Source: a virus. Taken from it: a stretch of DNA of 64,000 bases. Both the position numbers and the translations under genes were made by a program. The stretch's first letter is position 1. Each line of letters starts with the position of its first letter. The notes beneath the pieces are model-generated. The model searched no databases. It was not told the DNA's origin and worked only from the letters and a program-made list of their open reading frames with translations. Location: positions 1-64,000 of the IMG/VR virus record IMGVR_UViG_3300032217_000462, one strand, 5' to 3'. Positions 1 to 64,000 of this stretch are shown one piece after another.

Positions 1-361
1 ATTGCTTGAGTCCACTACACAGTGTGATTCTACAAAATTAGTTGAAATTTTAAGATTGCACTTTATTAGAAAATCTATTCCTAAAAACCAATACAGTAAA
101 ATCAAACCGATTTTTAACTTAAAAGGTAATAGTTTTCTAATAAACCCTGCAGCCTTATTTACTGATACCACTACAGATATTGTTCACAAAGCGCAATATA
201 TTCGGTTAGCGGGGCGTAGAAACTACGCAATATATAAACATTACGGTTATACATATCTAGACCTATCTTACTATTCAGATATTGACCTAAACGCAATAAA
301 ATCAAATCCGCTACTTAAAATAACAGAAAACAAAATTAACTTCAAATACGAGGAAAAATAA
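1..361 (+). CDS. Unknown phage protein, 5'-truncated
   Basis: The frame is open to the left edge of the window, so the true start lies outside and only about 119 C-terminal residues are visible. I recognise no domain. The visible part is rich in Lys, Asn, Tyr and Ile, with no membrane segment or signal peptide, and it ends in a short charged tail (KYEEK). It stops 2 bases before the ssDNA-binding protein gene and is probably co-transcribed with it, which suggests a role in replication or recombination. That is inference from position only. Confidence 0.55.
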   Translation, partial: LLESTTQCDSTKLVEILRLHFIRKSIPKNQYSKIKPIFNLKGNSFLINPAALFTDTTTDIVHKAQYIRLAGRRNYAIYKHYGYTYLDLSYYSDIDLNAIKSNPLLKITENKINFKYEEK

Positions 362-363
362 AA

Positions 364-1005
364 ATGGCACTTAGCTTTAAAAATACCAAAGGTAAAGCAC
401 AATCAAACAAAGTCGAATCTTACGAATACAAAGATGGCGAAAACACGGTCCGCTTAATTGGCGGAGTTCTTCCACGATATATTTATTGGCTGAAAGGCAC
501 TAATAACAAAGATATTCCAGTTGAATGTTTGGCATTTAGTCGTGAAAAGGAGAAGTTTGATAACATTGAGAAAGATCATGTTACTGAATATTTTCCAGAA
601 GCAAAATGCTCTTGGAGCTATTCTGTAAATTGTATTGACCCTAAGTCGCAAAAAGTTGTTGCTCTTAATCTCAAAAAGAAATTGTTTGAGCAAATCGTTA
701 CAGCGGCTGAAGATTTGGGAGATCCTACTGACTATGATACAGGTTGGGATGTTGTATTCAAGCGTGTAAAGACAGGTCCACTGCCTTTTAATGTTGAGTA
801 TACATTGCAGGTTTTGCGTTGCAAAGCTCGCCCACTAACTGATGAAGAGCGCGCTATGGCTGATGCTGCTAAAAATATTGATGAGAAATTTCCTCGTCCT
901 ACAGAAGCAGATGTAAAAGCCTTGTTGGATAAAATTACTACACAACAAGATGAAGAAGGCGAAGGCGAATCTTCAGAGCAAGAAGCAGTCAAAGAACTAG
1001 GTTAA
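364..1005 (+). CDS. ssDNA-binding protein, gp32-like
   Basis: A 213-residue protein that probably coats single-stranded DNA during replication and recombination. Its N-terminus is basic (MALSFKNTKGKAQSNK). The centre has aromatic and Cys residues resembling the core of phage gp32-like proteins (KCSWSYSVNCID, around residues 78-90). The C-terminus is strongly acidic (DEEGEGESSEQE), the usual partner-docking tail of phage and bacterial SSBs. A purine-rich ribosome binding site (GAGG) precedes the ATG. It sits beside the SbcCD pair, as gp32 genes often sit near gp46/gp47. A strong terminator follows, so it is probably expressed separately and at high level. Family assignment rests on architecture and context; T4 gp32 itself is about 301 residues, so this is a shorter form. 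Confidence 0.75.
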   Translation: MALSFKNTKGKAQSNKVESYEYKDGENTVRLIGGVLPRYIYWLKGTNNKDIPVECLAFSREKEKFDNIEKDHVTEYFPEAKCSWSYSVNCIDPKSQKVVALNLKKKLFEQIVTAAEDLGDPTDYDTGWDVVFKRVKTGPLPFNVEYTLQVLRCKARPLTDEERAMADAAKNIDEKFPRPTEADVKALLDKITTQQDEEGEGESSEQEAVKELG

Positions 1006-1012
1006 AAAAATC

Positions 1013-1047
1013 AAAAGCCCGCTAAACGAAATGCTTAGCGGGCTTTT
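1013..1047 (+). terminator. Intrinsic terminator after the SSB gene
   Basis: A perfect 13-bp inverted repeat (1013-1025 with 1035-1047) encloses a 9-base loop. Its GC core is GCCCGC/GCGGGC and the 3' arm ends in TTTT. It lies 8 bases after the SSB stop codon and 18 bases before sbcD. It would end most transcripts after the SSB gene, with read-through supplying sbcD and sbcC. Confidence 0.85.
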
Positions 1048-1064
1048 CTGTCTCATAAGGCAAT

Positions 1065-2021
1065 ATGAAAGTATTATTTACAGCTGACATCCATATTAAG
1101 TTGGGTCAAAAGAACGTACCTATTTTGTGGGCTAAAAATAGGTTTGATATGTTATGGCAACAACTCCATGCCCTACAATCAGAATGTGATCTTTTTGTTA
1201 TTGGTGGAGATGTTTTTGATAAACTTCCTAATATGGAAGAGTTAGAAACATACTTTGATTTAGTTAATGCTTGTAAGATTCCTACTATTATTTATCCAGG
1301 AAATCACGAAGCAGTTAAAAAAGATACAACCTTTTTAACAAATTTAAAACAAGTTACTAATCGCTTAAACCCCAAAGTAGAAATTATTGATGATTTCTAC
1401 ACACTAGATAATATGGATTTTATTCCATATAATAAATTAAAAGATTTTGAAAAGTCACCGCACTTAGTGCATGGCGATATTTGCTTTACTCATGCTCGTG
1501 GAGAGATTCCTCCACACGTAAAACCCGAACTAGATTTAGAATTATTTGCTCGCTGGAAGATAGTTTTAGCTGGCGATTTACACAGCTATGAAAACTCTCA
1601 GAAGAATATTATCTATCCTGGAAGTCCCGTTACTACTAGCTTTCATCGTAATAATGTGGCTACTGGTGTTGTTATATTGGATACCAATAGCCTAGAGCAC
1701 GAGTGGCGTGAACTACAACTACCACAACTTATTCGTCGTACAGTAGCTGTGCATGACCCTAAGCCGCAAACAGACTACGATCACACAATTTATCAAGTTG
1801 AAGGCGATATGCAAGAATTGGGTGAATTAGAAGACTCAGATCTAATTGATCGTAAAGTAATTAAGCGAGACACAGACTCTGCGCTAATTCTAGACAAAGA
1901 AATGTCTATGTCAGAAGAAATTCGTGAGTATCTAGCATACATTTTAGAGTTGCCCGAAGATACTATAGAAAACGTATTAAAAGAGTTTCAAAATTATGCA
2001 GACAAAATTGAAACTGAATAG
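1065..2021 (+). CDS. SbcD/Mre11-like recombination nuclease subunit (T4 gp47 type)
   Basis: A 318-residue metallophosphoesterase, the nuclease half of an SbcCD/Mre11-Rad50 complex that resects double-strand ends for recombination-dependent replication. The metal-binding motifs are in order: D8-x-H10, GGDVFD at 47-52, GNHE at 79-82, a later His in THARGE and the GDLHSY block near residue 175. Length and order match T4 gp47 and bacterial SbcD. The gene is followed after 8 bases by its ATPase partner, which fixes the assignment. There is no obvious separate promoter after the upstream terminator, so expression probably depends on read-through. Confidence 0.93.
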   Translation: MKVLFTADIHIKLGQKNVPILWAKNRFDMLWQQLHALQSECDLFVIGGDVFDKLPNMEELETYFDLVNACKIPTIIYPGNHEAVKKDTTFLTNLKQVTNRLNPKVEIIDDFYTLDNMDFIPYNKLKDFEKSPHLVHGDICFTHARGEIPPHVKPELDLELFARWKIVLAGDLHSYENSQKNIIYPGSPVTTSFHRNNVATGVVILDTNSLEHEWRELQLPQLIRRTVAVHDPKPQTDYDHTIYQVEGDMQELGELEDSDLIDRKVIKRDTDSALILDKEMSMSEEIREYLAYILELPEDTIENVLKEFQNYADKIETE

Positions 2022-2029
2022 AGACTTTA

Positions 2030-3826
2030 ATGATAACTATAAAACAACTACGATGGGCTAACGCATTTAGCTACGGAAAAGATAATAAAATTGATTTTGT
2101 TGCAGCTCCGCTAACACAATTAGTAGGTCGTAACGGACACGGTAAAAGTTCTATTGCGCTTATACTAGAAGAAGTATTATTCAATAAAAATTCTAAAGGT
2201 ATTAAGAAAGCAGATATTCTTAACAGACATATTAAAGATAAGTCTTATACAATTGAATTAGATTTTAATCGTGATGATGTAGATTACACAATCAAATCTA
2301 GTCGTGGCACTGCACAAACAGTAAAGCTGTTTAAAGAAGGTGTAGACATAAGTGCTCACACAGCTACAGCTACTTATAAAATGATTGAAGATATACTAGG
2401 TTTTGATCATAAAAGTTTTGCTCAAATTGTTTATCAGTCAAATGCCAGTAGTCTTGAGTTTTTAACTGCTCCTGATACTGCTCGTAAAAAGTTTTTGATC
2501 GAAATCTTGAACTTAGGCAAATATACTCGTGCTGCTGAAGTTTTCAAAGAAGTTTCAACTCAACTTACCAAAGATATTGCTGCAGTGCAATCGCAAGTTA
2601 ATACTGTTTCAAGCTGGCTAAATAAGTATGAAAAGACTGATTTAACCTTAAAAGAAATTGTAGCAACACCTGAGTTAGATACAACATTAATAACTGAAGC
2701 TTCCGCATTAGAATCTAGTATAAACAGTATTGAGTCTACTAACAAAAAAATTAGTCAGAACAATACTTACAAACAATTACAAGCTAAGATTAAACTTACA
2801 CCTATTCCTGATAAACCTGAAGAAGGCATAGAAGGTTATCAAGCAGAAGTAGCAAAGTTATCTAAAACAGTAAGTGACGCTCAAAGTTTTGTTTTAAAAA
2901 TGAAAGCATTGCACGGAACGTGCCCTACTTGTTTAAGTGACATTGACGAGGCCAAGGTTACTGAATTAATTGAAGAAAAAACAGCAGAAGCTGAAGTAGC
3001 CGCTGTAGAAACTATGAGTTATACTCAAAAAATAGTTCAAATTAAACAGCAAAAAACAGCTTGGCAAGAAGCACAAAAAGCGCAAGAAGATTGGGAAAAG
3101 TATCATACTTTAATTGATACAGACCTTCCAGGAACACTATTAGATAAACAAACACTACAACAACAATTTACAGAATTACAGAGTAGTATTACTCAAACAA
3201 AACGTAAAATCGTAGAAGCAGAACAGCATAATAAAGAAGTAACAGCACACAATACTAAAGTAGACTTAGTGTCTAAACAGTTAGTAGATATGAACCAAGA
3301 GTTAGAAACTTATAGCGGTAAATTACATGAATTAAGCGAAAGAATGAGTATTTTAAATGTTTTAACAAAAACATTTAGTACAACAGGTCTAGTAGCGTAT
3401 AAAATTGAGAGTTTAGTAAAAGACTTAGAAGATACTACAAATAAATATTTGGTAGATCTAAGTGATGGAAGATTTCAAATTGGTTTCAAAATAAGTGCTA
3501 GCGACAAATTAAATGTTGTTATTACTGATAATGGAAAAGATATTGAAATACTGGCTCTTAGTGGTGGCGAGAAAGCAAGAGTTAATGTAGCTACATTATT
3601 AGCTATTAGAAAACTAATGCAAACATTGTCCAGTTCTAGAATCAATCTATTAATACTGGATGAAACTGTAGAAACACTTGATACTGATGGTAAAGAAAAA
3701 TTAGTAGAAGTATTACTACAAGAAGAACATTTAAATACTTTTTTAGTAAGTCATGGTTTTAGTCACCCATTACTAGAAAAAATTAATGTTGTTAAGCGTA
3801 ATAACATATCCCAAATAGAGGTATAA
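2030..3826 (+). CDS. SbcC/Rad50-like ATPase subunit (T4 gp46 type)
   Basis: A 598-residue SMC-like ATPase that partners the SbcD nuclease. The N-terminal head has a Walker A loop, GRNGHGKS at 33-40. Two Gln/Lys/Glu-rich coiled-coil arms flank a zinc hook, C298-P-T-C301. The C-terminal head carries the ABC signature LSGGEKAR near 510 and Walker B LLILDE near 541-546, followed by a D-loop-type motif. All motifs needed for ATP-driven clamping and hook-mediated dimerisation are present. Its arms are short compared with bacterial SbcC (about 1050 residues), as in T4 gp46. The next gene begins 1 base after its stop. Confidence 0.95.
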   Translation: MITIKQLRWANAFSYGKDNKIDFVAAPLTQLVGRNGHGKSSIALILEEVLFNKNSKGIKKADILNRHIKDKSYTIELDFNRDDVDYTIKSSRGTAQTVKLFKEGVDISAHTATATYKMIEDILGFDHKSFAQIVYQSNASSLEFLTAPDTARKKFLIEILNLGKYTRAAEVFKEVSTQLTKDIAAVQSQVNTVSSWLNKYEKTDLTLKEIVATPELDTTLITEASALESSINSIESTNKKISQNNTYKQLQAKIKLTPIPDKPEEGIEGYQAEVAKLSKTVSDAQSFVLKMKALHGTCPTCLSDIDEAKVTELIEEKTAEAEVAAVETMSYTQKIVQIKQQKTAWQEAQKAQEDWEKYHTLIDTDLPGTLLDKQTLQQQFTELQSSITQTKRKIVEAEQHNKEVTAHNTKVDLVSKQLVDMNQELETYSGKLHELSERMSILNVLTKTFSTTGLVAYKIESLVKDLEDTTNKYLVDLSDGRFQIGFKISASDKLNVVITDNGKDIEILALSGGEKARVNVATLLAIRKLMQTLSSSRINLLILDETVETLDTDGKEKLVEVLLQEEHLNTFLVSHGFSHPLLEKINVVKRNNISQIEV

Positions 3827-3827
3827 C

Positions 3828-4109
3828 ATGATTTTAGAAGAACTTGAAGGTAACGTAAAAGTTACTTTTGCTGGAAAAACACTATCCGTAGGTGATAGTG
3901 CCGATGATTATAGCAAAGGCGTATTAGTAATTGGTACTGGTAAAGCCATTTTTAGGTTAGATCCTAGTGCTACATTTGAAGTCAAAGGCGTAGAAACTGT
4001 TGTTGAAGAAAAACCAACTACTGTACCCGTCTCTACACCAGTCCCTACACCAGCTCCTACACCAGCTCCTATACCAGCTCCTGTACCACAAGTGCCAATT
4101 GTTGAGTAA
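3828..4109 (+). CDS. Small protein with Pro-rich tail, unknown function
   Basis: A 93-residue protein with two parts. Residues 1-55 look like a small beta-rich domain with alternating hydrophobic and charged residues. Residues 60-93 are a low-complexity tail of Pro, Ala, Thr and Val with repeated PTPAP units, probably an extended linker or docking tail. I do not recognise the family. It is placed between sbcC and the resolvase-like gene, starting 1 base after sbcC and sharing one base with the next start (TAATG). Translational coupling and a role in the recombination module are therefore likely, but no biochemical function can be inferred. Confidence 0.75.
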   Translation: MILEELEGNVKVTFAGKTLSVGDSADDYSKGVLVIGTGKAIFRLDPSATFEVKGVETVVEEKPTTVPVSTPVPTPAPTPAPIPAPVPQVPIVE

Positions 4110-4567
4110 TGGCTGTAGACCCTAGAGCCAAAGGTGCTAGAACAGAAACCACAGTACGTGATCTGTTAAAAAAGCATACTGGTTTACCCTGGGAAAGAGT
4201 ACCTGGATCAGGTGCTCTTGACCCTAAACATCAGCTTAAAGGCGATTTGTACGTTCCTGGGCGAACCAACCTTTGGTGTGTAGAAGTTAAAGGCTATGCG
4301 GAAGACCACCTTACTTCACACTTACTAACATCCAAGACTCCGCAACTAGTAGAATTCTGGCAACAGACTACTCGTCAAGGCACACAAGTAGGCAAAAAAC
4401 CATTATTGATTTTTAAATTTGATCGCAGCAAAGTATTTGTTGCTTTTGATGAAATGCCTAATTCACAAAACTATCGTTGCCTCTACTACAACCACGAAGA
4501 CCACGAATTCTATGCAGCACTGCTAGAAGATTGGTTAAAGTGGGAGCAACCAGTATTTGTAACTTGA
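4109..4567 (+). CDS. PD-(D/E)XK nuclease, Holliday-junction-resolvase-like
   Basis: A 152-residue nuclease with the catalytic pattern of the archaeal Hjc/phage resolvase group: E13 in a basic N-terminal helix, an RVPGSGA loop at 30-36, D46 in GDLYVP, then E59-V-K61. These are the expected E...D...ExK metal-binding and catalytic residues. Family members cut branched DNA such as Holliday junctions, consistent with its place after sbcCD and before the flap exonuclease. The start overlaps the preceding stop by one base (TAATG). Its stop codon lies inside the -35 box of the next promoter. A more general phage recombination nuclease is the main alternative. Confidence 0.8.
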   Translation: MAVDPRAKGARTETTVRDLLKKHTGLPWERVPGSGALDPKHQLKGDLYVPGRTNLWCVEVKGYAEDHLTSHLLTSKTPQLVEFWQQTTRQGTQVGKKPLLIFKFDRSKVFVAFDEMPNSQNYRCLYYNHEDHEFYAALLEDWLKWEQPVFVT

Positions 4568-4592
4568 CAAAACAGCACAGCAGTGGTATAAT
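4564..4592 (+). promoter_or_regulatory. Sigma70-type promoter, extended -10, for exonuclease-dUTPase-RNR
   Basis: A perfect -35 TTGACA (4564-4569) is separated by 17 bases from a perfect -10 TATAAT (4587-4592), with an upstream TGG that forms an extended -10. The -35 overlaps the stop codon of the resolvase-like gene. Transcription would start near 4599, about 15 bases before the exonuclease ATG. That short leader shows no clear ribosome binding site. It is the only promoter of this quality found on the + strand. Confidence 0.88.
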
Positions 4593-4614
4593 AACAGATT
4601 AACACACAAATAAT

Positions 4615-5460
4615 ATGTCAAAAACATTTTCAAAAATTACCGAAACAAACAATACTCTGCTTGTTGTTGACTCACTTAATCTTGCATTTCGCTATAAACA
4701 TAGCGGTGCTACAGATTTTGCTGAAGACTACTTACGCACAGTTCAAAGTCTTAAAAAATCATATAAAGCATCTCATGTGATTATTGCTGGCGATCAAGGC
4801 TCATCAAGCTATCGCAAAGCTATTTATCCTGAGTACAAACAAAATCGTAAAGATAAATTCGAGAATCAAACAGACGCTGAAAAAGCAGCGTTTGAATTGT
4901 TTTTTGAGGACTTTACAAAAACACTAGAACATATTGCTGACAATACCGATTTTCCAGTTTTACGCTTTCAAGGTGTTGAGGCTGACGATATTGCAGCATA
5001 TATTGTATCAAAAAAATCAAAACTTCCCATTGACGATATTTGGCTGGTTAGCTCAGATAAAGATTGGGATTTATTAGTTCAACCTAACGTATCAAGGTTC
5101 AGTTATGTTACTCGTAAAGAAGTTACAGTCGATAATTGGAATGACCACTATGACTTTAATCCAGAAAACTACATTAGTATTAAATGTCTTACAGGTGACA
5201 GTGGTGATAATGTTGCTGGGGTGCCTGGTATTGGACCTAAGCGAGCCGTGGGATTGGTTAATGAATATGGCAGTACTTACGATATTATTGCGAGCATCCC
5301 TATTAGTGGTAGATATAAATACATCCAAGCACTAAATGAATGTAAAGATCAACTAGAATTGAACTATAAATTAATGGATTTAGTTACCTTTTGCGAAGAT
5401 GCAATTGGTACTGAAAATTGTAAACAAATTGACGAAACCTTAGAGTTATATTTAAAATGA
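4615..5460 (+). CDS. 5'-3' exonuclease / flap endonuclease (T5 D15 / T4 RNase H type)
   Basis: A 281-residue structure-specific nuclease that removes RNA primers and 5' flaps during phage replication. Conserved acidic positions are visible: D19 in VVDSLNL, the GDQG block near 60, EADD near 120, and SSDKDWD near 144. A helix-3-turn-helix DNA-binding segment, GDSGDNVAGVPGIGPKRA, lies near 194-211. Length is typical of phage members, without the polymerase domains of DNA polymerase I. It is the first gene behind a strong promoter, and its ATG lacks an obvious Shine-Dalgarno sequence. Its stop overlaps the dUTPase start (ATGA), so the two are probably coupled. Confidence 0.93.
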   Translation: MSKTFSKITETNNTLLVVDSLNLAFRYKHSGATDFAEDYLRTVQSLKKSYKASHVIIAGDQGSSSYRKAIYPEYKQNRKDKFENQTDAEKAAFELFFEDFTKTLEHIADNTDFPVLRFQGVEADDIAAYIVSKKSKLPIDDIWLVSSDKDWDLLVQPNVSRFSYVTRKEVTVDNWNDHYDFNPENYISIKCLTGDSGDNVAGVPGIGPKRAVGLVNEYGSTYDIIASIPISGRYKYIQALNECKDQLELNYKLMDLVTFCEDAIGTENCKQIDETLELYLK

Positions 5461-5930
5461 ACGGAACAACTATTTCAACTATTGGATATAATCCAAGTAC
5501 CATGACTTATAGTAATGTATTAGAATGTCAGCTAAAGCCAGGAGCTCAACTTCCTGAGCGTGCTCATCCAACAGATGCTGGAGCAGATTTAATGAGCAAC
5601 GAAGATTTGGAAATTTATCCAAATGAGCAAAAACTTGTTGATACGGGTATAGCAATTAAAATTCCACAAGGCTTTGCAGGCTTTGTGTATAATAGAAGCT
5701 CTCAAGGAAAAAAAGGAATTACTATCCCTCACAGCGTAGGCGTGATTGATAGTGGTTATCGTGACACAATTAAAGTTTTGTTAAAAAATATCGGTGATGA
5801 CCCTTATAAAATTACGGCTGGTGATAGAATTGCCCAGTTGGTTATTCAGAAGGTTGAACTAGTACAGTTTAAAGATATTTGGAACGACTCTACCCGAGGC
5901 ACAGGAGGCTTCGGTTCAACAGGAACATAA
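5457..5930 (+). CDS. dut: dUTP diphosphatase (dUTPase)
   Basis: Hydrolyses dUTP to dUMP, keeping uracil out of phage DNA and feeding dTMP synthesis. All five trimeric dUTPase motifs are present in the 157 residues: DAGADL near 40-45, NRSSQGKKG near 79-87, GVIDSGYRD near 95-103, GDRIAQ at 122-127 and the C-terminal P-loop-like RGTGGFGSTG at 147-156. The start at 5457 overlaps the exonuclease stop as ATGA. An internal ATG at 5502 would remove 15 poorly conserved residues and is a possible alternative. It is in one operon with the reductase downstream, a nucleotide-pool pairing. Confidence 0.95.
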   Translation: MNGTTISTIGYNPSTMTYSNVLECQLKPGAQLPERAHPTDAGADLMSNEDLEIYPNEQKLVDTGIAIKIPQGFAGFVYNRSSQGKKGITIPHSVGVIDSGYRDTIKVLLKNIGDDPYKITAGDRIAQLVIQKVELVQFKDIWNDSTRGTGGFGSTGT

Positions 5931-5937
5931 GGAAATC

Positions 5938-7902
5938 ATGCAGGTAAGCACAAGAGCACAAGTAATTACACGTCGTACATATAATCGCCCCACATCAGAC
6001 GACGGAAAACAATTTGAAACGTGGCAAGAAACAGTTGCACGAGTTATCGATCACCAAGAATGGTTGTGGCAACGTGCCGCAAAACGTGAATTAACAGATG
6101 TAGAATATTCAGAACTTTACGATCTTGAACAACTGATGCTGGATCGCAAAGTAGCTATGAGTGGTCGTACATTGTGGCTTGGTGGTACAGATGTAGCTAA
6201 AACTCGGGAAGCTAGTCAATTTAACTGCAGTTTTACTCATGTAGAAACTGTATACGATGTAGTAGATTGTTTATGGCTTTTGCTGCAAGGATGCGGAGTA
6301 GGATTTAAACCAATTGTTGGTACATTGAATGGGTTTTCAAAACCTATTAAAAATATCCGTGTAGTTCGTAGTACTCGTACAGCTAAAGGCGGATTGGAGC
6401 ATAATGTTGAAACATTTGATCAAGAAACTAAAACATGGACTATTCAGGTTGGTGACTCGGCTGAAGCTTGGGCAAAATCCATCGGTAAGCTTATTGCTGG
6501 TAAGTACGCTGCTGATACTCTCGTACTCGACTTTAGTCAGCTCCGCCCTGCTGGGGAGAGGTTAAAAGGATATGGATGGATTTCAAGTGGAGATAGCGCT
6601 ATATCAACTGCATATGTGGCTATTGCAAACATCCTCAATGGGCGTGCTGATAGCTTGCTTACTAGGATGGATATTCTTGACATTGTTAATCATCTCGGTA
6701 CAATTCTTAGTAGCCGTCGGAGTGCAGAAATTGCACTATTTGATTACGGACAACCAGAGTGGGAAGAATTTGCTGTAGCAAAGAAAGATTGGTGGTTGTA
6801 TAATAACTCACACCGCCAACAATCGAATAATAGTTTAGTATTTAAAGAGAAGCCATTAAAAGCTGATTTGCAAAAGATTTTTGATCTGATGTTAGAAGCA
6901 GGCGGCTCAGAACCTGGATTTATCAATGAAGTTGAAGCTTTACGACGTGCCCCTTGGTTTAAGGGTGCAAATCCCTGTGTGGAAATCCTACTCGGAAATA
7001 AATCTTTCTGTAATCTCACAGAAACCGACATTGCCAAATTCAAAGGCGATACCGCGGGACTTCACAATGCCATACGGCTGGCAGCTCGTGCAAACTATCG
7101 TCAAACCTGTGTAAACTTACAAGACGGTATTTTACAAGAGTCGTGGCACTTAAATAACTACTTTATGCGTTTATGCGGAGTTGGTTTAACAGGTATTGCT
7201 AAGCGGCCTGATATGAATGGTTACGACTATGAGTATTTAAAGCGTACTGCTACTGGTGCTGCTATTGGTATGGCTCAAGAACTAGACCTGCCGTCGCCCA
7301 AAAATATTACTTGTGTTAAACCTTCAGGAACACTATCCAAGATTATGGATACCACAGAAGGAATTCACAAGCCACTAGGAAAGTATATTTTCAATAATGT
7401 ACAATTTAGTAAATTTGACCCTGTTGTTGAAGTATTGCGCAATGCTAATTATAACGTTGTTAACCACCCCACTGATGATAGCGGTGTACTTATTACATTT
7501 CCTGTTGAGTGGATTGATGTGCCTTTCATTAAAGTTGACGGCAAAGAAGTCAACTTGGACACAGCCGTCGAACAACTTGAAAAATACAAGTTAATTCAAA
7601 CTTCGTGGACTCAGCAAAATACTAGTGTAACAATTAGTTATGATCCTACAGAAGTTCCTGCAATCATTGATTGGTTGCTGGACAATTGGGATTGTTATGT
7701 TGGTGTTAGTTTCATCTACAGAACAGACCCTACTAAAACAGCAAAAGATTTGGGATATTTATACTTACCACAAGAAGTAGTAGATGAGCAAACTTTCCGC
7801 AATTATGTACAACAATTAACGCCAGTAAGCCTAGAAAATGCCAATAGTTTTGATGAAATTATGGGTGAAGATTGCGCTACTGGTGCTTGTCCAATAAGGT
7901 AA
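5938..7902 (+). CDS. Class II (adenosylcobalamin-dependent) ribonucleoside triphosphate reductase
   Basis: A 654-residue monomeric reductase making dNTPs from NTPs. Residues match the Lactobacillus leichmannii enzyme pattern: C97 (FNCSF) and C358 as the reducing pair, C347 as the thiyl-radical Cys, N345 and E349 as active-site partners (NPCVE), a PSGTLSK phosphate loop, and the C-terminal redox pair C646/C651 with the same CX4C spacing. C347 to C358 is 11 residues, as in the reference enzyme (408 to 419). It is shorter than that enzyme (739 residues). No class I small subunit or class III activase is in the window. Function would depend on cobalamin from the host. It follows dUTPase after 7 bases. 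Confidence 0.93.
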   Translation: MQVSTRAQVITRRTYNRPTSDDGKQFETWQETVARVIDHQEWLWQRAAKRELTDVEYSELYDLEQLMLDRKVAMSGRTLWLGGTDVAKTREASQFNCSFTHVETVYDVVDCLWLLLQGCGVGFKPIVGTLNGFSKPIKNIRVVRSTRTAKGGLEHNVETFDQETKTWTIQVGDSAEAWAKSIGKLIAGKYAADTLVLDFSQLRPAGERLKGYGWISSGDSAISTAYVAIANILNGRADSLLTRMDILDIVNHLGTILSSRRSAEIALFDYGQPEWEEFAVAKKDWWLYNNSHRQQSNNSLVFKEKPLKADLQKIFDLMLEAGGSEPGFINEVEALRRAPWFKGANPCVEILLGNKSFCNLTETDIAKFKGDTAGLHNAIRLAARANYRQTCVNLQDGILQESWHLNNYFMRLCGVGLTGIAKRPDMNGYDYEYLKRTATGAAIGMAQELDLPSPKNITCVKPSGTLSKIMDTTEGIHKPLGKYIFNNVQFSKFDPVVEVLRNANYNVVNHPTDDSGVLITFPVEWIDVPFIKVDGKEVNLDTAVEQLEKYKLIQTSWTQQNTSVTISYDPTEVPAIIDWLLDNWDCYVGVSFIYRTDPTKTAKDLGYLYLPQEVVDEQTFRNYVQQLTPVSLENANSFDEIMGEDCATGACPIR

Positions 7903-7904
7903 AT

Positions 7905-8075
7905 ATGGAAGTAACTAAAGACACAGTACTAAAACTTGAATTAACTATTGAAGAAACTAATCATGTTTTAGCTGGGCTTCAAGAATTGTCCGCTAAAATT
8001 TGTAACCCAATTACGGTTAAAATTCAAAAGCAGGCAAGTGAACAGTTGCCCAAAGCAGAAGCTCCTAAAGAGTAA
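7905..8075 (+). CDS. Small conserved phage protein, unknown function
   Basis: A 56-residue soluble protein, the last gene of the rightward operon. The chosen ATG at 7905 has an AAGG ribosome binding site inside the end of the reductase gene; an earlier in-frame start at 7872 would overlap that gene. The sequence LELTIEETNHVLAGLQEL resembles a widespread type of tiny phage protein in which this amphipathic helix is followed by a helix with IQKQ. No activity is known to me. Its stop lies 2 bases before the terminator. Confidence 0.75.
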   Translation: MEVTKDTVLKLELTIEETNHVLAGLQELSAKICNPITVKIQKQASEQLPKAEAPKE

Positions 8076-8077
8076 GT

Positions 8078-8118
8078 AAAAAAGCCCCTAAGTATTGCTA
8101 CTTAGGGGCTTTTTTTTT
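8078..8118. terminator. Bidirectional terminator between convergent operons
   Basis: A perfect 17-bp stem (8078-8094 with 8099-8115) closes a TTGC loop, with A6 on the left and T8 on the right. It therefore terminates both the rightward metabolic operon and the leftward late operon ending with the gene at 8117. The left-going stop codon (8117-8119) touches the edge of the structure. Confidence 0.93.
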
Positions 8119-8479
8119 ATTTACGAAGTTTTAAAATATCATGTACAAGTAGTGCGCGTGCTGCCATAATAGAGTCTCGTTTTTCACGACTCCAACTAAA
8201 GCCACCATCACCGCCCCACATATCCCAAGCAACTCGACCTTTTGACGGAAAACCTTCTTCTCCGCTATTAAAACCAGTTGCTTGCTTATCAACTTCATGA
8301 CGGCTAAAGAATGAAAACATTCGTAGTACAGTAGAAGCCGATAAATTTTCACGATTTTTTAGTTGATTTGCTCGTGCTAAACCCACTAATGTACCGCCTG
8401 GTTTACCTTCTTCGTGCCATTTTAGTGCGCGATTAGCTGCACTTGCCATACCCTCTGTAGGTTTATACATTTCTGCCAT
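8117..8479 (-). CDS. Conserved phage protein, unknown function
   Basis: A 120-residue soluble protein and the last gene of the leftward transcript. It carries a block I associate with many phage structural and accessory proteins: GGTLVGLARANQL, then SFFSRHEVDKQ, then GRVAWDMWGGDGG. The strongly conserved Arg, His, Trp and Gly residues suggest a real fold rather than a linker. I know no established biochemical role. It follows PhoH after 3 bases, so it is probably translated from the PhoH promoter transcript. Confidence 0.7.
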   Translation of the reverse strand: MAEMYKPTEGMASAANRALKWHEEGKPGGTLVGLARANQLKNRENLSASTVLRMFSFFSRHEVDKQATGFNSGEEGFPSKGRVAWDMWGGDGGFSWSREKRDSIMAARALLVHDILKLRK

Positions 8480-8482
8480 AAT

Positions 8483-9169
8483 TTAATCTCTATAAGCTAA
8501 AATAATTTGTTTACACATTTTAGATCGGACAATATCATCATCCATAAATCGGACAACTTCAATGTCTGGGATACAGTCTAATCGCTGAATTGCGTCTGAT
8601 AGTCCTGAGTCAGGAATATCACTCTGATCTACATCGCCACTAATAATCATTTTACAGTTTTTACCAACGCGTGATAGCAGCATTTTCATTTCTTCTTTAG
8701 TAGCATTTTGTGCTTCATCTAAAAGAACAATGCAATTATCAAATGTTGCACCTCGCATAAAACCTAGTGGTTTAGGCTCAATAGTTTTTGCTTTTAGTGC
8801 ATATTCGTAAAAACCTTTTCCAAGGCTACGAATAAATACATTATCAAAAGGCTCTAAATAAGGAGCATATTTCTCCTCTAGTGTACCTGGTAAAAATCCT
8901 AGCCCACGTCCTGTTTCTACGTTAGGTCTAGTCAGAATTATCTTCTGAATACGTCTATGAAAGAGTTCTCCCGCAGCATATGTTGCTGCTACATACGTTT
9001 TACCTGTTCCAGCACTTCCTACCCCAAATACTATTTGATTAGATTGAATTGCTCTTAGGTATTCTGCTTGTATAAAGTTTAGGGGTTTTACATCAGTAAA
9101 TCCATACTCTACTGGGTTACGTTCCAATTGAATTACATTGTCGCGTCTTGCTCTTTTACCACTTGCCAT
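8483..9169 (-). CDS. phoH: PhoH-like P-loop ATPase
   Basis: A 228-residue NTPase of the PhoH family, common in phages. Walker A GSAGTGKT is at 51-58, Walker B VLLDEAQN is near 150-157, and ISGDVDQ provides the family's sensor-type motif. The biological role in phages is not settled; links to phosphate stress and RNA metabolism have been proposed. An AAGGA ribosome binding site precedes the ATG. The gene has its own strong promoter (9212-9240), although it lies at the end of the late cluster, so it can be expressed independently of the virion genes. Confidence 0.93.
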   Translation of the reverse strand: MASGKRARRDNVIQLERNPVEYGFTDVKPLNFIQAEYLRAIQSNQIVFGVGSAGTGKTYVAATYAAGELFHRRIQKIILTRPNVETGRGLGFLPGTLEEKYAPYLEPFDNVFIRSLGKGFYEYALKAKTIEPKPLGFMRGATFDNCIVLLDEAQNATKEEMKMLLSRVGKNCKMIISGDVDQSDIPDSGLSDAIQRLDCIPDIEVVRFMDDDIVRSKMCKQIILAYRD

Positions 9170-9211
9170 AAACTTCCTTGTAAGGTTGATAAAATTGATC
9201 TGCCTATTTAT

Positions 9212-9240
9212 ATTATAGCAGACCTAGGTTTGCTTGTCAA
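9212..9240 (-). promoter_or_regulatory. Sigma70-type promoter for phoH
   Basis: Read leftward: -35 TTGACA (9240-9235), a 17-base spacer and -10 TATAAT (9217-9212), with TGC before the -10 as an extended element. The predicted start is near 9205, giving a leader of about 36 bases before the phoH ATG at 9169. It lies just after the stop of the small secreted protein gene at 9249. Confidence 0.88.
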
Positions 9241-9248
9241 ATATAAAT

Positions 9249-9458
9249 TTACTTCTTCTTGGCGTCTTCAACTTTAGTACCTTCAAGTTTTTGGTGCACT
9301 TTAATAGTTTTGCACTCTTCTTGAGGTTTACCTGCTTTGTCTAGTACAACTTTGCCTGCTTTATCTGTTTTTTCTTTGCAGACTTTTTTGGTTTCTGCTT
9401 CTGCATATGCAGAAACAAGTGCAAAACTAGCAACAACGGCTACAATAAGTTTTTTCAT
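9249..9458 (-). CDS. Small secreted periplasmic protein, unknown
   Basis: A 69-residue protein with a clear Sec signal peptide (MKKLIVAVVASFALVSAYA), probable cleavage after AYA. The mature part is about 50 residues, Lys-rich, with two Cys (VCKEK and EECK) that could form a disulfide in the periplasm. I recognise no family. Its start overlaps the preceding holin-like gene by 4 bases (ATGA). It is the last gene of the lysis/accessory cluster. A periplasmic role in lysis, envelope stress or superinfection exclusion is possible but unsupported. Confidence 0.75.
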   Translation of the reverse strand: MKKLIVAVVASFALVSAYAEAETKKVCKEKTDKAGKVVLDKAGKPQEECKTIKVHQKLEGTKVEDAKKK

Positions 9459-9673
9459 TTATTTTCCTTAGTTGGCGCAAACTTTTCGCTTGCTGTAAAT
9501 CCTAAACCTACAATTACAATATACATCATAGAATCAAATAATTTTTGATCTATTTGGTGACCAAGTATCATGGCTATAAAAGCAGCAGCACATAGTAAAA
9601 ATGCTAAAAAAGTAATTACTCGCTTACTACTAACAGTTGGGTCTTGTGATAACATACACTTTAAGTGGTTCAT
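9455..9673 (-). CDS. Two-helix membrane protein, holin candidate
   Basis: A 72-residue protein with two predicted membrane helices, roughly 18-38 and 46-62 (TFLAFLLCAAAFIAMILG and MMYIVIVGLGFTA). It has a short polar N-terminus and a charged C-terminal tail (TKENK). Size, two-helix topology and charged tail fit a small class II-type holin, which would form the membrane lesion that releases the endolysin. It lies about 2.1 kb downstream of the endolysin in the same leftward cluster. Other small membrane proteins nearby (10869, 10475, 9674) are competing holin candidates. Confidence 0.6.
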   Translation of the reverse strand: MNHLKCMLSQDPTVSSKRVITFLAFLLCAAAFIAMILGHQIDQKLFDSMMYIVIVGLGFTASEKFAPTKENK

Positions 9674-10129
9674 TTAAATCTCTGGATGAGGTGCTTGTTG
9701 CGGTGCTGGTTTGCCATTAATATAAATAATGTTAGTACTCGGAGCACTGGTTCCATTAAAGCCTTGAGTAGTAGAAAAACCTGGATTAAATGTAGGTTCT
9801 ATTTTTACTGGATTAGCTTTAGCATAAGTATTTGAATTTTCTTGTGCTTGCTTAATCATGTCGCGTTTCATGTCCATTTCTTCTTTGCTACCACCAGCTA
9901 ACATAATTCCTGACAGCGTACCTGTTAAGAACGTAGCAATTGGAATAATCATTTCAAAAAACTTTTGATCAATAGGACTAATAGCATTTAATGGCTGGGT
10001 AATAAAAATAATTGAGTATAAAACTACAAACACAATTCCAGTTAGTGTAAGCGCAAGACAAATCCCAATAAAGAATTTTAGGCGCGCCATGAGCTGATCT
10101 TCAGTATAGATAATTGTGTTACTTTCCAC
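9674..10129 (-). CDS. Membrane protein with two helices, unknown (GTG start)
   Basis: I place the start at a GTG at 10129, preceded by GGAG at 6-base spacing. The longer frame, starting at 10207, would overlap the upstream gene by 89 bases, whereas GTG leaves only 11. The resulting 151-residue protein has two hydrophobic segments (LTGIVFVVLYSIIFIT; IIPIATFLTGTLSGIMLAGG), a basic stretch, then a Pro/Gln/Asn-rich disordered tail ending PAPQQAPHPEI. No family is recognised. It lies between the Cys-rich secreted protein and the holin candidate, so a part in lysis is possible. Confidence 0.65.
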   Translation of the reverse strand: MESNTIIYTEDQLMARLKFFIGICLALTLTGIVFVVLYSIIFITQPLNAISPIDQKFFEMIIPIATFLTGTLSGIMLAGGSKEEMDMKRDMIKQAQENSNTYAKANPVKIEPTFNPGFSTTQGFNGTSAPSTNIIYINGKPAPQQAPHPEI

Positions 10130-10424
10130 AGTTAGCTCCTTGTGTTTGTTGTGCCACACAAGCACCTGTTGGTGCAAATGATTGATTATTTGTTTGATTT
10201 TGTCCATCTTTGAGAGGTCCTAGTCTTGGATCACGTTGGCCTTTAAAAATATGTTCTGGGCAAGTTCGGTTAACGTCACAGATTGGTACTTTACAGAAAT
10301 CTTTGTCCCAGTTTGCGGGATCTTGGCATGGATAACGATAGCTATCTTTACCACAAAATGCCAAAGCTACTGGTATTAATAGCAAAGCTATTGCCCACTT
10401 AAATAGTTTTATATCATTGTGCAT
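10119..10424 (-). CDS. Small Cys-rich exported protein, unknown
   Basis: A 101-residue protein with an N-terminal hydrophobic segment (FKWAIALLLIPVALAFCG). It is either a signal peptide or an anchor; the Cys after ALAF resembles a lipobox only loosely. The body has six or more further Cys, including YPCQDPANWDKDFCKVP, suggesting disulfide bonds outside the cytoplasm. I have a general impression of similar PCQDPANW proteins in aquatic phages but know no function. The ATG directly follows the stop of a tiny reading frame (TAAATG). Confidence 0.65.
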   Translation of the reverse strand: MHNDIKLFKWAIALLLIPVALAFCGKDSYRYPCQDPANWDKDFCKVPICDVNRTCPEHIFKGQRDPRLGPLKDGQNQTNNQSFAPTGACVAQQTQGANCGK

Positions 10425-10472
10425 TTACTTGCCTGCTTGTTTCTGCAATTGACGAATTTTTTCTTCAGCCAT
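10425..10472 (-). CDS. 15-codon mini-ORF, possible coupling peptide
   Basis: Encodes MAEEKIRQLQKQAGK, fitted exactly between two genes. Its ATG lies 2 bases after the stop of the 10475 gene, and its TAA directly abuts the ATG of the 10119 gene (TAAATG). It is too short to assign. It may be a real small helical peptide, a remnant of a longer coiled-coil protein, or a device that delivers ribosomes to the next start. Confidence 0.35.
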   Translation of the reverse strand: MAEEKIRQLQKQAGK

Positions 10473-10474
10473 GA

Positions 10475-10864
10475 TTACTTCTTCCCACCATTGCTGGATT
10501 GTTTCTCTTTGAATTTTTCCAACTCTTGCACACGCCATACCAGGGTGTCAAGGATTGCTTTGTTGGCACTGCTTCTTGCCATGGCTTCTTGATTGCCCTG
10601 CATGAAGTCTTGGCGTAGTTTTTCACGAGCCAGTTCAGCACCCATGTTTGGTGCTTGTTTGTTGTCTGATGTCACTACCAACTGCATTTTGCTTTCGAGA
10701 ATGGTCAAGTTATGATTAACAGCACTCAGTGCGTTCATCAAGTATACCACACAGGCAAACATGATGGGCAGCACAGCAAATGTCACCTTTTCGATCAGTG
10801 CGCCTTTGCTGGCGTTGGCACTCATCTGCTCCTTCATTTGTTCTAATTCCATTTTATTCTCCAA
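10475..10864 (-). CDS. Single-span membrane protein with coiled-coil tail
   Basis: A 129-residue protein. Residues 1-25 are polar and amphipathic, 26-48 form one membrane helix (TFAVLPIMFACVVYLMNAL), and the remainder is Gln/Lys/Glu-rich and probably helical or coiled-coil. The topology (short inside, long outside) is compatible with an antiholin, pinholin partner or spanin-like protein, but no family is recognised. By eye its DNA is richer in G+C than its immediate neighbours, which might reflect recent acquisition. It is closely followed by the 10425 mini-ORF. Confidence 0.6.
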   Translation of the reverse strand: MENKMELEQMKEQMSANASKGALIEKVTFAVLPIMFACVVYLMNALSAVNHNLTILESKMQLVVTSDNKQAPNMGAELAREKLRQDFMQGNQEAMARSSANKAILDTLVWRVQELEKFKEKQSSNGGKK

Positions 10865-10868
10865 AAAA

Positions 10869-10982
10869 TTAATGTCGGTCTTTTAACCAATCTTTAAACA
10901 TTACCCAAAATACCATTAGTAAAGGAATTGTACACAAAAAGAATATTAAATCATTTGTTGTAACTACTATATTAAAATACAT
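10869..10982 (-). CDS. 37-residue membrane protein, unlisted small gene
   Basis: A short gene filling most of the 121-base gap between two longer genes. It starts at ATG 10982 with a strong GGAGG ribosome binding site 7 bases upstream and ends at TAA 10869. The protein starts MYFNIVVTTNDLIFFLC, continues with one membrane helix (IFFLCTIPLLMVFWVMF), and ends with a basic tail (KDWLKDRH). The single helix with a positively charged end fits a small holin, pinholin or membrane regulator. The ribosome binding site and tight packing make it more convincing than its length alone. Confidence 0.6.
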   Translation of the reverse strand: MYFNIVVTTNDLIFFLCTIPLLMVFWVMFKDWLKDRH

Positions 10983-10985
10983 AGG

Positions 10986-11603
10986 CTATCCTCCGCCAAT
11001 TGCTTTGTCTCGGGCTTCACGCTCTCGAAGTTCACGCTCTTTATGCTGACGCCGTATTAAAGCTGCTCTTTCTGCAACTTTCTTTTCGTATATTTTTTGT
11101 TCTTCTATTGCACCATAGACGCCAATACCACCCATAACAAAGCAAAATACAACAATTGCAAAAGCACCAAAATACATAGCAAACATAAGTTGATCTGCCA
11201 TTTTTTTCTTGCGTGCTAACACACGTTTTTCTTCTTCTAATTCTGCCTCTGCACGTTCTTTAAATAAACGTACACGTTCTTTAGTCATACGCTCCCAGAC
11301 TTCAGGTTTACCTAAAGTCCATACAATCATGTCTTTTAATTCACGTTCTGCTTGTCGCAATGCATCGCTATGCATAGCAATTTCAAGAGCTTCTTTGCCT
11401 AATTCTGCATCAGTTTTGCCTAGCCTGCTGGCTTTAGATTTTACCTTTGATCGTTCACGATGAATTGCGTCAGAAGCTTCAAAAAATTTACTAAATTGAC
11501 CTACAAGACCATTAACATCTTTGCCAAGTGCAACTGCTTGTTTAATATAACCAACAGCTTGTTGTGCAGCTGAAAAGGCAAGTCCAATAGTAATAGGATC
11601 CAT
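10986..11603 (-). CDS. Membrane protein with helical N-domain and basic tail, unknown
   Basis: A 205-residue protein. Residues 1-130 are mostly helical and charged, beginning with an Ala/Gly-rich amphipathic stretch. One strong membrane segment lies near 138-163 (MYFGAFAIVVFCFVMGGIGVYGA). The C-terminal 40 residues are Arg/Lys/Glu-rich (ERELREREARDK). This is not a classic holin because of the long N-terminal domain. A minor virion or ejection-associated membrane protein, or an inner-membrane lysis accessory, are both possible. It is placed directly after the 48-residue secreted gene within the lysis cluster. Confidence 0.6.
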   Translation of the reverse strand: MDPITIGLAFSAAQQAVGYIKQAVALGKDVNGLVGQFSKFFEASDAIHRERSKVKSKASRLGKTDAELGKEALEIAMHSDALRQAERELKDMIVWTLGKPEVWERMTKERVRLFKERAEAELEEEKRVLARKKKMADQLMFAMYFGAFAIVVFCFVMGGIGVYGAIEEQKIYEKKVAERAALIRRQHKERELREREARDKAIGGG

Positions 11604-11606
11604 AGC

Positions 11607-11753
11607 TTACTTTCTATCATCTAATTTTTTCCATTCAAGACAATATACCTTTCTGTTGTAAACATCGCCAGTCCATGTCCACTTTACGCAAGTGTATTTA
11701 GCAGGAGTAGGAGAAGTTAATTGTAGCGCAACAAAAAGGATAAAAGCAGTCAT
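11607..11753 (-). CDS. 48-residue secreted protein, unlisted small gene
   Basis: A short gene between the endolysin and the 10986 gene. Its ATG (11753) directly follows the endolysin stop (TAAATG) and its TAA is at 11607-11609. The N-terminus is hydrophobic and signal-like (MTAFILFVALQLTSPTPA). The mature part is about 30 residues with aromatic residues and two Cys (YTCVKWTW; YCLEWKK), which could form a disulfide. There is no recognised family. Continuous coding through the whole gap with exact abutment to its neighbour supports a real gene. Confidence 0.55.
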   Translation of the reverse strand: MTAFILFVALQLTSPTPAKYTCVKWTWTGDVYNRKVYCLEWKKLDDRK

Positions 11754-12368
11754 TTAAGCCCCTAGTACATGCTTTGCATGCTCATAATGTTTTTTACGAT
11801 CTTCTAATCCTATAGTACCACCATTGATACGTTTTGTTAATGTCAGTATGTCGTCTTTGTCGGCCCACTGATTTAAATTGTTTGTTTCCCAGAACCAGCA
11901 TGCGCTTTGGGCTGCTCCTTCAAAAGTTTCCATATATTCGGATACTTCTTCGGGCGAAATTTCTAGTGAGCTAGCAAACCAAAAGTAGTTATCTTTGCCA
12001 GTTAATTGAATAAGACCGCGACCACAGTAACGATAACCGTCTCCAGACTCTTCAGGACCATTGCCCATTCTGTTAGCATATACTTTATTTGCGATTGCTT
12101 GTGGTTTATTTGCAAATTGAGCTGCCATTTCGTCCGTGGGAAAATATTTAGGAAAAATTTTGCGAAGAGTAACTGCACGATAATTTAAGTTTTCCTTGAT
12201 TGCTCTGAACCCGCCTGATTCATGCGCACATTGCGCTAAAAAAGCTGCCATGCGTTGTGGGGTATTAATTTCATACTCTGGTAATAGTTGAACTAATGCA
12301 CGATGCCAGTATTCTATATAAGGATTATTTTCAACAATCTGCTTTAGTTGTTCAATTTTTAATTCCAT
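11754..12368 (-). CDS. Endolysin, glycoside hydrolase family 19
   Basis: A 204-residue peptidoglycan-degrading enzyme of the chitinase-like GH19 family, used by many phages as a lysozyme-like endolysin. The probable catalytic acid is E50 in AHESGGF. The family block YCGRGLIQLTGKDNY is preceded by NRMGNGPEESGDGYR. No signal peptide or SAR-type N-terminal helix is visible, so export should need a holin. The start shares one base with the o-spanin stop (TAATG), giving an i-spanin/o-spanin/endolysin cassette. Length is typical of single-domain phage GH19 endolysins. Confidence 0.93.
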   Translation of the reverse strand: MELKIEQLKQIVENNPYIEYWHRALVQLLPEYEINTPQRMAAFLAQCAHESGGFRAIKENLNYRAVTLRKIFPKYFPTDEMAAQFANKPQAIANKVYANRMGNGPEESGDGYRYCGRGLIQLTGKDNYFWFASSLEISPEEVSEYMETFEGAAQSACWFWETNNLNQWADKDDILTLTKRINGGTIGLEDRKKHYEHAKHVLGA

Positions 12369-12634
12369 TACTTTAACCCTTCATAGATTGTCTTTTGTTC
12401 ACGATACCAACGTTGCCAGGCTTCTAATTTAACCGCACACATATAGTACTCTGTGTAATTAACTGAAACAGTTTTTGCCACATCAGACAGCTTAGCATCT
12501 TCCTGTAACTTTTTAAGATCAGGACAAGGCTCTTGTACTAGGGTACCTGGAGCTTGTGGAAATTTTGCTGTAACTGGCACAGTTGTGGAGCAAGCACTTA
12601 GTAATAAAATTAATGGTATTATTAAAAATTTCAT
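12368..12634 (-). CDS. o-spanin, outer-membrane lipoprotein (Rz1-like)
   Basis: An 88-residue lipoprotein. The start at 12634 gives MKFLIIPLILLLSACSTT, a signal peptide with a clean lipobox (LSAC) for acylation at Cys18. A longer upstream start (12694) would hide the signal peptide and is rejected. The start overlaps the i-spanin stop as ATGA. The mature part is short, with Pro near its N-terminus and a helical C-terminal half. With the inner-membrane partner it should fuse inner and outer membranes at the end of lysis, which implies a Gram-negative host. Confidence 0.85.
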   Translation of the reverse strand: MKFLIIPLILLLSACSTTVPVTAKFPQAPGTLVQEPCPDLKKLQEDAKLSDVAKTVSVNYTEYYMCAVKLEAWQRWYREQKTIYEGLK

Positions 12635-13050
12635 TTCTTTGGTGCCTCCGCTGCACGGTTGTGTGTAGTAACAAATTCTTTGGGAATTACACAATTAGCG
12701 TCAAATTTAACAATTTCACGGTCTACGTATTTGATTATATCCTGACCCCGTTCTTTAACCACTTGAGTTTTTACAATGGTTTTTTCAACAATATCAGTAT
12801 TGGTTCTAGCACTTTTTGCTTCTGCTTCTGCAACTTTTACTTCTAGATCTTTAACACGAGCTAACCATGCATCGTTGTTTGAAATAGCTCCTATCATATA
12901 AACTGAAATAAAAGCTACTGCAATGCTTGCTGCTTGAATTAGTTGTGCATTTGGTAATATTTTAACAAATTTGGTAACTAAAAATGCTGCTATGCTTGCA
13001 AAAAGTGTTAAATAAAATATCCAGTTAGGTAAAAATTGTAGTATCCACAT
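12631..13050 (-). CDS. i-spanin, inner-membrane subunit (Rz-like)
   Basis: A 139-residue protein. The N-terminal 60 residues hold two or three hydrophobic segments (LTLFASIAAFLVTKFV; IAVAFISVYMIGAI). They are followed by a periplasmic coiled coil from about 65 to 110 (VKDLEVKVAEAEAKSA) and a C-terminal block, VIPKEFVTTHNRAAEAP, that resembles Rz family ends. The next gene is an overlapping lipoprotein, the standard spanin arrangement. More than one membrane segment is unusual for Rz, which has a single N-terminal anchor. Its start overlaps the glycosyltransferase stop (TAATG). Confidence 0.8.
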   Translation of the reverse strand: MWILQFLPNWIFYLTLFASIAAFLVTKFVKILPNAQLIQAASIAVAFISVYMIGAISNNDAWLARVKDLEVKVAEAEAKSARTNTDIVEKTIVKTQVVKERGQDIIKYVDREIVKFDANCVIPKEFVTTHNRAAEAPKK

Positions 13051-14096
13051 TATAACATACTCTTTAAGTTATTTAAAAATCGTGCATTAGTAGGCTCAAG
13101 TTTTATTGCTTCTTGTACCAAGTCTATGGCTTCGCGTTTTAGTTGTAAATTCCAGGCAGCAATAGAGCACAAATCGTAAGGTAAAGCTCCCCACACATTA
13201 GGGTCCATTGTATAAACAAGTTCTTTGTTTTTAATTGCTAATGCAGATTTACATGCTTGGTAACAATCTAACCACATACCCATTCTGTAAGTAATTTCAG
13301 CAAGACCTACCCAAGGCTCTCGGGTTTCAGGTGCTTCCGCAATAGCTAAACGAAACATTTTAATTGATTGTTCCCAGTTATTTAACTCACTATAGCATTT
13401 ACCTAATAATCGGTAAGCATAAGAACGTTCATTTTTCCACGTAGCTTCAGGCATTGCTAAATATTTATTTAGGAAAATAATTGCTTCTTCCCAGCGACTA
13501 TAAAAAGTCAGTTCACGGGCATGATAAAATGCATTACGTGGACAGTGCGGATCTTCAGCAATAGCCAACTCTAAAAGTGGCATATATTGACCACGTGATT
13601 TAGTGTTGTCTGGATGATGACTAACTAATAACATATTAGTTTGTGCATAAATTTCTTTGGTACGACCGTCTGGACGGGGATATTCGTGCACTGGATGATG
13701 CCAGTGATAACCTGTTCGGTGATGAATTTTTTCATAGAAAAAACTAATACCTTGTCCCCAATCAAATTTATAACGAAGTCTGGTAGTTTCTGCTGTCCAA
13801 ACACGTTCAATTTCTTCTCGCCAACCTGGCTCTAATACTTCGTCTAAGTCTAGACTAATGCAAACATCATAATCTCCAGGAATTAGATTAAGTGCTGTAT
13901 CACGAGCTTTGTCAAACCGCCAAGGTTTTACACTAATATCATATACTGTTGCACCGTATTTTTTGGCTTCAGAAACTGTATTATCAGTTGAGCCAGTATC
14001 GGCAATTAAGATGAGATCAGCATCTATTGCAGACTTACAAAAACGTTCGACGAATTGTTCTTCGTTCTTACTGATAGCGTATACTGCTATTTTCAT
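13050..14096 (-). CDS. Family 2 glycosyltransferase with C-terminal TPR-like repeats
   Basis: A 348-residue protein. Residues 1-110 form a GT-A domain: AISKNEEQ near 7-14, ADTGSTDNT at 32-40 for nucleotide-sugar binding, and the metal-binding DLDE at 83-86. Residues 180-348 contain Trp/Tyr/Ala-rich helical repeats resembling tetratricopeptide repeats, as found in some bacterial GT2-TPR proteins. The acceptor is unknown: it could be host surface glycan, changed to block superinfection, or a phage fiber protein. It sits between the adhesin island and the lysis cassette, 10 bases downstream of a fiber-chaperone-like gene. Confidence 0.85.
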   Translation of the reverse strand: MKIAVYAISKNEEQFVERFCKSAIDADLILIADTGSTDNTVSEAKKYGATVYDISVKPWRFDKARDTALNLIPGDYDVCISLDLDEVLEPGWREEIERVWTAETTRLRYKFDWGQGISFFYEKIHHRTGYHWHHPVHEYPRPDGRTKEIYAQTNMLLVSHHPDNTKSRGQYMPLLELAIAEDPHCPRNAFYHARELTFYSRWEEAIIFLNKYLAMPEATWKNERSYAYRLLGKCYSELNNWEQSIKMFRLAIAEAPETREPWVGLAEITYRMGMWLDCYQACKSALAIKNKELVYTMDPNVWGALPYDLCSIAAWNLQLKREAIDLVQEAIKLEPTNARFLNNLKSML

Positions 14097-14106
14097 TTTT
14101 ATTATT

Positions 14107-14616
14107 TTAGTTAAGGGGGTTAGTGGGCCAAACTACTTGTTCAGTTGGAGTATTTTTGTTATACGTATTGGTTAAATCACGTAATTGTTGTTTGTAATTT
14201 AACAAATCTGTAAATTGTTCTGCTGATAATGTAGTAGTAATATTTCGTATAATTTCTTCTTGATGACGTTGTACAAGCCAATCTGTATCATATAATAACT
14301 GACCACGAGTCATTTCTAAAGTAATTACAGGCATTGCTGCTTGCGTTAGTTGTTCTAAAACTGATAACAAACGTTGTTTATTGTCTACAATCCATTTCAT
14401 TTCTGGCAATTCTTGGCCAACTACCATAGTAGGACCTTCACGTTCTACATGATAAATATTTCGATCAGGCTCGTATGCTAATAATCTAGTACTAGTATAA
14501 GGATATCCAGTTTCTGTAATAAATTTTGCGGAATCATCCCAGTAGTGTTCTTTGTTTTCAAATTTTATGTAAAAATGTGAATTATAAAAATCTAGACTAA
14601 CGTTATTGTTAATCAT
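14107..14616 (-). CDS. Tail-fiber assembly chaperone-like protein
   Basis: A 169-residue protein whose C-terminal half matches the pattern of phage tail-assembly chaperone-like (APC) proteins: LLYDTDWLVQRHQ, then YKQQLRDL, then a terminal VVWPTNP. The N-terminal half is a separate beta-rich region. The same C-terminal pattern occurs in the gene at 38472, so the fiber island is bracketed by two such genes. It follows the last adhesin gene after 3 bases, with AAGGA before the ATG, the usual fiber-then-chaperone order. It probably helps fold or mount fibers. Confidence 0.6.
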   Translation of the reverse strand: MINNNVSLDFYNSHFYIKFENKEHYWDDSAKFITETGYPYTSTRLLAYEPDRNIYHVEREGPTMVVGQELPEMKWIVDNKQRLLSVLEQLTQAAMPVITLEMTRGQLLYDTDWLVQRHQEEIIRNITTTLSAEQFTDLLNYKQQLRDLTNTYNKNTPTEQVVWPTNPLN

Positions 14617-14619
14617 TTG

Positions 14620-15750
14620 TTATCCTTTATATTGTATAAATGCCATACCTATTCTTTGAGGCGAATAAGTGTACGTACTAAGTCCACCACCAGTACTGTG
14701 AGAATGCGACCATCCATAGTTGCTATGATAGGCAGTAGGGCCTCCGGTATTAGCTGTTGGCACATAACTATTAGCATGTGAGTGCGATACGTATGCACCA
14801 CTAATACTAAGTGCGCTAGATGGGTTAGCTGTTGTAATAACATTCCACTGATTATCACTATAACCAATAATATATCCACCTAAATTTGTAGTACCATTTA
14901 AACCGTCGCATAGTTTCCAAGTATCTGGTAAACTAGCCAATGTTCCAACATACATAACTATCATATCTGTTGTTGGTATTGCACTAGCTGTTAACTTCCA
15001 TAGATTTACTAATTTACTAGTTATAGCTGTTTGTGAAAAACTAGCAGATCCACTATGAGTATGTGAACCACCATATCCCATACTATAATTACGATAGTAA
15101 GGTCCACTTGCTATTGTTTGATACGCACTTGAGCTTGATGCATGATAATGTCCATAATCGCTACTAATAGACAAACCAACTCCAAAATAATATCCACTGC
15201 CAGCAGTATACGTAGTATCATTGGCTCCTCGTAGATAATTACTACCGGTTTGTGAAAATGCCACAGAACCTGTCATAGCCGTTTGTTTTACTACTAATGA
15301 ATTTACTGGTAAATATCTAGTACTTGCAATAGCCCTTAGTAAAATTATATTCTGCTTATTTACCAGTGTGTCTTGAGTGGAGTAACTAGAGCCAGAATAA
15401 CTGTGATTATGTCCAGGGCTACCTGCGGATTGAGCAGTACTTCCACCTGTAGCACTTCTCCAGTTTTGAGTAACTGCACTACCAGTATGATAACCATCAC
15501 TAGAAGTGCTACCTGAGGCAATTACTCCACCAGCATTTGCTGGAGTAGTAACAGCTATCTCACCTTGAGTAGTAGCGCTATAAAGGTAATACCCGTCTGC
15601 TGTAGTATATCGTGTCCACGCATTTAATCCTGGGTCAGTACTTGATCCGTAGTATGGGACTACTGAATTTGCAGGAAATTTTAATGTTGGGGGAAAATCG
15701 ACTGCACTTGCAAAGCCAAGCTTTGAACCAGAAGAAAAAGATAATGGCAT
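14620..15750 (-). CDS. Tail fiber / adhesin with His-rich collar-type repeats
   Basis: A 376-residue protein that is probably a distal fiber or receptor-binding protein. It contains five His-rich loops (GHNHSYSG, YGHYHASS, SHTHSGSA, SHSHANSY, SHSHSTGG). Two halves each look like a tail-collar domain, in which paired His residues bind metal in a trimeric fiber; LCDGLNGTTNLGGYIIGY is typical collar sequence. The body is rich in Ser, Thr, Gly and Tyr. It ends PQRIGMAFIQYKG, as collar proteins often do. It is the last adhesin of the island, next to a chaperone-like gene. Confidence 0.72.
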   Translation of the reverse strand: MPLSFSSGSKLGFASAVDFPPTLKFPANSVVPYYGSSTDPGLNAWTRYTTADGYYLYSATTQGEIAVTTPANAGGVIASGSTSSDGYHTGSAVTQNWRSATGGSTAQSAGSPGHNHSYSGSSYSTQDTLVNKQNIILLRAIASTRYLPVNSLVVKQTAMTGSVAFSQTGSNYLRGANDTTYTAGSGYYFGVGLSISSDYGHYHASSSSAYQTIASGPYYRNYSMGYGGSHTHSGSASFSQTAITSKLVNLWKLTASAIPTTDMIVMYVGTLASLPDTWKLCDGLNGTTNLGGYIIGYSDNQWNVITTANPSSALSISGAYVSHSHANSYVPTANTGGPTAYHSNYGWSHSHSTGGGLSTYTYSPQRIGMAFIQYKG

Positions 15751-15759
15751 TTAACATCC

Positions 15760-16251
15760 TTATCCAAATTTAGTTTGAGAAACAAATAATTTCCAAGCAG
15801 GAGTACCAGTTGCACCAGTTTTAATAATAAACAAAACGTATAAATCAGTAGCAAACTGATTACCATATGAGTAAGGTATTCCTCCTTGATAAAGCGGAGT
15901 TATTGCTACACCATCTATTTGATACGCAGTAGGATAATAAGGTGTTGTACCGTTTTGAACAAATAAATTACCAATAATAGATTCACCAGTACTTAATAAA
16001 GAATCTAGTGTTTGAGTAGAACTTCCACGAGTATTTATGGTAAAATTTGCTGTAGTGTTAACATTATACCACAAAGTGGGCTGTGTGGCAACATCAAAAT
16101 TAACTGTGGTTGGGGGTGCGGTTGCTACAATTGTTACGTTTTCTTTTGTGGTTTTAACTGTTTTATTTGATAAAGTTTGGCTACCTGTTAAAGTAGCCAA
16201 ACTATTAAATAGTGCGGGTTGAATTGTAGGCTGAGTTACTAAAGTTGTCAT
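15760..16251 (-). CDS. Tail fiber-associated protein
   Basis: A 163-residue Thr/Asn-rich protein. Its start contains LATLTGSQTLSNKTV, a short motif common in phage fiber proteins (T-L-T-G-x-Q-T-L-x-N-K-T). The rest is predicted beta, without membrane segments. It has an AAGGA ribosome binding site. It lies among fiber genes and is probably a virion surface component. No receptor or enzymatic activity can be inferred. Confidence 0.6.
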   Translation of the reverse strand: MTTLVTQPTIQPALFNSLATLTGSQTLSNKTVKTTKENVTIVATAPPTTVNFDVATQPTLWYNVNTTANFTINTRGSSTQTLDSLLSTGESIIGNLFVQNGTTPYYPTAYQIDGVAITPLYQGGIPYSYGNQFATDLYVLFIIKTGATGTPAWKLFVSQTKFG

Positions 16252-16283
16252 ATTATTCCTTTAACCCGTACTTCCAAAAGTAC

Positions 16284-16424
16284 TTATACATTAGACTCAA
16301 CATAATCGTCACCTACTTGTAACGTGTTAGATTTCACCCATAACCCAGGCCAAGTTAAAATTCCAGGACCCCATTCAAATTCTTGAACTACTTTTCCGTT
16401 TTCAATTTTTACATAACGTTCCAT
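16284..16424 (-). CDS. 46-residue protein, unlisted small gene in the fiber island
   Basis: A short gene in the 175-base gap between fiber genes. It starts at ATG 16424, 2 bases after the stop of the 16427 gene, and ends at TAA 16284. It encodes MERYVKIENGKVVQEFEWGP followed by a Trp/Gly/Pro-rich end (LTWPGLWVKS). There is no signal peptide or membrane segment. Its aromatic, beta-like composition fits a small fiber or tail accessory. A 6-bp hairpin (16268-16283) follows the stop directly. Tight fit and composition support coding. Confidence 0.6.
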   Translation of the reverse strand: MERYVKIENGKVVQEFEWGPGILTWPGLWVKSNTLQVGDDYVESNV

Positions 16425-16426
16425 TA

Positions 16427-16735
16427 TTATCCCCAATAAAATTGTTGTGTGCTAGTACCGGTTGCGCTGGTAGTATCTTGCAAAATCAATGCTTTATTAT
16501 AAAGATTATTTGTTCCAACAACTTTGACCACTTTGGTAATAAACGGAGTGTTTAATAAAATTCCAGCTTCAGATTGAGTATTATCTGATAATATCATTGA
16601 GTTGGCGTACAAATTACCAGCAGCTATATACTTGGTTACTTTGTTAGTGTAGGCAGATACTCCAACAATAGAATCATTTGTAATTGTGTTACTGGAAATT
16701 ATAGTTGAATTGCTGCCAATTGATTGCAATGCCAT
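16427..16735 (-). CDS. Small tail-associated protein, unknown
   Basis: A 102-residue Ser/Thr/Asn-rich protein ending TSTQQFYWG. It shows two imperfect halves around AAGNLYANSMILSDNTQS and VGTNNLYNKALILQDTTS (pattern G-N-L-Y-x-x-x-x-I-L-x-D-x-T), so it is probably an internal duplication of a small beta module. No family is recognised. It starts 1 base before the stop of the 376-residue protein at 16737 and is probably translated with it. Position implies a virion fiber component. Confidence 0.6.
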   Translation of the reverse strand: MALQSIGSNSTIISSNTITNDSIVGVSAYTNKVTKYIAAGNLYANSMILSDNTQSEAGILLNTPFITKVVKVVGTNNLYNKALILQDTTSATGTSTQQFYWG

Positions 16736-16736
16736 A

Positions 16737-17867
16737 TTAGACCTGCTTTACTAAAATTGTGCTAGAAGTAGTGCCAGGAGTAGGTGTATTGCAAATAAGA
16801 TTGGTATATCGCTGTCCAGAAATATCTACTTCATCCAATGACTGCCATTGACTTCTGAAAACATAAATGTACGGCGCTTTAGTGGTCAAAGATCCACCAA
16901 TCCAGAATTGATTGCTACTATTTGATTGTACTTCTAGTCTAATGTCAGCCAACAGCAAACTTTGAGCTTTAGAAGAATCTCTGGCATAAAAGTTATTGCC
17001 CCAATAGTTGGAAGCAGTGCCAATTTGTGAGAGGCCTACAGGATTATTACTTGCAGAAAAAGTAGACGAAGCTATTCTTTGAGTTCTCATTCTGGTAGTA
17101 AGTCCCCACTGTGACTGAGTGTAAGCAGTACCAGTTTGAGCTGCAACTTGGTTGGAGTCAGCGGTTCCACCTCCGGCTACGTTCAATACTCTCATTACCG
17201 TGCCGTTTTCGTTGGTGTAAGCGGTAGCCACACCATTAGCATTGGTGCCTGTAAATACCCAGGAAGGATATCCATTGGCCACAGTGTTCCAGACATCGTC
17301 TCGAGTGTATTCCGATGCATACAAACAACTGTCAAAACTTAAACCTATCACGCCTGTTGTAATATGCACAAACAAATGATTTGCAGAAGCACTTATAATA
17401 ACCGTACAGCCGTTGCTAAAAGTGCTATTGTAAGCTGGGCAACTGTACCATTTGGAGCTACTTGACTGAGTTGTGGTTGGCGGGGTAACCAAGGCATTGG
17501 TACTGGTATTAGCTGTAGCATCCCAGTTTTCCATTGGAACCCATTGCCAGTGTTGATCAGTGCCGCCAGTAACATAAACTGGTGCTGCCCATATGTACTT
17601 AAATTTTGTTGCGTCATCTGAGTACGGTGCTTTTATTACCACCGGAGTAGAACCTGTAGAAATAGTGGTTCCAGCAGCGGCATCATGAACACTCCACCCT
17701 GGTGCCACAGTGGATATAATTTGTGAAGCACCTTGGTTAAAAACCGACGAGTCCAAAGACGATGTAGCTGTGACGGTTCCTGTGATTACCCCTATCACTG
17801 CATTAAACAAAGTTGCTGTGGTGGTAGTGCTCCACGTTTGAGCAGGGCATACTAATTTTGCGTACAT
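16737..17867 (-). CDS. Putative tail fiber / virion surface protein
   Basis: A 376-residue Ser/Thr/Asn/Trp-rich protein without signal peptide or membrane helix. Short clusters such as WVPMENWDA and KWYSCPAYN suggest a globular beta domain. It ends in a region (WQSLDEVDISGQRY) that has the style of minor virion proteins in large aquatic phages. I cannot name a family. It may be similar in organisation to the 454-residue protein at 22981, which also ends in a Tyr/Trp-rich beta module. It is probably surface-exposed; function unknown. Confidence 0.55.
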   Translation of the reverse strand: MYAKLVCPAQTWSTTTTATLFNAVIGVITGTVTATSSLDSSVFNQGASQIISTVAPGWSVHDAAAGTTISTGSTPVVIKAPYSDDATKFKYIWAAPVYVTGGTDQHWQWVPMENWDATANTSTNALVTPPTTTQSSSSKWYSCPAYNSTFSNGCTVIISASANHLFVHITTGVIGLSFDSCLYASEYTRDDVWNTVANGYPSWVFTGTNANGVATAYTNENGTVMRVLNVAGGGTADSNQVAAQTGTAYTQSQWGLTTRMRTQRIASSTFSASNNPVGLSQIGTASNYWGNNFYARDSSKAQSLLLADIRLEVQSNSSNQFWIGGSLTTKAPYIYVFRSQWQSLDEVDISGQRYTNLICNTPTPGTTSSTILVKQV

Positions 17868-17892
17868 AATAAAAATCCTTTAAATTAATCAA

Positions 17893-18318
17893 TTAAGAAC
17901 TAGTATAATCTAGTCTTACACTTATATCTGTTCCGGTACCTGACACAATATCTAAAGTTAGATAATCTGTATCTGCAATTAAACTTGCAGATAATGTAGT
18001 ACTTGCACTATATGCACTTGCCGCAATGGTAACATTAGCAATGTTTATGTTATTCTTTTTTAAACCAATTACTACATTTGATGTAGATGTTGACGATACC
18101 AAAGCCGTCATTTTAACCAATGTTATATTATTAGCAAAATATCTTTTTATTGTACCAGTTTGAGATGTATTAATACCAGGATAAAATCCTGTAATACTTT
18201 GAATAGTATTACCACCACTAGCACCGGTTGTGGTGCCTGTTCCACCTTTTTCAGCAGGCACAGCCCCATCGGTGGCTAACACCGATGATAATTTTGATAA
18301 GTTTCGTGCTTTACCCAT
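17893..18318 (-). CDS. Small fiber-type protein with shared N-terminal motif
   Basis: A 141-residue protein. Its first 20 residues (MGKARNLSKLSSVLATDGAV) match the leader shared with the genes at 18327, 19650 and 25540. This is followed by KGGTGTTT, a short motif common at the start of phage fiber proteins. The C-terminal 80 residues are a beta domain ending in TDYLTLDIVSGTGTDISVR. That end is paralogous to the end of the 25540 protein (TDYLTLDVAGSATFARDLYV). It is probably a small adhesin or capping protein. Confidence 0.62.
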   Translation of the reverse strand: MGKARNLSKLSSVLATDGAVPAEKGGTGTTTGASGGNTIQSITGFYPGINTSQTGTIKRYFANNITLVKMTALVSSTSTSNVVIGLKKNNINIANVTIAASAYSASTTLSASLIADTDYLTLDIVSGTGTDISVRLDYTSS

Positions 18319-18326
18319 TTTATTCC

Positions 18327-19640
18327 TTAAAAGGTAAGTGTACCGCTAGCAGTAAATTTATAAATACGATAGCCGCCTGTTGTTACAACTGTAGGAGAGC
18401 CTGTTGTTGAAGTTGCCAATGGAAAAGAATCGGGATATTTAAGTGCTACTATACCTGCTGTAGGAGAATTAGAAGCAGAAGCTGGTGCACCTCCTGTGCC
18501 CCAACTTGTGCCTATATTATTAAAATCTGCGGAATCCCAGTTACGACCGCCTCCAGTACCACCAGTACCATATCCACTGCCAGAATAGCCACCTCCTGAG
18601 CCACCTCCACCGCCACCGCCAGAACCAGTACCATTTCCGCCATTACCTGGGGCAACATAGTTTCCGCCAGAACCAGCTGATCCGCCTACAGAAGTGACTC
18701 CATCACCGCGAGCACCACCACTACCTTGACCGCCACTACTACCAGGTTGACCAGCATTACCTGTTGGAGCACCACCACTACCGCCACCATAAGCAGTTCT
18801 AGTATATCCAGTTGCTGAAACACTACTTTGAGCTCCTGAAGTAGTACCCACAGTAATTGTTAATACGGTTCCAGTATTAAAACTACCTGTATCGCTTACA
18901 GCACCACCGCTACCACCACCTCCACCACCATTGCTTGAACTAGGATAATAAGCGCCGCCGCCACTTCCACCTGCAGCTACTACTAAAAATGTAACTGGTG
19001 TAGGAGGTATAACTGTTAAGCTAAATGCTCGGTCTGTGTCTTGTAATTGAGCATCAGTTGCACGAATTGTAAAATTATAAGTTGTGTTACTAGCTGGACT
19101 AGGAGTTGTTCCTGATAATACTCCAGTTGAACTATTAAGGTTAATACCACTTGGCAAACTACCACTATAAACTGAATAAGTTACAGGAGCGTCGCCAGTT
19201 GCAGCAAGTGTGGTTGAAAAACTAACACTAGTATTAAAACTACCAAAACTACCTGCTGCAGTAGTCCACGCAGGTACTCCTGAGTATTGTAAACCAGGTA
19301 CTGCTAGGGCAGTGGTACCGTCTGTGTTAATTACATAAATAATATAACTTCCGGCAGCATTAGCAGGAGCTGTAAAAGTAAGTTGTGTTGAATTAACACG
19401 TGTTACTACACTTGATTGTATGTTATTTACTAATACTTTAACTCCAGCATTAAAATTAGTGCCATTTAGTGTAACTGTGTCACCACCAGCAGTATTAACA
19501 GCTGTGTCATCACCATTATATACCACTGAACTAATTGTTGGTAGAGTATTAACTAAACCAACTTGTACGGACGCTGTACCTAAAACTCCTTGAGAGCTAA
19601 TATTTTGTACTAGTTTAACTAGATTTTTTGCTTTACTCAT
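18327..19640 (-). CDS. Modular adhesin: anchor motif, IPT/TIG, Ig-like and glycine-rich domains
   Basis: A 437-residue protein with four modules. Residues 1-20 are the shared anchor motif (MSKAKNLVKLVQNISSQGVL). Residues 33-120 are an IPT/TIG-like domain (TLNGTNFNAGVKVLVNN). Residues 125-215 are a putative Ig domain (LPSGINLNSSTGVLSGTT). Residues 218-437 form a Gly/Ser-rich region with runs of six to eight glycines, ending YKFTASGTLTF. Glycine-rich C-termini of this type are known in phage adhesins such as S16 gp38, where polyglycine helices pack together. A receptor-binding role is likely. It is paralogous to the 19650 gene. Confidence 0.75.
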   Translation of the reverse strand: MSKAKNLVKLVQNISSQGVLGTASVQVGLVNTLPTISSVVYNGDDTAVNTAGGDTVTLNGTNFNAGVKVLVNNIQSSVVTRVNSTQLTFTAPANAAGSYIIYVINTDGTTALAVPGLQYSGVPAWTTAAGSFGSFNTSVSFSTTLAATGDAPVTYSVYSGSLPSGINLNSSTGVLSGTTPSPASNTTYNFTIRATDAQLQDTDRAFSLTVIPPTPVTFLVVAAGGSGGGAYYPSSSNGGGGGGSGGAVSDTGSFNTGTVLTITVGTTSGAQSSVSATGYTRTAYGGGSGGAPTGNAGQPGSSGGQGSGGARGDGVTSVGGSAGSGGNYVAPGNGGNGTGSGGGGGGGSGGGYSGSGYGTGGTGGGRNWDSADFNNIGTSWGTGGAPASASNSPTAGIVALKYPDSFPLATSTTGSPTVVTTGGYRIYKFTASGTLTF

Positions 19641-19649
19641 GAGTTTCCT

Positions 19650-21056
19650 TTAAAACGTAATTGAACCTGATCCAGTAAACTTATAGTACCTGTACCCGCC
19701 ACTTACTGTTACTGTGGGTGACCCTGTTGTTGCGTAAGCTGCGTCATAAGTATCTGCATAACGAATAACTACTACCCCTGCTCCACCACTTTGACTTGAA
19801 CCACCAACACCGCCACCACCATAACTACTGCTACCCGAACCGCTACCATTAGCACCATTACCACTACTGCCTCCACTTCCACCGCCACCGCCGCTAACAG
19901 TTCCTATACCCCAACTTGAGGCATCATAACCATTACCACCAGTTCCAGCAGATCCAAATGTACCAAAAACACTTCCATTGGGGTTATAAATAGTATAAAT
20001 AGAGGCATCACCACCACTACCACTATAACCACCGCCTCCGCCTCCAGCACTGGCTACGTTAAATTGATAAGCAGAACTTCCGCCACTTGTGTAACCACTA
20101 CCACCACCACGAGGGCTTGGAGAAGCTCCTTGATTGTTTGTACTAGCACCGCCACCACATCCGCCATTAGTAGCACTACTGCCAGTACCATAAGTACTAT
20201 CACCTCCGGCACCACCACCACCAGCTATAATAGAATTAAAGGTAGTATTTCCGCCATTAGCCCCGGCACTGCCAAAACCTATGGTAATTCCATATTGATT
20301 TCCAGGCGTAGGAGATAGTGTACCTGTTTTTACAGCACCACCTCCACCCCCACCACGTCCAGTACTAGTACCACCACCTGCGCCAACTAAGATATAGCTG
20401 GCTGTTGGCGTTGGATTTGTATATAATACAGTTAAACTAAATACACGATCTGTATCTTGATTTTGTGCATCACTAGAACGAATAGTAAAACTATAAGTAG
20501 TATCAGCACTAACTGTAGGAGTAGTGCCACTTAGCACGCCTGTTGAACTGTTAAGTGTTAATCCAGGTGGTAATGTGCCTGATAGTAAACTATAGGTAAT
20601 AGGAGCGTCACCTGTGGCAACAAGTGTAGTTGAAAAACTAATTGCTTTAGGAGAAATACCTAAACTACCTGCTGCAGTAGTCCAGGTCGGAAATGCTGAA
20701 TATTGCAATCCTGGAACTGCTAGTGCAGTTGATCCATCGGTATTTACAACATAAATAATATAGCTACCCGTAGCTTGTGCGGGTGCTGTAAATGTAATTT
20801 GTGTAGAATTAACAATGGTAACTACGCTTGGCTGAACTCCGTTAACAACAACTTTAGCACTGGTTTTAAAATTAGTGCCTGTTAGCGTAACTATATCACC
20901 GCCCGCAGTATTAACAGCTGTGTCATTATCAGGATAACTCACAGCAGTAATAGTAGGATAATTAACAATAGTACCCATTTGAATAGCATCAGAACTTAAA
21001 ACGCCTTCGGTGCTAACACTGCGTGACAGGCTAATTAAATTTGTTCTTTTACTCAT
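19650..21056 (-). CDS. Modular adhesin, paralogue of the 18327 gene
   Basis: A 468-residue protein with the same module order as its neighbour: anchor motif (MSKRTNLISLSRSVSTEGVL), IPT/TIG-like domain (TLTGTNFKTSAKVVVNG), Ig-like domain (LPPGLTLNSSTGVLSGTT) and a glycine-rich C-terminal half ending YKFTGSGSITF. I use the ATG at 21056, which has AGGA at good spacing; an ATG two codons upstream is too close to it. N-terminal modules are very similar to those at 18327 while the glycine-rich parts differ, the pattern expected after duplication followed by receptor-driven divergence. Confidence 0.75.
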   Translation of the reverse strand: MSKRTNLISLSRSVSTEGVLSSDAIQMGTIVNYPTITAVSYPDNDTAVNTAGGDIVTLTGTNFKTSAKVVVNGVQPSVVTIVNSTQITFTAPAQATGSYIIYVVNTDGSTALAVPGLQYSAFPTWTTAAGSLGISPKAISFSTTLVATGDAPITYSLLSGTLPPGLTLNSSTGVLSGTTPTVSADTTYSFTIRSSDAQNQDTDRVFSLTVLYTNPTPTASYILVGAGGGTSTGRGGGGGGAVKTGTLSPTPGNQYGITIGFGSAGANGGNTTFNSIIAGGGGAGGDSTYGTGSSATNGGCGGGASTNNQGASPSPRGGGSGYTSGGSSAYQFNVASAGGGGGGYSGSGGDASIYTIYNPNGSVFGTFGSAGTGGNGYDASSWGIGTVSGGGGGSGGSSGNGANGSGSGSSSYGGGGVGGSSQSGGAGVVVIRYADTYDAAYATTGSPTVTVSGGYRYYKFTGSGSITF

Positions 21057-21072
21057 TTGCATTTCCTATAAA

Positions 21073-22971
21073 TTAAGTACCAATAGTCCACTCTTGAACG
21101 TTTGTAGTACTTCCACCACTGCCTGTACCAATACTAATCAAATTACCGTCGGTAAGTGCAAAAGTAGGCGTAGGAATAATATTATGTTTTGTTAGTGTAG
21201 ATTGATCTGTGTTGCCAATTATTGGAGTAACTGCAAATGATATAGTTGGTACAAGTGCTTCACGTAGGGTCATTGTAGTTGGTTGACTATCTACTGTAAC
21301 TACTTGGTGCGCAACATTTGTAGGTAAAGTAGCATTATTTACATTTGATACTGATGCAGCGGTTGTACTAGCTATTGTACGTGACTCTACAAGGGTTAAT
21401 TCTGTGGTTACTAGATTAGTTACAGCTGATACTTCTTGTTTTGTTAATGCAAGATTACCAAAAAGATTATCCATGGTAGTAGCAGTTAAACCTGAAATAG
21501 TTTTGGATTCTGCTAAAGTTAACTCTGTTGTAGATAAATTAGTTACAGCTGATACTGCTTGTTTAGTTAATCCAATAGTACCCTGCATTGTTTCAACTGG
21601 AACACCTACACCACTAACCCACATACCCGTAAGTCTATTACTACTAGCTACAGGCAAACTTGTTCCTTTAGTGTCAGTTACAGCACTTACTGCACATTGT
21701 AATGCATAACCACTATCAGCTGTTGCAGTTACATAAGTACTTGAAGTAGCTCCGGGTATATTAAAAGTACCACTTAATACTCGTTGCCACTGGTAGTTAT
21801 AACCAGTAATAGTTCCACCTGTTCGTGTAGTCCATGTACCTGTGGTACAGCTCAAAGTCTGACCCACAGTTCCGCCTGTGATAGTACCACTTACTACTGG
21901 AGCAACTGTATTTGTTGGAGTATCTGATATTGTTAGGGTATCACTTGCTGTAAATACACGTACAGTGTATAAACCATCTGTGTAAGCAGTACCACCAGTT
22001 ACTGTACCGGCTGCACTGGTTAAATATCTTACTACTACTGCACCAGGAGCTCCTGAACTTCCAGCAACCGCTCCACCAGAGGTATTTCCTTGACCGCCAC
22101 CGCCACCGCCTGAGCCGTAACCTTTACCAATACCGCCTACAGTAAGATTTGTATATCCACCCTGACCACCAATACCAAAAGCAATAGGAGTAACACCACC
22201 TGCTGTTGATCCGCCTGAACCACCTGCAGCAACAAACCAACCAGTACTAGTAATTGCCTGTCCTGTAACGGTACTATTTGCAGTAGCACTCATATTATAA
22301 GTACCTACACCACCTGTACCAGTACCAAGAGAAGTAATAACTGAATTTGAAGCTGTACCTGATCCTGTTACATGAGTACCAACTCCAATAACACCTTGTG
22401 TAACAGCTGTTACTGTTAGAACAATACTCCCAGCTGTAGTATTAGCAGTTCCAGCAAAAGTATTTGCTGAAAATATACTAAATGATTGTGGGTTTCCGCC
22501 GGCACCACCAACTGCTGTACCTGTAGTACCCACAGCTGCAGCACCTCCACCACCACCAGCTGGACCAGCAGCACCAGCAAAGCCATATCCACTTGCTTGA
22601 GTAGTGGCACCACCAGTTTTTGTAGCATCACCTGAACCACCACCTCCGCTTCCGCCTGCAGATCCAGCTGTGCTAGCACCTGCAGTGGTAGCACCTAAAC
22701 CACCAGCACCACCACCTAGTGCAGTAATTGTGGTTATGCCCGTTCCGCTTAATGTACTATCTTGACCATTAGTACTAGTAGTAGTTGTACTGGTTCCACC
22801 AAGGCCAACAGTAATTGCATAAGTTAAATTATTACCGCTGGGAAATGCCACGGCGGTGGCGCTAGCAACTCCTCCGGCTCCGCCACCACCGCCGGCAAAT
22901 CCGCCGGTTACAGTTTTTGCACCACCTGCTCCGCCTCCACCAACTACTACATAATCTACCGATAAAGCCAT
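21073..22971 (-). CDS. Large glycine-rich adhesin
   Basis: A 632-residue protein. It begins directly with a glycine-rich module (VDYVVVGGGGAGGAK) and lacks the anchor motif of the neighbours. Residues 1-340 alternate polyglycine runs with Ser/Thr beta segments, including an inserted 70-residue non-glycine stretch (NTFAGTANTTAGSIVLTVTA). The module closes with YTVRVFTASDTLTI, equivalent to the C-terminal end of the two paralogues. Residues 345-440 are Ig-like. The rest has two near-identical repeats (LTKQAVSAVTNLSTTELTL and LTKQEVSAVTNLVTTELTL). It is probably an additional receptor-binding protein. Confidence 0.7.
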   Translation of the reverse strand: MALSVDYVVVGGGGAGGAKTVTGGFAGGGGGAGGVASATAVAFPSGNNLTYAITVGLGGTSTTTTSTNGQDSTLSGTGITTITALGGGAGGLGATTAGASTAGSAGGSGGGGSGDATKTGGATTQASGYGFAGAAGPAGGGGGAAAVGTTGTAVGGAGGNPQSFSIFSANTFAGTANTTAGSIVLTVTAVTQGVIGVGTHVTGSGTASNSVITSLGTGTGGVGTYNMSATANSTVTGQAITSTGWFVAAGGSGGSTAGGVTPIAFGIGGQGGYTNLTVGGIGKGYGSGGGGGGQGNTSGGAVAGSSGAPGAVVVRYLTSAAGTVTGGTAYTDGLYTVRVFTASDTLTISDTPTNTVAPVVSGTITGGTVGQTLSCTTGTWTTRTGGTITGYNYQWQRVLSGTFNIPGATSSTYVTATADSGYALQCAVSAVTDTKGTSLPVASSNRLTGMWVSGVGVPVETMQGTIGLTKQAVSAVTNLSTTELTLAESKTISGLTATTMDNLFGNLALTKQEVSAVTNLVTTELTLVESRTIASTTAASVSNVNNATLPTNVAHQVVTVDSQPTTMTLREALVPTISFAVTPIIGNTDQSTLTKHNIIPTPTFALTDGNLISIGTGSGGSTTNVQEWTIGT

Positions 22972-22980
22972 AATAGATCC

Positions 22981-24345
22981 TTACATATTTCGGATTAAAA
23001 ACATTTCTTCGTTGAATACAACTGGAATATAGTTTTCACTATTAATTGTGAATGTTTGATTTGCTGCTGTCCAATACAATTTTTGAGTAGTCCAAGGCAT
23101 ACTAATACTCTTGTAAATACCACGACATTGCCCGCCTGGATTCCAGTTTGCAGTTGTTTTTGCACGAATAACTATAGGATAAGCTCCTGGTACTTGTACA
23201 CCTGTTGAAGTATCTGCTTGAGGAGGATACTGAATATTTGTGGTAGTTCCACCACGTACTTGACTTGTGCCTGTAGTGCCATCCCAGCGACGTGGATAAA
23301 ATATTGGAGTTTGTAGTGCATTACCACTATCAAAAGAGCCGTCGTTAAAAACAGCATTACTATAACCGTTTGTAACATCTCTTACTGAAGCGCTAGTAGC
23401 AACTCCTCCAGCATTATCTATTCCAGCCATAAATGCTCTAACATGGTTACTTCCATAACCTGCATAGCTACCACCAGATGTTTGAGCTGTATTCATGTAG
23501 CTCCAAGTAACCCAAGGAGGGTTAAAGTTTAATGAATTTTCCCAGGGCTGTGTTTCACGTAACCCCATATACATAATAGCACCATAAGGGCTTACACCAG
23601 GATTATGACTAGTGGAATTAACATGATATCCTGCGGCATAAGTACTGTCATAACGCTCTGTCCATATAATGCAATAGTTTGCAGTAACTGCAATACGGAA
23701 TTTACAGTTATTTTGACTCATATAATCCATTCGTGGAATCACTGATGCATTATAAACATAATAAGGAGCAGTTACTACCGATACATCTTTATTAATAGTA
23801 GAAGACCTAGTATTATATTGATTAGTAGTTGCATTACTTGGAACATAACCAGTATCACTAAAATCTATTGCTGTGCTGCAACCAAAAGTAGCTTGCATAT
23901 AAGGATGTGTATTCCAAGTTCCTGGCATTACAGGTCCTACATATCCACTAGTATCATAAGTATTAGTTACAGGAATATGAAACGTCATTTTGTTATATGG
24001 AGTAGCACTTTTACCACTGGCATTGTAAAAATCAGCCTTATAGCTACTTGCAACGTTATATGCACCGGCACTTTGAATTGCAGTAAAACTTCCTGAGTTT
24101 ACTACGTTGTGTGGTATAGTACCTGTACTAGTAGTCCAGCCACCTGCCTCAGTATTAGCGTCAACTGAAATAATGCAATTTTTTGTTGCATCAATAGCAG
24201 TAGTGCTAGTCCAAGGATTAACTGTTAGTGTAGTTGTACCGGCTGCGGCAGTAGCAGCTGCAGTAATACAACGCAAAAAATTCATATATCTTGCGTCAAT
24301 ACTGGGACTGGTTGTACCAATGCAAGGATCAAATGTAACTATCAT
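22981..24345 (-). CDS. Putative virion surface / fiber protein, unknown
   Basis: A 454-residue protein with high Tyr, Trp, Asn, Ser and Thr content, no signal peptide and no membrane helix. An early Ala/Thr-rich stretch (ITAAATAAAGTTTLTV) is followed by a large beta-rich body with aromatic clusters, such as WTERYDSTYAAGYH and NPPWVTWSYM. The end, INSENYIPVVFNEEMFLIR, looks like a folded C-terminal strand. I do not recognise the family. Position between adhesins and a shared transcript suggest a structural or receptor-binding role. Confidence 0.55.
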   Translation of the reverse strand: MIVTFDPCIGTTSPSIDARYMNFLRCITAAATAAAGTTTLTVNPWTSTTAIDATKNCIISVDANTEAGGWTTSTGTIPHNVVNSGSFTAIQSAGAYNVASSYKADFYNASGKSATPYNKMTFHIPVTNTYDTSGYVGPVMPGTWNTHPYMQATFGCSTAIDFSDTGYVPSNATTNQYNTRSSTINKDVSVVTAPYYVYNASVIPRMDYMSQNNCKFRIAVTANYCIIWTERYDSTYAAGYHVNSTSHNPGVSPYGAIMYMGLRETQPWENSLNFNPPWVTWSYMNTAQTSGGSYAGYGSNHVRAFMAGIDNAGGVATSASVRDVTNGYSNAVFNDGSFDSGNALQTPIFYPRRWDGTTGTSQVRGGTTTNIQYPPQADTSTGVQVPGAYPIVIRAKTTANWNPGGQCRGIYKSISMPWTTQKLYWTAANQTFTINSENYIPVVFNEEMFLIRNM

Positions 24346-24346
24346 A

Positions 24347-25192
24347 TTAGTCCACCAATAAAGAAAGATCGTTTATAGTAAGACGATACAGGTTTGAAAC
24401 GTCTTTGTAAATTTGTACACCACTAAAGGTGTTAAAAGGCAGGCGATAGCATCCGTAAATCAAATTACTAGCACCTGTTGAGCTGGTAAAGGCTGGGTTT
24501 TCAAATATAGCACTTGTTCCTGCTCCCGATGCTTTGCGAACAGTTTGTACACCTTGAATACCTCCGGTAGCACTAGCATACCCAACTGTATCGTAGTTGT
24601 AAATATAAGGAATAGTAGTACCACTATTACTATTAAGTGGATCGTTCTTTAGTGGTCCATAATTTGGTACATTGCTAAAATCTTGCATTAGCATTAAAAT
24701 ACTATCTGCATAAGTTCTGGTAGTGCTACTATGACCCATGTCAATTAAACCTAAAAATACGCCACTATTAGGTGCAAAAAACACTAACATTTTGTTACTA
24801 ACAATAATATCTATTCCTGATTTATAAAAAGCTTCATAAGGTGCACGCACAATATTAACAGTTTTTGGAAAAGAGTTAACTAGTGTGTCTGTTCCTGATG
24901 TATAACTTTGAGCTAGTGTGATTGTAGTTAATTGTGTAGCATCAAAAGTTAAACGAAAGTAGTGTGTTTTGTTTGTTGTAGCATCGTTGTGAGTTTTACT
25001 ATATGTATAACTAGTAGCATTCACACGAGCATAACTATTTGTTGGATAAGTGCCATAAATAACACTATTTACCTGATCTCCGCCAGCGCTTAACTGAGAA
25101 ACATTGGTAACATTGCCCAAGATAATATTATTAATATCTGTTTGAAACTGGGCTAACGTGCAGGCTGGAAGCATTCTATATCTTATTAGCAT
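24347..25192 (-). CDS. Putative virion protein, unknown
   Basis: A 281-residue protein with a mixed alpha/beta character, Tyr-rich and without membrane segments. Its first 45 residues (ACTLAQFQTDINNIILG) are less repetitive than the neighbouring fibers and may be an attachment helix. It stops 1 base before the 22981 gene begins, so the two are almost certainly translated together and may form one complex. No motif gives a biochemical function. Confidence 0.55.
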   Translation of the reverse strand: MLIRYRMLPACTLAQFQTDINNIILGNVTNVSQLSAGGDQVNSVIYGTYPTNSYARVNATSYTYSKTHNDATTNKTHYFRLTFDATQLTTITLAQSYTSGTDTLVNSFPKTVNIVRAPYEAFYKSGIDIIVSNKMLVFFAPNSGVFLGLIDMGHSSTTRTYADSILMLMQDFSNVPNYGPLKNDPLNSNSGTTIPYIYNYDTVGYASATGGIQGVQTVRKASGAGTSAIFENPAFTSSTGASNLIYGCYRLPFNTFSGVQIYKDVSNLYRLTINDLSLLVD

Positions 25193-25195
25193 ATC

Positions 25196-25525
25196 TTATC
25201 CTTGTGAAGATTGTTCTTCTTGTTCAGAAGGAGTAGGTGTTTCTGGCTCAGGAATCGGCTCTGGTGCTGGATATGGTACTAAATCCATAAGCATTTCAAA
25301 ATCTTTGTGATTTACATCGTCAGTATTGCTATGATTATAGATCACTGTGATACCATACGAGCCAATATCTGCTACCATGGTGGCCACTAAGTGTGAGCCT
25401 GCAGCTTGTGCAAATTTTCCAGTAATATAAGCAGCTTTATGCTCACCTTCTGGTACTGTGCCTAGATATTTATACACAAAACCCATTTGTTGACTAAATA
25501 TCTTTTGAAAAAATTCTTTATCCAT
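25196..25525 (-). CDS. Small protein with acidic Pro-rich tail, unknown
   Basis: A 109-residue protein. Residues 1-80 look globular (mixed, with FAQAAGSHLVATMVADIG). Residues 83-109 form a disordered Pro/Glu/Thr-rich tail (PAPEPIPEPETPTPSEQEEQ). No family is recognised. It is located within the fiber island, 3 bases upstream of the 24347 gene in transcription order, so it may be an assembly factor or minor structural protein. The pattern of a small domain plus Pro-rich tail also occurs in the unrelated gene at 3828. Confidence 0.55.
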   Translation of the reverse strand: MDKEFFQKIFSQQMGFVYKYLGTVPEGEHKAAYITGKFAQAAGSHLVATMVADIGSYGITVIYNHSNTDDVNHKDFEMLMDLVPYPAPEPIPEPETPTPSEQEEQSSQG

Positions 25526-25539
25526 ACTACCTCCAGTAG

Positions 25540-26013
25540 TTATACATATTTTAATCTAACATATAGGTCTCTAGCAAATGTAGCCGAACCTGCTACATCG
25601 AGAGTTAGATAATCCGTTGTTGTTAATACTATATTACAAGATATTGGAGCCATTACAACTGTTCCTGTTGATATAGTACCTGTTATATTTGTTGTAGCAC
25701 CATTTTTATTTATAGTAAATGATAAGCTGCCTCCAGTTGGAGATGCACCTAAATTAGCATAAACCGTGTCTATAACAATATTTGTTGGGGGATAAAATCT
25801 TGCTAATCCTGAATAAGGAGGTGCAATGGCTCCCACCATAGTTAAACTAACGTACTTAGGAAATACTTGGGTTGTCCAAGTAGTTCCGTTTGATATTAAT
25901 ACACTACCATTGCTACCTGGAGTAATAACTCCGGTGCCACCTTTTGAAGGGCTTAATACACCGGCGCTAGTTATTCCTTCTGACAATTTTGCTAAATAAG
26001 CTGCTATGCCCAT
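25540..26013 (-). CDS. Small fiber-type protein with shared N-terminal motif
   Basis: A 157-residue protein. Its N-terminus (MGIAAYLAKLSEGITSAGVL) matches the leader shared with the 17893, 18327 and 19650 genes, and is followed by SPSKGGTGVITPG, the common fiber KGGTG motif. The C-terminal 95 residues form a beta domain ending TDYLTLDVAGSATFARDLYV, paralogous to the C-terminus of the 17893 protein. The two genes are 7 kb apart, so the module has been duplicated within the island. It probably forms or caps a short fiber. Confidence 0.62.
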   Translation of the reverse strand: MGIAAYLAKLSEGITSAGVLSPSKGGTGVITPGSNGSVLISNGTTWTTQVFPKYVSLTMVGAIAPPYSGLARFYPPTNIVIDTVYANLGASPTGGSLSFTINKNGATTNITGTISTGTVVMAPISCNIVLTTTDYLTLDVAGSATFARDLYVRLKYV

Positions 26014-26031
26014 AAAAATTCCTTGTTAAAA

Positions 26032-28932
26032 TTAAGCTTGAGCTTCGCTCCAGCGTAATAATATAGTTGCACTGCCAGTACCTTGAACCATCCTGATATT
26101 AATTGCTAATACGTCAGGACCATTAGGATATGCCCCTACTCCACCAAAAGGATTATTAGTAAGCTCTTTTAGCAAAGTCAAATCTTGAGTATAGTCGCCG
26201 TTAGGAATGGCTGAGAACGCCACAACTTGTTCACCAGGAGTTGCAGCTGTACCTGAAGACCATACAACTGAAGTGGCAACTTGAGTCAAACTAGGCTGAC
26301 CGCCTGCAGAAAGTAAATTCAATGCACTCCAAGTAGCACTACTAAAGTTTGAAGGATTTAAAACTCCTTCAACAATAATAGAACCAGCACTTGGTGTACC
26401 ACTTGCGTTATATGTTGAAACTGCAATTTGTTGTAGTAATAACTGTGAGCGATTTAATAGGTCTTTAGAACCTAAATCACCAACTTGAGAATTTGATACG
26501 CTTGGCGCTAATCGAATTAAAAAAGCTGTTTGCGCTGTAGTGGTAAGTGTTAAACCAGTACGTTGATAGTTAAAGATATATCCACGATCTTGGTCAAAAT
26601 TACCATCCATTATCAAAGAACTACCCCAATGACTTAGCGTAGGGCTACAAGTATTTGATACAAGTACAAGACCTGTATTGGCTGCATGTGCTGCTGCAGT
26701 TCCTGCAGAATAAGTTTTCATACCACCCTGAGCGTAGTTAGTAAGAGTTGTACCTCTGGTGCAGCCTGTGAATGTTGTTGTTGTTTTACCAGTATAACTA
26801 ATTAGTTCATTATCAACGTATATTGTCCCAGCACTAGGAAAATAAGTTGTATCATTTACATTTAATGTTGTACTTAGTGTACCTGGATCAGCCGTTAAAT
26901 ATCCTACTTGCGGGCTTCCGTCATTATCAATACTATATCGCACAGGTAAGTTTCCTGAACGCATATGTGCTTCTGTATTAACGTTATTGTTTTTCAAACG
27001 ATGTACAGTTATCCAGTTACCATCGCCACCACGAACCATATAATCAATAAACCCAGCACCATACCAAGTATATTGAATACCAACCATTTGCATCCTAGAT
27101 ATGTCTATGGCAAATCCACTTGGGCCTGTTCCATCAATTTTATCCATGTTAAACTCGCTTTGAGGTATACGAGTTTCTTGAACCAAGCTTGCCTTTACAC
27201 CACTGATGTTTGTAACACCGCGATAATCTGGGCTAACACTCATGTTTGTATCACTTATTACCTGAGTAACATAGTGAGTCATACCACGAATTGATATTCT
27301 GTCACCAACTTTAGCTTGTTGCGTAAATCGACTATTACTTCCAATTACTAAATTGGTATTAGTATTAATAGCTACTGTTCCAGTTAATTGTTGAATAGAA
27401 TTACGTCTAACTACTGATAAAATACTTCCGCTATATTCCCAAAACATTCCGTTTTGTTCGTCAAAACAACCAGCCCGTACATTAGCACCATGCCAATTAA
27501 CTACAGTTACTTTGGCGTAAATAGCCATAACACCAACTGTAGAGGCTATATTACTTGATCCACTATTATATGTAAATGTAAAATCATCAATGATATTTGT
27601 TACAGTATACGTTCCATTATATCCAGAAGTAACGACTCCTGCAATAGTAACTACACCGCCAATTTGTAAACCATGATCCATGTCATCGGTTTTAACAGTT
27701 ACCACAGAATTTATACCTGTGGTAGCAGCAGTTATTGTTTGTATGTCATAACTAGGTCTAAAAAGAGTACCTGTTGACCATAACATACCTTTACCAGATT
27801 GATACCTAAAATACTTTTTAGTTACGCGAACAATACTGGCTCCAAAAGATGGTGTTTTACAGTTTATAATAATACCGCCGTCATAAGGTCGGTGAATAGC
27901 AGAACCGTTAGACATAGCGTATACTACTGGAGTACCGGGGCTTACTACAGCACCAGTTCGTCCAATATAAGTAATGGCTGTCGGACTAACAACACTGTTT
28001 ACTAAAAATTGTCCTGTACCAAAAGTAGGATTACTACCTCCAGTAATATTTACATAAATAGGAGTTCCAGGTAATAGTCCATGATTAGAACCAAAATTAA
28101 CTGTTATGGTAGTTGGGTTAGATGAGTCGGCTGTTGCGGTAGTAGCATTTAATGCTGCACCTGTAAATAAGTTTGCGCGTTTTGTTAAGGTAGTATCAGT
28201 TAGTAAACTTTGATTATTAGCAGTACCTACTATGCCGTTTGCATAATATCGTAAGGTTGTAGAAGATGGAGCATCAAAAACAATAAAGTTACCAACAGCA
28301 CGACTAAATCCAGCTGTACCGGGATTTAATCCCGTTACATTAACCGCCATACCTGTTATAATATTATGTGCAACACTAGTAGTAACTGTAATTAAACTAT
28401 TACTAGAATTGGAACTTGTATAATCCGTAGTAACAGCAGTAGTTTCTAAATCAACGCTGGTATATTCATAAATCGAAGGATAGCCACGCATTGTACCATA
28501 ACTAGCCCATTTAGTAGGCTGTAAACCATATTCAAAGTCAGCATCAATTAATGCTTGAGGATTAGATACTCGCATACGCTCAATAGCATCAGTACCGAAA
28601 TCCCAAGGACGAATCTTAACGCCATTTTGAGTTTCTTCAAATAAAATTTGAAGACTATCACCAGTCATGCCAGTAGTATTATAGGCTAATGTAATGGTTG
28701 TGTATCCATCAACTCGCTGTACAAGTCTAGGAATAGCCGCAGTACTACCCGTGGTAAATACTGCGGTTGTTCCAGCGTAGGTTGGGTCAGCAAAATTATA
28801 AATGACAATGTTCTTTGTCGTATTAGTAATCACTAATAGCTGTTCTAATTGCACTCTACCCGGGATAACTATTGTTCCAGCATTAGCAGCTCCAGGCGTA
28901 AACGTGTATGTTCTCGCTAAAGTTTTTGCCAT
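26032..28932 (-). CDS. Large virion structural protein, fiber/baseplate type
   Basis: A 966-residue protein. The N-terminal 100 residues are a beta domain (TYTFTPGAANAGTIVIPG), followed by a block MRVSNPQALIDADFEYGLQP TKW that I associate with large structural proteins of aquatic (for example cyanophage-type) viruses. The middle has repeated 90-residue beta modules (ITVNFGSNHGLLPGTPIYV; VTVKTDDMDHGLQIGG) resembling bacterial adhesin-like folds. Around 520-700 a distinct domain includes WYGAGFIDYMVRGGDGNW. The ribosome binding site is weak (AAGAAAG). It is probably a long fiber or baseplate-associated structure, with no enzymatic motif seen. Confidence 0.65.
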   Translation of the reverse strand: MAKTLARTYTFTPGAANAGTIVIPGRVQLEQLLVITNTTKNIVIYNFADPTYAGTTAVFTTGSTAAIPRLVQRVDGYTTITLAYNTTGMTGDSLQILFEETQNGVKIRPWDFGTDAIERMRVSNPQALIDADFEYGLQPTKWASYGTMRGYPSIYEYTSVDLETTAVTTDYTSSNSSNSLITVTTSVAHNIITGMAVNVTGLNPGTAGFSRAVGNFIVFDAPSSTTLRYYANGIVGTANNQSLLTDTTLTKRANLFTGAALNATTATADSSNPTTITVNFGSNHGLLPGTPIYVNITGGSNPTFGTGQFLVNSVVSPTAITYIGRTGAVVSPGTPVVYAMSNGSAIHRPYDGGIIINCKTPSFGASIVRVTKKYFRYQSGKGMLWSTGTLFRPSYDIQTITAATTGINSVVTVKTDDMDHGLQIGGVVTIAGVVTSGYNGTYTVTNIIDDFTFTYNSGSSNIASTVGVMAIYAKVTVVNWHGANVRAGCFDEQNGMFWEYSGSILSVVRRNSIQQLTGTVAINTNTNLVIGSNSRFTQQAKVGDRISIRGMTHYVTQVISDTNMSVSPDYRGVTNISGVKASLVQETRIPQSEFNMDKIDGTGPSGFAIDISRMQMVGIQYTWYGAGFIDYMVRGGDGNWITVHRLKNNNVNTEAHMRSGNLPVRYSIDNDGSPQVGYLTADPGTLSTTLNVNDTTYFPSAGTIYVDNELISYTGKTTTTFTGCTRGTTLTNYAQGGMKTYSAGTAAAHAANTGLVLVSNTCSPTLSHWGSSLIMDGNFDQDRGYIFNYQRTGLTLTTTAQTAFLIRLAPSVSNSQVGDLGSKDLLNRSQLLLQQIAVSTYNASGTPSAGSIIVEGVLNPSNFSSATWSALNLLSAGGQPSLTQVATSVVWSSGTAATPGEQVVAFSAIPNGDYTQDLTLLKELTNNPFGGVGAYPNGPDVLAINIRMVQGTGSATILLRWSEAQA

Positions 28933-28953
28933 ATTATTTATTCTTTCTTATTT

Positions 28954-31900
28954 TTACACACCCATTGCTACGCTCATTGCAATAGAGAAATTACGCACAC
29001 TGGTTAAACCAAGTGATCCAACACTAGATAGTATTGTAATAGTATCTCCAGCAGTTGCTGCCTGAGTTAATGTAACTGTAGTACCATTTACAGCAGTATA
29101 ATTACTACTCTTTTGTAAACTACCATTAACATATACTATTACCGATCCTGTACTATAGCCATTGGATACAGTAAATACTGTTTGACCTGCTGTTGCTGTA
29201 AACTCTTCCGAGGTTGACATTGGTCCTGTTGGACCTATGGTACCTTGCGGCCCTGTGGGTCCTGTGGGTCCGGTTATACCGTCACCCTTCATTTCACGAA
29301 CTACTAGTTCTTGTCCTACTCCAGGGGCTATTACAAAAGTTAGTGTTGTTCCACTTACTGAGTAATCAAGTACTGGTTGTAATAAAGCACCGTTAGCTAC
29401 TACTAAAATATTATGTGTGCCATAACCACTGTTAATAGTAAATGCTGTTGTAGTGCCGTCGCCAGTAAACGTTTGCGTTTCAATTGTAAACGGATAACCT
29501 ATTGCACCTGATGGTCCTGTTGGTCCTTGAGCACCTGTGGGTCCATTTGCAGGGCCTGTTGGTCCTACAGCACCTGTTGTTCCAGTGGGTCCTGTGGGGC
29601 CGATTGCACCGTTTGTACCTGCAGTACCTTGTGCACCTGTTGGACCTGTTGGACCACCAGCTGGTCCCGTTGGTCCTTGCGGTCCTGTGGGTCCGTCACC
29701 TTTCATCTCACGAACAACAAGTTCAACTTGATCTTCAGGAGCTGTTACAAAAGTTAGTGTAGTTCCGCTAACAGAATAATCTGCAACAGGTGATAAAATA
29801 ACACCGTTGGCTACAACAATTACGCTATCAGTAGTATAACCACTATTAATAGTAAATGCAGTAGTAGTTCCGTTACCAGTAAAATTTTGTGTTTCTACAA
29901 TAAAGGGTGAACCAATTCCACTAGCACCTGTTGGGCCTGTAGGTCCAGTGGCTCCATTTGAACCTATAGTACCATTAGTACCTTGTGGGCCTGTTGGGCC
30001 TGCTACAGTTGATGCAGCACCTGTAGGACCAGTAACACCTTGAATACCTTGTGATCCTGTAGGACCTGTAATACCTTGAATACCTTGAGATCCTTGAGAT
30101 CCTTGAGATCCTGTAGGACCTGTAATACCTTGCGGACCTATAGGACCTGCTACAGTAGATGCAGCACCTGTAGGACCTGTAGCACCTGTAATACCTTGAA
30201 TACCCTGAGAACCTGTAGGGCCTGTAGCACCTGTAGGGCCTGCTACTGTAGATGCAGCACCTTGAGAACCTGTTGGTCCAGTACTACCCGTTGGGCCTTG
30301 AATACCTTGCGCACCGCTAAGATCACTGGTATAAGTATAACTTGTTCCATTCCAAATATATAATCTAGAATTTTCTGCATTTTCAACATTGCCAGTATCA
30401 ATAATTGCAAACTGTCCTGCTGTAATACCTGTAGGTGAAGTATCAGCTGTTAAAGCCGCAACACTCAAATAAGTTTTAGCAATTGTAAAACCAAGACCAT
30501 TAGCACCTGTTGGACCTGTTGGACCGGTATTACCTTGAGTACCTGCGTTGCCTTGAGAGCCTGTAGGTCCAGTAACACCTTGAATACCTTGTGTACCTTG
30601 AATACCCTGAGAACCTGTAGGGCCTGTAGCACCTGTAGGGCCTGTAATGCCTTGAATACCTTGAGATCCTGTAGGACCTGTAGCTCCATCTACTCCTATT
30701 GTACCTGCAGCACCTATAGGTCCTTGAATACCTTGTGATCCTGTAGGTCCTTGAATACCTTGTGATCCTGTAGGTCCTTGAATACCTTGAGCACCTGTTG
30801 GTCCCGCCACAGTAGAAGCAGCACCTGTGGGGCCTTGAATACCTTGAGAACCTGTAGCTCCTGTAGGACCTTGTGATCCTGTAGGACCATCTCCAAGTAA
30901 TTCTCTAACAACAATTTCATCACCGCTATCTGGAGCAATAATAAAAGTTAAAGAACTTCCGCTAACAGTATAATCGGTAGTTGGTTTTAATAATACGCCG
31001 TTTAAAGCTACTAGTAAACTATCAACAGTATATCCACTATCAATAGCAAATGTTGTTGTGGTTCCGTTGCCAGTAAAGTTTTGTGTTGTTACAATAAAAG
31101 GTGAGCCAATTCCAGAAGGACCTGTAGGTCCAACTACTCCTTGAACACCTTGAATACCTTGAGAACCTGTTGGCCCTGGTACTGTAGATGCTGCCCCTTG
31201 AGCACCAGTAGGACCTGTAACGCCTTGAATACCTTGTGATCCTGTAGGACCAGTAGGACCTGTAACACCTTGAATACCTTGTGATCCTGTAGGACCAGTA
31301 ACACCTTGAATACCTTGTGATCCTGTAGGACCTGTAACGCCTTGAATACCTTGTGATCCTGTAGGACCAGTAACACCTTGAATACCTTGTATACCTTGAG
31401 ATCCCGTAGGACCTGTAGCACCTTGTAAGCCTTGTGTTCCTTGTGGACCTGTAGGCCCTACTATTTGCCCTACGTCTAAATATAAACTGCCAGTCCAGGT
31501 ATATAAATTACCATCAGCTGTAACAATATATGCGTCACCAATACTAGGAGTAGGTGTACCTGGTAATTGTGCTATTGTGGCTACTTCACCTTTAATATTA
31601 ACTGATGTACCAGGATTACCTTGAGGCCCTGTAGGACCTGTAATACCTTGAGCTCCTGTAGGACCTGCTATTGTTGAAGCAGCGCCTGTTGGGCCTGTAG
31701 GACCTGTAACACCTTGAATACCTTGTGATCCTGTAGGACCTGTAACACCTTGAATACCTTGTGAGCCTTGTGAGCCTTGAGCACCTGTAGGACCTGTAGG
31801 ACCTGTAACACCTTGAATACCTTGTGTTCCCTGAGCTCCTGTAGGACCTGTAATACCTTGAGATCCTGTAGGACCTGTAGCACCTTGGATACCTTGAATA

Positions 31901-34900
31901 CCTTGGATACCTTGAATACCTTGGATACCTTGAGCTCCTGTTGGGCCCATAATACCTTGATCACCTGTTGGGCCTGTAGGACCTGTAACGCCTTGAATAC
32001 CTTGTGATCCTGTAGGACCAGTAACACCTTGAATACCTTGTGAGCCTGTTGGTCCATCATTACCCTGCATACCCGTAGGACCTTGTAGCCCTGTAGCACC
32101 TGTAGGACCTGTAGGTCCTGTAACACCTTGAGCACCTGTTGATCCTGTAGAACCTTGAATACCTTGTGATCCTGTAGGTCCTTGAATACCTTGTGACCCT
32201 GTAGGTCCTTGAATACCTTGTGATCCTGTAGGTCCTTGAATACCTTGAATACCTTGAATACCTTGATCACCTGTTGGTCCTGTAGAACCTTGAGCACCTG
32301 TTGGTCCTGCTGATCCTGTGGGTCCAGCTACAGTAGATGCAGCACCTGTTGGTCCTGTGACACCTTGTATACCTTGTGAACCTGTAGGGCCTTGAATACC
32401 TTGAATACCTTGCGAGCCTGTATCGCCAGTATTACCTTGTGCTCCTGTTGGACCTGTTGATCCTGTTGGGCCCGCATTACCTTGTACACCCTGTTGTCCT
32501 GTTGGACCTTGAGCACCTGTTGGGCCTGCAACAGTGGATTGTGCTCCTGTAGGACCTGTAACTCCAGTGGATCCTGTTGATCCTGTAGGTCCTTGAATAC
32601 CCTGTGATCCTGTGGGTCCTTGAATACCTTGAGAGCCTGTAGGCCCTTGTAATCCAGTAGCTCCACTTAAATCAGTTGTATAGTTATAAACACTACCATT
32701 CCATAAATATAGTCTAGCATTTTCAGGATCGCTTACATTTCCTGTATCAATTAGTGCAAATTGACCTGCTATAATATTTGTTGGAGAAGTATCTGCTATT
32801 AATTGAGCTACACTTGTATATGTTTTAGCAATAACAAATCCAAGGCCTGTTGCACCTGTTGGGCCTGTAACACCTTGAACACCTGTTGGGCCTGTGGGAC
32901 CTGCATTACCTTGCGGACCTGTAACACCTTGTGGACCAGTATCGCCCATTGGACCTTGTGGACCTTGTGGACCTTGCATTCCGTCTGCGCCAGCAGGACC
33001 TGTTGGACCTGTAGCACCTTGTGAACCTGTGGGTCCAGGAACGGTTGAGTCTGCTCCTGTTGGACCAAAATCTCCTTGTGGACCTGTTGGGCCAGTTGGA
33101 CCAGTTGCTCCATATCCAATACTTTGACCAGCAACAACCAAGAATCCATTCTCTGTAGAAAGAGGTGTTCCACCCAGATCAATTGTATTAGCAGCAAAAT
33201 AACCTGTTTTCCAACGCTTTGTAGGAGAACCGATATTAAAAGTTTGATCTACTGATGGTAGTAAGTTGCTGTTTATGTTTGTAAGATCAACTGCTGGGCC
33301 TGTTGGGCCAGTTGCTCCAGTTCCTACTAAATGTCCTTTTAGTTCTTTAATTACAACATTTAGTCCATTTGGTGGTGCAGTTACAAATATTACTTGAGTT
33401 CCAGATACAGTATAATCGGTAGTAACTTCTTGTAATAAGCCACCTACTGTAACTAATATACTTTCTGCTGTAAGCCCACTACCTATAGTGAAGGCCGAAG
33501 TACTACCGTCACAAGTATACGTACGAGTATATGCATTAAATGCTGTACCTCCAGGATTACCATTAATCCACTGAGTACCATTCCACAATAGTGCCTGTCC
33601 GTTTGCAGGACCTGATATAACCACATTAGATAAATCTTCTAAAACTGTAGTTTTATTAACCCATTTTTGAGTTGCGCTATCGTAAGCTAATACTTGCTTA
33701 TTAACAGCACTAGTGATTGTTATATCACTTAATCCTGTTAAAGTACTAATTGTAGATTTATTAACCCATTTTTGGGTTGCAGTATCGTAGACAAGTGCTT
33801 GATTATTAGTAGGGCTAGTAATAGTTACATCACTTAAACCTGTAATAGCACTAACAGGTGTTTTATTAACCCACTTACTAGCAACTGAGTCCCAAGATAA
33901 AACTTGGTTATTAGCAACACTGGTAATAGTTACATTACCTAAACTATCTATACTAGTAGTCTTATTAATCCATTTAGAAGCAGTAGTATCCCATACAAGA
34001 GCTTGGTTGTTAGTAACACTAGTAATAGTTACATTGCCTAAGCTATCTATGCTAGTAGTTCTATTAACCCATTTTTGAGTAGCATTGTCCCATACTAGTG
34101 CTTGTTTATCCGCAATGTTTGTTACATTTACGTTATTTAAATCATACAAACTACTAACTGGTGATTTATTTACCCATTTACTAGTTGCTGTATCCCACGA
34201 TAATGTTTGATTGTTAGTTGGGCTAGTAACTGTAACATTACTTAAATCATATAAACTACTAACAACAGATTTATTAATCCATTTTTGCGTAGCAGTATCC
34301 CATGATAATGCTTGGTTATTAGTAACACTAGTAATAGTTACATTGCCTAAATCATTAACACTAGTAGTTTTATTAATCCATTTTGAAGTTGCTGTATCGT
34401 AAGTTAATACTTGTTTATCAATAGTACTGGTTAAAGTTACGTCACTTAATCCTGTTAAAGTACTAACTGTAGATCTATTAACCCATTTCTGAGTTGCAGT
34501 ATCATATACAAGTGCTTGATTATTTGTAGGACTAGTTAATGTTACATTGGTTAAATCGCTAAGAGAACTTGTAAAAGTTCTATTAACCCATTTTTGAGTT
34601 GCAGAGTCATAAGATAATAATTGATTATTTGCAGGACTTACTAAATTTACATCTGTTAAACCAGTAATAGTAGTTGCAACAGTTCTATTAACCCATTTAC
34701 TAGCCGCGGAATCCCATGATAAAACTTGATTATTAGCAACACTGGTAATTGTTACATTACCTAAATCATTCACAGTAGTAGTTTTATTAACCCATTTCTG
34801 TGCTGTCGAATCCCAGGTTAGTTGTTGATTATTGGCGACACTAGTAATAGTTACATTACTTAAATCATCGACTTTAGTATCCGCTAAATTTTTAAAATAC

Positions 34901-35034
34901 TTTACTTGTCCACTGGATGCTTTAAAATATAGTCTTCCATCAGCTGTATTAATGGCTAACTCTCCGGGCTGAAGATTACCGGCCAGTGGGACTCCCCCAG
35001 TTGTCGATGAATTTTTAATCTTAATTATTGCCAT
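28954..35034 (-). CDS. Collagen-like long tail fiber
   Basis: A 2026-residue fiber. Residues ~55-490 contain 13 tandem repeats of about 33 residues (core [13 protein letters not shown], then [11 protein letters not shown]). The rest is Gly-X-Y collagen-like sequence dominated by GPTG and GIQG units, expected to form a trimeric triple helix. The collagen is interrupted by globular modules: five copies of a ~60-residue module (core [18 protein letters not shown]) and two of another ([16 protein letters not shown]), plus a related third ([15 protein letters not shown]). The C-terminal end is the fifth copy of the first module. The SD (AGGG, 35041-35044 on this strand) can be sequestered in a hairpin. 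Confidence 0.85.
29220..33325 (-). repeat. Collagen-like Gly-X-Y repeat DNA within the long fiber
   Basis: Tandem and dispersed 9- to 30-base repeats encode [10 protein letters not shown]-type units; on the + strand they appear as recurring CCTTGAATACCTTG and GATCCTGTAGGACC blocks. Globular modules interrupt the array near 29285-29490, 29700-29905, 30315-30500, 30890-31105, 31465-31610 and 32655-32840. High nucleotide identity between copies makes this a likely hotspot for length change by recombination and a probable site of assembly collapse. Confidence 0.9.
33560..34875 (-). repeat. 13 tandem ~100-base repeats in the long fiber N-terminal shaft
   Basis: Encodes 13 copies of a ~33-residue unit with conserved pattern L-x-x-V-x-I-T-S-x(3)-N-Q-x-L-x-(W/Y)-D-(S/T)-A-x-x-K-W-(V/I)-N-(K/R). 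The last copy is degenerate and leads into the collagen region. Copies are similar but not identical. One related unit (LKGLSDVDTS...DKW) is also found in the small protein at 37058. Confidence 0.85.
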
Positions 35035-35040
35035 ACTCAG

Positions 35041-35077
35041 CCCTAAAAGAATTAGGGAAACTTATACAAGTTTCCCT
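35041..35077 (-). promoter_or_regulatory. Two mutually exclusive hairpins before the collagen-like fiber gene
   Basis: Hairpin 1 pairs 35054-35063 with 35068-35077 (10 bp, ATAC/GTAT loop). Hairpin 2 pairs 35041-35046 with 35052-35057 (6 bp, CCCTAA/TTAGGG). They share 35054-35057, so only one can form. In the leftward transcript hairpin 2 contains the AGGG that serves as ribosome binding site for the fiber ATG at 35034, 6 bases away. Hairpin 1 would free it. Translation control is an inference; no U-tract makes this a good terminator. Confidence 0.5.
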
Positions 35078-35081
35078 TTTA

Positions 35082-37046
35082 TTAATACGTTCCGCCGTCC
35101 ACAGTAGCTAGTGTAACATACCCTGTAGATGCATTTACTCCGAAACTTTCTGAATCGAAATAAGCTAAACCTTTTGTGGTTGTAGAAGCATTAGGTATTG
35201 TTTGATTTGCAACTGCAGTAACTAAACCTTTGGCATTAACTGTAATACGTGGAACAGTTAATGTATCGCCATAGCTACCTACATTGGTATTTACAGTTGC
35301 TAAGGTAAGTGCTGCCGATTTATTAGATGTTCCATCTACGCTGGTAAACGATGCAGTTGCATCTCCAGTTAAATTTAAGTTACGTGCTGTAAACCATTTT
35401 GTAGCAGTATCAGCGTTACCAACAAGATCACCATAAACTTGTGATACATTTAATGGTTTATTAAAATTCCAACGATCATCGCTAGATGAATAGTTAAGAG
35501 TTGCTGGAATAGTTGGGCCATGAACTGTAATACCACCACCATTTGCATCACCAGCACTAGTAGCGTCTTTGGCTAATTCAATATTCAAATCACCGATTGA
35601 AACAGTTGTAGAATTAATTGTTGTAACTGTACCTAATACACTCAGATCACCAGTAATAGTAGCATTACCATTTACAGTAATATCTGAAACTGTAGCTGAT
35701 CCTGCATCTAAAGCACCAGCAATTGTAATTGTTCCTGCGGCAACATTTCCTGTAACTGCCAAAGCTCCAAGAGTTCCGCTACCAGACATTGCCACAGTAA
35801 TTGTATTAGTAGCATCATCAATACTTGTAGTAACACCGCCACTACCAACAATTCGCAAATTATCAGTTAATAAGTTTAATGTTCCAGTTGTTGAAGCATT
35901 ATCGCCACGGAAACTTAGTGTAGTTGCAACATTAGCAGTTGTAATTCCAGTTACTAAACCTTTTGCGTTGACAGTAACTACAGGAATTGCTGTGGCTGAA
36001 CCAAAAGCACCAGGAACTTTACCAGTACTACCATCTAATATAGTTGCTAAAGTAAGCGTTGCTGTTTTATTTATTGAACCATCAATACTAATTGCAGCGG
36101 TACTTGCGTCACCGCTGAATGTTAGATTAATTGGAGAAGCCCATTTACTAGCAGTGTCTGCATTGCCAGTAACATTACCAGTTAAATTACCTGTAACATT
36201 ACCTGTAACATTACCAGTATGAACACCTGCACTATTACCGGTTAAATTACCAGTAACATTACCAGTTACATTTCCAGTTACGCTACCAGTAAATGTAGCA
36301 TTAGTACCATCAGTGCCGTTATCTAAAATTTTGCTAGTACCGTTGGAAGCAAAAATATCGCCAGTTACATTACCTACAACATTACCATTAACGTTACCAG
36401 TTAAATTACCTGTAACTCCGCCAGTAAATGTAGCATTAGTACCGTTAGTACCATTTTCAATAATTTTTGTAATTCCATCAGCAGCATAAATGTCGCCATA
36501 AACATTACCTGTAACATTACCTGTAAGATTACCTACAACATTACCTGTAATACCGCCACTAACACTACCGTAAAATACTGCATTAGTACCATCAGTACCG
36601 TTTTCTAAAATCTTGCTAGTACCATCGGCGGCATAAATATCGCCCACAACATTACCAGTATGAATACCAGCACTATTACCAGTTAAATTACCAATAACAT
36701 TTCCAGTATGAATACCTGTACTGTTACCAGTTAAATTACCAGTAACATTACCCATAATATTTAAGTAAGCAGTATTAAGTGTGTCGCGTTTTACTAATGT
36801 ACCTGCAGTGCCTACATCTGTTGCCGCATCAATAATATCAGTAAAATACTTACCGCCAATAACAATTGGTGCACCTGATGCAGACTGTAAGTCACTGTTG
36901 GCTCCCATACCGCCAACAAATAACCTGCCACCCATATTTGAAATAGAACCAGTACCAAATGTATAAGCCATTTCACCTGTGTTCAGTAATTGTGGTGCAA
37001 TGGAAGTACTACTTCTTTTAATCTTTATCGTTGATTTATCAGCCAT
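35082..37046 (-). CDS. Tail fiber with GNVTGNLTGN repeats
   Basis: A 654-residue fiber protein. The N-terminus (STIKIKRSSTSIAPQLLNTG) resembles phage fiber attachment regions. Residues ~95-290 hold decapeptide-like repeats of GNVTGNLTGN with inserted GDIYAADGTSKILENGTDGT units, expected to form a beta-helix or beta-roll shaft. Residues 290-654 are Thr/Ala-rich with paired copies of a head module (VPRITVNAKGLVTAV and IPVVTVNAKGLVTGI) and the block TINSTTVSIGDLNIELAK, which is frequent in aquatic phage fibers. It directly precedes the collagen-like fiber gene in the transcript. Confidence 0.72.
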   Translation of the reverse strand: MADKSTIKIKRSSTSIAPQLLNTGEMAYTFGTGSISNMGGRLFVGGMGANSDLQSASGAPIVIGGKYFTDIIDAATDVGTAGTLVKRDTLNTAYLNIMGNVTGNLTGNSTGIHTGNVIGNLTGNSAGIHTGNVVGDIYAADGTSKILENGTDGTNAVFYGSVSGGITGNVVGNLTGNVTGNVYGDIYAADGITKIIENGTNGTNATFTGGVTGNLTGNVNGNVVGNVTGDIFASNGTSKILDNGTDGTNATFTGSVTGNVTGNVTGNLTGNSAGVHTGNVTGNVTGNLTGNVTGNADTASKWASPINLTFSGDASTAAISIDGSINKTATLTLATILDGSTGKVPGAFGSATAIPVVTVNAKGLVTGITTANVATTLSFRGDNASTTGTLNLLTDNLRIVGSGGVTTSIDDATNTITVAMSGSGTLGALAVTGNVAAGTITIAGALDAGSATVSDITVNGNATITGDLSVLGTVTTINSTTVSIGDLNIELAKDATSAGDANGGGITVHGPTIPATLNYSSSDDRWNFNKPLNVSQVYGDLVGNADTATKWFTARNLNLTGDATASFTSVDGTSNKSAALTLATVNTNVGSYGDTLTVPRITVNAKGLVTAVANQTIPNASTTTKGLAYFDSESFGVNASTGYVTLATVDGGTY

Positions 37047-37057
37047 TTTTTCTTCCT

Positions 37058-37321
37058 TTAAAAGAATCCGCCTTCCATCGTTTGCTGTTCAAGCAACTTC
37101 GATGAGGTCCATTTATCTGTTCCAGAATTATATACTAATAAGCTTCCTGAAGCTAAAACGCTAGTATCTACATCTGATAGCCCTTTAAGTGTGGTTTGTG
37201 TAGGGCCTATCATGCCGCCTACAACTACTCGTGTATCACTTTGTGACGAAACAACTGTTGGTTCCGTTACCTCAAGTACAACCGCATTATTAACTTCGGT
37301 TATAATTATTTCTGTTGTCAT
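37058..37321 (-). CDS. Small fiber-island protein carrying one shaft-repeat unit
   Basis: An 87-residue protein. Residues 1-40 are Val/Thr-rich beta sequence. Residues 45-78 (LKGLSDVDTSVLASGSLLVY, then NSGTDKW) are a single copy of the same unit repeated 13 times in the 2026-residue fiber. It might therefore nucleate, adapt or cap that shaft; this is inference from sequence similarity only. The start overlaps the preceding gene's stop as ATGA, so translation is probably coupled. Confidence 0.62.
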   Translation of the reverse strand: MTTEIIITEVNNAVVLEVTEPTVVSSQSDTRVVVGGMIGPTQTTLKGLSDVDTSVLASGSLLVYNSGTDKWTSSKLLEQQTMEGGFF

Positions 37322-37914
37322 CTAGTAACCTCTTTAATCAATGTAATACCACCACTTAAGAATGGATATACAAGTCCTTGATTATCTGTTAATTCACAAG
37401 AATATACTGCTGCGTCAAAATTAAAAGTAGCAGTAGTAACAGCCGATATATTAAAAGAAATTGTATAGTTAATTGCATCTATACTAATACCGCCATTAGC
37501 GGAAGTTAACTCATGAATTACTGTTGTAGAGTCTATAGACTCTCTGATCTGCATTTGTGCAGTATAGCCTGCTAGAGGTATAGGACTGTTCCATTCAATA
37601 ATACCGCCAGTTGTATACGTTCCATAATCTGATGAATTTATCTGGTTTAGGGTTACGCTATTAGAAGTTTTTGAAGTTACTAGATAATAGTCAGTAGTTG
37701 ATGCGGTATTAATATCTTTCATACCATTAACACCAGTTACTCTGATTCTCCAGTTTAATGGAATAGTATGGGCACTAGCTGTAGTAATTACACAGGGAGC
37801 CGCTTTAGTAATACCTGAAATCTGAGCATATTGTTTAGTTTCTGACTCCCAGCGAAGAGTCTCTCGAAAAGTACTACCTTGATAAATTCTGTAACTAATT
37901 CGTGCTGGTTCCAT
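37318..37914 (-). CDS. Putative tail/baseplate protein with Ig-like fold
   Basis: A 198-residue beta-rich protein. The start (SYRIYQGSTFRETLRWESE) and the block LAGYTAQMQIRES fit a small phage protein type that typically lies next to fiber genes; between them is an inserted 65-residue beta domain (CVITTASAHTIPLNWRIRVT). No enzyme motif or membrane segment is seen. Together with its overlapping neighbour at 37058 it leads the fiber transcript, so it may be the attachment point for the fibers. Confidence 0.55.
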   Translation of the reverse strand: MEPARISYRIYQGSTFRETLRWESETKQYAQISGITKAAPCVITTASAHTIPLNWRIRVTGVNGMKDINTASTTDYYLVTSKTSNSVTLNQINSSDYGTYTTGGIIEWNSPIPLAGYTAQMQIRESIDSTTVIHELTSANGGISIDAINYTISFNISAVTTATFNFDAAVYSCELTDNQGLVYPFLSGGITLIKEVTR

Positions 37915-37918
37915 TATA

Positions 37919-38269
37919 TCACCTTACTTTCTTTGCTGCTGCAAGCGTAGCCGATATTCTAAACTTATTAACTTCTTCAGTTAGTGCAACAACTTCTGTT
38001 TGTAGCTGCTGATTTTCAATGCACAACTGTGCTAGTTGCGCATTTAATATAATCATTTCTTGTTGCAAGCGATTTAATTCGGTTGCTAGTAAGCCATTTT
38101 GTTCGCTCATACGTTCTAGTTCTGTATGCATTAAAGTGATAATGCTAGTTTCCGCATGAGTACTTTTCCAGTCTTTTAACAGTTTCTGTATTCCAACTGA
38201 GAAAGCAACAACTGCTAACGCAACTAGTGAAACTGTCTGAATCAGGCTGTGATCATTAATCTCCACCAT
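37919..38269 (-). CDS. Membrane-anchored coiled-coil protein, unknown
   Basis: A 116-residue protein with one N-terminal membrane helix (IQTVSLVALAVVAFSVGIQ, about 9-28) and a long coiled coil from about 45 to 100 (ELERMSEQNGLLATELNRLQ, with further Leu heptads). No lipobox or cleavage site is apparent. It is the first gene after the strong promoter at 38393 and has a long leader of about 115 bases and a good GGAG ribosome binding site. The architecture resembles i-spanins and membrane tethers; its place ahead of the fiber island is unexplained. Confidence 0.62.
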   Translation of the reverse strand: MVEINDHSLIQTVSLVALAVVAFSVGIQKLLKDWKSTHAETSIITLMHTELERMSEQNGLLATELNRLQQEMIILNAQLAQLCIENQQLQTEVVALTEEVNKFRISATLAAAKKVR

Positions 38270-38392
38270 AATCAGATCTCCTTATTAGCAGTGGTTTTAT
38301 ATTTAATTATAATCTAAACGGGAAGGTTGCCTTTTAGATCTAGGTAAAAGCTTGTCAAGAAAAAATATTGAAATGTTCTGACATTTTGGTAT

Positions 38393-38421
38393 ATTATACC
38401 ACAAGGGCGGGAGTTTGTCAA
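38393..38421 (-). promoter_or_regulatory. Sigma70-type promoter driving the fiber island
   Basis: Read leftward: -35 TTGACA (38421-38416), a 17-base spacer and -10 TATAAT (38398-38393), with TGG forming an extended -10. The -10 lies in a 13-base palindrome (38388-38400), a possible operator or coincidence. The predicted start is near 38386, so the RNA would begin with a small hairpin (38371-38376 with 38381-38386) that could protect its 5' end. The leader to the first ATG at 38269 is about 115 bases, with no other gene seen. Confidence 0.88.
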
Positions 38422-38423
38422 TG

Positions 38424-38459
38424 CAAAAAAATACCCTGCCCAAGTAACGGACAGGGTAT
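38424..38459 (-). terminator. Intrinsic terminator directly upstream of the fiber promoter
   Basis: An 8-bp stem (38452-38459 with 38431-38438) extends inward after one mismatch and is followed on the leftward transcript by seven or eight U. It lies 12 bases past the stop of the 38472 gene. The U-tract ends only 2 bases before the -35 box, so termination of the tail operon and initiation of the fiber operon are built back to back. Confidence 0.8.
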
Positions 38460-38471
38460 AATTTTTGCAGT

Positions 38472-38822
38472 TTAAACTGGTGGATATTCTTCAGGAGGCA
38501 TAGTAGGCCAAACTGGATCTTCTATGATACCTTGCTTGTGAATTTCTCGCACTTGTTGTCGGTAGATAGCCCAGGCTTCTTTATTTGTTAATTTTACATC
38601 AGGTAGCTGAGTCCAATCAGAATCCAATAAAAGTTTAGCTCGTTTTTCTTTAATTTGTTCAAACAATACTGTCTTTTTTAATTGGTATTGATTAGTATTT
38701 GGATTAAAAGTATAGTCATTATTATTTGCAAGAGGATTAGCATTAAGACTTGCTATTAGTGCTTCTTGCTCAGCTATATACTCTGGACTTAGGTAATATT
38801 CACTATTTGTTTCTTGTGTCAT
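38472..38822 (-). CDS. Tail-assembly chaperone-like protein (APC type)
   Basis: A 116-residue protein whose C-terminal half matches the phage tail-assembly chaperone-like pattern: LLLDSDWTQLPDV, then AWAIYRQQVREI, then DPVWPTMPPEEYPP. The N-terminal half is polar and contains NNDYTFNPNTNQYQL. Small proteins of this kind commonly follow a fiber gene, as here: it starts 2 bases after the stop of the 1669-residue fiber. It is the last gene of the main tail operon. A second copy of the pattern is at 14107. Confidence 0.65.
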   Translation of the reverse strand: MTQETNSEYYLSPEYIAEQEALIASLNANPLANNNDYTFNPNTNQYQLKKTVLFEQIKEKRAKLLLDSDWTQLPDVKLTNKEAWAIYRQQVREIHKQGIIEDPVWPTMPPEEYPPV

Positions 38823-38824
38823 AT

Positions 38825-41800
38825 TTAATCTGCCTTATAGATTCGCCAAACTAATGTGCAGTACCCACTTCTGGCCACAACATTTAGTCGAGGCCTACTG
38901 TCTGTTGTTAAAATAGCAGGACTAACGTATGTTGGGCTGTATATTGTAAACTTACCAACTCCAACAATTGAAGCAGTTTGCCAGTCTCCAACAACATTTA
39001 CCCCACATGTACTAAGAACAGTGTATGCGTTTGACACGTATACATAATCGTATATAGGGCTACCATAATAATCATAGTCAACAATAGTATATACATAAGA
39101 TCCTCCCGGTCCTCCAGGTGGGTTTGCTACTAATGCAGTATAGCAGGCATCATTAGTATCACTACCTTGACATTTTACAGGAACTGTTAGTTCATAGAAA
39201 TAAGTGCCGGCAGGTAGTACTGTACGGTAAGTATCTGCATCCCAGGCTCCAAGTTTGTTGGTTAGTGCACTATAATCCATTTCTAGTGGCATCCAATTGC
39301 CAGCAGCTAAACTTGATACATTTACTGTTGGTGTTGTGTTGCCTTTATATGTTCGTACATAGTTTGGAAGGGCAGCACCTGGATTCAAGTTATCAATTCC
39401 AATAAGGTTACCGTTAAAAGCTAACTTATCACCATTAAAAGTAATATTAGTAGTAGAGTTACCAAAAGCAAATAGTCCTGTAGAATATAACACTCCACCG
39501 CTACCTGTCATTGAAGTACCACTAATTGCTGCGTTATTAGCTCTGATGTAGTCAGACACTGTTAAATTACCAGTATTAGTAGTAATTGCAGAAAGTGAAC
39601 CAACTTTTAAACTAGCAATATAAGGCGTTGACCAAACTGTTGTAGTCGATCCATTATAAATACCATCCGATACGTATAAGGAGGCATTACTACTAGGATC
39701 TGGGTCAACTGCATACCAAGTTACATTAAATGAACCTCCCCAGGTTAAGGAGGCTGTATAACCTGAGGGTCTATTGTTACCACTTACAGATACAGTACCA
39801 GATACTGCTGCTGGATTACCTGAAATGCGCGCATACATAATAGTAGCTGATGCACCTGCTGTTCCTGTTCCTGCAGGGCCTTGTGGGCCTTGTGGGCCTT
39901 GTGGGCCTGTAGCACCTGTAGAACCTGTAGCACCTGTAGAACCTGTAGCACCTGTAGCACCTGTAGCACCATTAGTACCATTGGTACCATTAGCACCCGC
40001 ATATCCAGAAACTATAATACTTGCGGTGCCCCAGTTAAACACTGTACTAGTAGCTGTAGCTGAATCTGTTACTGTTGCTATTGCGCTGTATAAATAGTAG
40101 CCAGTAGAAGGAGCAGTAGTACTAGACTTAGTCCACCCAGAGGGTGCGGTATAACTACCATCTGACCAATAATAAACACTAGATCCAGAAATACTTGGAG
40201 TAGACAAAGCCCATTGGTAAACTTCGGGTTTTGCGCTTGACACCCCGCTAACTGCCGCCCCATTTTGACCAGCAACATATGTACTATAGCCTGTAGACCA
40301 GTCAATTGTAGTTGTAGTAGCTGTAGGAACATCACTTACTTGTTTACTTGCAATCCACAATTTAAGACCAGAAGTTCCTGGGTTTGCTGGAGCAGTATTT
40401 TGCCAGCTATTTCCACCAGTATATCCAGATGTTACACCAGTTGACCAAGTATATGTAGCACTACCACTAGGTACACCTATTGTAGAGGCTGCGCTCCATT
40501 GATACAAATAAGCAGTAGCATATTTATTTGGAGTAGTACCATTAGTACCATTAGTACCTGCTGGACCTGTAGGCCCGGTAGCACCAGTTTTGCTCTTGGA
40601 AATGCTATAAATTTTATTTATAGTAATATTATTATAAACTGCCCTTAGTGTGGCTGTACCACTATCTGCCGACATTGCACTAACTGTATAAACACCAGTT
40701 GATGCAATACTAATAGTTACTCCTGAGGAACTGACTACTGAATAAGTTACTGCTACATTACCTGTTTTGTCTGTAGTACCATCAAACAGATAAAAAGTAC
40801 CCCCAGCATTGCTAAAACTACTTACAGTTCCTGCAGCATCTGCAATAACGGTAGTCGCTTCGTTGGTTAATACTGCACTAACTGAATTAATACCGTCAGT
40901 TCCTGGTTTAATACCAATCATTGATAATATATCAGTTGCAACAACTGTACCAGTACTTGAATCTTCACGAATTTTTACAGTTATCTGTTGCGGCATCGAA
41001 CTAAATGCTGCCGTAGGAGTATAGGTATAGGTATTTGTAGTACTATTCTGTACAGTACTACCAGCTACTAAGAATTCATAATATACCGTACCACTGGTAT
41101 TATTAGAAGTTGCTGTAACTACTACTGAACTTGGTGTGGGGGTAACCCCCTGTGTAGTATATACAAAAGACTGGCTAGTTGTGGTTAAGTCTACTGCTCT
41201 TGCATTAGTGCCGTTACTTCCATTTGTACCATTAGTGCCATTTGAACCATTAGTGCCATTTGAACCATTTTTAGACTTATTTAATGTAAATACTTTGTCT
41301 AAATTGGTTGTGCCTATAGTTGCTCTATAAGTAGCTGTTGCAGTATCTGCTGAGATAGCTGTTATAGATATAATGCCGGTAGTACTTGTAATAGTACTAG
41401 TCATACCAGTTTCACTAACTTTTGACCATGTAACTCCATCTGAGTTAGTTAATTTACTAATTCCTCTATAAACAGCTAGTTCACTACTAAGTGGAAATTG
41501 TCCGCTTACGGGAGTGCCAGTTGAATCGCAAGTAATTGTTTGATTTTCATTAACTAAGCCCGCAACTAAAGTATCGTCACCTTCTTTTAAAGCATAAACA
41601 GTAATCTGATCAAATACTGTTCTACCGTATCCAGTGGCTTCTAGTTTTACTAATTTGTTACCGCTACTAAAACTTGGCAAAGTAAAAGTAGCTGCTGTTT
41701 GCCCTGTTTGAGTCGTAAAAGTTGTACCATTATCAGTAGACACTTTCCAAACATATGCAGGACTAGAACCTAAATTAAACGTACTAGCTGTAAAAACAAT

Positions 41801-43834
41801 AGAAGATGGAGATATTACTCCGGTATTTTTAGCTGCTGCAAATACTTGGCCTGTTGCCGTAAGTATTACATTAGACCCTGGATTTCCATCTACTGATTTG
41901 TTTAAACTCAGAGTTTTTGTTTGTGTTACTCCATTTACTGTAACATTAAATACTGCTTCAGCAAAAGAATTATTTAGACTATTTATAGTAACCAATCCAG
42001 TAGGGTCAACATTATAAGAGCCGGAGTCTCCTCCACTATAACTTACCTTTGAAAAAAGTGCTTGAGGATTAGTAGTATTATCTAATAACCTACCTCCTAA
42101 TATTGCGTATAACTTAGAGGTGAAAGGAAACTGACCAGCTATAGCGGTACCGCTACTATCACAAGCAATAGTTTGATTTTCATTAGATAGGCTTGATACA
42201 AAAGCATCGTCACCTTCTTTAATACTATAAACTGTAAAAGTATCAAAACTACTGTAAATATCTTCTGATGCAGTAACAGTAACTGTTTTTGTAGATCCTG
42301 CTGCAAAACTATTTAACACAAAAGTATTACCACTAACAGTTCCAATAGTAGCATCTGGAGCGCTGCCATCTACTAGCCAGGTATATGTTGGGCTAACAAA
42401 ATTACTTTGTGTAGCTGTGAAAACTACTGTTGTAGGACTTATAGTAGTACTATTCTTTGCAGTAATAAATGATTGTCCTGTTGCACTTAGTTGAACTATT
42501 CTTGCTGAAGAACCAGCAACACCTTCCTTTGCTTTAGCAAAGCTTTGTGTAGTAACAATATCCACTGTTACACCTGTAGTAGTAATTACACGAATAGTAT
42601 AATCAATAGTAGCAACATTTGCAGTCATTGCAGAATGTTTAGCGTAATAAATATAATTAGAACCGATTTGAGGAGCTGTATCAACTGTAATACCAGTAGC
42701 ATTAGTAGAAATTACTCGCCAACTACCATTAGCGTAAGGACTAGTATTATCTACTGATAAATAGGTTGAACCTTGTAAAACTTTTAAAATAGTACCGCTA
42801 CCAACATAGCTAGCAGTAACAGTACTACCATCAGTATTTGCAGGTATAGTATGTGATTCATTGCTGGATACTACAGTTATTTGCTCAGTACCATCATTTG
42901 TTCTGAAAATACTCATTACATCAGTAGTTGTGCCTAATGTAGCTGTAATCCTAGCATTGCCTATTGTTACACCTTTTGCATCAAAATTTGCAGGAGTAAT
43001 AGTAATAATATTATTATTTTGTGTAAATGAAACTGCACCTAGTGATGCCCCTGCTCTAGTATATCCCACTACAGTGAAAGTAGGGGTACCGGTGAGGTTT
43101 GTTAAATTAGCAGTTACAATAATCGAAGAGCTTGCTGATGAAGTTGAATATTGATCTTTATACGCAAATTGATTTGCCGTGGCCGTTAGTTTTAATATAG
43201 GCGCAGTTTGTCCAGCCTGAGCTTTATAAACATTCCATACTTCTTCTAGAGTTGTTCCGCCATAAGTTGCTGTAAAAGTTACATTTCCTGAATTGGCGGT
43301 TAACCCTGTACAGGTATATACACCTGTAGAAGCATTAATTGATACTCCAGTAAGATTAGTAGTAGTATTTGCCTTAATAGCATAAACAGGGCCATTACCG
43401 CTTACATCTTCAGCACCATTATATACTTTAAAAGTACCTGTGGCTTGAGAAAAATCTCCGCCAGTACCGTCCATCGCTGTAGCAATAGGTACAGGATCAT
43501 TAGTTAAATATCCAGAAACAGTTGTACTATCAGTATAAACAACTTGATTTAATTCAGAAGATATAGTATAAACATCTGGATCGATAGCACTAATAAAAGC
43601 ATATCTTACATAATAACGTGTTCCTGGAGTTAGTCCAGTAATGGTAATAGCTAGACCACTTCCATTATATACTAAAGTACCTTGATTATTGCTTGGATTA
43701 AATCCAGTTGTACTTGAATACCATACTTTAACGGATATTAGGTCGTCTCTAATATCCGTTGTTCTAACAATGTCGTATGGTGTATCTAATACTAAGTGTA
43801 ATGATTTTACACCTGAATATAAATGTGCCGCCAT
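38825..43834 (-). CDS. Large central tail fiber with Ig-like repeats and collagen segment
   Basis: A 1669-residue protein following the K-I-J fusion. Residues 25-105 form a fibronectin-III-like domain (ITITGLTPGTRYYVRYAF). At least four tandem ~190-residue units follow; each starts like VILTATGQVFAAAKNTGVIS and contains an Asn-Glu-x-x-T (NENQT-type) strand. Two Trp/Tyr repeats (ATAYLYQWSAASTIG; KPEVYQWALSTPSISG) then lead to a collagen-like stretch (GATGATGSTGATGPQGPQG). The C-terminal region holds LKVGSLSAITTNTGNLTVSD, similar to the end of lambda J-type proteins, and a final beta domain. Probably the distal central fiber or receptor-binding spike. Confidence 0.75.
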   Translation of the reverse strand: MAAHLYSGVKSLHLVLDTPYDIVRTTDIRDDLISVKVWYSSTTGFNPSNNQGTLVYNGSGLAITITGLTPGTRYYVRYAFISAIDPDVYTISSELNQVVYTDSTTVSGYLTNDPVPIATAMDGTGGDFSQATGTFKVYNGAEDVSGNGPVYAIKANTTTNLTGVSINASTGVYTCTGLTANSGNVTFTATYGGTTLEEVWNVYKAQAGQTAPILKLTATANQFAYKDQYSTSSASSSIIVTANLTNLTGTPTFTVVGYTRAGASLGAVSFTQNNNIITITPANFDAKGVTIGNARITATLGTTTDVMSIFRTNDGTEQITVVSSNESHTIPANTDGSTVTASYVGSGTILKVLQGSTYLSVDNTSPYANGSWRVISTNATGITVDTAPQIGSNYIYYAKHSAMTANVATIDYTIRVITTTGVTVDIVTTQSFAKAKEGVAGSSARIVQLSATGQSFITAKNSTTISPTTVVFTATQSNFVSPTYTWLVDGSAPDATIGTVSGNTFVLNSFAAGSTKTVTVTASEDIYSSFDTFTVYSIKEGDDAFVSSLSNENQTIACDSSGTAIAGQFPFTSKLYAILGGRLLDNTTNPQALFSKVSYSGGDSGSYNVDPTGLVTINSLNNSFAEAVFNVTVNGVTQTKTLSLNKSVDGNPGSNVILTATGQVFAAAKNTGVISPSSIVFTASTFNLGSSPAYVWKVSTDNGTTFTTQTGQTAATFTLPSFSSGNKLVKLEATGYGRTVFDQITVYALKEGDDTLVAGLVNENQTITCDSTGTPVSGQFPLSSELAVYRGISKLTNSDGVTWSKVSETGMTSTITSTTGIISITAISADTATATYRATIGTTNLDKVFTLNKSKNGSNGTNGSNGTNGTNGSNGTNARAVDLTTTSQSFVYTTQGVTPTPSSVVVTATSNNTSGTVYYEFLVAGSTVQNSTTNTYTYTPTAAFSSMPQQITVKIREDSSTGTVVATDILSMIGIKPGTDGINSVSAVLTNEATTVIADAAGTVSSFSNAGGTFYLFDGTTDKTGNVAVTYSVVSSSGVTISIASTGVYTVSAMSADSGTATLRAVYNNITINKIYSISKSKTGATGPTGPAGTNGTNGTTPNKYATAYLYQWSAASTIGVPSGSATYTWSTGVTSGYTGGNSWQNTAPANPGTSGLKLWIASKQVSDVPTATTTTIDWSTGYSTYVAGQNGAAVSGVSSAKPEVYQWALSTPSISGSSVYYWSDGSYTAPSGWTKSSTTAPSTGYYLYSAIATVTDSATATSTVFNWGTASIIVSGYAGANGTNGTNGATGATGATGSTGATGSTGATGPQGPQGPQGPAGTGTAGASATIMYARISGNPAAVSGTVSVSGNNRPSGYTASLTWGGSFNVTWYAVDPDPSSNASLYVSDGIYNGSTTTVWSTPYIASLKVGSLSAITTNTGNLTVSDYIRANNAAISGTSMTGSGGVLYSTGLFAFGNSTTNITFNGDKLAFNGNLIGIDNLNPGAALPNYVRTYKGNTTPTVNVSSLAAGNWMPLEMDYSALTNKLGAWDADTYRTVLPAGTYFYELTVPVKCQGSDTNDACYTALVANPPGGPGGSYVYTIVDYDYYGSPIYDYVYVSNAYTVLSTCGVNVVGDWQTASIVGVGKFTIYSPTYVSPAILTTDSRPRLNVVARSGYCTLVWRIYKAD

Positions 43835-43843
43835 GCTTATCCT

Positions 43844-46800
43844 TTAAGTAATAGTTTTGACAACTATTGTTCCAAGAGTACTAGCATCACTATAGTTATT
43901 AGTTCTATCTACAGTTCTACATGCTACTCTATATGTAACGCCTGCTTCTGAAATTCTTGGTGCAGGTTGGTCTCGTAAATCAAATCTAGCTTCTTCTGTA
44001 CTACGAATAATTTTAATATTATTTGTAGTAGTATCTAACTCCCAGAAATCTGAAGAGCCTGTATCTTTATATAATCTATATTCGTAAGTTAAAAAATCAG
44101 AGGCTTGTGTAATAACTGCAGGTTTAGCTACAATAAATGTATGGTCCAGATCCATAGTTAATGTTGGTGCTACTGCTCCACTATTATTTTTACCATCATT
44201 TAAGAAAGTAAATGTATCAGACCAAGGACCAGTAATTTTACCTGTTGAATCTAAGTATCTTGCTCTAAGTTTATATACTACATCTGAGACTAAGCCAGTA
44301 AACGTAAATCCACTAGTTTCTTTATTTGTAATGTATATTTCATTAGGACTAGTATCATTAAATAATGTATCGCTTTTAACAATATCAAACTGTACTTTTG
44401 CTGCTACTGCAGGTAAGTTTGGTGGATTTGAAAAAGAAGCAATAGCAATATTTTGATAGTTACCCACAGAAATTTGCTCAGCTAAAGGGCTGGTACTATT
44501 AACATCATTTATGATTGGTGATAGTGTAATAGAATTTTTAATTAAGTCCGTATTAACACTAGCAATATTAGCATTAAATACTAATAAACCGCTTAAATCT
44601 GCTGTGTATATTTCAGGTGAATAGTCAACTAAAGTTAATTTTGCACTATAGTTTGTACTAGGCTCTACTGCTATAACAACACATTCTTGCATTGTTTTGT
44701 TTATTTCACCTAACATAAACAAATTATCTACTTCAATATTGTCGCTACCAGTAATTGTAGTTGTCAATGTAATACTATCGGTATATCCAGTAGTTGTTAC
44801 TGCAACAAGAGTTTTAGTAACACTACCTGTACCAGAAGTACTTAAATTATTAGTTCTAATTAGAATAGTATAGGTTTTACCAGTTTCTAAATATGTGGCT
44901 TCTGTAAGTGTAAGAGTATTTCCATTTATGGATTTTATTCTTCCAGTTCCAGTTCCCCATCGTGGTACATCGTGAGTAATTCGTACTAAGTCTCCGCGAG
45001 AACATACTAGTTGTTCAAAATCTACATTTAGACTATAAGTTTCAGGACGTAATTTAATTTGCGCAAAATGCCACCTAGCTAATCTTATGGCTTGGTCAGC
45101 ATTTGTTACTCCGGGTAGAGATAGCTGTTCAAATAATTCTGCTGCTTTTTTACCACTACCAGCTGTTGCAGCATAACCATAGTTATATATAATTAATTCA
45201 TTAGCTTGATAAGCTAATGATTCATCAGGTATAGTAACTCTAAATGCATGAGGCAATATAGGTAAATTTTTTGTAGATTCAAATCCCCAACTATTGTGTG
45301 GAGTAAAATGTTGTGTGGTATAGGCCCTTGGTTGGTCTATTACAACTCCCCACTTTCCGTCTACATAAGTAGGGCTAGCAAGACCTGCTGCACAAATATC
45401 TCGCAATGTATCCATTACGCTTTGTGTATTAGTTAATATACTATTGTATGTATATTTTGGGCAATAAACTGCAGTACCTGTTCCAACTCCAACTCCCGTA
45501 GCATAAAACCCTTCTCCAATGTTATTGGATCCGGCGCCAATACTTGTCCAGTTAGTAGTTCCAGGTGTTTTAATAGTATAATACTTACCTACTACAAAAT
45601 TACCAGCAGTAACTGTTGTTGGGATAGGATTACAGAAATTATGCCACTCAGTTAAACTTGTTAAATCAAGTTGCGATATTTTAGTTACTCTAAAAGCATT
45701 AGCTGGATGAGTTAATACATATATAAATAAACTTGCTGGATTATTAGTAGGACGTTTTGGCCCTGTCCAAGAACTTGTGGTTCTATCATAATCCCAAGTA
45801 ATTGTCTGTACTAAAGCATTTACTCCGTCTACCGTACCGTTTACTTTGTTAGTACTTTGTATTCTTACCGCCGTTTTAGCTAAATAACACCCAGGAGGAT
45901 TAACCATAGGGCTAGCTTTACTATCATAACTAGTTACATTACTTAATACGGCTTTATGATACTTGTGATAATCTGTTTCATCTTCTACTTCATCACTGTT
46001 TAAGCGTTTAACACGTATTTGATACCTACCACGAGGTAAATTTTCTAAAGAATGTACGTAGTTAAAAGCATCTTTGCGAGTTTCAAAGAAACCCGAAGTA
46101 CCAAAAGTAAGAATAGTATTTGCGGCTGGACGAATATTTAAACCACTGTTTGCAGTATATCCAATAGCAACGCCTATAGCAGCTAATCCTCCGCCTGTAT
46201 TTCGGCCTACAATAACTATTGTATGGGTACCTTTGGTAAGTTTGATAGAGCTTTGTACGTAGTTGTTATACCCACCTTTGGGCATAGTTGCAACTTTAGT
46301 ACCGTCAATGTATACTTCGCCTTCATCATCAGCAGCTGCTTGAACTGTGTAATATCCAGTATAGGGAAAGTTTACATTTGATTCAGTGTGTGTCCATTCA
46401 GTAAGACTACTGTTACTAGACCAAACTGATGTATTCTTCAATAGATTGCACCAGCCTTTCCAGGCTCCTGCTGTAACTACGATTGAACCTAGGGCAGCTA
46501 TCTGTCTAGTTGTCCAGATAGTTTCGGCTGTTCCTGCTGCTACACTTGTGGCTGTTTCAGAGTATAACTTACCAGCTTTAATACTAATTTTCTTAGTGGC
46601 TGAGTCACTCCAATTACCTTCATCAAACGTTTGAGTTACAGATGTAACTGTTTGAGTTAACCCAGTAAGTCCAGCATATCCACTGATAGCACTACTATCA
46701 ACATTCACTGTACCGTTACTACTTTGATATACAGTATATAATTTTAAATAACCAGAAGGAATTGTTGGTATATAGTTCCAAGATTTATCTATGTCTAGTA

Positions 46801-48433
46801 AATAGCTATAACTAGTGCTATTATACTTATCTTGTAACCATACGCTAGCGTTAGCTCCTATGTTATCTGTAACTGCTCCATCAAATCGTGCAATACCCCC
46901 ATTAGGGCTTAAGCAAAATATACTATAACGGTATAGATTAACTCCGTATTCGGAATCTGGGTCTTTTGGAGGCGTTAATATAGCCGTATAAGCTTCAGCA
47001 TCTAAAGTACTTGCGTCTGCATTGCCGTTTTTGTATATGCCCAAAGATGTACTAGTGTTTGTTGTATCCCATGGCAATGTACTGTACAGACGAGTTTGTA
47101 ACTCTAACTGGCAAGTAGTTGCAGCTGCTTTACCGTCTTTGGTATTAATTTTACGCATACCTTCTGGAAAGGTAAACGCAATATCTATGGCATCAGCATC
47201 TTGAACAAGCGTTACTTCTGTCCAGGCATTGCCATCAGTAATATTGTTTACTAGCTCAACATTCTTAAACTGTTGTTCAACATCTCGACCGTATAGGTTA
47301 TCAAAAGCAGCAGTAGACTCACCTTGAATTCCTTGTAATGTAACGGGGCGAGGAACTGTAGAAGGTAATCCATCATAATATGAATCAATTGGGTTTCCGC
47401 CAATACAAATATCGCTAATATCAAGAGGACCAAATCCCCACACAATAGCAGTATTTAAAATACTTGTATCCGTTAAAGATTCTACATATGGTGTTGCTCC
47501 AAGCATACCTGTAAAACGCACTTTACCTAATACGACTGGAATAGCTCCAAATTTACTAGCTTGATTACTTGAACCTGTAAATAAATTTAATGCTGCAGCG
47601 CTACCGGAGTCAGTAGTACTTGGTGGACGAATGGGAGCAATAACATTTATCAATGCCATACCTGCCATATTAATAGCCATAGTACCAACAGCTGTTTGTA
47701 CAGCTGCAGTTGATCCTGGTAATAGGTACGATCCAACATCAGCTCCAAAATAAGCTGCAGCTACAACTACGGCAAGCGTTAAAATTAAACGCTTTGTTGA
47801 TCCACCTTCGGCAATGCTTTTATATGATACTTGCTGATTTTTGCGTAGTACAGTAGTATCCCAATCTTTTTGTGGAACTACTATACCATCAATCATAACC
47901 ACAATTTTATCAGCAAGTACTTTACTTACTTGATATTTGTGGTGTACAAAATCAACAAAATTCTGAACTGTAGTACCTTCTACAGTCCAATCTAAATTAG
48001 TACTCATTCTTAAGGGATGAGGTGCCCCTACAACCGCTACTTGAGCTTGTGTTGTATATTTATAAAAACCTACAAAACGGTTTTTCCATTTTAAATTATT
48101 TAATGATTCAACTACTGAATCCATGCCTTCGCGGCAGTGTAAAAACTTATTATCGCCTACATATATGCCCACGTGCGTAGGTTCGCCCATAATATTGAAC
48201 AGACACAAATCTCCAATATTTGGTGCGTCTAACTGTTTCCAGTTATCCATATGTGTGTTAATAGCCGAAACGATGGCAGGATCTTGCCCGCCATCGTATT
48301 CATCAGTATAGCTTGGCAGATCAATATTAAATTGATCTTTATAGTATAGTCGCGCTAATCCCCAGCAGTCTACACCAGTTTCAGTTCTGCCATTTTCAAG
48401 GTAAGGTAATCCGATATATTTATCATAATTCAT
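43844..48433 (-). CDS. Tail-tip fusion: NlpC/P60 (K) + I-like + host-specificity J-like protein
   Basis: A 1529-residue protein that joins three functions separate in lambda. Residues 1-130 are an NlpC/P60 peptidase with a Cys-His-His triad at C23 (DCWG), H87 (THVGIYV) and H99 (FLHC). Residues ~135-290 resemble tail assembly protein I, with an Ala/Val-rich hydrophobic region near 215-265. The remainder resembles the J-type tail-tip protein: PVVLGKVRFTGMLGATPYVE, WGFGPLDISDICIGG, then DTLRDICAAGLASPTYVDGK. It probably cuts peptidoglycan during entry and forms the hub carrying the central fiber. It overlaps the L-like gene by one base. Confidence 0.85.
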   Translation of the reverse strand: MNYDKYIGLPYLENGRTETGVDCWGLARLYYKDQFNIDLPSYTDEYDGGQDPAIVSAINTHMDNWKQLDAPNIGDLCLFNIMGEPTHVGIYVGDNKFLHCREGMDSVVESLNNLKWKNRFVGFYKYTTQAQVAVVGAPHPLRMSTNLDWTVEGTTVQNFVDFVHHKYQVSKVLADKIVVMIDGIVVPQKDWDTTVLRKNQQVSYKSIAEGGSTKRLILTLAVVVAAAYFGADVGSYLLPGSTAAVQTAVGTMAINMAGMALINVIAPIRPPSTTDSGSAAALNLFTGSSNQASKFGAIPVVLGKVRFTGMLGATPYVESLTDTSILNTAIVWGFGPLDISDICIGGNPIDSYYDGLPSTVPRPVTLQGIQGESTAAFDNLYGRDVEQQFKNVELVNNITDGNAWTEVTLVQDADAIDIAFTFPEGMRKINTKDGKAAATTCQLELQTRLYSTLPWDTTNTSTSLGIYKNGNADASTLDAEAYTAILTPPKDPDSEYGVNLYRYSIFCLSPNGGIARFDGAVTDNIGANASVWLQDKYNSTSYSYLLDIDKSWNYIPTIPSGYLKLYTVYQSSNGTVNVDSSAISGYAGLTGLTQTVTSVTQTFDEGNWSDSATKKISIKAGKLYSETATSVAAGTAETIWTTRQIAALGSIVVTAGAWKGWCNLLKNTSVWSSNSSLTEWTHTESNVNFPYTGYYTVQAAADDEGEVYIDGTKVATMPKGGYNNYVQSSIKLTKGTHTIVIVGRNTGGGLAAIGVAIGYTANSGLNIRPAANTILTFGTSGFFETRKDAFNYVHSLENLPRGRYQIRVKRLNSDEVEDETDYHKYHKAVLSNVTSYDSKASPMVNPPGCYLAKTAVRIQSTNKVNGTVDGVNALVQTITWDYDRTTSSWTGPKRPTNNPASLFIYVLTHPANAFRVTKISQLDLTSLTEWHNFCNPIPTTVTAGNFVVGKYYTIKTPGTTNWTSIGAGSNNIGEGFYATGVGVGTGTAVYCPKYTYNSILTNTQSVMDTLRDICAAGLASPTYVDGKWGVVIDQPRAYTTQHFTPHNSWGFESTKNLPILPHAFRVTIPDESLAYQANELIIYNYGYAATAGSGKKAAELFEQLSLPGVTNADQAIRLARWHFAQIKLRPETYSLNVDFEQLVCSRGDLVRITHDVPRWGTGTGRIKSINGNTLTLTEATYLETGKTYTILIRTNNLSTSGTGSVTKTLVAVTTTGYTDSITLTTTITGSDNIEVDNLFMLGEINKTMQECVVIAVEPSTNYSAKLTLVDYSPEIYTADLSGLLVFNANIASVNTDLIKNSITLSPIINDVNSTSPLAEQISVGNYQNIAIASFSNPPNLPAVAAKVQFDIVKSDTLFNDTSPNEIYITNKETSGFTFTGLVSDVVYKLRARYLDSTGKITGPWSDTFTFLNDGKNNSGAVAPTLTMDLDHTFIVAKPAVITQASDFLTYEYRLYKDTGSSDFWELDTTTNNIKIIRSTEEARFDLRDQPAPRISEAGVTYRVACRTVDRTNNYSDASTLGTIVVKTIT

Positions 48434-48975
48434 TAGAATAATCCTGGAAAATAACTAGGTGTAAAATTAAAGCTAGGAAATGGTTCTTTATTATAACTAA
48501 CCATGCTTAAGCTTAAATTAATAGTTTCAGAATTATAAGTAACATTTGTAATATAAAAACCAGAAAAACTAGCTTCTACATAGTCAGGTGTTCCTGATAA
48601 TACTAATTCTATCAATACCTTAGTTTGTGAAAACAAATGTGTTCGGATAATCTCAATAGCTTCTGGTGTTACATATTTAAATGTAATAGAACACTCACCA
48701 ACGCCTGTTTCTTGTTCGGCAGGTAAGTTAAGTTCCATTGGCAAGAATACGTATTCATTGCTACGGCTAGTAACTCCGTATATTACTTCTGTGTCTGTTG
48801 TAGTAGATAGTCGACCTGTATACCCATCCGCCAATCTAACTGCAGTAGTAGTTGCTGCTGGATCAGTTGACCCATTTGGATCATAAATAGTAAATAGCAT
48901 AATAAGCTGTTGATCCGTCTCTGACGAAAACATAGCTTTAATAGCTGCAGAGGATAGTGTATTAATTCGGCTCAT
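48433..48975 (-). CDS. Minor tail protein, DUF1833 type (lambda L position)
   Basis: A 180-residue tail-tip protein. The N-terminus SRINTLSSAAIKAMFSSET and the C-terminus MVSYNKEPFPSFNFTPSYFP match the style of the DUF1833 family, which occupies the lambda L position in many siphoviruses. No iron-sulfur Cys set is present, unlike lambda L itself. The start overlaps the M-like stop as ATGA, and the stop shares a base with the K-I-J start. Probably part of the hub between the tape measure end and the central fiber. Confidence 0.78.
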   Translation of the reverse strand: MSRINTLSSAAIKAMFSSETDQQLIMLFTIYDPNGSTDPAATTTAVRLADGYTGRLSTTTDTEVIYGVTSRSNEYVFLPMELNLPAEQETGVGECSITFKYVTPEAIEIIRTHLFSQTKVLIELVLSGTPDYVEASFSGFYITNVTYNSETINLSLSMVSYNKEPFPSFNFTPSYFPGLF

Positions 48976-49334
48976 GGCAATATTTCAAACTTTAAAGAGG
49001 TTTTCCAATAACCAGGGGCTAAATATTGTAAGTTATAAAAATCACTATCGCCTTGAGGAACTATCCTGGCTTCAACAACAGCAGCAGTTCTAGGGTGTGG
49101 GAAGCTAAATCGTTTAACCCCTGCAAGATCGTTTTTAATAAAATTTTCAAGTGTTGTACATTGTGCAGTTGTTAAAATAAAGGAAAGGTCCATTGTATTA
49201 GGACGCTTTCCTCTGTTTCTCATTTTTGCAGGTCCAGCATCCATTGCAGAACGTATGATATTCTGCCCAATGGATTCTGAAAAACCTTTTTGAGGTGATT
49301 GTGGTAAGGCTGAAGGCCAACTTGGTATTGCCAT
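48972..49334 (-). CDS. Minor tail protein, lambda M-like
   Basis: A 120-residue protein (MAIPSWPSALPQSPQKGF) with the pattern of phage minor tail protein M: R-S-A-M-D-A-G-P-A-K-M-R-N-R and a Pro/His block FSFPHPRTAA. In lambda, M follows the tape measure protein and helps cap the tail tip. The same order is kept here, H-M-L-K/I/J. It starts 2 bases after the tape measure stop and overlaps the L-like gene. Confidence 0.82.
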   Translation of the reverse strand: MAIPSWPSALPQSPQKGFSESIGQNIIRSAMDAGPAKMRNRGKRPNTMDLSFILTTAQCTTLENFIKNDLAGVKRFSFPHPRTAAVVEARIVPQGDSDFYNLQYLAPGYWKTSLKFEILP

Positions 49335-49336
49335 AA

Positions 49337-52300
49337 TTATCTCCTTGCAACTGTTGGTCTATTGCCGTAGTTGCTTGCTAGGGATTGTTGTACGGAACTC
49401 CCAGGTCTTGAAAGCTCACTAGCAACCATGTCTCCCACGATTACTTCAATTCTACGATTACCACGTGAATCAGTAGTTTCCTTGGTAGTAGCTTTTTCAT
49501 TTCCATAGTTGTTAACAACTACATCTACGTTACCACCATTGCCGCCTGATCTGACTCCAAGATTACCATTACTATCACGCTTTAGGGGCATAATGGCTTC
49601 GGGCCCTGCTTCACCCATTAATCCAGTACCTTTGGCAAACTTAAACATAGTTGGCTCAGTTACGACTGAATTTGTAAACATTCCGCCTTGGGCAAAAGTT
49701 TTAAGCCCTGTATCGTATACTCCGCCTTTTGCTTCGAGACTAAACCCTGGTAACGAGGGTCCTCCGGAATTAACAAGTTTATTAGTTAAAGCGGTTGAGT
49801 TGAAACCAAACGCACTTCCAATAAGATTCATTAAACCAGGTCTAGCAGCGGCATAAGCTTGCATCATTTGCTGTTGCATTTCGTAGCGAATTAAACCCTC
49901 AATCATGCTATCGATTAAACCTTTGAAGTTTAATTTACCAGTTTTAGTAAACTCGATAATAGCATCAGTCATACCTTTAAAAGTATCTTCAAATACTTGT
50001 CCATAAGCTTTTTGGCGCTCAGTATACTGTGCGTCTTGATCTAAAGCTCTTTTCTTGGCTTCTGATATTTGATTAATAGTACCGATCTCAACATCTTTTC
50101 TAGCTGTAATAGCATTCAGCTCATCTTGAGCATCTTTTGCTGCCTGACTTCCGGGGGTTGCATTATTTATTGCTTGTTGCAATCTATTTTTATCTTGAAG
50201 ATATTTAAGATCTATTGCAGCTAATTTCTGTGTTTGTTCAATACGCAGAGCACCCAGATCTAAATCATACTTTCTATTAGCTATTTGTTGGTCATTTAAT
50301 GCAAGATCTTTGATCTCATAATCTAACTGCATTTTAGCTAGTTCTAAACTAGTGTTAGCTGTAAGGTTATTAGCTTCTTGAGTAATTGATAGTATATTTA
50401 AACGTTTAGCTTCTTGATCTGCTATTAGTTTATTTTGGGCTAGTAATAGATTAACACCATTTTGCTCTAACTGGCCAGTTAACCTTAAGTTAGCAACTTT
50501 TTCTTTATTGGTAAGTACTACTTGACCTTGCTTTAATGTCTCTAAGTCTTTTGTTTCTTGAGCGTCTAACTTACCCATACCCTCATACATTGCTATAGCT
50601 TTTTGTACTTTTAATCTATCATTACTAATATCTAGTAATGAAGACTGTAAGTCTTGTTTTGCTAAAGTATCTTGATAGCCTTTTTGTAATATAAGCTGTT
50701 CTTGTGTTAAGAATCCATTTTGTGAAGATAACAATGACAATCTTTGATTATCTAATTCAACATCACTTTTCTTTACTGACATATTAGATTGTTGAATAGC
50801 TTTTTGCTCATCTAAACGTTTAAGTTCAGTGTTCAAACTGTTAAGCAATTTATCTTTATTTAATTTCGCAGCTTCAACATTAACACCGGCAAATTTTTGT
50901 GCTTCAGTTATCATTGCCTGTACTTGTGCATTGAATTCAGGGCGTTGTGCTCCAAATTCTTTCATAGCTTTTACTGCATTATTAATGAATTTACTAGTAT
51001 CTTTTCCGCCTTGTAATCCTTGGAACTCTGTATTAAGTTCTTTCATGGCAGTAAGAGAATTCATCTTACCAGCAAAATCAGATTTTTCCTTAGCGCTAGC
51101 ATTTGGATTTGCTAAAATTTGTTGAGCTAAAGTATTTAATTCAACGGCATTAGTATTTGCATTTTGTGCAGCCATTGCCATAGTACTGGCTCTAATCATA
51201 TCACGCTGTACATTTAATAACTGCTGTTGTAATCCAATGCTTCGAGCATTAGCGCTACCTTCAAGCGCAGCAGTACCTGGTATGATTCCACTAATTGAGC
51301 CTAGTATACCTTTTTTCAAGTCTATGTCAGCTTGTGCAAAACCATTTTTAATACTTTGTTGTACTAAATTTGCACCTTTTTCAAATGCTTGAAAGTTTAA
51401 ATCTGCAAATACTGGATTCTCCATTACTTTTACAATCTGGCTGTTAACTTTAGCTGTTTCTCGCTCAAGTCTAGCAATATTCATACGCTCTATGGCTAAC
51501 TTTGAATTTGCAATAATTATAGCGTTCTCATCGCGGAAAGGGCCCCGCTTATTCTTTTCCGTATCTGCCGATAATTTAAGTTTAGCTTCGTTTTGTACTG
51601 CTTCTGCTAAGTTCTTTTTAAGTTCGCCTTGTTTATTGTTTAACTGTTCTAATACTGGTTGTAATTTTTGTAATTGAACAATGCTGCTGGGATTAAAAAT
51701 ACCTAAGCTTGTAGTATCTTTTAATAGCTCAATCATGTTGGCAATACTATTAGCAGGATCCTTTAATGCTCCTGACATTTTTACACCAACGGTTATTAGG
51801 TCATTACCTAGCTTTGTCATAGGAGACTTATCAACTACTGAGTTAATAAAATCTCTAAAGCTTAACCTAACTTGTTTTAATGCATCATCAAATTCTTTAC
51901 TTCTGCTTGCCGCATTAGCGGCCTCTGTACCAAACTTTTTAAGTGCGTCTTCAATACTTTTTATAGCTTTTACGGCTCCAGGGCCTTTTTCAGCTATAGC
52001 ATATGCCCAGTGTAATTCTCCACTACCTGGTGCTGTACCAAGTGCTTTATTTACTACATCTTTTGCGCTATTTCTATCTTCACGATTTGTCATTGAAGCA
52101 ACTTGCTTACTGATATTAGCAGCAGCAGCTTGTCCAAACTTAGTTTCATTGTCGTAACCAAGTCCTTTAGAAAAAGCATTAATAAACTTATCCCAAGCAC
52201 TAGATTCGGTTACTTTTACTAACTTTTCATAAGTCTCACGCAATCCAGTAAGTGCATCGTTAAGTCCTAGCACTGCATTTGCTTGTGCAGTAAGATTGTC

Positions 52301-54121
52301 TGAACCAAATATTTTTGAAGCATCTTTCTTTTTAATAGCTTCTAAAGTATCATCATAAGTTTTTAGTGCAGTGGTATTAGTATCAATAGCAGCATTAAAC
52401 TTGTCAAGTTGTTCTTTATTTTTACTAATCCACGTATCTAATAACTTAAATGCACCTACAATAGCTAGGGCTATCATTATATAGGTTTGTGTAGCTGTTA
52501 CAAAACCAATAGCGGCGGTAGTAGCTATTGTAATTGCGCCAGTAAGTCTAGTCCATTGGGCACGAATAGGCCCAAGATCAGATTTGTTAATATCTTTGTT
52601 TAGTTGACTAAATGCTGCTAATGGTCCGATTGTTTCTGTGTTTACTCCAGCATTACTTACTAAAGTTTTTTGCGTAGCAATATCTTGAGCACGTTTAGCC
52701 ATTATTTGAGATCTGCCCAGAGCCGTCCAAATAGTTCCTTGACTGTGTAAAACTTTATTAGTTTCTTCAACTGCTTTTGTATATGCTTTTTCAGCTAAAG
52801 CGCTAGCTTGAATTTTTGCAATGGCGTTCTCATATCGTTGAGCTACATCCATCTTGCCCATGTTTTTATATTGATCTTGCAGCTTTTTAAGATGGTCAAG
52901 TTCTGCTTGTGTAACTTTGTCAGCATCTTTAAGCATAGTCTTGTATGCCTGTGAGTTTTTAGCAAAACCACTATCTCGCACAGCTGCTAAATCGCCGGCC
53001 GCTGCAATCTTAGCTTGTTTTGCTGCCTCTGCGGCTTTATCTAGTTCACTTTCTTTCTTAGACTTACTGGCCTCATAGGCATCTTTTGCCATCTGTGCAC
53101 GTTGTAAAGAACCTGTTTGTGCTTGTTCTGCACCTTGCTTTAAAGCCTCTTTATACTGTCCAATAGCGGGGAGTGCTTGTTTAACAATAGTAGCACCTAA
53201 ATATGCAATTGCCGCAGTAAGAGCCGTAGGGCTACTAGCTAATCCAGAAATTAATGGTACTAAAAGTTTATTTACTTTTTCTAAACCATTCTGAGCTAAG
53301 TCTTTTAAACTTGCAGTTAACTTATCGTACGGATTAGCTTGTAAACTAATTGCTCCAAATTTATCTGAGCCTTCTTTTAAAACTGCGTTAGCAAATGCCT
53401 GGCGTTTTTCAAAATCTGTTAATTGAGCCTCTGTTTTACCTATGCTTCGTGCATAGTCTTCTGTAGCTTTACCAACTTTGGTAAAAATACCAAGTTCGTC
53501 TAACAACTCAGGCTCTAGTTTTGTAATACCGCGAGTTAAACGACTAACTGCGTCCGACATATTAACGCCTAGGGCTTTTGATGCACTATTTGCAACAGTA
53601 CCTAATTGCATCAACTGTTTACCGCTTAAACCAGCCGTAGTACCTTTAACAGTTGCTTCCATAGCTTCACGCATACTAATTGCACCATCAGTAGTTGCGG
53701 CAAAATTCTTTGCAAGAGTTCCTAATGCCAGGCCACTTTGAGCACCTAACTGATTCATACCTTGAATCATATTAGTAGTATCCATTGCATCACTCAATGC
53801 ACGGAAAGCTGCGCTTACTGCAAATAGATTAGCAGCATAAGTGGCATATAAACGTACTAACCCATCAAGCCCACGAGCTTGATTTGCAAAGTCTCGGCCA
53901 GAAGCACCAGTTTGGCCTGTAATACCCCTAGCTACATCGTAGCCTGTGTTACCCATTGCTCCGCCAAATGCGGCTGCTTTACCTTTACTTCCAGGACTAT
54001 CAGACATTTTCTGAATAGAGTCTAGTGTAGCTTTAAGCGCTTTTGCATTCTTATTACTGTTATCGATAGAGTCGCCTACGTCTTTTAACGCAAACTCTAA
54101 AACAATTTTATCATTGGCCAT
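49337..54121 (-). CDS. Tape measure protein
   Basis: A 1594-residue protein, long and mostly helical, that sets tail length and probably enters the cell during DNA injection. Hydrophobic segments lie near 285-310 and 530-565 (ATQTYIMIALAIVGAFKLLD). Long Lys/Glu/Gln/Ala coiled coils cover 330-470 and 900-1400. The C-terminus has the motif GLMGEAGPEAIMPLKRDSNG, typical of lambda H-type tape measures. There is no obvious lytic domain. At the usual 1.5 Å per residue it predicts a tail of roughly 230-240 nm. It has its own promoter (54174) and an AGGAG site. Confidence 0.93.
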   Translation of the reverse strand: MANDKIVLEFALKDVGDSIDNSNKNAKALKATLDSIQKMSDSPGSKGKAAAFGGAMGNTGYDVARGITGQTGASGRDFANQARGLDGLVRLYATYAANLFAVSAAFRALSDAMDTTNMIQGMNQLGAQSGLALGTLAKNFAATTDGAISMREAMEATVKGTTAGLSGKQLMQLGTVANSASKALGVNMSDAVSRLTRGITKLEPELLDELGIFTKVGKATEDYARSIGKTEAQLTDFEKRQAFANAVLKEGSDKFGAISLQANPYDKLTASLKDLAQNGLEKVNKLLVPLISGLASSPTALTAAIAYLGATIVKQALPAIGQYKEALKQGAEQAQTGSLQRAQMAKDAYEASKSKKESELDKAAEAAKQAKIAAAGDLAAVRDSGFAKNSQAYKTMLKDADKVTQAELDHLKKLQDQYKNMGKMDVAQRYENAIAKIQASALAEKAYTKAVEETNKVLHSQGTIWTALGRSQIMAKRAQDIATQKTLVSNAGVNTETIGPLAAFSQLNKDINKSDLGPIRAQWTRLTGAITIATTAAIGFVTATQTYIMIALAIVGAFKLLDTWISKNKEQLDKFNAAIDTNTTALKTYDDTLEAIKKKDASKIFGSDNLTAQANAVLGLNDALTGLRETYEKLVKVTESSAWDKFINAFSKGLGYDNETKFGQAAAANISKQVASMTNREDRNSAKDVVNKALGTAPGSGELHWAYAIAEKGPGAVKAIKSIEDALKKFGTEAANAASRSKEFDDALKQVRLSFRDFINSVVDKSPMTKLGNDLITVGVKMSGALKDPANSIANMIELLKDTTSLGIFNPSSIVQLQKLQPVLEQLNNKQGELKKNLAEAVQNEAKLKLSADTEKNKRGPFRDENAIIIANSKLAIERMNIARLERETAKVNSQIVKVMENPVFADLNFQAFEKGANLVQQSIKNGFAQADIDLKKGILGSISGIIPGTAALEGSANARSIGLQQQLLNVQRDMIRASTMAMAAQNANTNAVELNTLAQQILANPNASAKEKSDFAGKMNSLTAMKELNTEFQGLQGGKDTSKFINNAVKAMKEFGAQRPEFNAQVQAMITEAQKFAGVNVEAAKLNKDKLLNSLNTELKRLDEQKAIQQSNMSVKKSDVELDNQRLSLLSSQNGFLTQEQLILQKGYQDTLAKQDLQSSLLDISNDRLKVQKAIAMYEGMGKLDAQETKDLETLKQGQVVLTNKEKVANLRLTGQLEQNGVNLLLAQNKLIADQEAKRLNILSITQEANNLTANTSLELAKMQLDYEIKDLALNDQQIANRKYDLDLGALRIEQTQKLAAIDLKYLQDKNRLQQAINNATPGSQAAKDAQDELNAITARKDVEIGTINQISEAKKRALDQDAQYTERQKAYGQVFEDTFKGMTDAIIEFTKTGKLNFKGLIDSMIEGLIRYEMQQQMMQAYAAARPGLMNLIGSAFGFNSTALTNKLVNSGGPSLPGFSLEAKGGVYDTGLKTFAQGGMFTNSVVTEPTMFKFAKGTGLMGEAGPEAIMPLKRDSNGNLGVRSGGNGGNVDVVVNNYGNEKATTKETTDSRGNRRIEVIVGDMVASELSRPGSSVQQSLASNYGNRPTVARR

Positions 54122-54173
54122 ATATGCTCCTGTCGGATATTACCAAAATTTTTTGATAATTTAACTAGAGTAC

Positions 54174-54202
54174 ATTATAACATGCAACCACGCTCTTGTC
54201 AA
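54174..54202 (-). promoter_or_regulatory. Sigma70-type promoter for the tape measure and downstream tail genes
   Basis: Read leftward: -35 TTGACA (54202-54197), a 17-base spacer and -10 TATAAT (54179-54174), with TGT giving an extended -10. The predicted start is near 54167, with a 46-base leader containing an A/T-rich hairpin (54140-54148 with 54151-54159). It lies 20 bases after the U-tract of the terminator that ends the chaperone genes. Confidence 0.88.
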
Positions 54203-54221
54203 ACCAAAAAATTTTTAACGC

Positions 54222-54253
54222 AAAAAAGCCCGCTAATTTTTAGCTAGCGGGCT
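54222..54253 (-). terminator. Intrinsic terminator after the tail chaperone genes
   Basis: A perfect 9-bp GC-rich stem (54245-54253 with 54227-54235) has a 9-base loop and ends in six U on the leftward transcript (54227-54222). The stop codon of the T-like frame (54242-54240) lies in the loop, so translation to the end would disturb the hairpin. This links termination to whether ribosomes reach the T stop. Confidence 0.85.
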
Positions 54254-54626
54254 CTTGCATCTTTTTCTTATTATTGATTTCGTCTGATCTAATATTATCT
54301 ATTATACGTATTAGCATAATAATAAACTTCTGCTCTGACGGATCAACTTCTGTTGCTTCCAAAACATCTTTAATACCTATAAGAGATTTTCCTAAGTAAG
54401 AACCACTCATTGTGTCCCACTCATCTCTTAACATCCTATAAGCATTAAATGCTTGTTGAACTTCAAACGGGAAGTCATCAAACTCAACCGGAATTTCAGA
54501 TTCTATAGGTTCGCTGCCTAATGCTTCACACATTTCAAAATATGCGTCTTTGGTCATTGACACACTCATATTTTGAATGTAATTGACCAACTGCAGATTT
54601 ACTTGCTGGAGTTGGTCGTCGAAAAG
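54240..54626 (-). CDS. T-domain of the tail chaperone G-T fusion, made by -1 frameshift
   Basis: The 128 residues read after the ribosome shifts at 54626-54632. The fusion is about 261 residues, 133 from G and 128 from T. The T frame stays open upstream of the first candidate start (TTG 54590), without a good ribosome binding site, so it is probably not started independently. The visible domain is helical and acidic (DFPFEVQQAFNAYRMLRDEW; VDPSEQKFIIMLIRIIDNI). In lambda, G-T binds the tape measure protein through T and recruits major tail subunits through G. It lies directly before the tape measure gene, as in lambda. Confidence 0.82.
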   Translation of the reverse strand, partial: LFDDQLQQVNLQLVNYIQNMSVSMTKDAYFEMCEALGSEPIESEIPVEFDDFPFEVQQAFNAYRMLRDEWDTMSGSYLGKSLIGIKDVLEATEVDPSEQKFIIMLIRIIDNIRSDEINNKKKMQEPAS

Positions 54627-54632
54627 TTTCCC
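54585..54632 (-). promoter_or_regulatory. Programmed -1 ribosomal frameshift signal
   Basis: On the leftward transcript the slippery heptamer G GGA AAC (54632-54626) is in the G frame after TTG. It fits the X-XXY-YYZ rule. An 8-base spacer (54625-54618) leads to a perfect 8-bp stem, GACCAACT (54617-54610) with AGTTGGTC (54592-54585). The stem can be lengthened by CAG/CTG after one mismatch. The G stop codon (54601-54599) lies in the loop. Lambda uses the related heptamer GGGAAAG at the same genomic position. Confidence 0.88.
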
Positions 54633-55024
54633 AAGTCCATAACCTGTTCACTAATAAAAGCATCAAAGTTACTGGAATTTTTCATTAAGTATAGTGCATT
54701 TTCAGCAGTATATCCTAATTCAGCATCCATATCTTTGCCAGATAACTCTACTGGTGCTAACTGTTCTAAATAGCTCAGCTTTAAGCCTGACCATCCTTTA
54801 ACAGCATTTTCAACATATAGTTGTAAAAATAAATCTTCATTAAATTCTTCAGATGCTTGACGATTTTTAAAACTAGTCTTTGTAGACTTTTTACGAATAT
54901 TTAACAATGTTTCGCGTGATAAAAATGCCAAGTCAACCATAAAACCAGGCATACCAGGATATTCTACCTGTACTGATTTAGAAGGAACTAACAGTGTTTT
55001 TAAAGAGAGAGTAGTTGTAGTCAT
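54599..55024 (-). CDS. Tail assembly chaperone, lambda G-like
   Basis: A 141-residue protein (MTTTTLSLKTLLVPSKSV) located between the major tail protein and the tape measure, the position of lambda G. It is helical in the C-terminal half and acidic, ending NFSTTNSSK. Most ribosomes should end here; a minority shift to -1 near codon 133 and make G-T. The G:G-T ratio normally matters for correct tail assembly. Sequence similarity across this family is low, so the assignment rests on position, size and the frameshift signal. Confidence 0.85.
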   Translation of the reverse strand: MTTTTLSLKTLLVPSKSVQVEYPGMPGFMVDLAFLSRETLLNIRKKSTKTSFKNRQASEEFNEDLFLQLYVENAVKGWSGLKLSYLEQLAPVELSGKDMDAELGYTAENALYLMKNSSNFDAFISEQVMDLGNFSTTNSSK

Positions 55025-55037
55025 TATATAATAAGAT

Positions 55038-55070
55038 TAAAAAGAGAGACTGGAGATCAACCCAGTCTCT
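55038..55070 (-). terminator. Intrinsic terminator after the major tail protein gene
   Basis: A perfect 9-bp stem (55062-55070 with 55045-55053) has an 8-base loop. It is followed on the leftward transcript by CUUUUU. It lies 13 bases past the major tail protein stop. It would favour high expression of the major tail protein with reduced read-through into the chaperone genes. Confidence 0.8.
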
Positions 55071-55083
55071 ATGAAAATGCAAC

Positions 55084-56277
55084 TTATACTGTTGTATTAG
55101 TTGCGTAGTATTTAACTTCTAATTCGTTCTTAGCTTCAAGGTCATATGCACCAGAGGTAGCACCTTGAGCAGTTAAATTAATAGAAGTAGCAATAATTTG
55201 TTCAGAATTAATAGCTGGAATTGTCAACTGAGCTGTTGCAATAGTGAATACAACTTTATTTGTGTTAGCTGCTCCACCAAGTGAAATCTCTGTTGCAAAC
55301 TTATTTTCAGTACTTGAAGAGCTAGCTGCCAACATATCTTTCAACAATGTCGATGTTTCGTTAGTTCCAGTTTTTAAGTAAGCATTTACGCTGCCAGTAA
55401 TAGCACGCGTACCTGTGAAGTAGGTAATTGGCTGATTAACAACACCCAAATTAGCAGGTGTTAAATATGTTAAATTATTGCTAATAGTTAAGTTACCGCC
55501 TGTTAAAGCAAGCGTATAAGACTTAGCACTTAATCCGCCAAAAGCTAAAGAAGCTAATGTCATTGTTGACAGTTTGTTAGCGATATAAGCAGCAGTGGTA
55601 TCTTTTGTTTTTGCAGTACCAGCTAAACCACCGGTCAAAGTAGTAGTACCAGACGCATCAGCCAATGTTACAGCGGTAGCAACTTGACGCATTGTAGTAC
55701 CTTTACCGGCCCAGGCAATAGAAGCAATAGCATCTAACCCAAAGTCAATAGTAGCACTATCAATAGCGCAATTATCGATAACATAAGTTACGTCTTCAAA
55801 ACGAATAATCAATCCAAAAGCTAATAATTGGTGAGCGTTAGAGTTAGTAAATGCTACTGTAGAATAAGGAGTTGTAGGTCCTAAAGTTTTTGTCCAACCG
55901 GCTCCAGCGGAACCAATTGCGGCAGTACCCGATAAAGAGTTCCAAAGAACAGCTTCTTCTGCGTTAATATAATCATCAGAGTCAAGAGCAGGAGCACTTG
56001 TAGCACCTTCTTCAAACTTAGGACGAATATAAGTAGCAAAACTCCAGTCTACTGGCTCTAATGAAGTATTGAAACTACGCTGACCACGAACAGGTGCAGC
56101 ACCTGATTCATTTACAGTAACAGTTTCTTGACCTGTGTTTTGTGAAAAAGAGAATCCGTCTTGAACTTGGAGCTCTTGTGTGTTTGCGGTAGTGAATCCG
56201 GTTGCGGCTACAGCGCCTGTAACTGTCAAATTAGTTGTATAAAAAACTCGACTATTACGAATTAAATTTAATGCCAT
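55084..56277 (-). CDS. Major tail (tube) protein
   Basis: A 397-residue protein that probably forms the tail tube. It is beta-rich, Thr/Ala/Asn-rich and without Cys-rich or enzymatic motifs. The N-terminus (LNLIRNSRVFYTTNLT) and the segment NTGQETVTVNESGAAPVRGQ fit long-form tube proteins of siphoviruses, which often carry an extra Ig-like domain. It is located between the tail terminator and the G/G-T chaperones, the lambda V position. A strong terminator after it and a solo ribosome binding site (AAAGGA) fit high-level expression. Confidence 0.82.
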   Translation of the reverse strand: MALNLIRNSRVFYTTNLTVTGAVAATGFTTANTQELQVQDGFSFSQNTGQETVTVNESGAAPVRGQRSFNTSLEPVDWSFATYIRPKFEEGATSAPALDSDDYINAEEAVLWNSLSGTAAIGSAGAGWTKTLGPTTPYSTVAFTNSNAHQLLAFGLIIRFEDVTYVIDNCAIDSATIDFGLDAIASIAWAGKGTTMRQVATAVTLADASGTTTLTGGLAGTAKTKDTTAAYIANKLSTMTLASLAFGGLSAKSYTLALTGGNLTISNNLTYLTPANLGVVNQPITYFTGTRAITGSVNAYLKTGTNETSTLLKDMLAASSSSTENKFATEISLGGAANTNKVVFTIATAQLTIPAINSEQIIATSINLTAQGATSGAYDLEAKNELEVKYYATNTTV

Positions 56278-56359
56278 ACTCTTTCCTTTATGATTTTTGG
56301 AAATATTCTAAGCACTATTACTAGATATTTATCTGTTGTTATGCTTGTATAGATCCGAG

Positions 56360-56800
56360 TTATACTAATGCGTAGCGCACTTGTAGATTGATTTCACCGA
56401 CACCATAAGGAGCTAATAGCCCTTCGTCAGTAGTTATAGACTGAATTAATATTTCAGTAGTTGAAAGGTTACTAGTAGTATCATATACTAATACACGGTT
56501 AGCGTCAATTACTTTTTCTAAATCATCAAGTAGATTCTCTAGTTGTTCCTGTGCTTCGCTTTCGCTGCGAACATATACTTTAACGCTAATATTTAATAAT
56601 CCCCAGGTAAAAGCACTGGGCATGTAGTCTCGTATCTCTGAGCCTGCAGTAAGGTACACACAAGGGAAATCTGTTACTTCATCCCAGAATTTAAGTTTAG
56701 GATAGCTATTGTCATTTAAATCAGTCTTATAACTACCTGTACCATCTATTACTTTAAATTTTTCAGCCAGGGCTGTTACAATACTAATTCTTTTTGTCAT
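56360..56800 (-). CDS. Tail terminator / tail completion protein (lambda U-like position)
   Basis: A 146-residue protein with alternating helices and strands typical of tail terminators that cap the tail tube before head joining. Visible features are a first helix (ISIVTALAEKFKVI), a central FPCVYLTAG strand, the segment LLNISVKVYVRSESEAQEQL and a closing strand (YGVGEINLQVRYALV). Its place right before the major tail protein supports this. The start overlaps the preceding gene as ATGA. The 82-base gap after it (56278-56359) shows no convincing signal. Confidence 0.75.
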   Translation of the reverse strand: MTKRISIVTALAEKFKVIDGTGSYKTDLNDNSYPKLKFWDEVTDFPCVYLTAGSEIRDYMPSAFTWGLLNISVKVYVRSESEAQEQLENLLDDLEKVIDANRVLVYDTTSNLSTTEILIQSITTDEGLLAPYGVGEINLQVRYALV

Positions 56801-58260
56801 AGTGCTATTGCCCTTAAATTATTGCTTACTACTTGTTGTGCGATTTCTCTAATTGATTTAGAGATAAGTAGTTTGGGATCTCTACTTTTTGGAGTAGATT
56901 GTCTGCCACCAGTACTAAATGTTGCGTAAGGATTTTTCATATAAGAATAAAAAGCTGAAATCATTCCTTGCTTACTTTCACTTAATTCTTCTACTTTAAC
57001 AGTACTAGCAAATCTCCCTGTTCTATAATTTAAAACATTGCGACTATTACCATCACCCATATTAGCACTAATTACATCTTGTAACTGTGAGTTTATTAAA
57101 ACTAATAGTTGTGACAAATTAACACTAGATTCTGGTATTTCTTTAATTTTATTAGGATCTGGCTTTGTTGCTTTTACTTTACTCTTTAAATTTTTAAGAG
57201 TCTGTATTTTGTTCTTATTGCTTTTTGGTTTTTTAACTTCGGTGGTTTTTTTACCAATAAGTTTAGGTGCCTGTTTATATTCTTTAGGACTTTTTTTACC
57301 TTTGGCAATAATATCTGCCATGTCTTTTGCAATCAAGTCTTTAAAACTAGGAGAACCTTTAGTAGTTATTAAAGCTTGCCCTAGTGCAGGGGATTTGGTT
57401 AAAATATCTGTTATGTCACTACTATTAACTGAAAATATTTTTCTTAGCTCATCAAGTACTGGTGAGGCTTGTTCACGTCCTGAGCCTTGATTTTTAACGG
57501 CGCACTGTATTTCTACTAAATACTTACTGCTAGATTTTATATATCCTGCGTATAATTCTTGATTTACAGCATCAGGTAAATTGGCTGTAGTTAAATCGTC
57601 TGCTTCTAATTTAGCAATGTACTGATCTAATACTTTTACTAAAGCATCTCGTTCTTTTCGAGATAAGTCATCCGCTTTGTCTAGGTTATTACGAAATTCT
57701 TTTGTTAAATTTGTAGCAACACCTATAACGTGCCCTTTATTGAAATAATATCCAAAAGAAGCTCGTCGTTTGCCCTCAGCTTCAATCTTATCTATTTCTG
57801 TTTGTTTAGCTTTACCTTTTAAATCTGTACGTTTGTTAAGCTCTGAAAGCTGTCCGTTAATATAGTTTTCTTCGGCTTTACGATACGCTTCTTGTACTAG
57901 ATAATCATCTTCAAAAACATCTACTAATCGTGTGCTAATAGTGTCGAAACCTATCGATTTAAACATTACTGCTTTGCTTCCGCCAATTGTAGTAAATGTA
58001 CCTTGTACGGTGCCACCACCACCTTGTGCTAATGAGTACAGCAAAACGTCAGCTTCTGTACTATCCATCTTTTTACCTGTAATAGTTTTATACATATTCA
58101 TTACAGTATCTTTTGTAAGATAGAAGTCAGTTTTACTGGCTACCTGCTGGCTTGCTCGTAAACTTTTTGCTGAGTTAGATATAATATTCTTATCTAGTTT
58201 ATCTAGCCAAGTTTTATAAACTTGACTTTGTATGGTTTTGCTAAACTCTGCTATGCTCAT
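56797..58260 (-). CDS. Neck-region protein, unknown family
   Basis: A 487-residue protein between the head-tail adaptor and the tail terminator. Helical N-terminal half (residues 1-200); a Lys-rich linker around 335-375 (PKSNKNKIQTLKNLKSKVKA); and a C-terminal 100 residues (YRTGRFASTVKVEEL; then YSYMKNPYATFSTGGRQ) that resemble HK97 gp10-like head-tail joining proteins. It is about three times longer than those (~130-150 residues), suggesting a gp10-like C-terminal domain fused to an extra N-terminal module. It overlaps both neighbours by ATGA. Confidence 0.65.
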   Translation of the reverse strand: MSIAEFSKTIQSQVYKTWLDKLDKNIISNSAKSLRASQQVASKTDFYLTKDTVMNMYKTITGKKMDSTEADVLLYSLAQGGGGTVQGTFTTIGGSKAVMFKSIGFDTISTRLVDVFEDDYLVQEAYRKAEENYINGQLSELNKRTDLKGKAKQTEIDKIEAEGKRRASFGYYFNKGHVIGVATNLTKEFRNNLDKADDLSRKERDALVKVLDQYIAKLEADDLTTANLPDAVNQELYAGYIKSSSKYLVEIQCAVKNQGSGREQASPVLDELRKIFSVNSSDITDILTKSPALGQALITTKGSPSFKDLIAKDMADIIAKGKKSPKEYKQAPKLIGKKTTEVKKPKSNKNKIQTLKNLKSKVKATKPDPNKIKEIPESSVNLSQLLVLINSQLQDVISANMGDGNSRNVLNYRTGRFASTVKVEELSESKQGMISAFYSYMKNPYATFSTGGRQSTPKSRDPKLLISKSIREIAQQVVSNNLRAIAL

Positions 58261-58823
58261 GTAAAGTCCGCCACGTATTGGTCTAAAACACGTTTAATTG
58301 GTGCGGGTAGATTAGTTGAGTTAACATAGTTAATTTGGGTAGTATTTGGATTTAAATCACGACTACTATGTACTGCACCGTTATTACGTGAGTAATATTC
58401 TATTAAATCTAATACAGCTAAACGTAAATCGCCGGGTACTGTATCGTAACCTGCAAAATAATTTACTCTGTATCCGTTGATTGCTTCTGTAAAACCATAC
58501 GGGCTTAAACTTACAATAGAGTCTTCTTTTTGCACCCAGTCTTCAAACTTTGTTAAAGCTGTGTATGTTTTACCATAATCACTACTATATTGCACTGACG
58601 AAATACTCACTATGGGAGTTTCTTTTAATAAGAGTTCTTTAAATCCACCATCGTACACTTCAACTTTAATGTTTGAGTAGTAATCAACAAAAGTACGACG
58701 GCAGTATGATTTTACTAAATCGCTAACTTTAGGAATTAGAAAATCAATTTCTGTGTCTGAATTTGCACTGGTAATTCCCATGTAAGTTTTGTATTCAGCT
58801 TTTGTTACTAAATCTATTGCCAT
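58257..58823 (-). CDS. Head-tail adaptor, HK97 gp6-like
   Basis: A 188-residue protein. The start at 58823 has a GAGG ribosome binding site; an in-frame ATG at 58853 would place the start inside the upstream hairpin and is rejected. The sequence follows the gp6-like (DNA-packaging adaptor) pattern: an initial LVTKAEYKTYMGI helix, DFLIPKVSDLVKSYCRRTF, a beta insert, and a later helix DLRLAVLDLIEYYSRN. Such proteins form the ring below the portal. Extra strands between 70 and 130 make it longer than HK97 gp6 (~110 residues). Confidence 0.82.
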   Translation of the reverse strand: MAIDLVTKAEYKTYMGITSANSDTEIDFLIPKVSDLVKSYCRRTFVDYYSNIKVEVYDGGFKELLLKETPIVSISSVQYSSDYGKTYTALTKFEDWVQKEDSIVSLSPYGFTEAINGYRVNYFAGYDTVPGDLRLAVLDLIEYYSRNNGAVHSSRDLNPNTTQINYVNSTNLPAPIKRVLDQYVADFT

Positions 58824-58833
58824 AAATACCTCA

Positions 58834-58891
58834 CTTGTTTTATAAAGGCACAAAAATACCTTTATAAAACAAGACCCCGAAGGGTCTTGTT
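58834..58891 (-). terminator. Terminator hairpin plus competing hairpin after the capsid gene
   Basis: On the leftward transcript hairpin A (58882-58891 with 58868-58877; 10 bp) has a UUCG-type tetraloop closed by C-G and is followed by UUUUAU, a good terminator. Hairpin B pairs 58859-58873 with 58834-58848 (15 bp) and overlaps hairpin A at 58868-58873. The two cannot coexist fully, giving an attenuator-like or processing arrangement. Hairpin B ends 11 bases before the ATG of the adaptor gene. Confidence 0.75.
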
Positions 58892-58909
58892 AACAATTAC
58901 ACTATCTGA

Positions 58910-60850
58910 TTAGGATGCTGTGTACTTGTGTGCTGTAACAGCGTTACCTAAATTAGTAGTAACACGTGTCATACCGGTACGGAGGCTAGCCACCATAACG
59001 CGACGCTGTGTCTCAACCAATTCTTGGGTATCAATGCGGAGACCGCGCTGGTTACCAACGATAAAGTTGCCTGGGTTCAAGCAAACTGCGCCAGCAATAC
59101 CAGTACCTGGTGAGGCGAATTCTGCAGAAACCAATACTGGGCTACCACCGATTTGACCGATTTGACCGGTCAGCAATGTAGCTTGTGTACCAACTTGGTT
59201 CATTGTTTGGAACACTGTGTCTTCGAGCAACTGGTAATAAACATCGGTATTAACGATATAAACTACTTCTTGTGGATCGAGACCCCAGGCACCCAAACCT
59301 TGACGCAATGTGCGCATTTTAGCAACTGTCATACCAGCAGCAACGGTGTTACCAGTAGCAGTGGTGTTAGTAGCCCAGTTTGCTAATCCTTTAACAGGAT
59401 CAGAACCCGAACCTGCACCTAACAAGAAAGCCTTGTCAACAGCGCGAGCAACACGACGAATCATACCATCACGGATGATTGGCATCAAAGCCAACAATGC
59501 GTCTTCTTCTTCTTCGTATGCTGTATACTCGTTTGTAGCAAGTTTATAAGCATTCAAAGTGATTTCTTTGAGCGCGTGTGTAGCAGAAGCACCAGCAGAA
59601 GCACCAGCAGCACCAAGCGAACCAGGAACAGCGCCAAACTCAGCGTTAGTAACCCAAGTTGCAGTACCTGCTTCTGGGTTCACTGGGATTGTCATCACGT
59701 TGGTTTGCATAGCAATGTTGCGGAAAATAGGTGCAACAACCAAACGACGACGAACCTCAGACTCAAGATTCAAAGAAACTTCGAGTTCCCATGTAGCTGA
59801 AGGCACGTGAGCACCGTATTTTTGTACTAAATCGCGACCAGTTTTTGTGCCTTCCAATGACTTACCAGCCATTTTAGACAATAAAACTGCCTTTTCTTTG
59901 TCAGCATAAGACATACCGTCTTTGGCTTCTTGGAAAGACATTTTAGATTTTGTGATTGCTTCGATTTCAGCAGCTTTTTCTTTCAAAGAAGCTTCTAAAC
60001 CAGCGATAACTGATTTGCTTGACTCTTCAGCTTTTTCCAAACGCTTCTCAACTTCGGCCAACAAGCGCTCAGCACCTGTGTCACCAGTAGAGATAGAGGC
60101 AACAGCGGCTTTAACGCGTGCATCTAATTCGGCCTCAGCTTTGTCAGCAGCAGCTTTTTCAGCTAATGCTTTTGCCTGTGTATCGGCGATGGCTTTTGCA
60201 GTTTGCTCAGCCGCTTTGCTAGCTGCATCAGCTAACATTTGTTCTAATTGTTTTGGATCCATTTCCATTTCCTTTTTGACTTCGCTGCTTGCTTCCGTTG
60301 AGGATTCTAGCCCTTTAGCTGACTCGCTGTTGGGTGCAAACTGCATTTTGAAAGATTTAAATTCTTCGGCTGTATCAAACGCCTTAGAAAGACTAAATAG
60401 TGTATTTTGATTAGCTGGCACTGATACTACTGAAATTTCATGTAGTTCCAATTCCTTTACCACAAACAGCTCTGCAGCTGAGTTGTACTCCGCATCTACG
60501 ATTCGAAATCCGATACTAAACGCCGTTAAAACGCCGTCTTTTACAAGATTGAACACCTCACTGGCTGCTGAAGAAATTCTGGCTTTAATCCACAATCCTT
60601 TGCCGTCAATTTTATGTTCTACCATCCTACCAACTGGCTCGCTATGGTCATGGTATGCTAAAATTACTGGATTTTTCAAGTAATTCTGAATACCTTTTTC
60701 CCATACGCTTGCAGGAACAACATCGCCCTGTCTATCAATATCCGTAGTACTTGCATACCCTTCAATTGTTATACTGGCTGTTTTTCCGTCGGAGGTAGTA
60801 TTCTTGATAAATGAACTGTTTAAAAACAGTACTTTACTTTTGTCTACCAT
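58910..60850 (-). CDS. Fused prohead protease, scaffold and major capsid protein (HK97 fold)
   Basis: A 646-residue polyprotein. Residues 1-165 form an S78-type prohead protease: H67 or H69 in YHDHSEPVGRM, S112 in AFSIGF, and the closing block ELHEISVVSVPANQNT. Residues 190-330 are an Ala/Lys/Glu-rich coiled coil, equivalent to the delta scaffold. Residues ~340-646 match HK97 capsid proteins (LNLESEVRRRLVVAPIFRNI; later ETQRRVMVASLRTGM). The protease probably releases the capsid domain after shell assembly. AAGGGG precedes the ATG. By eye the codons are richer in G+C than those of the fibers, as expected for abundant protein. Confidence 0.9.
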   Translation of the reverse strand: MVDKSKVLFLNSSFIKNTTSDGKTASITIEGYASTTDIDRQGDVVPASVWEKGIQNYLKNPVILAYHDHSEPVGRMVEHKIDGKGLWIKARISSAASEVFNLVKDGVLTAFSIGFRIVDAEYNSAAELFVVKELELHEISVVSVPANQNTLFSLSKAFDTAEEFKSFKMQFAPNSESAKGLESSTEASSEVKKEMEMDPKQLEQMLADAASKAAEQTAKAIADTQAKALAEKAAADKAEAELDARVKAAVASISTGDTGAERLLAEVEKRLEKAEESSKSVIAGLEASLKEKAAEIEAITKSKMSFQEAKDGMSYADKEKAVLLSKMAGKSLEGTKTGRDLVQKYGAHVPSATWELEVSLNLESEVRRRLVVAPIFRNIAMQTNVMTIPVNPEAGTATWVTNAEFGAVPGSLGAAGASAGASATHALKEITLNAYKLATNEYTAYEEEEDALLALMPIIRDGMIRRVARAVDKAFLLGAGSGSDPVKGLANWATNTTATGNTVAAGMTVAKMRTLRQGLGAWGLDPQEVVYIVNTDVYYQLLEDTVFQTMNQVGTQATLLTGQIGQIGGSPVLVSAEFASPGTGIAGAVCLNPGNFIVGNQRGLRIDTQELVETQRRVMVASLRTGMTRVTTNLGNAVTAHKYTAS

Positions 60851-60859
60851 ATTACCCCT

Positions 60860-62035
60860 TTATTGCTGATTATCTGTGGGCCTACCACCTTTCGACGGAT
60901 CAGCAGCCGAACCCGCAATGTTGGCGGGTATTCTTATTTCGTCATGTCCATCAATTGGCTCATAACGTAATTCTTTTCTTGCTTCATTAGCTGTAATGAT
61001 GCCTGCATTGACTAGTGTCGAATGATAAGCAGCAATATCTTTTAATTCTGGTTGTAGTGCTGACACAGAAGCAGTAATTGCTTCAATATCATATCCAAAG
61101 TATCGTTCTAGGCTTGATGTAAACTTACGAACAACTGGCATAACTGTTTCTAAATAGAATAAGCGTAAATTAGGTGAAATATTTGCGTTATTTCCACCGG
61201 CCAACAAAATAGGTGGAATACCTATACATTGCATAATTAATTCGTTGTGAGTTTTAATCGATTGATCAAAATCCATGTCTTTGAAGTTTTGATTTGATAC
61301 TTGTGCAGGCTTTAATCCACTATCCAAAATTACTGGACGCTTTCCGCCTTGTTTAGTTGAATATTTTTGTAACCAGTATTGAATTGTTTTTTCTTTTGCA
61401 ACTTGTGAAAGTGTGTTTTCTGAAGTTAAAACTAAACCAAACACAGCTCCATTGTCAAAGAAGTTCTCTTGAAAATCTTTCATTGCGTACAGCGTAGCAA
61501 TGGAACGTTGGGCTGCTTCAAGGCGCGAAGCGCCGCGATATATACTTTGCGAGTTCAAATCACGGAAGAAAAAGACTTCCGACTCTTTAAATTCAACCAT
61601 TCCGTTGTAGCGATAACCACGGATAAATGTTTTGGTGTCTGTTAAAATTTCGACATTTTGTGCTGGCAGATGATACATAAATACACCATCAAAGTGTATG
61701 AATACGTTACCTTCTAGTATCAAATCTGTAAAAATAGCTTGACGAAATTCTTGTGATGATTGGTATGGGTTAGGGCGAAAGTTAAGTAGCGTGTTCAGCG
61801 ACTTTTGACGAACTCCAGCAACAATACCATCATTAATTTTATCTTTTACGTCATAATCTAGTGAGCTAGCTGCTGTAACAAGCATACTAACTGAACGATT
61901 AACTGACTCTAACTTTTGAAACGCTTGCTTATAAGTTATCTTAGCTTGCGAACCAACCTGCGTACCTGCTTCTTGTGCAATACGCGCTTGTGCTGGATTA
62001 AGTTTTTCAACAATCCAATCTGTAAATCTTGACAT
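60860..62035 (-). CDS. Portal protein, HK97 family
   Basis: A 391-residue protein forming the dodecameric DNA channel at one capsid vertex. HK97-family features are LNFRPNPYQSSQEF near 80, the CIGIPPILLAGGNNANISPN block near 270-290 and the following helical stem MPVVRKFTSSLERYFG. The C-terminus ends in a Pro/Gly-rich tail. Located between the HNH gene and the protease-capsid fusion, 9 bases upstream of the latter, it has the usual terminase-portal-protease-capsid order. An AAGGG ribosome binding site precedes the ATG. Confidence 0.93.
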   Translation of the reverse strand: MSRFTDWIVEKLNPAQARIAQEAGTQVGSQAKITYKQAFQKLESVNRSVSMLVTAASSLDYDVKDKINDGIVAGVRQKSLNTLLNFRPNPYQSSQEFRQAIFTDLILEGNVFIHFDGVFMYHLPAQNVEILTDTKTFIRGYRYNGMVEFKESEVFFFRDLNSQSIYRGASRLEAAQRSIATLYAMKDFQENFFDNGAVFGLVLTSENTLSQVAKEKTIQYWLQKYSTKQGGKRPVILDSGLKPAQVSNQNFKDMDFDQSIKTHNELIMQCIGIPPILLAGGNNANISPNLRLFYLETVMPVVRKFTSSLERYFGYDIEAITASVSALQPELKDIAAYHSTLVNAGIITANEARKELRYEPIDGHDEIRIPANIAGSAADPSKGGRPTDNQQ

Positions 62036-62044
62036 AGTTTTCCC

Positions 62045-62473
62045 TTAAGTGAACTCTGAGAAAAAACTACCAAAGCTCTTTTTGGGAATAACTGTTTCGC
62101 CAGAATGTTTAGCCCGCTGGCTTTCAATCCAGTGAGCTTGTTTGGGTTCGCTACCAGGCCTAGGAGCTTTACCATAAACACTATGCAGCGCTACATGATG
62201 CCGATTACAAAGGGTGTAAACTTGGTCATATAACTCCACACGATGCTCGTCGATAAACTCGTCTCGCACAGCAACAATGCCTTCATCCGTTGAAATATCA
62301 TAACCTTTAGCTTCAGCCCATTTATCTAAGAGTATAGTAACTGAATGTAGGTGATGGAGTTCTAAATCCACAGTAGTACTGCAGATATGACACTCCGATT
62401 TCTTTTCATAGGCTGCTTTAGCCCTATCACGAACCCACTTTACAGGAATTCGCTTGTTTGTGTTTTTTGCCAT
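62045..62473 (-). CDS. HNH endonuclease
   Basis: A 142-residue nuclease of the HNH fold. Zinc ligands are C28/C31 (CHIC) and C89/H92 or H93 (CNRHH); the catalytic block is LELHHLHSV with H40 and H41. I use the ATG at 62473, which overlaps the previous stop as TAATG; an in-frame ATG 27 bases upstream lies inside the previous gene. HNH proteins encoded next to terminase and portal genes are known to cooperate in packaging (for example HK97 gp74), which is likely here. A homing nuclease is less likely because it is in a conserved operon position. Confidence 0.85.
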   Translation of the reverse strand: MAKNTNKRIPVKWVRDRAKAAYEKKSECHICSTTVDLELHHLHSVTILLDKWAEAKGYDISTDEGIVAVRDEFIDEHRVELYDQVYTLCNRHHVALHSVYGKAPRPGSEPKQAHWIESQRAKHSGETVIPKKSFGSFFSEFT

Positions 62474-62913
62474 TATTTTAGCGTTGAACGTAACATCCAT
62501 GAATGCTTGCGATGAGCGTTTTGACGATCAGCCAAGAAATTTGCTAAGCCGTAATCACCCAAATCTTCAGCTGCAACGTACGCAGCGCGAAACATCTCAC
62601 ACATTAGATCTGAATCTGCTAAAAGTTCTTGGGTCATTTGCATGCCGTTGGGTACTTCTAGTTGACACTCAACTTGTGAAATATCATCAAGTGTTTCAAA
62701 AGCAGCAGGTGCGTAAATACGCAGTGCACGTAGCTCTTCAGCAAATGTATCAATCGAACCATATACTTCAGCATAAATGTTACCAAACAGTTCATGATAC
62801 TGTGGGAACAAACTGCCTTCAACATTCCAGTGAAAATTGGCGGCTTTCAAAAAGAAGCTAAACTCACTGGCAAACGCCGATTTAAGCATTGCTTCATATT
62901 CTGTTTTATCCAT
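62473..62913 (-). CDS. Dps/ferritin-like protein
   Basis: A 146-residue helical protein of the Dps-like ferritin superfamily. Residues H28, H40, D55 and E59 have the same spacing as the E. coli Dps ferroxidase residues H51, H63, D78 and E82. The signature NFHWNVEG is around 26-33. The fifth ligand (D67 in E. coli) is replaced by G44. The protein could store or detoxify iron, bind DNA or be a packaged head protein. I use ATG 62913 with GGAG; an upstream in-frame ATG (62946) lies next to the promoter. A promoter is 43 bases upstream; terminase precedes it. Confidence 0.8.
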   Translation of the reverse strand: MDKTEYEAMLKSAFASEFSFFLKAANFHWNVEGSLFPQYHELFGNIYAEVYGSIDTFAEELRALRIYAPAAFETLDDISQVECQLEVPNGMQMTQELLADSDLMCEMFRAAYVAAEDLGDYGLANFLADRQNAHRKHSWMLRSTLK

Positions 62914-62955
62914 TTTTATCTCCAAGTGGGACAAAATGCACCACAATTACCTAGT

Positions 62956-62984
62956 ATTATAGCAGAACAGCAACAAAAAGTCAA
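62956..62984 (-). promoter_or_regulatory. Sigma70-type promoter for the Dps-like gene and head operon
   Basis: Read leftward: -35 TTGACT (62984-62979, one mismatch to consensus), a 17-base spacer and -10 TATAAT (62961-62956), with TGC forming an extended -10. The start is expected near 62949, just upstream of the Dps-like ATG at 62913. It lies 20 bases beyond the terminase stop. It is the first promoter seen for head genes. Confidence 0.82.
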
Positions 62985-63004
62985 TGTTAAAATTTTTTGT
63001 GGCA

Positions 63005-64000
63005 TTAAACAGTATAGGTGTACAGCGCATACCGGACGGCATCAGCCATGTGACTATATTGGTCATGCAATGGGCGTTCACGTTGGAGCCCCTCACGTTG
63101 ATCCCAGCGATACTGGTCAAACATAGATCGTACATTCGTACAATGCGGGGCAACCTTTAGTCGACCTTGTTGTAACAAAGTCTGCACATACGCAATGCCG
63201 GGTAAGACATCTTTTTTGGCTTTGGTGGTTGAAATGTTGTATAAGTAGGCAAGGTCACTAGCAAACTGTGCAGCCGCACTATCAATAAAAGTTACTTCAA
63301 CACCATGCTTTTGATTCATTTCAGTAAATGCAGCTGCATGCTGCTCAGTGGTTTGCTCGGACTTTAAGTATTCGTCGACAATAAAAAAGCAATCGCGGTT
63401 CCAATCGTATACGATAGCACAATAAGCAGTAGCATCTCGGTAGCCAGGGTCGCACCCAGCAAACGCCTCACCTTTGAGGTCTTCAGGAATTTCACAAATA
63501 TCATCTTCTTTTAATGCATAAATCTGACCCTCAAACACAGTAAATGAGGCCAGGTATTCTTGTTCAAATTCGGCTTTTGACATAGAACGTCGCGCTTCGG
63601 CAACATCCGATTCAGCCATTCGAGTATTTTCGGTGTAATCAGCTTGTAAGCTAATCCACTCGGGGAAATTGTCATCAAATCCACGATTATAAAATTGACT
63701 AAACCAGTTGTTACGACCACGTGGGGTTGAAATAAAAATGGCTTTGGCTTGTGGCTTGTCCAGTGTAGGTCGTAGGGCAACATTAAAGGCAGCTTCGCCG
63801 CCTTCACCTAGTGCAGCTTCGTCAAATATGATTAAGTCATACGATCGACCAACAGTACTATCAACGGTACCAAGAGAACCCATACGAATGGTAGAACCGT
63901 TGCTGAGTTCGATAATTTTGTCTTGGAGATTGTCGCGAGCCACTTCGAGGTCGAAGTGTTTGATGAGTTTGCGTTGGAGTTCAAATGATATGGAACTAAG
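63005..64000 (-). CDS. Terminase large subunit, 5'-truncated by the window edge
   Basis: The frame is open to position 64000, so the N-terminal Walker A part is outside; 332 residues are visible. The Walker B acids are present in SYDLIIFDEAALGEGG, followed by IFISTPRGRNN as the coupling motif. The nuclease domain shows AGCDPGYRDATAYC, VTFIDSAAAQFASDL and a closing HMADAVRYALY, consistent with the RNase H-like fold and its acidic residues. A GTG at 63943 would begin the Met-like frame but is internal. It motors DNA into the capsid and cuts it. Only the C-terminal two-thirds or so can be annotated. Confidence 0.93.
   Translation of the reverse strand, partial: LSSISFELQRKLIKHFDLEVARDNLQDKIIELSNGSTIRMGSLGTVDSTVGRSYDLIIFDEAALGEGGEAAFNVALRPTLDKPQAKAIFISTPRGRNNWFSQFYNRGFDDNFPEWISLQADYTENTRMAESDVAEARRSMSKAEFEQEYLASFTVFEGQIYALKEDDICEIPEDLKGEAFAGCDPGYRDATAYCAIVYDWNRDCFFIVDEYLKSEQTTEQHAAAFTEMNQKHGVEVTFIDSAAAQFASDLAYLYNISTTKAKKDVLPGIAYVQTLLQQGRLKVAPHCTNVRSMFDQYRWDQREGLQRERPLHDQYSHMADAVRYALYTYTV

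Follow-up and report, generated by a model that had tools for sequence, protein, structure and literature searches.

Analysis of a 64,000 nt stretch (the window) of the viral record IMGVR_UViG_3300032217_000462, itself a 67-kb fragment, identified an island at positions 14107–38269 that we consider reasonably likely to be a late-type, mainly single-promoter host-recognition cluster, bordered by the gene of an enzyme that would glycosylate the phage's own collagen-like fibre. The island holds 19 non-nested ORFs of at least 87 aa and one 46-aa ORF (16284–16424), all on the minus strand, in keeping with the approximately 18 genes counted in an earlier sequence-only reading. It comes after a lambda-J-like hub, no T4-type neighbours were present among the proteins scanned, and the host genome is probably that of a large tailed phage of the siphovirus type. 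Past 14107 the minus-strand gene run continues into a glycosyltransferase gene and then lysis-type genes. The features of the region are as follows.

38472–38822 (−): tail-assembly-chaperone-like gene, upstream of the promoter (PF16778, 42.3 bits against a cut-off of 26.6; phrog_4912, tail fiber assembly)
38431–38459 (−): terminator-like hairpin, 12 pairs, T-rich tail
38393–38421 (−): sigma-70-type promoter, TTGACA-17-TATAAT with extended −10 (12/12 match)
37919–38269 (−): border gene, membrane and coiled-coil by sequence, the coiled-coil matches weak (51–94% in 10/10 relatives)
37318–37914 (−): border gene, phrog_1084 (61–73% in 10/10 relatives)
37058–37321 (−): small border gene, phrog_13853 (38–89% in 10/10 relatives)
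35082–37046 (−): fibre-type protein of 654 aa, repetitive; its PHROG hits are to tail fibre and unknown-function families (full or partial match in 10/10 relatives, 11–100% of length)
28954–35034 (−): collagen-like fibre, 2026 aa, Thr-rich at Y, the proposed enzyme substrate (PF01391, E 1.4e-104, 16 stretches)
26032–28932 (−): 966-aa structural protein also in cyanophages (phrog_5838, E 2.7e-247; 47.6% to Synechococcus phage S-CAM1)
25540–26013 (−): small protein with the N-terminal tag
25196–25525 (−): 109-aa protein, no family above cut-off
24347–25192 (−): 281-aa protein, variable interior, no family
22981–24345 (−): 454-aa protein, variable interior, no family
21073–22971 (−): glycine-rich protein, 632 aa (PF21722)
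19650–21062 (−): tagged protein; domains TIG, He_PIG and Gly_rich_2
18327–19640 (−): tagged paralogue with TIG and He_PIG, C-terminus Gly-rich by eye
17893–18318 (−): small tagged protein (0/10 relatives matched; 47% and 38% in 2/8 further contigs)
16737–17867 (−): 376-aa protein, no family (0/10 relatives matched)
16427–16735 (−): 102-aa protein, no family above cut-off (0/10 relatives matched)
16284–16424 (−): 46-aa ORF (0/10 relatives matched)
15760–16251 (−): semi-constant island gene, phrog_5906 (45–57% in 7/10 relatives)
14620–15750 (−): 376-aa tail-type protein (phrog_5795, tail protein; 50% in 1/10 relatives)
14107–14616 (−): tail-fibre-chaperone-like gene (PF16778, 23.7 bits, cut-off 26.6; phrog_8716 and phrog_4912)
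13050–14096 (−): GT2-TPR glycosyltransferase, 3′ border gene, putative collagen-threonine glycosyltransferase (PF00535 and TPR; phrog_13126)
12368–13050 (−): two overlapping small genes, spanin-like pair by sequence only
11754–12368 (−): GH19-like endolysin (PF00182, 20.0 bits, below the cut-off of 25.5; 75–96% in 9/10 relatives)

The collagen-like shaft that had been proposed from the letters alone was recovered in 28954–35034, where 256 triplets lie in long runs. Threonine occupied the Y position in 124 of the window's 272 triplets and the X position in 13 (16 of the 272 belong to gene 38825–43834). N-terminal modules common to paralogues were likewise found, as four island proteins carry a tag of approximately 25 residues, detected with a profile that had these four among its seeds, and two of them both possess TIG and He_PIG domains. 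Three glycine-rich adhesins had been proposed; Pfam Gly_rich_2 was identified in two (19650–21062 and 21073–22971), while the third (18327–19640) is Gly-rich by eye alone. The two chaperone-like genes said to flank the island both match Phage_tail_APC, 38472–38822 above the curated cut-off and 14107–14616 slightly below it with PHROG tail-fibre matches, but the former lies outside the interval and before the promoter. The product of 37919–38269, a gene counted within the adhesin island, looks like a membrane and coiled-coil protein and not an adhesin.

Ten related contigs were mapped and eight further contigs were added later. Comparison across the ten bore out the proposal of a modular island, as the interior was mostly replaced or reshuffled between conserved border genes, with gene 13050–14096 forming the 3′ border in seven. 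Since the border genes recur in all 10 contigs, an assembly artefact was rejected. Two paralogues matched proteins of six relatives chiefly over their N-terminal halves (52–70%). When phage records were searched with the island by megablast, a single 41-bp match was returned, and tblastn with a composite tag sequence of 35 aa found nothing. Swapped content within constant borders, with tail-fibre genes and a glycosyltransferase together as in hypervariable islands, supports the appearance of a modular host-recognition locus.

The perfect promoter match at 38421–38393(−) directly follows the 12-pair terminator-like hairpin and was conserved at 12/12 in seven of nine testable relatives, although promoter-like matches overall were no commoner than in shuffled sequence (55 versus 57.0, sd 7.3). 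Expression of the island would start here, consistent with the single promoter suggested earlier. Strict control by that one promoter is nevertheless unproven, because a terminator-like hairpin occupies the gap at 35054–35077 between two island genes, where the transcript may be split, and an 11/12 promoter-like match lies within a gene at 16091–16063. Beyond 14107, terminator-like matches were weak until 8115–8078.

Several tagged or Gly-rich proteins are encoded jointly behind one promoter, and the sequence-only reading had interpreted this as a multi-receptor array, with many adhesins on one virion and a broad host range. This reading is plausible and compatible with our preferred explanation, and we hold it as a possible but minority interpretation. 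Against it, the number of tagged proteins ranges from 0 to 4 among relatives, by a profile seeded from these genomes, and Curvibacter phage P26059A, a freshwater siphovirus and the nearest isolated hub relative, infected one of 12 strains (PMC5964084). The P26059A hub protein is the nearest annotated one (33.5% across 72% of the query), but the phage has one annotated tail fibre after the hub and no annotated glycosyltransferase in the 43 kb viewed; its fibre region differs, so its host range says little here.

The glycosyltransferase gene 13050–14096 fell outside the interval originally delimited, 10 bp past its end at 14107 and on the same strand. Its product has a glycosyltransferase-2 (GT-A) domain followed by C-terminal TPR repeats, and the predicted structure (pLDDT 92.9) is closest in fold to the peptide glycosyltransferases SunS and ThuS (Z 20–22, 17–20% identity). 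Both this fold similarity and the TPR repeats point to a substrate that is a peptide or protein. No obvious ribosome-binding site was seen before the gene on sequence inspection, and its position among structural and lysis-type genes indicates that it is probably late. The collagen-like fibre gene is approximately 15 kb away in the same operon-like, same-strand run; this distance and the ribosome-binding-site result weigh against the proposed role. The enzyme is 71–87% identical across the best 80 viral loci, around which the fibres differ. More distant relatives include a clostridial GT2-TPR gene (L394) that adjoins a Gly-X-Thr collagen gene and is 27% identical to the window enzyme. A relative of the enzyme used as query against plasmids yielded three records, the best at 46% in Peribacillus.

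The presence of the enzyme gene was compared with that of Gly-X-Thr tracts in three phage lineages. In the window's own lineage, eight contigs with the gene had 110–416 collagen triplets and three without it had none; this co-occurrence corresponds to one change on the tree and may be a single event. Lineage B was more informative: tracts were found in 13/13 loci with the gene and 0/11 without it, at a cut-off of 10 Gly-X-Thr triplets chosen after the counts were known. Its tree showed six changes of each trait and five supported independent pairs, all concordant, for which the independent-pairs test by itself gave p 0.0625. Among 19 gene families the enzyme family alone was associated (p 4e-7; next 0.08), with p values of 2e-4, 4e-5 and 4e-7 when the threshold number of Gly-X-Thr triplets was 1, 5 and 10, respectively, and 0.011 at the first cut used (20 triplets of any kind; 11/13 versus 3/11), these Fisher values treating related loci as independent. 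In lineage D the corresponding counts were 20/20 with the gene and 0/1 without, and 34/34 when all gene-holding loci were taken in. Loci with less than 9 kb of region had been removed before the B and D comparisons (56 of 80 and 59 of 80, respectively).

Loci selected by the gene gave a similar outcome outside the window's lineage, where all 22 with at least 9.4 kb upstream had tracts, on contigs partly overlapping B and D. Within the window's lineage, tracts lay within 10 kb upstream in 6/10, and two of the four zero loci are contigs of G004 and G006, whose tracts lie farther upstream. Three of the 69 phage records with a relative were viewed: in DSL-LC01, the nearest annotated-phage relative (45%), two of the four genes upstream of the enzyme gene are collagen genes, MT838491 (42%) has a Gly-X-Thr tract, and for Pseudomonas phage PaBG (34%) the 25 kb viewed contained none. 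Bacterial relatives had tracts within 8 kb in 41 of 79 loci and none within 8 kb in 38, and among those less than 35% identical a Gly-X-Thr collagen neighbour lay within 0.63 kb in 26/27.

The reverse link, from tract to enzyme gene, was weak. Tract-first scans of short stretches held a real tract in 176 of 197 loci among the matches listed, the other 21 being dropped, and the enzyme (at least 150 bits) was present in 16/110 GPT-type viral stretches and 0/66 GPA-type controls, again among the matches listed and in short stretches; Gly-X-Thr tracts therefore often occur without the enzyme nearby. Three loci of one clade (L337, L342, L345) have collagen without the enzyme but were rejected as exceptions, as their repeats are Gly-X-Ser with no Thr at Y. 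These loci carry a different GT2, accompanied in two of three by an FkbM-type methyltransferase.

An alternative is that the glycosyltransferase alters the host surface (LPS or O-antigen) against superinfection or debris rebinding, its location in the cluster being incidental. Such a role has been published for glycosyltransferases of pelagimyophage clusters (PMC7029224) and is one interpretation offered for Nanopelagicales phages (PMC10202952), and PHROG and phage annotation label the family beta-1,4-glycosyltransferase. We regard it as unlikely, as it leaves unexplained both the tracking of gene and Gly-X-Thr tracts over five supported switches and why none of the other families among the 19 was associated; the TPR domain, the nearest folds and the probably late position of the gene also argue against it. 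Less likely again is that enzyme gene and fibre form one mobile cassette, co-travelling and functionally unlinked. Both do lie in a recombining locus and are jointly gained and lost, but tract and gene in lineage B are kilobases apart, with differing genes of unassociated families between them, and the diverged bacterial relatives again often adjoin Gly-X-Thr collagen. The 'switchable' host range suggested earlier, by a phase-variable or retroelement-driven switch, is very improbable: adjacent paralogues (18327–19640 and its neighbour, 73% DNA identity across 530 bp) could recombine, and a distant element could lie beyond the fragment, but the 67-kb record contains no reverse transcriptase and no long near-perfect inverted repeat, its repeat pairs being short, imperfect (the longest 42 nt at 71%) and mostly collagen-repeat matches (13/23).

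Our preferred explanation is that the constant border genes would help in fibre building and attachment, while the interior would serve as a reservoir of interchangeable modules for fibres and adhesins, swapped by recombination between related phages; specificity would therefore shift over evolutionary time with no built-in switch, through products expected to enter the virion and bind receptors. Because its gene goes with threonine-rich collagen-like shafts in several phage groups, the enzyme probably adds sugar to such shafts. The TPR part may hold the protein being modified, with the GT part transferring a sugar, most likely GlcNAc, onto Y-position threonines of the Gly-X-Thr tracts in 28954–35034, which could stiffen or shield the long shaft. 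A broader and distinctly tentative proposal is that aquatic tailed phages possess dedicated fibre-glycosylation modules for each repeat chemistry, a mobile GT2-TPR for Gly-X-Thr shafts and a different GT2 for Gly-X-Ser, that the threonine sugar replaces hydroxyproline in stabilising or shielding the triple helix, and that the same family serves bacterial collagen-like surface proteins.

If our preferred explanation is correct, a glycosyltransferase family that phage annotation treats as a moron, or as a DNA or host-surface modifier, would instead be part of the machinery that assembles the virion, and phage fibres of the long collagen-like kind would be glycoproteins. This would bear on fibre stability without hydroxyproline and on why the enzyme stays so similar amid differing fibres.

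SunS and ThuS, the closest solved folds at low identity, act on small peptide bacteriocins. They are S-glycosyltransferases that link sugar to cysteine, whereas threonine is proposed for the window enzyme. A closer parallel, compared by description, is C. difficile SgtA, which adds GlcNAc from UDP-GlcNAc to threonines of GPT collagen repeats (PMC7157674): both enzymes have approximately 350 aa, GT-A followed by TPR and linkage to a Gly-X-Thr collagen-like protein, a linkage weaker in the bacterial relatives than in lineages B and D. SgtA has demonstrated activity on spore-coat collagen and lies next to bclA3 (PMC7157674), while the window gene has putative activity on a tail fibre some distance away. 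Mycobacteriophage enzymes glycosylate virion proteins, namely the capsid and tail-tube C-termini (cited in PMC12619734), in contrast to the collagen-like fibre proposed here, and no report of a phage enzyme glycosylating such a fibre was found in the open-access literature searched. Host-recognition clusters (HRCs) of pelagimyophages and cyanomyophages and metaviromic islands (PMC7029224, PMC10202952) resemble the island as large, non-syntenic regions among structural genes, in which conserved genes enclose tail fibres and glycosyltransferases. The HRCs described there belong to T4-like phages and are bounded by VrlC and gp14, whereas this island belongs to a lambda-J-hub, probably siphovirus lineage and has one enzyme family tied to collagen-threonine tracts. 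We therefore term it HRC-like rather than a strict member of the pelagimyophage HRCs, and it provides a clear example, outside T4-like phages, of a recombination-driven host-recognition locus.

The gene at the 3' border of the adhesin island (13050-14096) has a glycosyltransferase-2 domain with TPR repeats behind it (phrog_13126). In the predicted structure of the enzyme (pLDDT 92.9, pTM 0.78), a GT-A-like part reaches to about residue 165 and helical repeats occupy residues 172-347; the nearest solved structures were SunS and ThuS, both peptide S-glycosyltransferases (Z 20-22). The TPR domain of OGT aligned to the repeat part with Z 16-18, a level that many of the listed helical repeats also reached. 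A DLDE motif at residues 83-86 was invariant in 36 sequences. A scan of IMG/VR recovered 380 stretches with relatives of the enzyme, the best 80 of which were 71-87% identical. Many of these relatives had neighbour genes unlike those of the window, and the genes directly upstream were mostly fibre-like or chaperone-like by our own reading of their N-termini. No obvious ribosome-binding site precedes the enzyme gene (14097-14116), whereas most island genes have one; this would be in keeping with an enzyme expressed at a low level alongside structural proteins.

Within the window's lineage, eight contigs with the enzyme held 110-416 collagen triplets and three without it held none. This co-occurrence may represent a single change on the tree, and other lineages were therefore tested with anchors other than the enzyme and collagen genes. 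Lineage B (anchor L158:11049-12659) was represented by the 24 loci, out of 80, that had 9 kb or more of upstream sequence. The initial threshold, 20 triplets irrespective of type, was reached by 11 of 13 loci with the enzyme versus 3 of 11 without it (p 0.011). Counts of Gly-X-Thr triplets, which carry threonine at Y, ranged from 17 to 76 in the 13 loci with the enzyme and from 0 to 5 in the 11 without; a cut of 10 such triplets, picked after this gap was visible, gave 13/13 versus 0/11 (p 4e-7), and cuts of 1 and 5 gave p 2e-4 and 4e-5, respectively. On the anchor tree the enzyme and the tract each change six times, and the five independent pairs that lie on supported branches were all concordant (sign test p 0.0625, the minimum for five pairs). 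Among 19 gene families found in 3-21 of the loci, only the enzyme was associated with Gly-X-Thr tracts; the next-best family, a different GT2 (p 0.08), occurred in three loci without them. The loci L337 (3035-9508), L342 and L345, which form one clade, carry fibres with Gly-X-Ser instead of Gly-X-Thr repeats and a different GT2 just before the anchor; an FkbM-type methyltransferase was also present in L337 and L342 and was not seen in L345.

In lineage D (anchor L166:2322-2807; 21 of 80 loci long enough), all 20 loci with the enzyme had tracts and the one locus without it had none, and tracts accompanied the enzyme in every D locus that holds it (34/34). Because its anchor has a weak match to the PHROG that also matches window gene 37318-37914, lineage D is not fully independent of the window's lineage. 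Among loci selected instead by the enzyme and with at least 9.4 kb of upstream sequence, all 22 outside the window's lineage had tracts, a set that includes members of B or D, and 6 of 10 inside it had them within 10 kb.

The association reaches beyond these lineages. The closest enzyme relative in annotated phage records (45%) is that of Actinomycetia phage DSL-LC01, where two of the four genes upstream encode collagens rich in Gly-X-Thr, and an unannotated 5-kb phage record with a 42% relative has a short tract upstream. No tract was found in 25 kb of Pseudomonas phage PaBG, which has a 34% relative. Of 79 bacterial loci fetched by family profile, 41 by raw count, uncorrected for background, had 10 or more Gly-X-Thr triplets no farther than 8 kb away. 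Tracts were present in 14 of 26 full-length relatives at 35% identity or more versus 27 of 53 others, and 26 of these 27 had the tract within 0.63 kb. The reverse link is weak, as viral loci with GPT-type tracts contained the enzyme, among the matches listed, in 16 of 110 cases and GPA-type controls in 0 of 66. A prophage-like locus (own reading) in the cultured strain Quisquiliibacterium transsilvanicum DSM 29781 (L369:4275-9074) combines a collagen-like gene of 82 Gly-X-Thr triplets with a 66% identical enzyme and is a possible laboratory model. For Nanopelagicales phages E7 and F5, PMC10202952 reports glycosyltransferases alongside two proteins of collagen-like type, which may make these phages further candidates.

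Of the 272 triplets in the window's own tracts, 124 have threonine at Y and 13 have it at X; the collagen-like fibre (28954-35034, minus strand) is 2026 aa long (PF01391). Glycosylated threonine is known from collagens, and by the same idea a sugar on threonine may stabilise the fibre shaft. Over nearly the full length, the window's enzyme shares 27% identity with the product of a clostridial GT2-TPR gene whose next gene is a Gly-X-Thr collagen. In the portion of PMC7157674 consulted, C. difficile SgtA is described as a 358-aa protein with a GT-A part and four TPR repeats that attaches beta-O-GlcNAc to threonines in the GPT collagen region of BclA3, with sgtA immediately upstream of bclA3. The two enzymes share this arrangement of a GT-A or GT-A-like part with TPR or helical repeats, whereas activity on BclA3 is reported for SgtA (same portion of PMC7157674) and the window enzyme is read from its sequence and model. 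Together with the nearest folds and the position of the threonines, these analogues suggest that the phage enzyme glycosylates threonines of the phage's own fibre. No report of collagen-fibre glycosylation by a phage enzyme was found in the open-access literature searched. Excerpts of PMC10202952 and PMC7029224 read the glycosyltransferases of such phages as DNA protection or host-surface change, and mycobacteriophages are a known case of virion glycosylation as such (cited in an excerpt of PMC12619734).

The island itself (14107-38269) contains 19 non-nested same-strand ORFs of at least 87 aa and one 46-aa ORF, preceded by the following features:

38472-38822, chaperone-like gene, upstream of the promoter
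38459-38431, terminator-like hairpin of 12 pairs, 3' of the chaperone-like gene
38421-38393, sigma-70-type promoter (12/12, extended -10), directly after the hairpin

Promoter-like matches overall were not in excess (55 in the sequence versus 57.0 in shuffles), and the case for this promoter therefore rests on one perfect site, its position and its conservation. Among nine testable relatives the site was 12/12 in seven, 152-153 bp before the same gene, 11/12 in one and absent in one. The sequence-only reading had placed the island under one promoter; this site bears it out, but a strictly single transcription unit is counted against by a terminator-like hairpin in the gap 35054-35077 and an 11/12 match within a gene (16091-16063). 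The gene run also extends beyond 14107: next on this strand come the glycosyltransferase, two genes that resemble a spanin pair by sequence, and a gene with a GH19-like match that falls below Pfam's cut-off. The next 12/12 promoter (9240-9212) precedes a PhoH-like gene (8483-9169; own reading), and a strong two-way terminator of 17 pairs lies at 8078-8115.

The window is taken from a 67,416-bp IMG/VR virus record that probably derives from a large siphovirus, judging by its portal, a head protein that matches proteases, tail chaperones, a lambda-J-like hub and large fibres. The nearest annotated match of the hub (33.5% over 72%) is Curvibacter phage P26059A, in the consulted part of PMC5964084 a freshwater siphovirus with a host strain of Comamonadaceae. 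The 966-aa structural protein 26032-28932 is shared with T4-like cyanophages (phrog_5838, E 2.7e-247; 47.6% to a virion protein of S-CAM1), and its presence in a non-T4 phage indicates that fibre-region genes cross between unlike phages. In two paralogues a short N-terminal tag is joined to TIG and He_PIG domains and a Gly-rich C-terminus; one more Gly-rich protein and several small proteins without a family are also present. The tag is about 25 residues long, often with KGGTG at its end, stands at the start of proteins whose C-termini differ, and may be a docking or chaperone signal. It occurs in four window proteins (17893-21062 and 25540-26013), in 0-4 per relative and in 30 hits from 19 other records, some contigs possibly being counted twice. 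Tail-fibre genes of Pelagibacter phages and of others also contain relatives of the tag-TIG-He_PIG half, at 30-48%. The fibres and Gly-rich proteins agree with the description of an adhesin island, although 37919-38269 looks like a membrane or coiled-coil protein and not every member is adhesin-like.

Ten contigs mapped on gene 37318-37914 had conserved borders, with 37919-38269 (51-94%) and 37318-37914 (61-73%) in all ten, the endolysin in nine (75-96%; the tenth stops short of its position) and the glycosyltransferase in seven (84-87%). The four genes of 16284-18318 had no match in any of the ten, 26032-28932 was matched in one, and the tagged paralogues were matched in six, chiefly over N-terminal halves; G001_08, from a relative's contig, matches them over the last ~42 residues only. 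In eight further close contigs, many spanning one side only, the picture was alike: the hub was 83-98% identical, the border 88-95% apart from a single 70%, the fibres mostly 55-68% and the glycosyltransferase 84-87%. Interior turnover is incomplete, as the contig of locus L003 retains seven interior genes at 44-74% and another retains four. A switchable host range, as also proposed from the sequence, is unsupported: the record was searched for a reverse transcriptase without a hit, and none of its inverted repeats was convincing.

Other islands carry further enzymes. That of relative G002 (L089:15210-16986) encodes a heme oxygenase (PF01126), a ferredoxin-dependent bilin reductase (PF05996) and a 2OG-Fe(II) oxygenase, and such bilin-making genes inside a tail-fibre island were also recognised by N-terminus in G003, G005, G015, G017 and G019 (Pfam on G002 only). 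The G005 island (L095:650-3487, L096:18916-19541) has a carbamoyltransferase and a cupin/sugar-isomerase-like gene, and the genes around these two resemble sugar or LPS enzymes by eye.

The window's island is a hypervariable host-recognition locus of a known kind. In the consulted text of PMC7029224, the host recognition cluster of pelagimyophages likewise joins tail fibres with glycosyltransferases, and in that of PMC10202952 Nanopelagicales phages have a 5-kb island of the same kind, which takes in a portion of a tail fibre as well as two collagen-like proteins.

Follow-up and report, generated by a model that had tools for sequence, protein, structure and literature searches.

A probable -1 frameshift joining two T5-type tail assembly chaperones in an uncultivated virus, and a candidate +1 site in its T5-like relatives

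Programmed -1 frameshifting is widespread in tail chaperone genes; an RNA structure downstream of the site is common without being obligatory, and the lambda site is known for having little structure. The -1 frameshift that yields lambda G and G-T has been described (Levin 1993; Xu 2004; reviewed in PMC5009743), and the heptamer GGGAAAC has been predicted for the chaperone genes of Caulobacter phage Colossus (PMC3556154), Burkholderia phage KL1 (PMC3483164) and the haloarchaeal virus HCTV-1 (PMC5009743). G_GGA_AAC is an efficient slip site for mammalian ribosomes; in the E. coli A_AAA_AAN series, sites ending in AAG shift most readily, ahead of those with AAC in the A site (PMC5009743), and the slip rate at a GGGAAAC site such as the one described here will therefore depend on the host. 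For T5-like phages, the Sugarland genome paper predicted no frameshift signal in Sugarland, as in T5 (PMC6256483). Influenza A PA-X and plant amalgaviruses use a known +1 site, UUU_CGN (PMC5052127).

The probable slip site and its reading frames

The window, meaning the whole stretch of 64,000 nucleotides analysed here, comprises positions 1-64,000 of the 67,416-base uncultivated virus record IMGVR_UViG_3300032217_000462 from IMG/VR. Its tail genes lie on the minus strand in the order tail terminator, tail tube protein, G, T frame, tape measure protein and lambda-like tail-tip genes, so that two overlapping ORFs, the second in the -1 frame, sit between the genes for the tail tube (major tail) protein (55084..56277; PHROG 3575, E 6e-65) and the 1594-aa tape measure protein (49337..54121; PHROG 3779/1716, Pfam PF09718). 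Read without a frameshift, G (54599..55024) is a tail assembly chaperone of 141 aa, while the T frame (54240..54626) is an extension of 128 aa plus stop that would be read only after the shift.

The 3' end of G reads ...GTT ATG GAC TTG GGA AAC TTT TCG ACG ACC AAC TCC AGC AAG TAA, with the heptamer GGGAAAC at 54632-54626 in the G frame (ttG GGA AAC). The first-pass annotation had proposed this heptamer as a slip site, followed after 8 bases by a perfect 8-bp hairpin with the G stop in its loop, and all of this is present on the minus strand: the spacer TTTTCGAC (54618..54625) leads into the 5' arm GACCAACT (54610..54617), a 17-nt loop (54593..54609) holds the TAA (54601-54599), and the 3' arm AGTTGGTC (54585..54592) lies in coding sequence of T only. 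The region folds with -13.8 kcal/mol (z -4.9 against dinucleotide shuffles). The heptamer was also said to lie 27 bases before the stop; it is indeed near the end of G, but 24 nt lie between, and 27 is reached by counting the stop itself. The open stretch of the -1 frame begins 49 nt ahead of the G stop and runs down to 54240, which bears out the claim of an uninterrupted passage into 128 residues of T, and a -1 shift joins 133 aa of G to these 128 aa in a 261-aa G-T fusion.

A count over 13 structural ORFs of the window (10,266 codons) gave 55 in-frame X_XXY_YYZ heptamers, or 0.54% per codon, with GGGAAAC at the slip site only; GGGAAACTTTTC is found once in the whole 67-kb record. With a G/T overlap of about 16 codons, the chance of meeting any canonical heptamer there is still about 8%, and it is the conservation of the heptamer in relatives that removes a chance origin. 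A -1 slip one codon downstream, at A_AAC_TTT, was considered and rejected because a P-site tRNA on AAC would re-pair badly; clades with AAT at this position have a true A_AAU_UUU slip site there.

Several other features of the region were observed. The gap between T and the tape measure gene (54174-54256, minus strand) carries an intrinsic terminator with the T stop codon inside its hairpin (-18.4 kcal/mol) and a perfect 12/12 match to an extended -10 sigma-70-type promoter; in relatives, this gap has promoter-like sites in 117 and terminators in 72 of 124. A terminator-like hairpin (55045-55070, minus strand) also separates the tail tube gene from G; it lies about 20 nt upstream of the G start, which is itself without a Shine-Dalgarno sequence. 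The tail as a whole is a mosaic of T5-type tube and chaperones with lambda-type tape measure and tip. Also on the minus strand, single ORFs encode an NlpC/P60 (lambda K-like) domain together with a J-like tail tip protein (43844-48433, 1529 aa) and a head maturation protease together with the major capsid protein (58910-60850, 646 aa), and a tail fibre-like protein of 2026 aa (28954-35034) has long collagen-like GPTG/GSQGIQ repeats.

Conservation of the heptamer and the stem

An IMG/VR scan with G gave 233 relatives, and the best 80 of the 233 were inspected at the heptamer: all 80 have TTGGGAAAC or CTGGGAAAC, then TTT, and the G stop falls 31 nt past the heptamer start in 79 and 22 nt past it in the remaining one. 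Among close loci that were fetched, 161/161 have GGGAAAC. Further scans together with named phages brought the set to 349 loci with 162 distinct junctions; the best 80 loci per scan were retrieved, and the sample favours close relatives. T lies in the -1 frame at 129 of these junctions and in the +1 frame at 32, and one contig ends too early.

The comparison with related genomes that the first-pass annotation had suggested as a check gives a uniform answer: an in-frame X_XXY_YYZ heptamer is kept in the overlap at 129/129 distinct -1 junctions, counts that kinship makes non-independent, against a background of 0.96% per codon in the bodies of the same G genes. The types are GGGAAAC (115), AAATTTT (10), AAATTTC (3) and GGGAAAG (1, in L328, as in lambda). 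In the GGG-type heptamers the Gly codon is always GGA, vs 24% of Gly codons in these genes. The fused proteins were placed in a maximum-likelihood tree (84 rows, midpoint-rooted, with long branches), in which the AAATTTT pair L206/L236 is nested in the GGGAAAC clade with the GGGAAAC-bearing L230 as sister, so that one slippery heptamer has replaced another; the A_AAU_UUU of this pair sits at the codon next to the GGGAAAC position. A second AAATTTT group (L335-L345) and the AAATTTC group diverge earlier. In several relatives the -1 frame has an upstream stop just 6 nt before the heptamer, which confines the shift to about 36 nt in them.

The stem was examined in 70 distinct sequences with the G stop at +31, using synonymous recoding of the T-only 3' arm as the null. 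All 8 pairs are intact in 49/70, compared with a mean of 1.1 and a maximum of 5/70 in 300 recoding trials, and the mean number of pairs is 7.1 vs 5.3. Pair 6 is A-T in 37, G-C in 19 and G-T in 9 of the 70 sequences, with double changes from A-T to G-C, and sliding the partner by 1-6 columns leaves at most 58% of cells paired, vs 89% unslid. Judged by its pairing, selection acts on the stem in close relatives, although shared ancestry means that the 70 sequences do not represent as many independent events. Stems of other sequence, starting 4-9 nt past the heptamer, are present in other clades (GAGCAACT/AGTTGCTC, TGAGCAGCTTG/CAGGCTGCTTA and AAAGCAAGTA/TACTTGCTTT), and the distant L335-L345 have their own, CGCAAGTA/TACTTGCG, 6 nt past AAATTTT. 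No strong stem after the heptamer was seen in L283, L290, L318, L324, L326 or L328, and the stem is therefore not essential in the family. The well-placed stem that had been claimed for this site is thus a feature of the window and its close relatives but not a family-wide one: as far as the alignments go, what stays constant is the heptamer, to which the stem is an often kept, dispensable and lineage-specific addition. Rfam gave only sub-threshold matches over the frameshift region. A second 8-bp stem-loop (54560-54583, minus strand) directly follows the frameshift stem; it varies in relatives and is possibly due to chance.

The explanation that survives best beside our own accepts the frameshift but not the stem as its stimulator, taking the stem for a by-product of overlapping coding constraints or for some other RNA element. 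Its absence from several -1 relatives would fit, as would the little structure for which lambda is known. We nonetheless consider this unlikely, given that the 3' arm lies in T-only sequence with pairing far above that of synonymous recoding, and that other clades have rebuilt a stem 4-10 nt past the heptamer from different sequences.

Taken together, the conserved heptamer, its replacement by other slippery heptamers, the tight overlap and the conserved stem strongly support the -1 frameshift that the first-pass annotation had proposed for G and G-T. On this comparative sequence evidence we put the probability that a stem-stimulated -1 frameshift at GGGAAAC makes G and a G-T fusion with a chaperone role at roughly 0.93. 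We infer that slippage occurs, at a rate that the stem may raise, and that its products take part in assembly. Most ribosomes on G would end at TAA and release the 141-aa chaperone, while a minority, delayed by the 8-bp stem that begins 8 nt past the heptamer, would slip; the tRNAs in the P and A sites, paired with GGA AAC, would move back one base to GGG AAA, and reading would continue CTT TTC ... to the end of the 261-aa fusion. By analogy with lambda, G may coat the tape measure protein and the T domain may recruit tail tube subunits.

The G and T proteins and the expression of T

G matches PHROG 313 (E 3e-14) and T matches PHROG 3914 (E 2e-12), both tail assembly chaperone families. A tblastn search with G found 901 phage records, mostly T5-like, with a best identity of 36%; T is 36-40% identical to its T5-like homologs, and the homologs are named T5.143 and T5.142 in the Slocum record. 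Searches of Pfam with G and T gave no family match, the locus compared as DNA with phage records had no match, a profile search of solved structures found none, and a fold search of both models against the PDB returned nothing significant. The AlphaFold model of T (pLDDT 91) has as its best fold match the chaperone of T5-like phage Shivani (TM 0.79, E 8e-7), with the chaperone of Acinetobacter phage Loki lower in the list; the G model has a pLDDT of 84.5. The T frame is conserved as protein in relatives, with Gly79-Lys80 invariant. By sequence, then, the pair belongs to the T5-type chaperones as homologs of T5.143/T5.142 and is not recognisable as lambda gpG/gpT. The description of the locus as a lambda-type G/G-T pair holds for the expression logic and the gene position but not for protein family membership, there being no Pfam match and the families being PHROG 313 and 3914.

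T might instead be a separate product, initiated at a start of its own or by ribosomes that reinitiate past the G stop, and no fusion would be made. ATG codons do occur within the first 45 codons of the T frame in 124/124 relatives tested, also near the conserved MTK motif, and many T5-like records annotate T on its own. None of these ATGs is preceded by a Shine-Dalgarno-like sequence, but this weighs little, since only 42/293 G genes have one either; T may lack a translation start of its own. What speaks more clearly against separate translation is that protein conservation in the T frame extends upstream of the ATGs to the heptamer, and that invariant slippery heptamers and their swaps for other slippery ones would be left unexplained. 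We regard it as improbable.

Transcriptional rather than ribosomal slippage could also join the frames, and a change of frame does not by itself distinguish the two; however, the longest homopolymer runs at the site are GGG, AAA and TTTT, and what is conserved is a tandem codon pattern with its spacing to the stem, which makes this very improbable. An assembly indel or a decayed gene imitating two frames, conceivable for viral sequence that was assembled from a metagenome collection, is refuted by relatives that repeat the arrangement in 129 distinct junctions on many contigs.

T5-like relatives and comparison with known systems

The T frame of Demerecviridae lies +1 relative to G. At 31/31 distinct intact T5-like junctions (L082-L093, L254-L282), TTT is followed in the G frame by CGT (29) or CGA (2); AhSzw-1 (L089) was left out, its G ORF not being intact at the matched place. 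This TTT aligns with the Phe codon directly after the window heptamer. In many cases the +1 frame is closed until 8 nt before TTT. In Pectobacterium phage My1, CGT is immediately followed by the G stop, so that the switch is confined there to GAC TCC TTT CGT TAA. Re-pairing of P-site UUU with UUC accounts for every T5-like junction. A -2 shift was rejected since a tRNA on UUU that moved back two bases would not re-pair in My1, KEY, Slocum and phi3. The Shivani record already annotates the chaperone as a two-piece join of 277 residues, which fits the -2 reading; +1 at UUU_CGU gives 276. The window group lacks the Demerecviridae-type +1 switch at UUU_CG(U/A) and has its -1 switch at GGGAAAC. In three Vibrio T5-like phages (L085, L088, L092), an extra ORF of about 250 codons lies between T and the tape measure gene.

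It seems likely to us that the chaperone fusion was kept while the direction of recoding changed, with +1 at UUU_CG(U/A) in T5-like phages and -1 at a slippery heptamer in the window clade. The T5-like UUU_CG(U/A) matches the eukaryotic-virus site UUU_CGN, here with bacterial ribosomes as its readers, and looks like a candidate +1 site, apparently undescribed in Demerecviridae; we found no published +1 site at the T5-like chaperone junction in mostly open-access literature. If true, a +1 site that has the common sense codon CGU in the A site would belong to a type undescribed for bacteria in the literature searched, and a +1 shift would explain the apparent lack of a signal in T5-like phages. 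With the -1 site, a large environmental phage group gains a well-supported chaperone fusion that would escape routine annotation. We suggest that these phages form a natural evolution experiment, in which one fusion is kept via different heptamers, rebuilt stems and an apparent +1 shift in the T5-like sister group, and which allows testing how recoding signals are exchanged without loss of the product.

Within the known systems, the window site is a further example of the well-known chaperone frameshifting, and the T5-like comparison is the more interesting product of this work. Like lambda G/G-T, the site lies between the tail tube and tape measure genes, carries an X_XXY_YYZ heptamer near the end of G, and would yield a short product and a -1 extended fusion; unlike lambda, its heptamer ends in AAC rather than AAG, it has a strong covarying stem, and G and T show no detected sequence homology to gpG/gpT. 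With Colossus, KL1 and HCTV-1 it shares an identical heptamer in the same kind of gene, and with KL1 also a predicted downstream stem-loop; those sites were predicted in single genomes, whereas the window site was tested by family-wide conservation. T5.143/T5.142 and the Shivani genes are homologous to G and T, have the same gene order and switch at the same protein position, but in T5.143/T5.142 T is +1 of G at UUU_CG(U/A), in contrast to -1 at GGGAAAC in the window.
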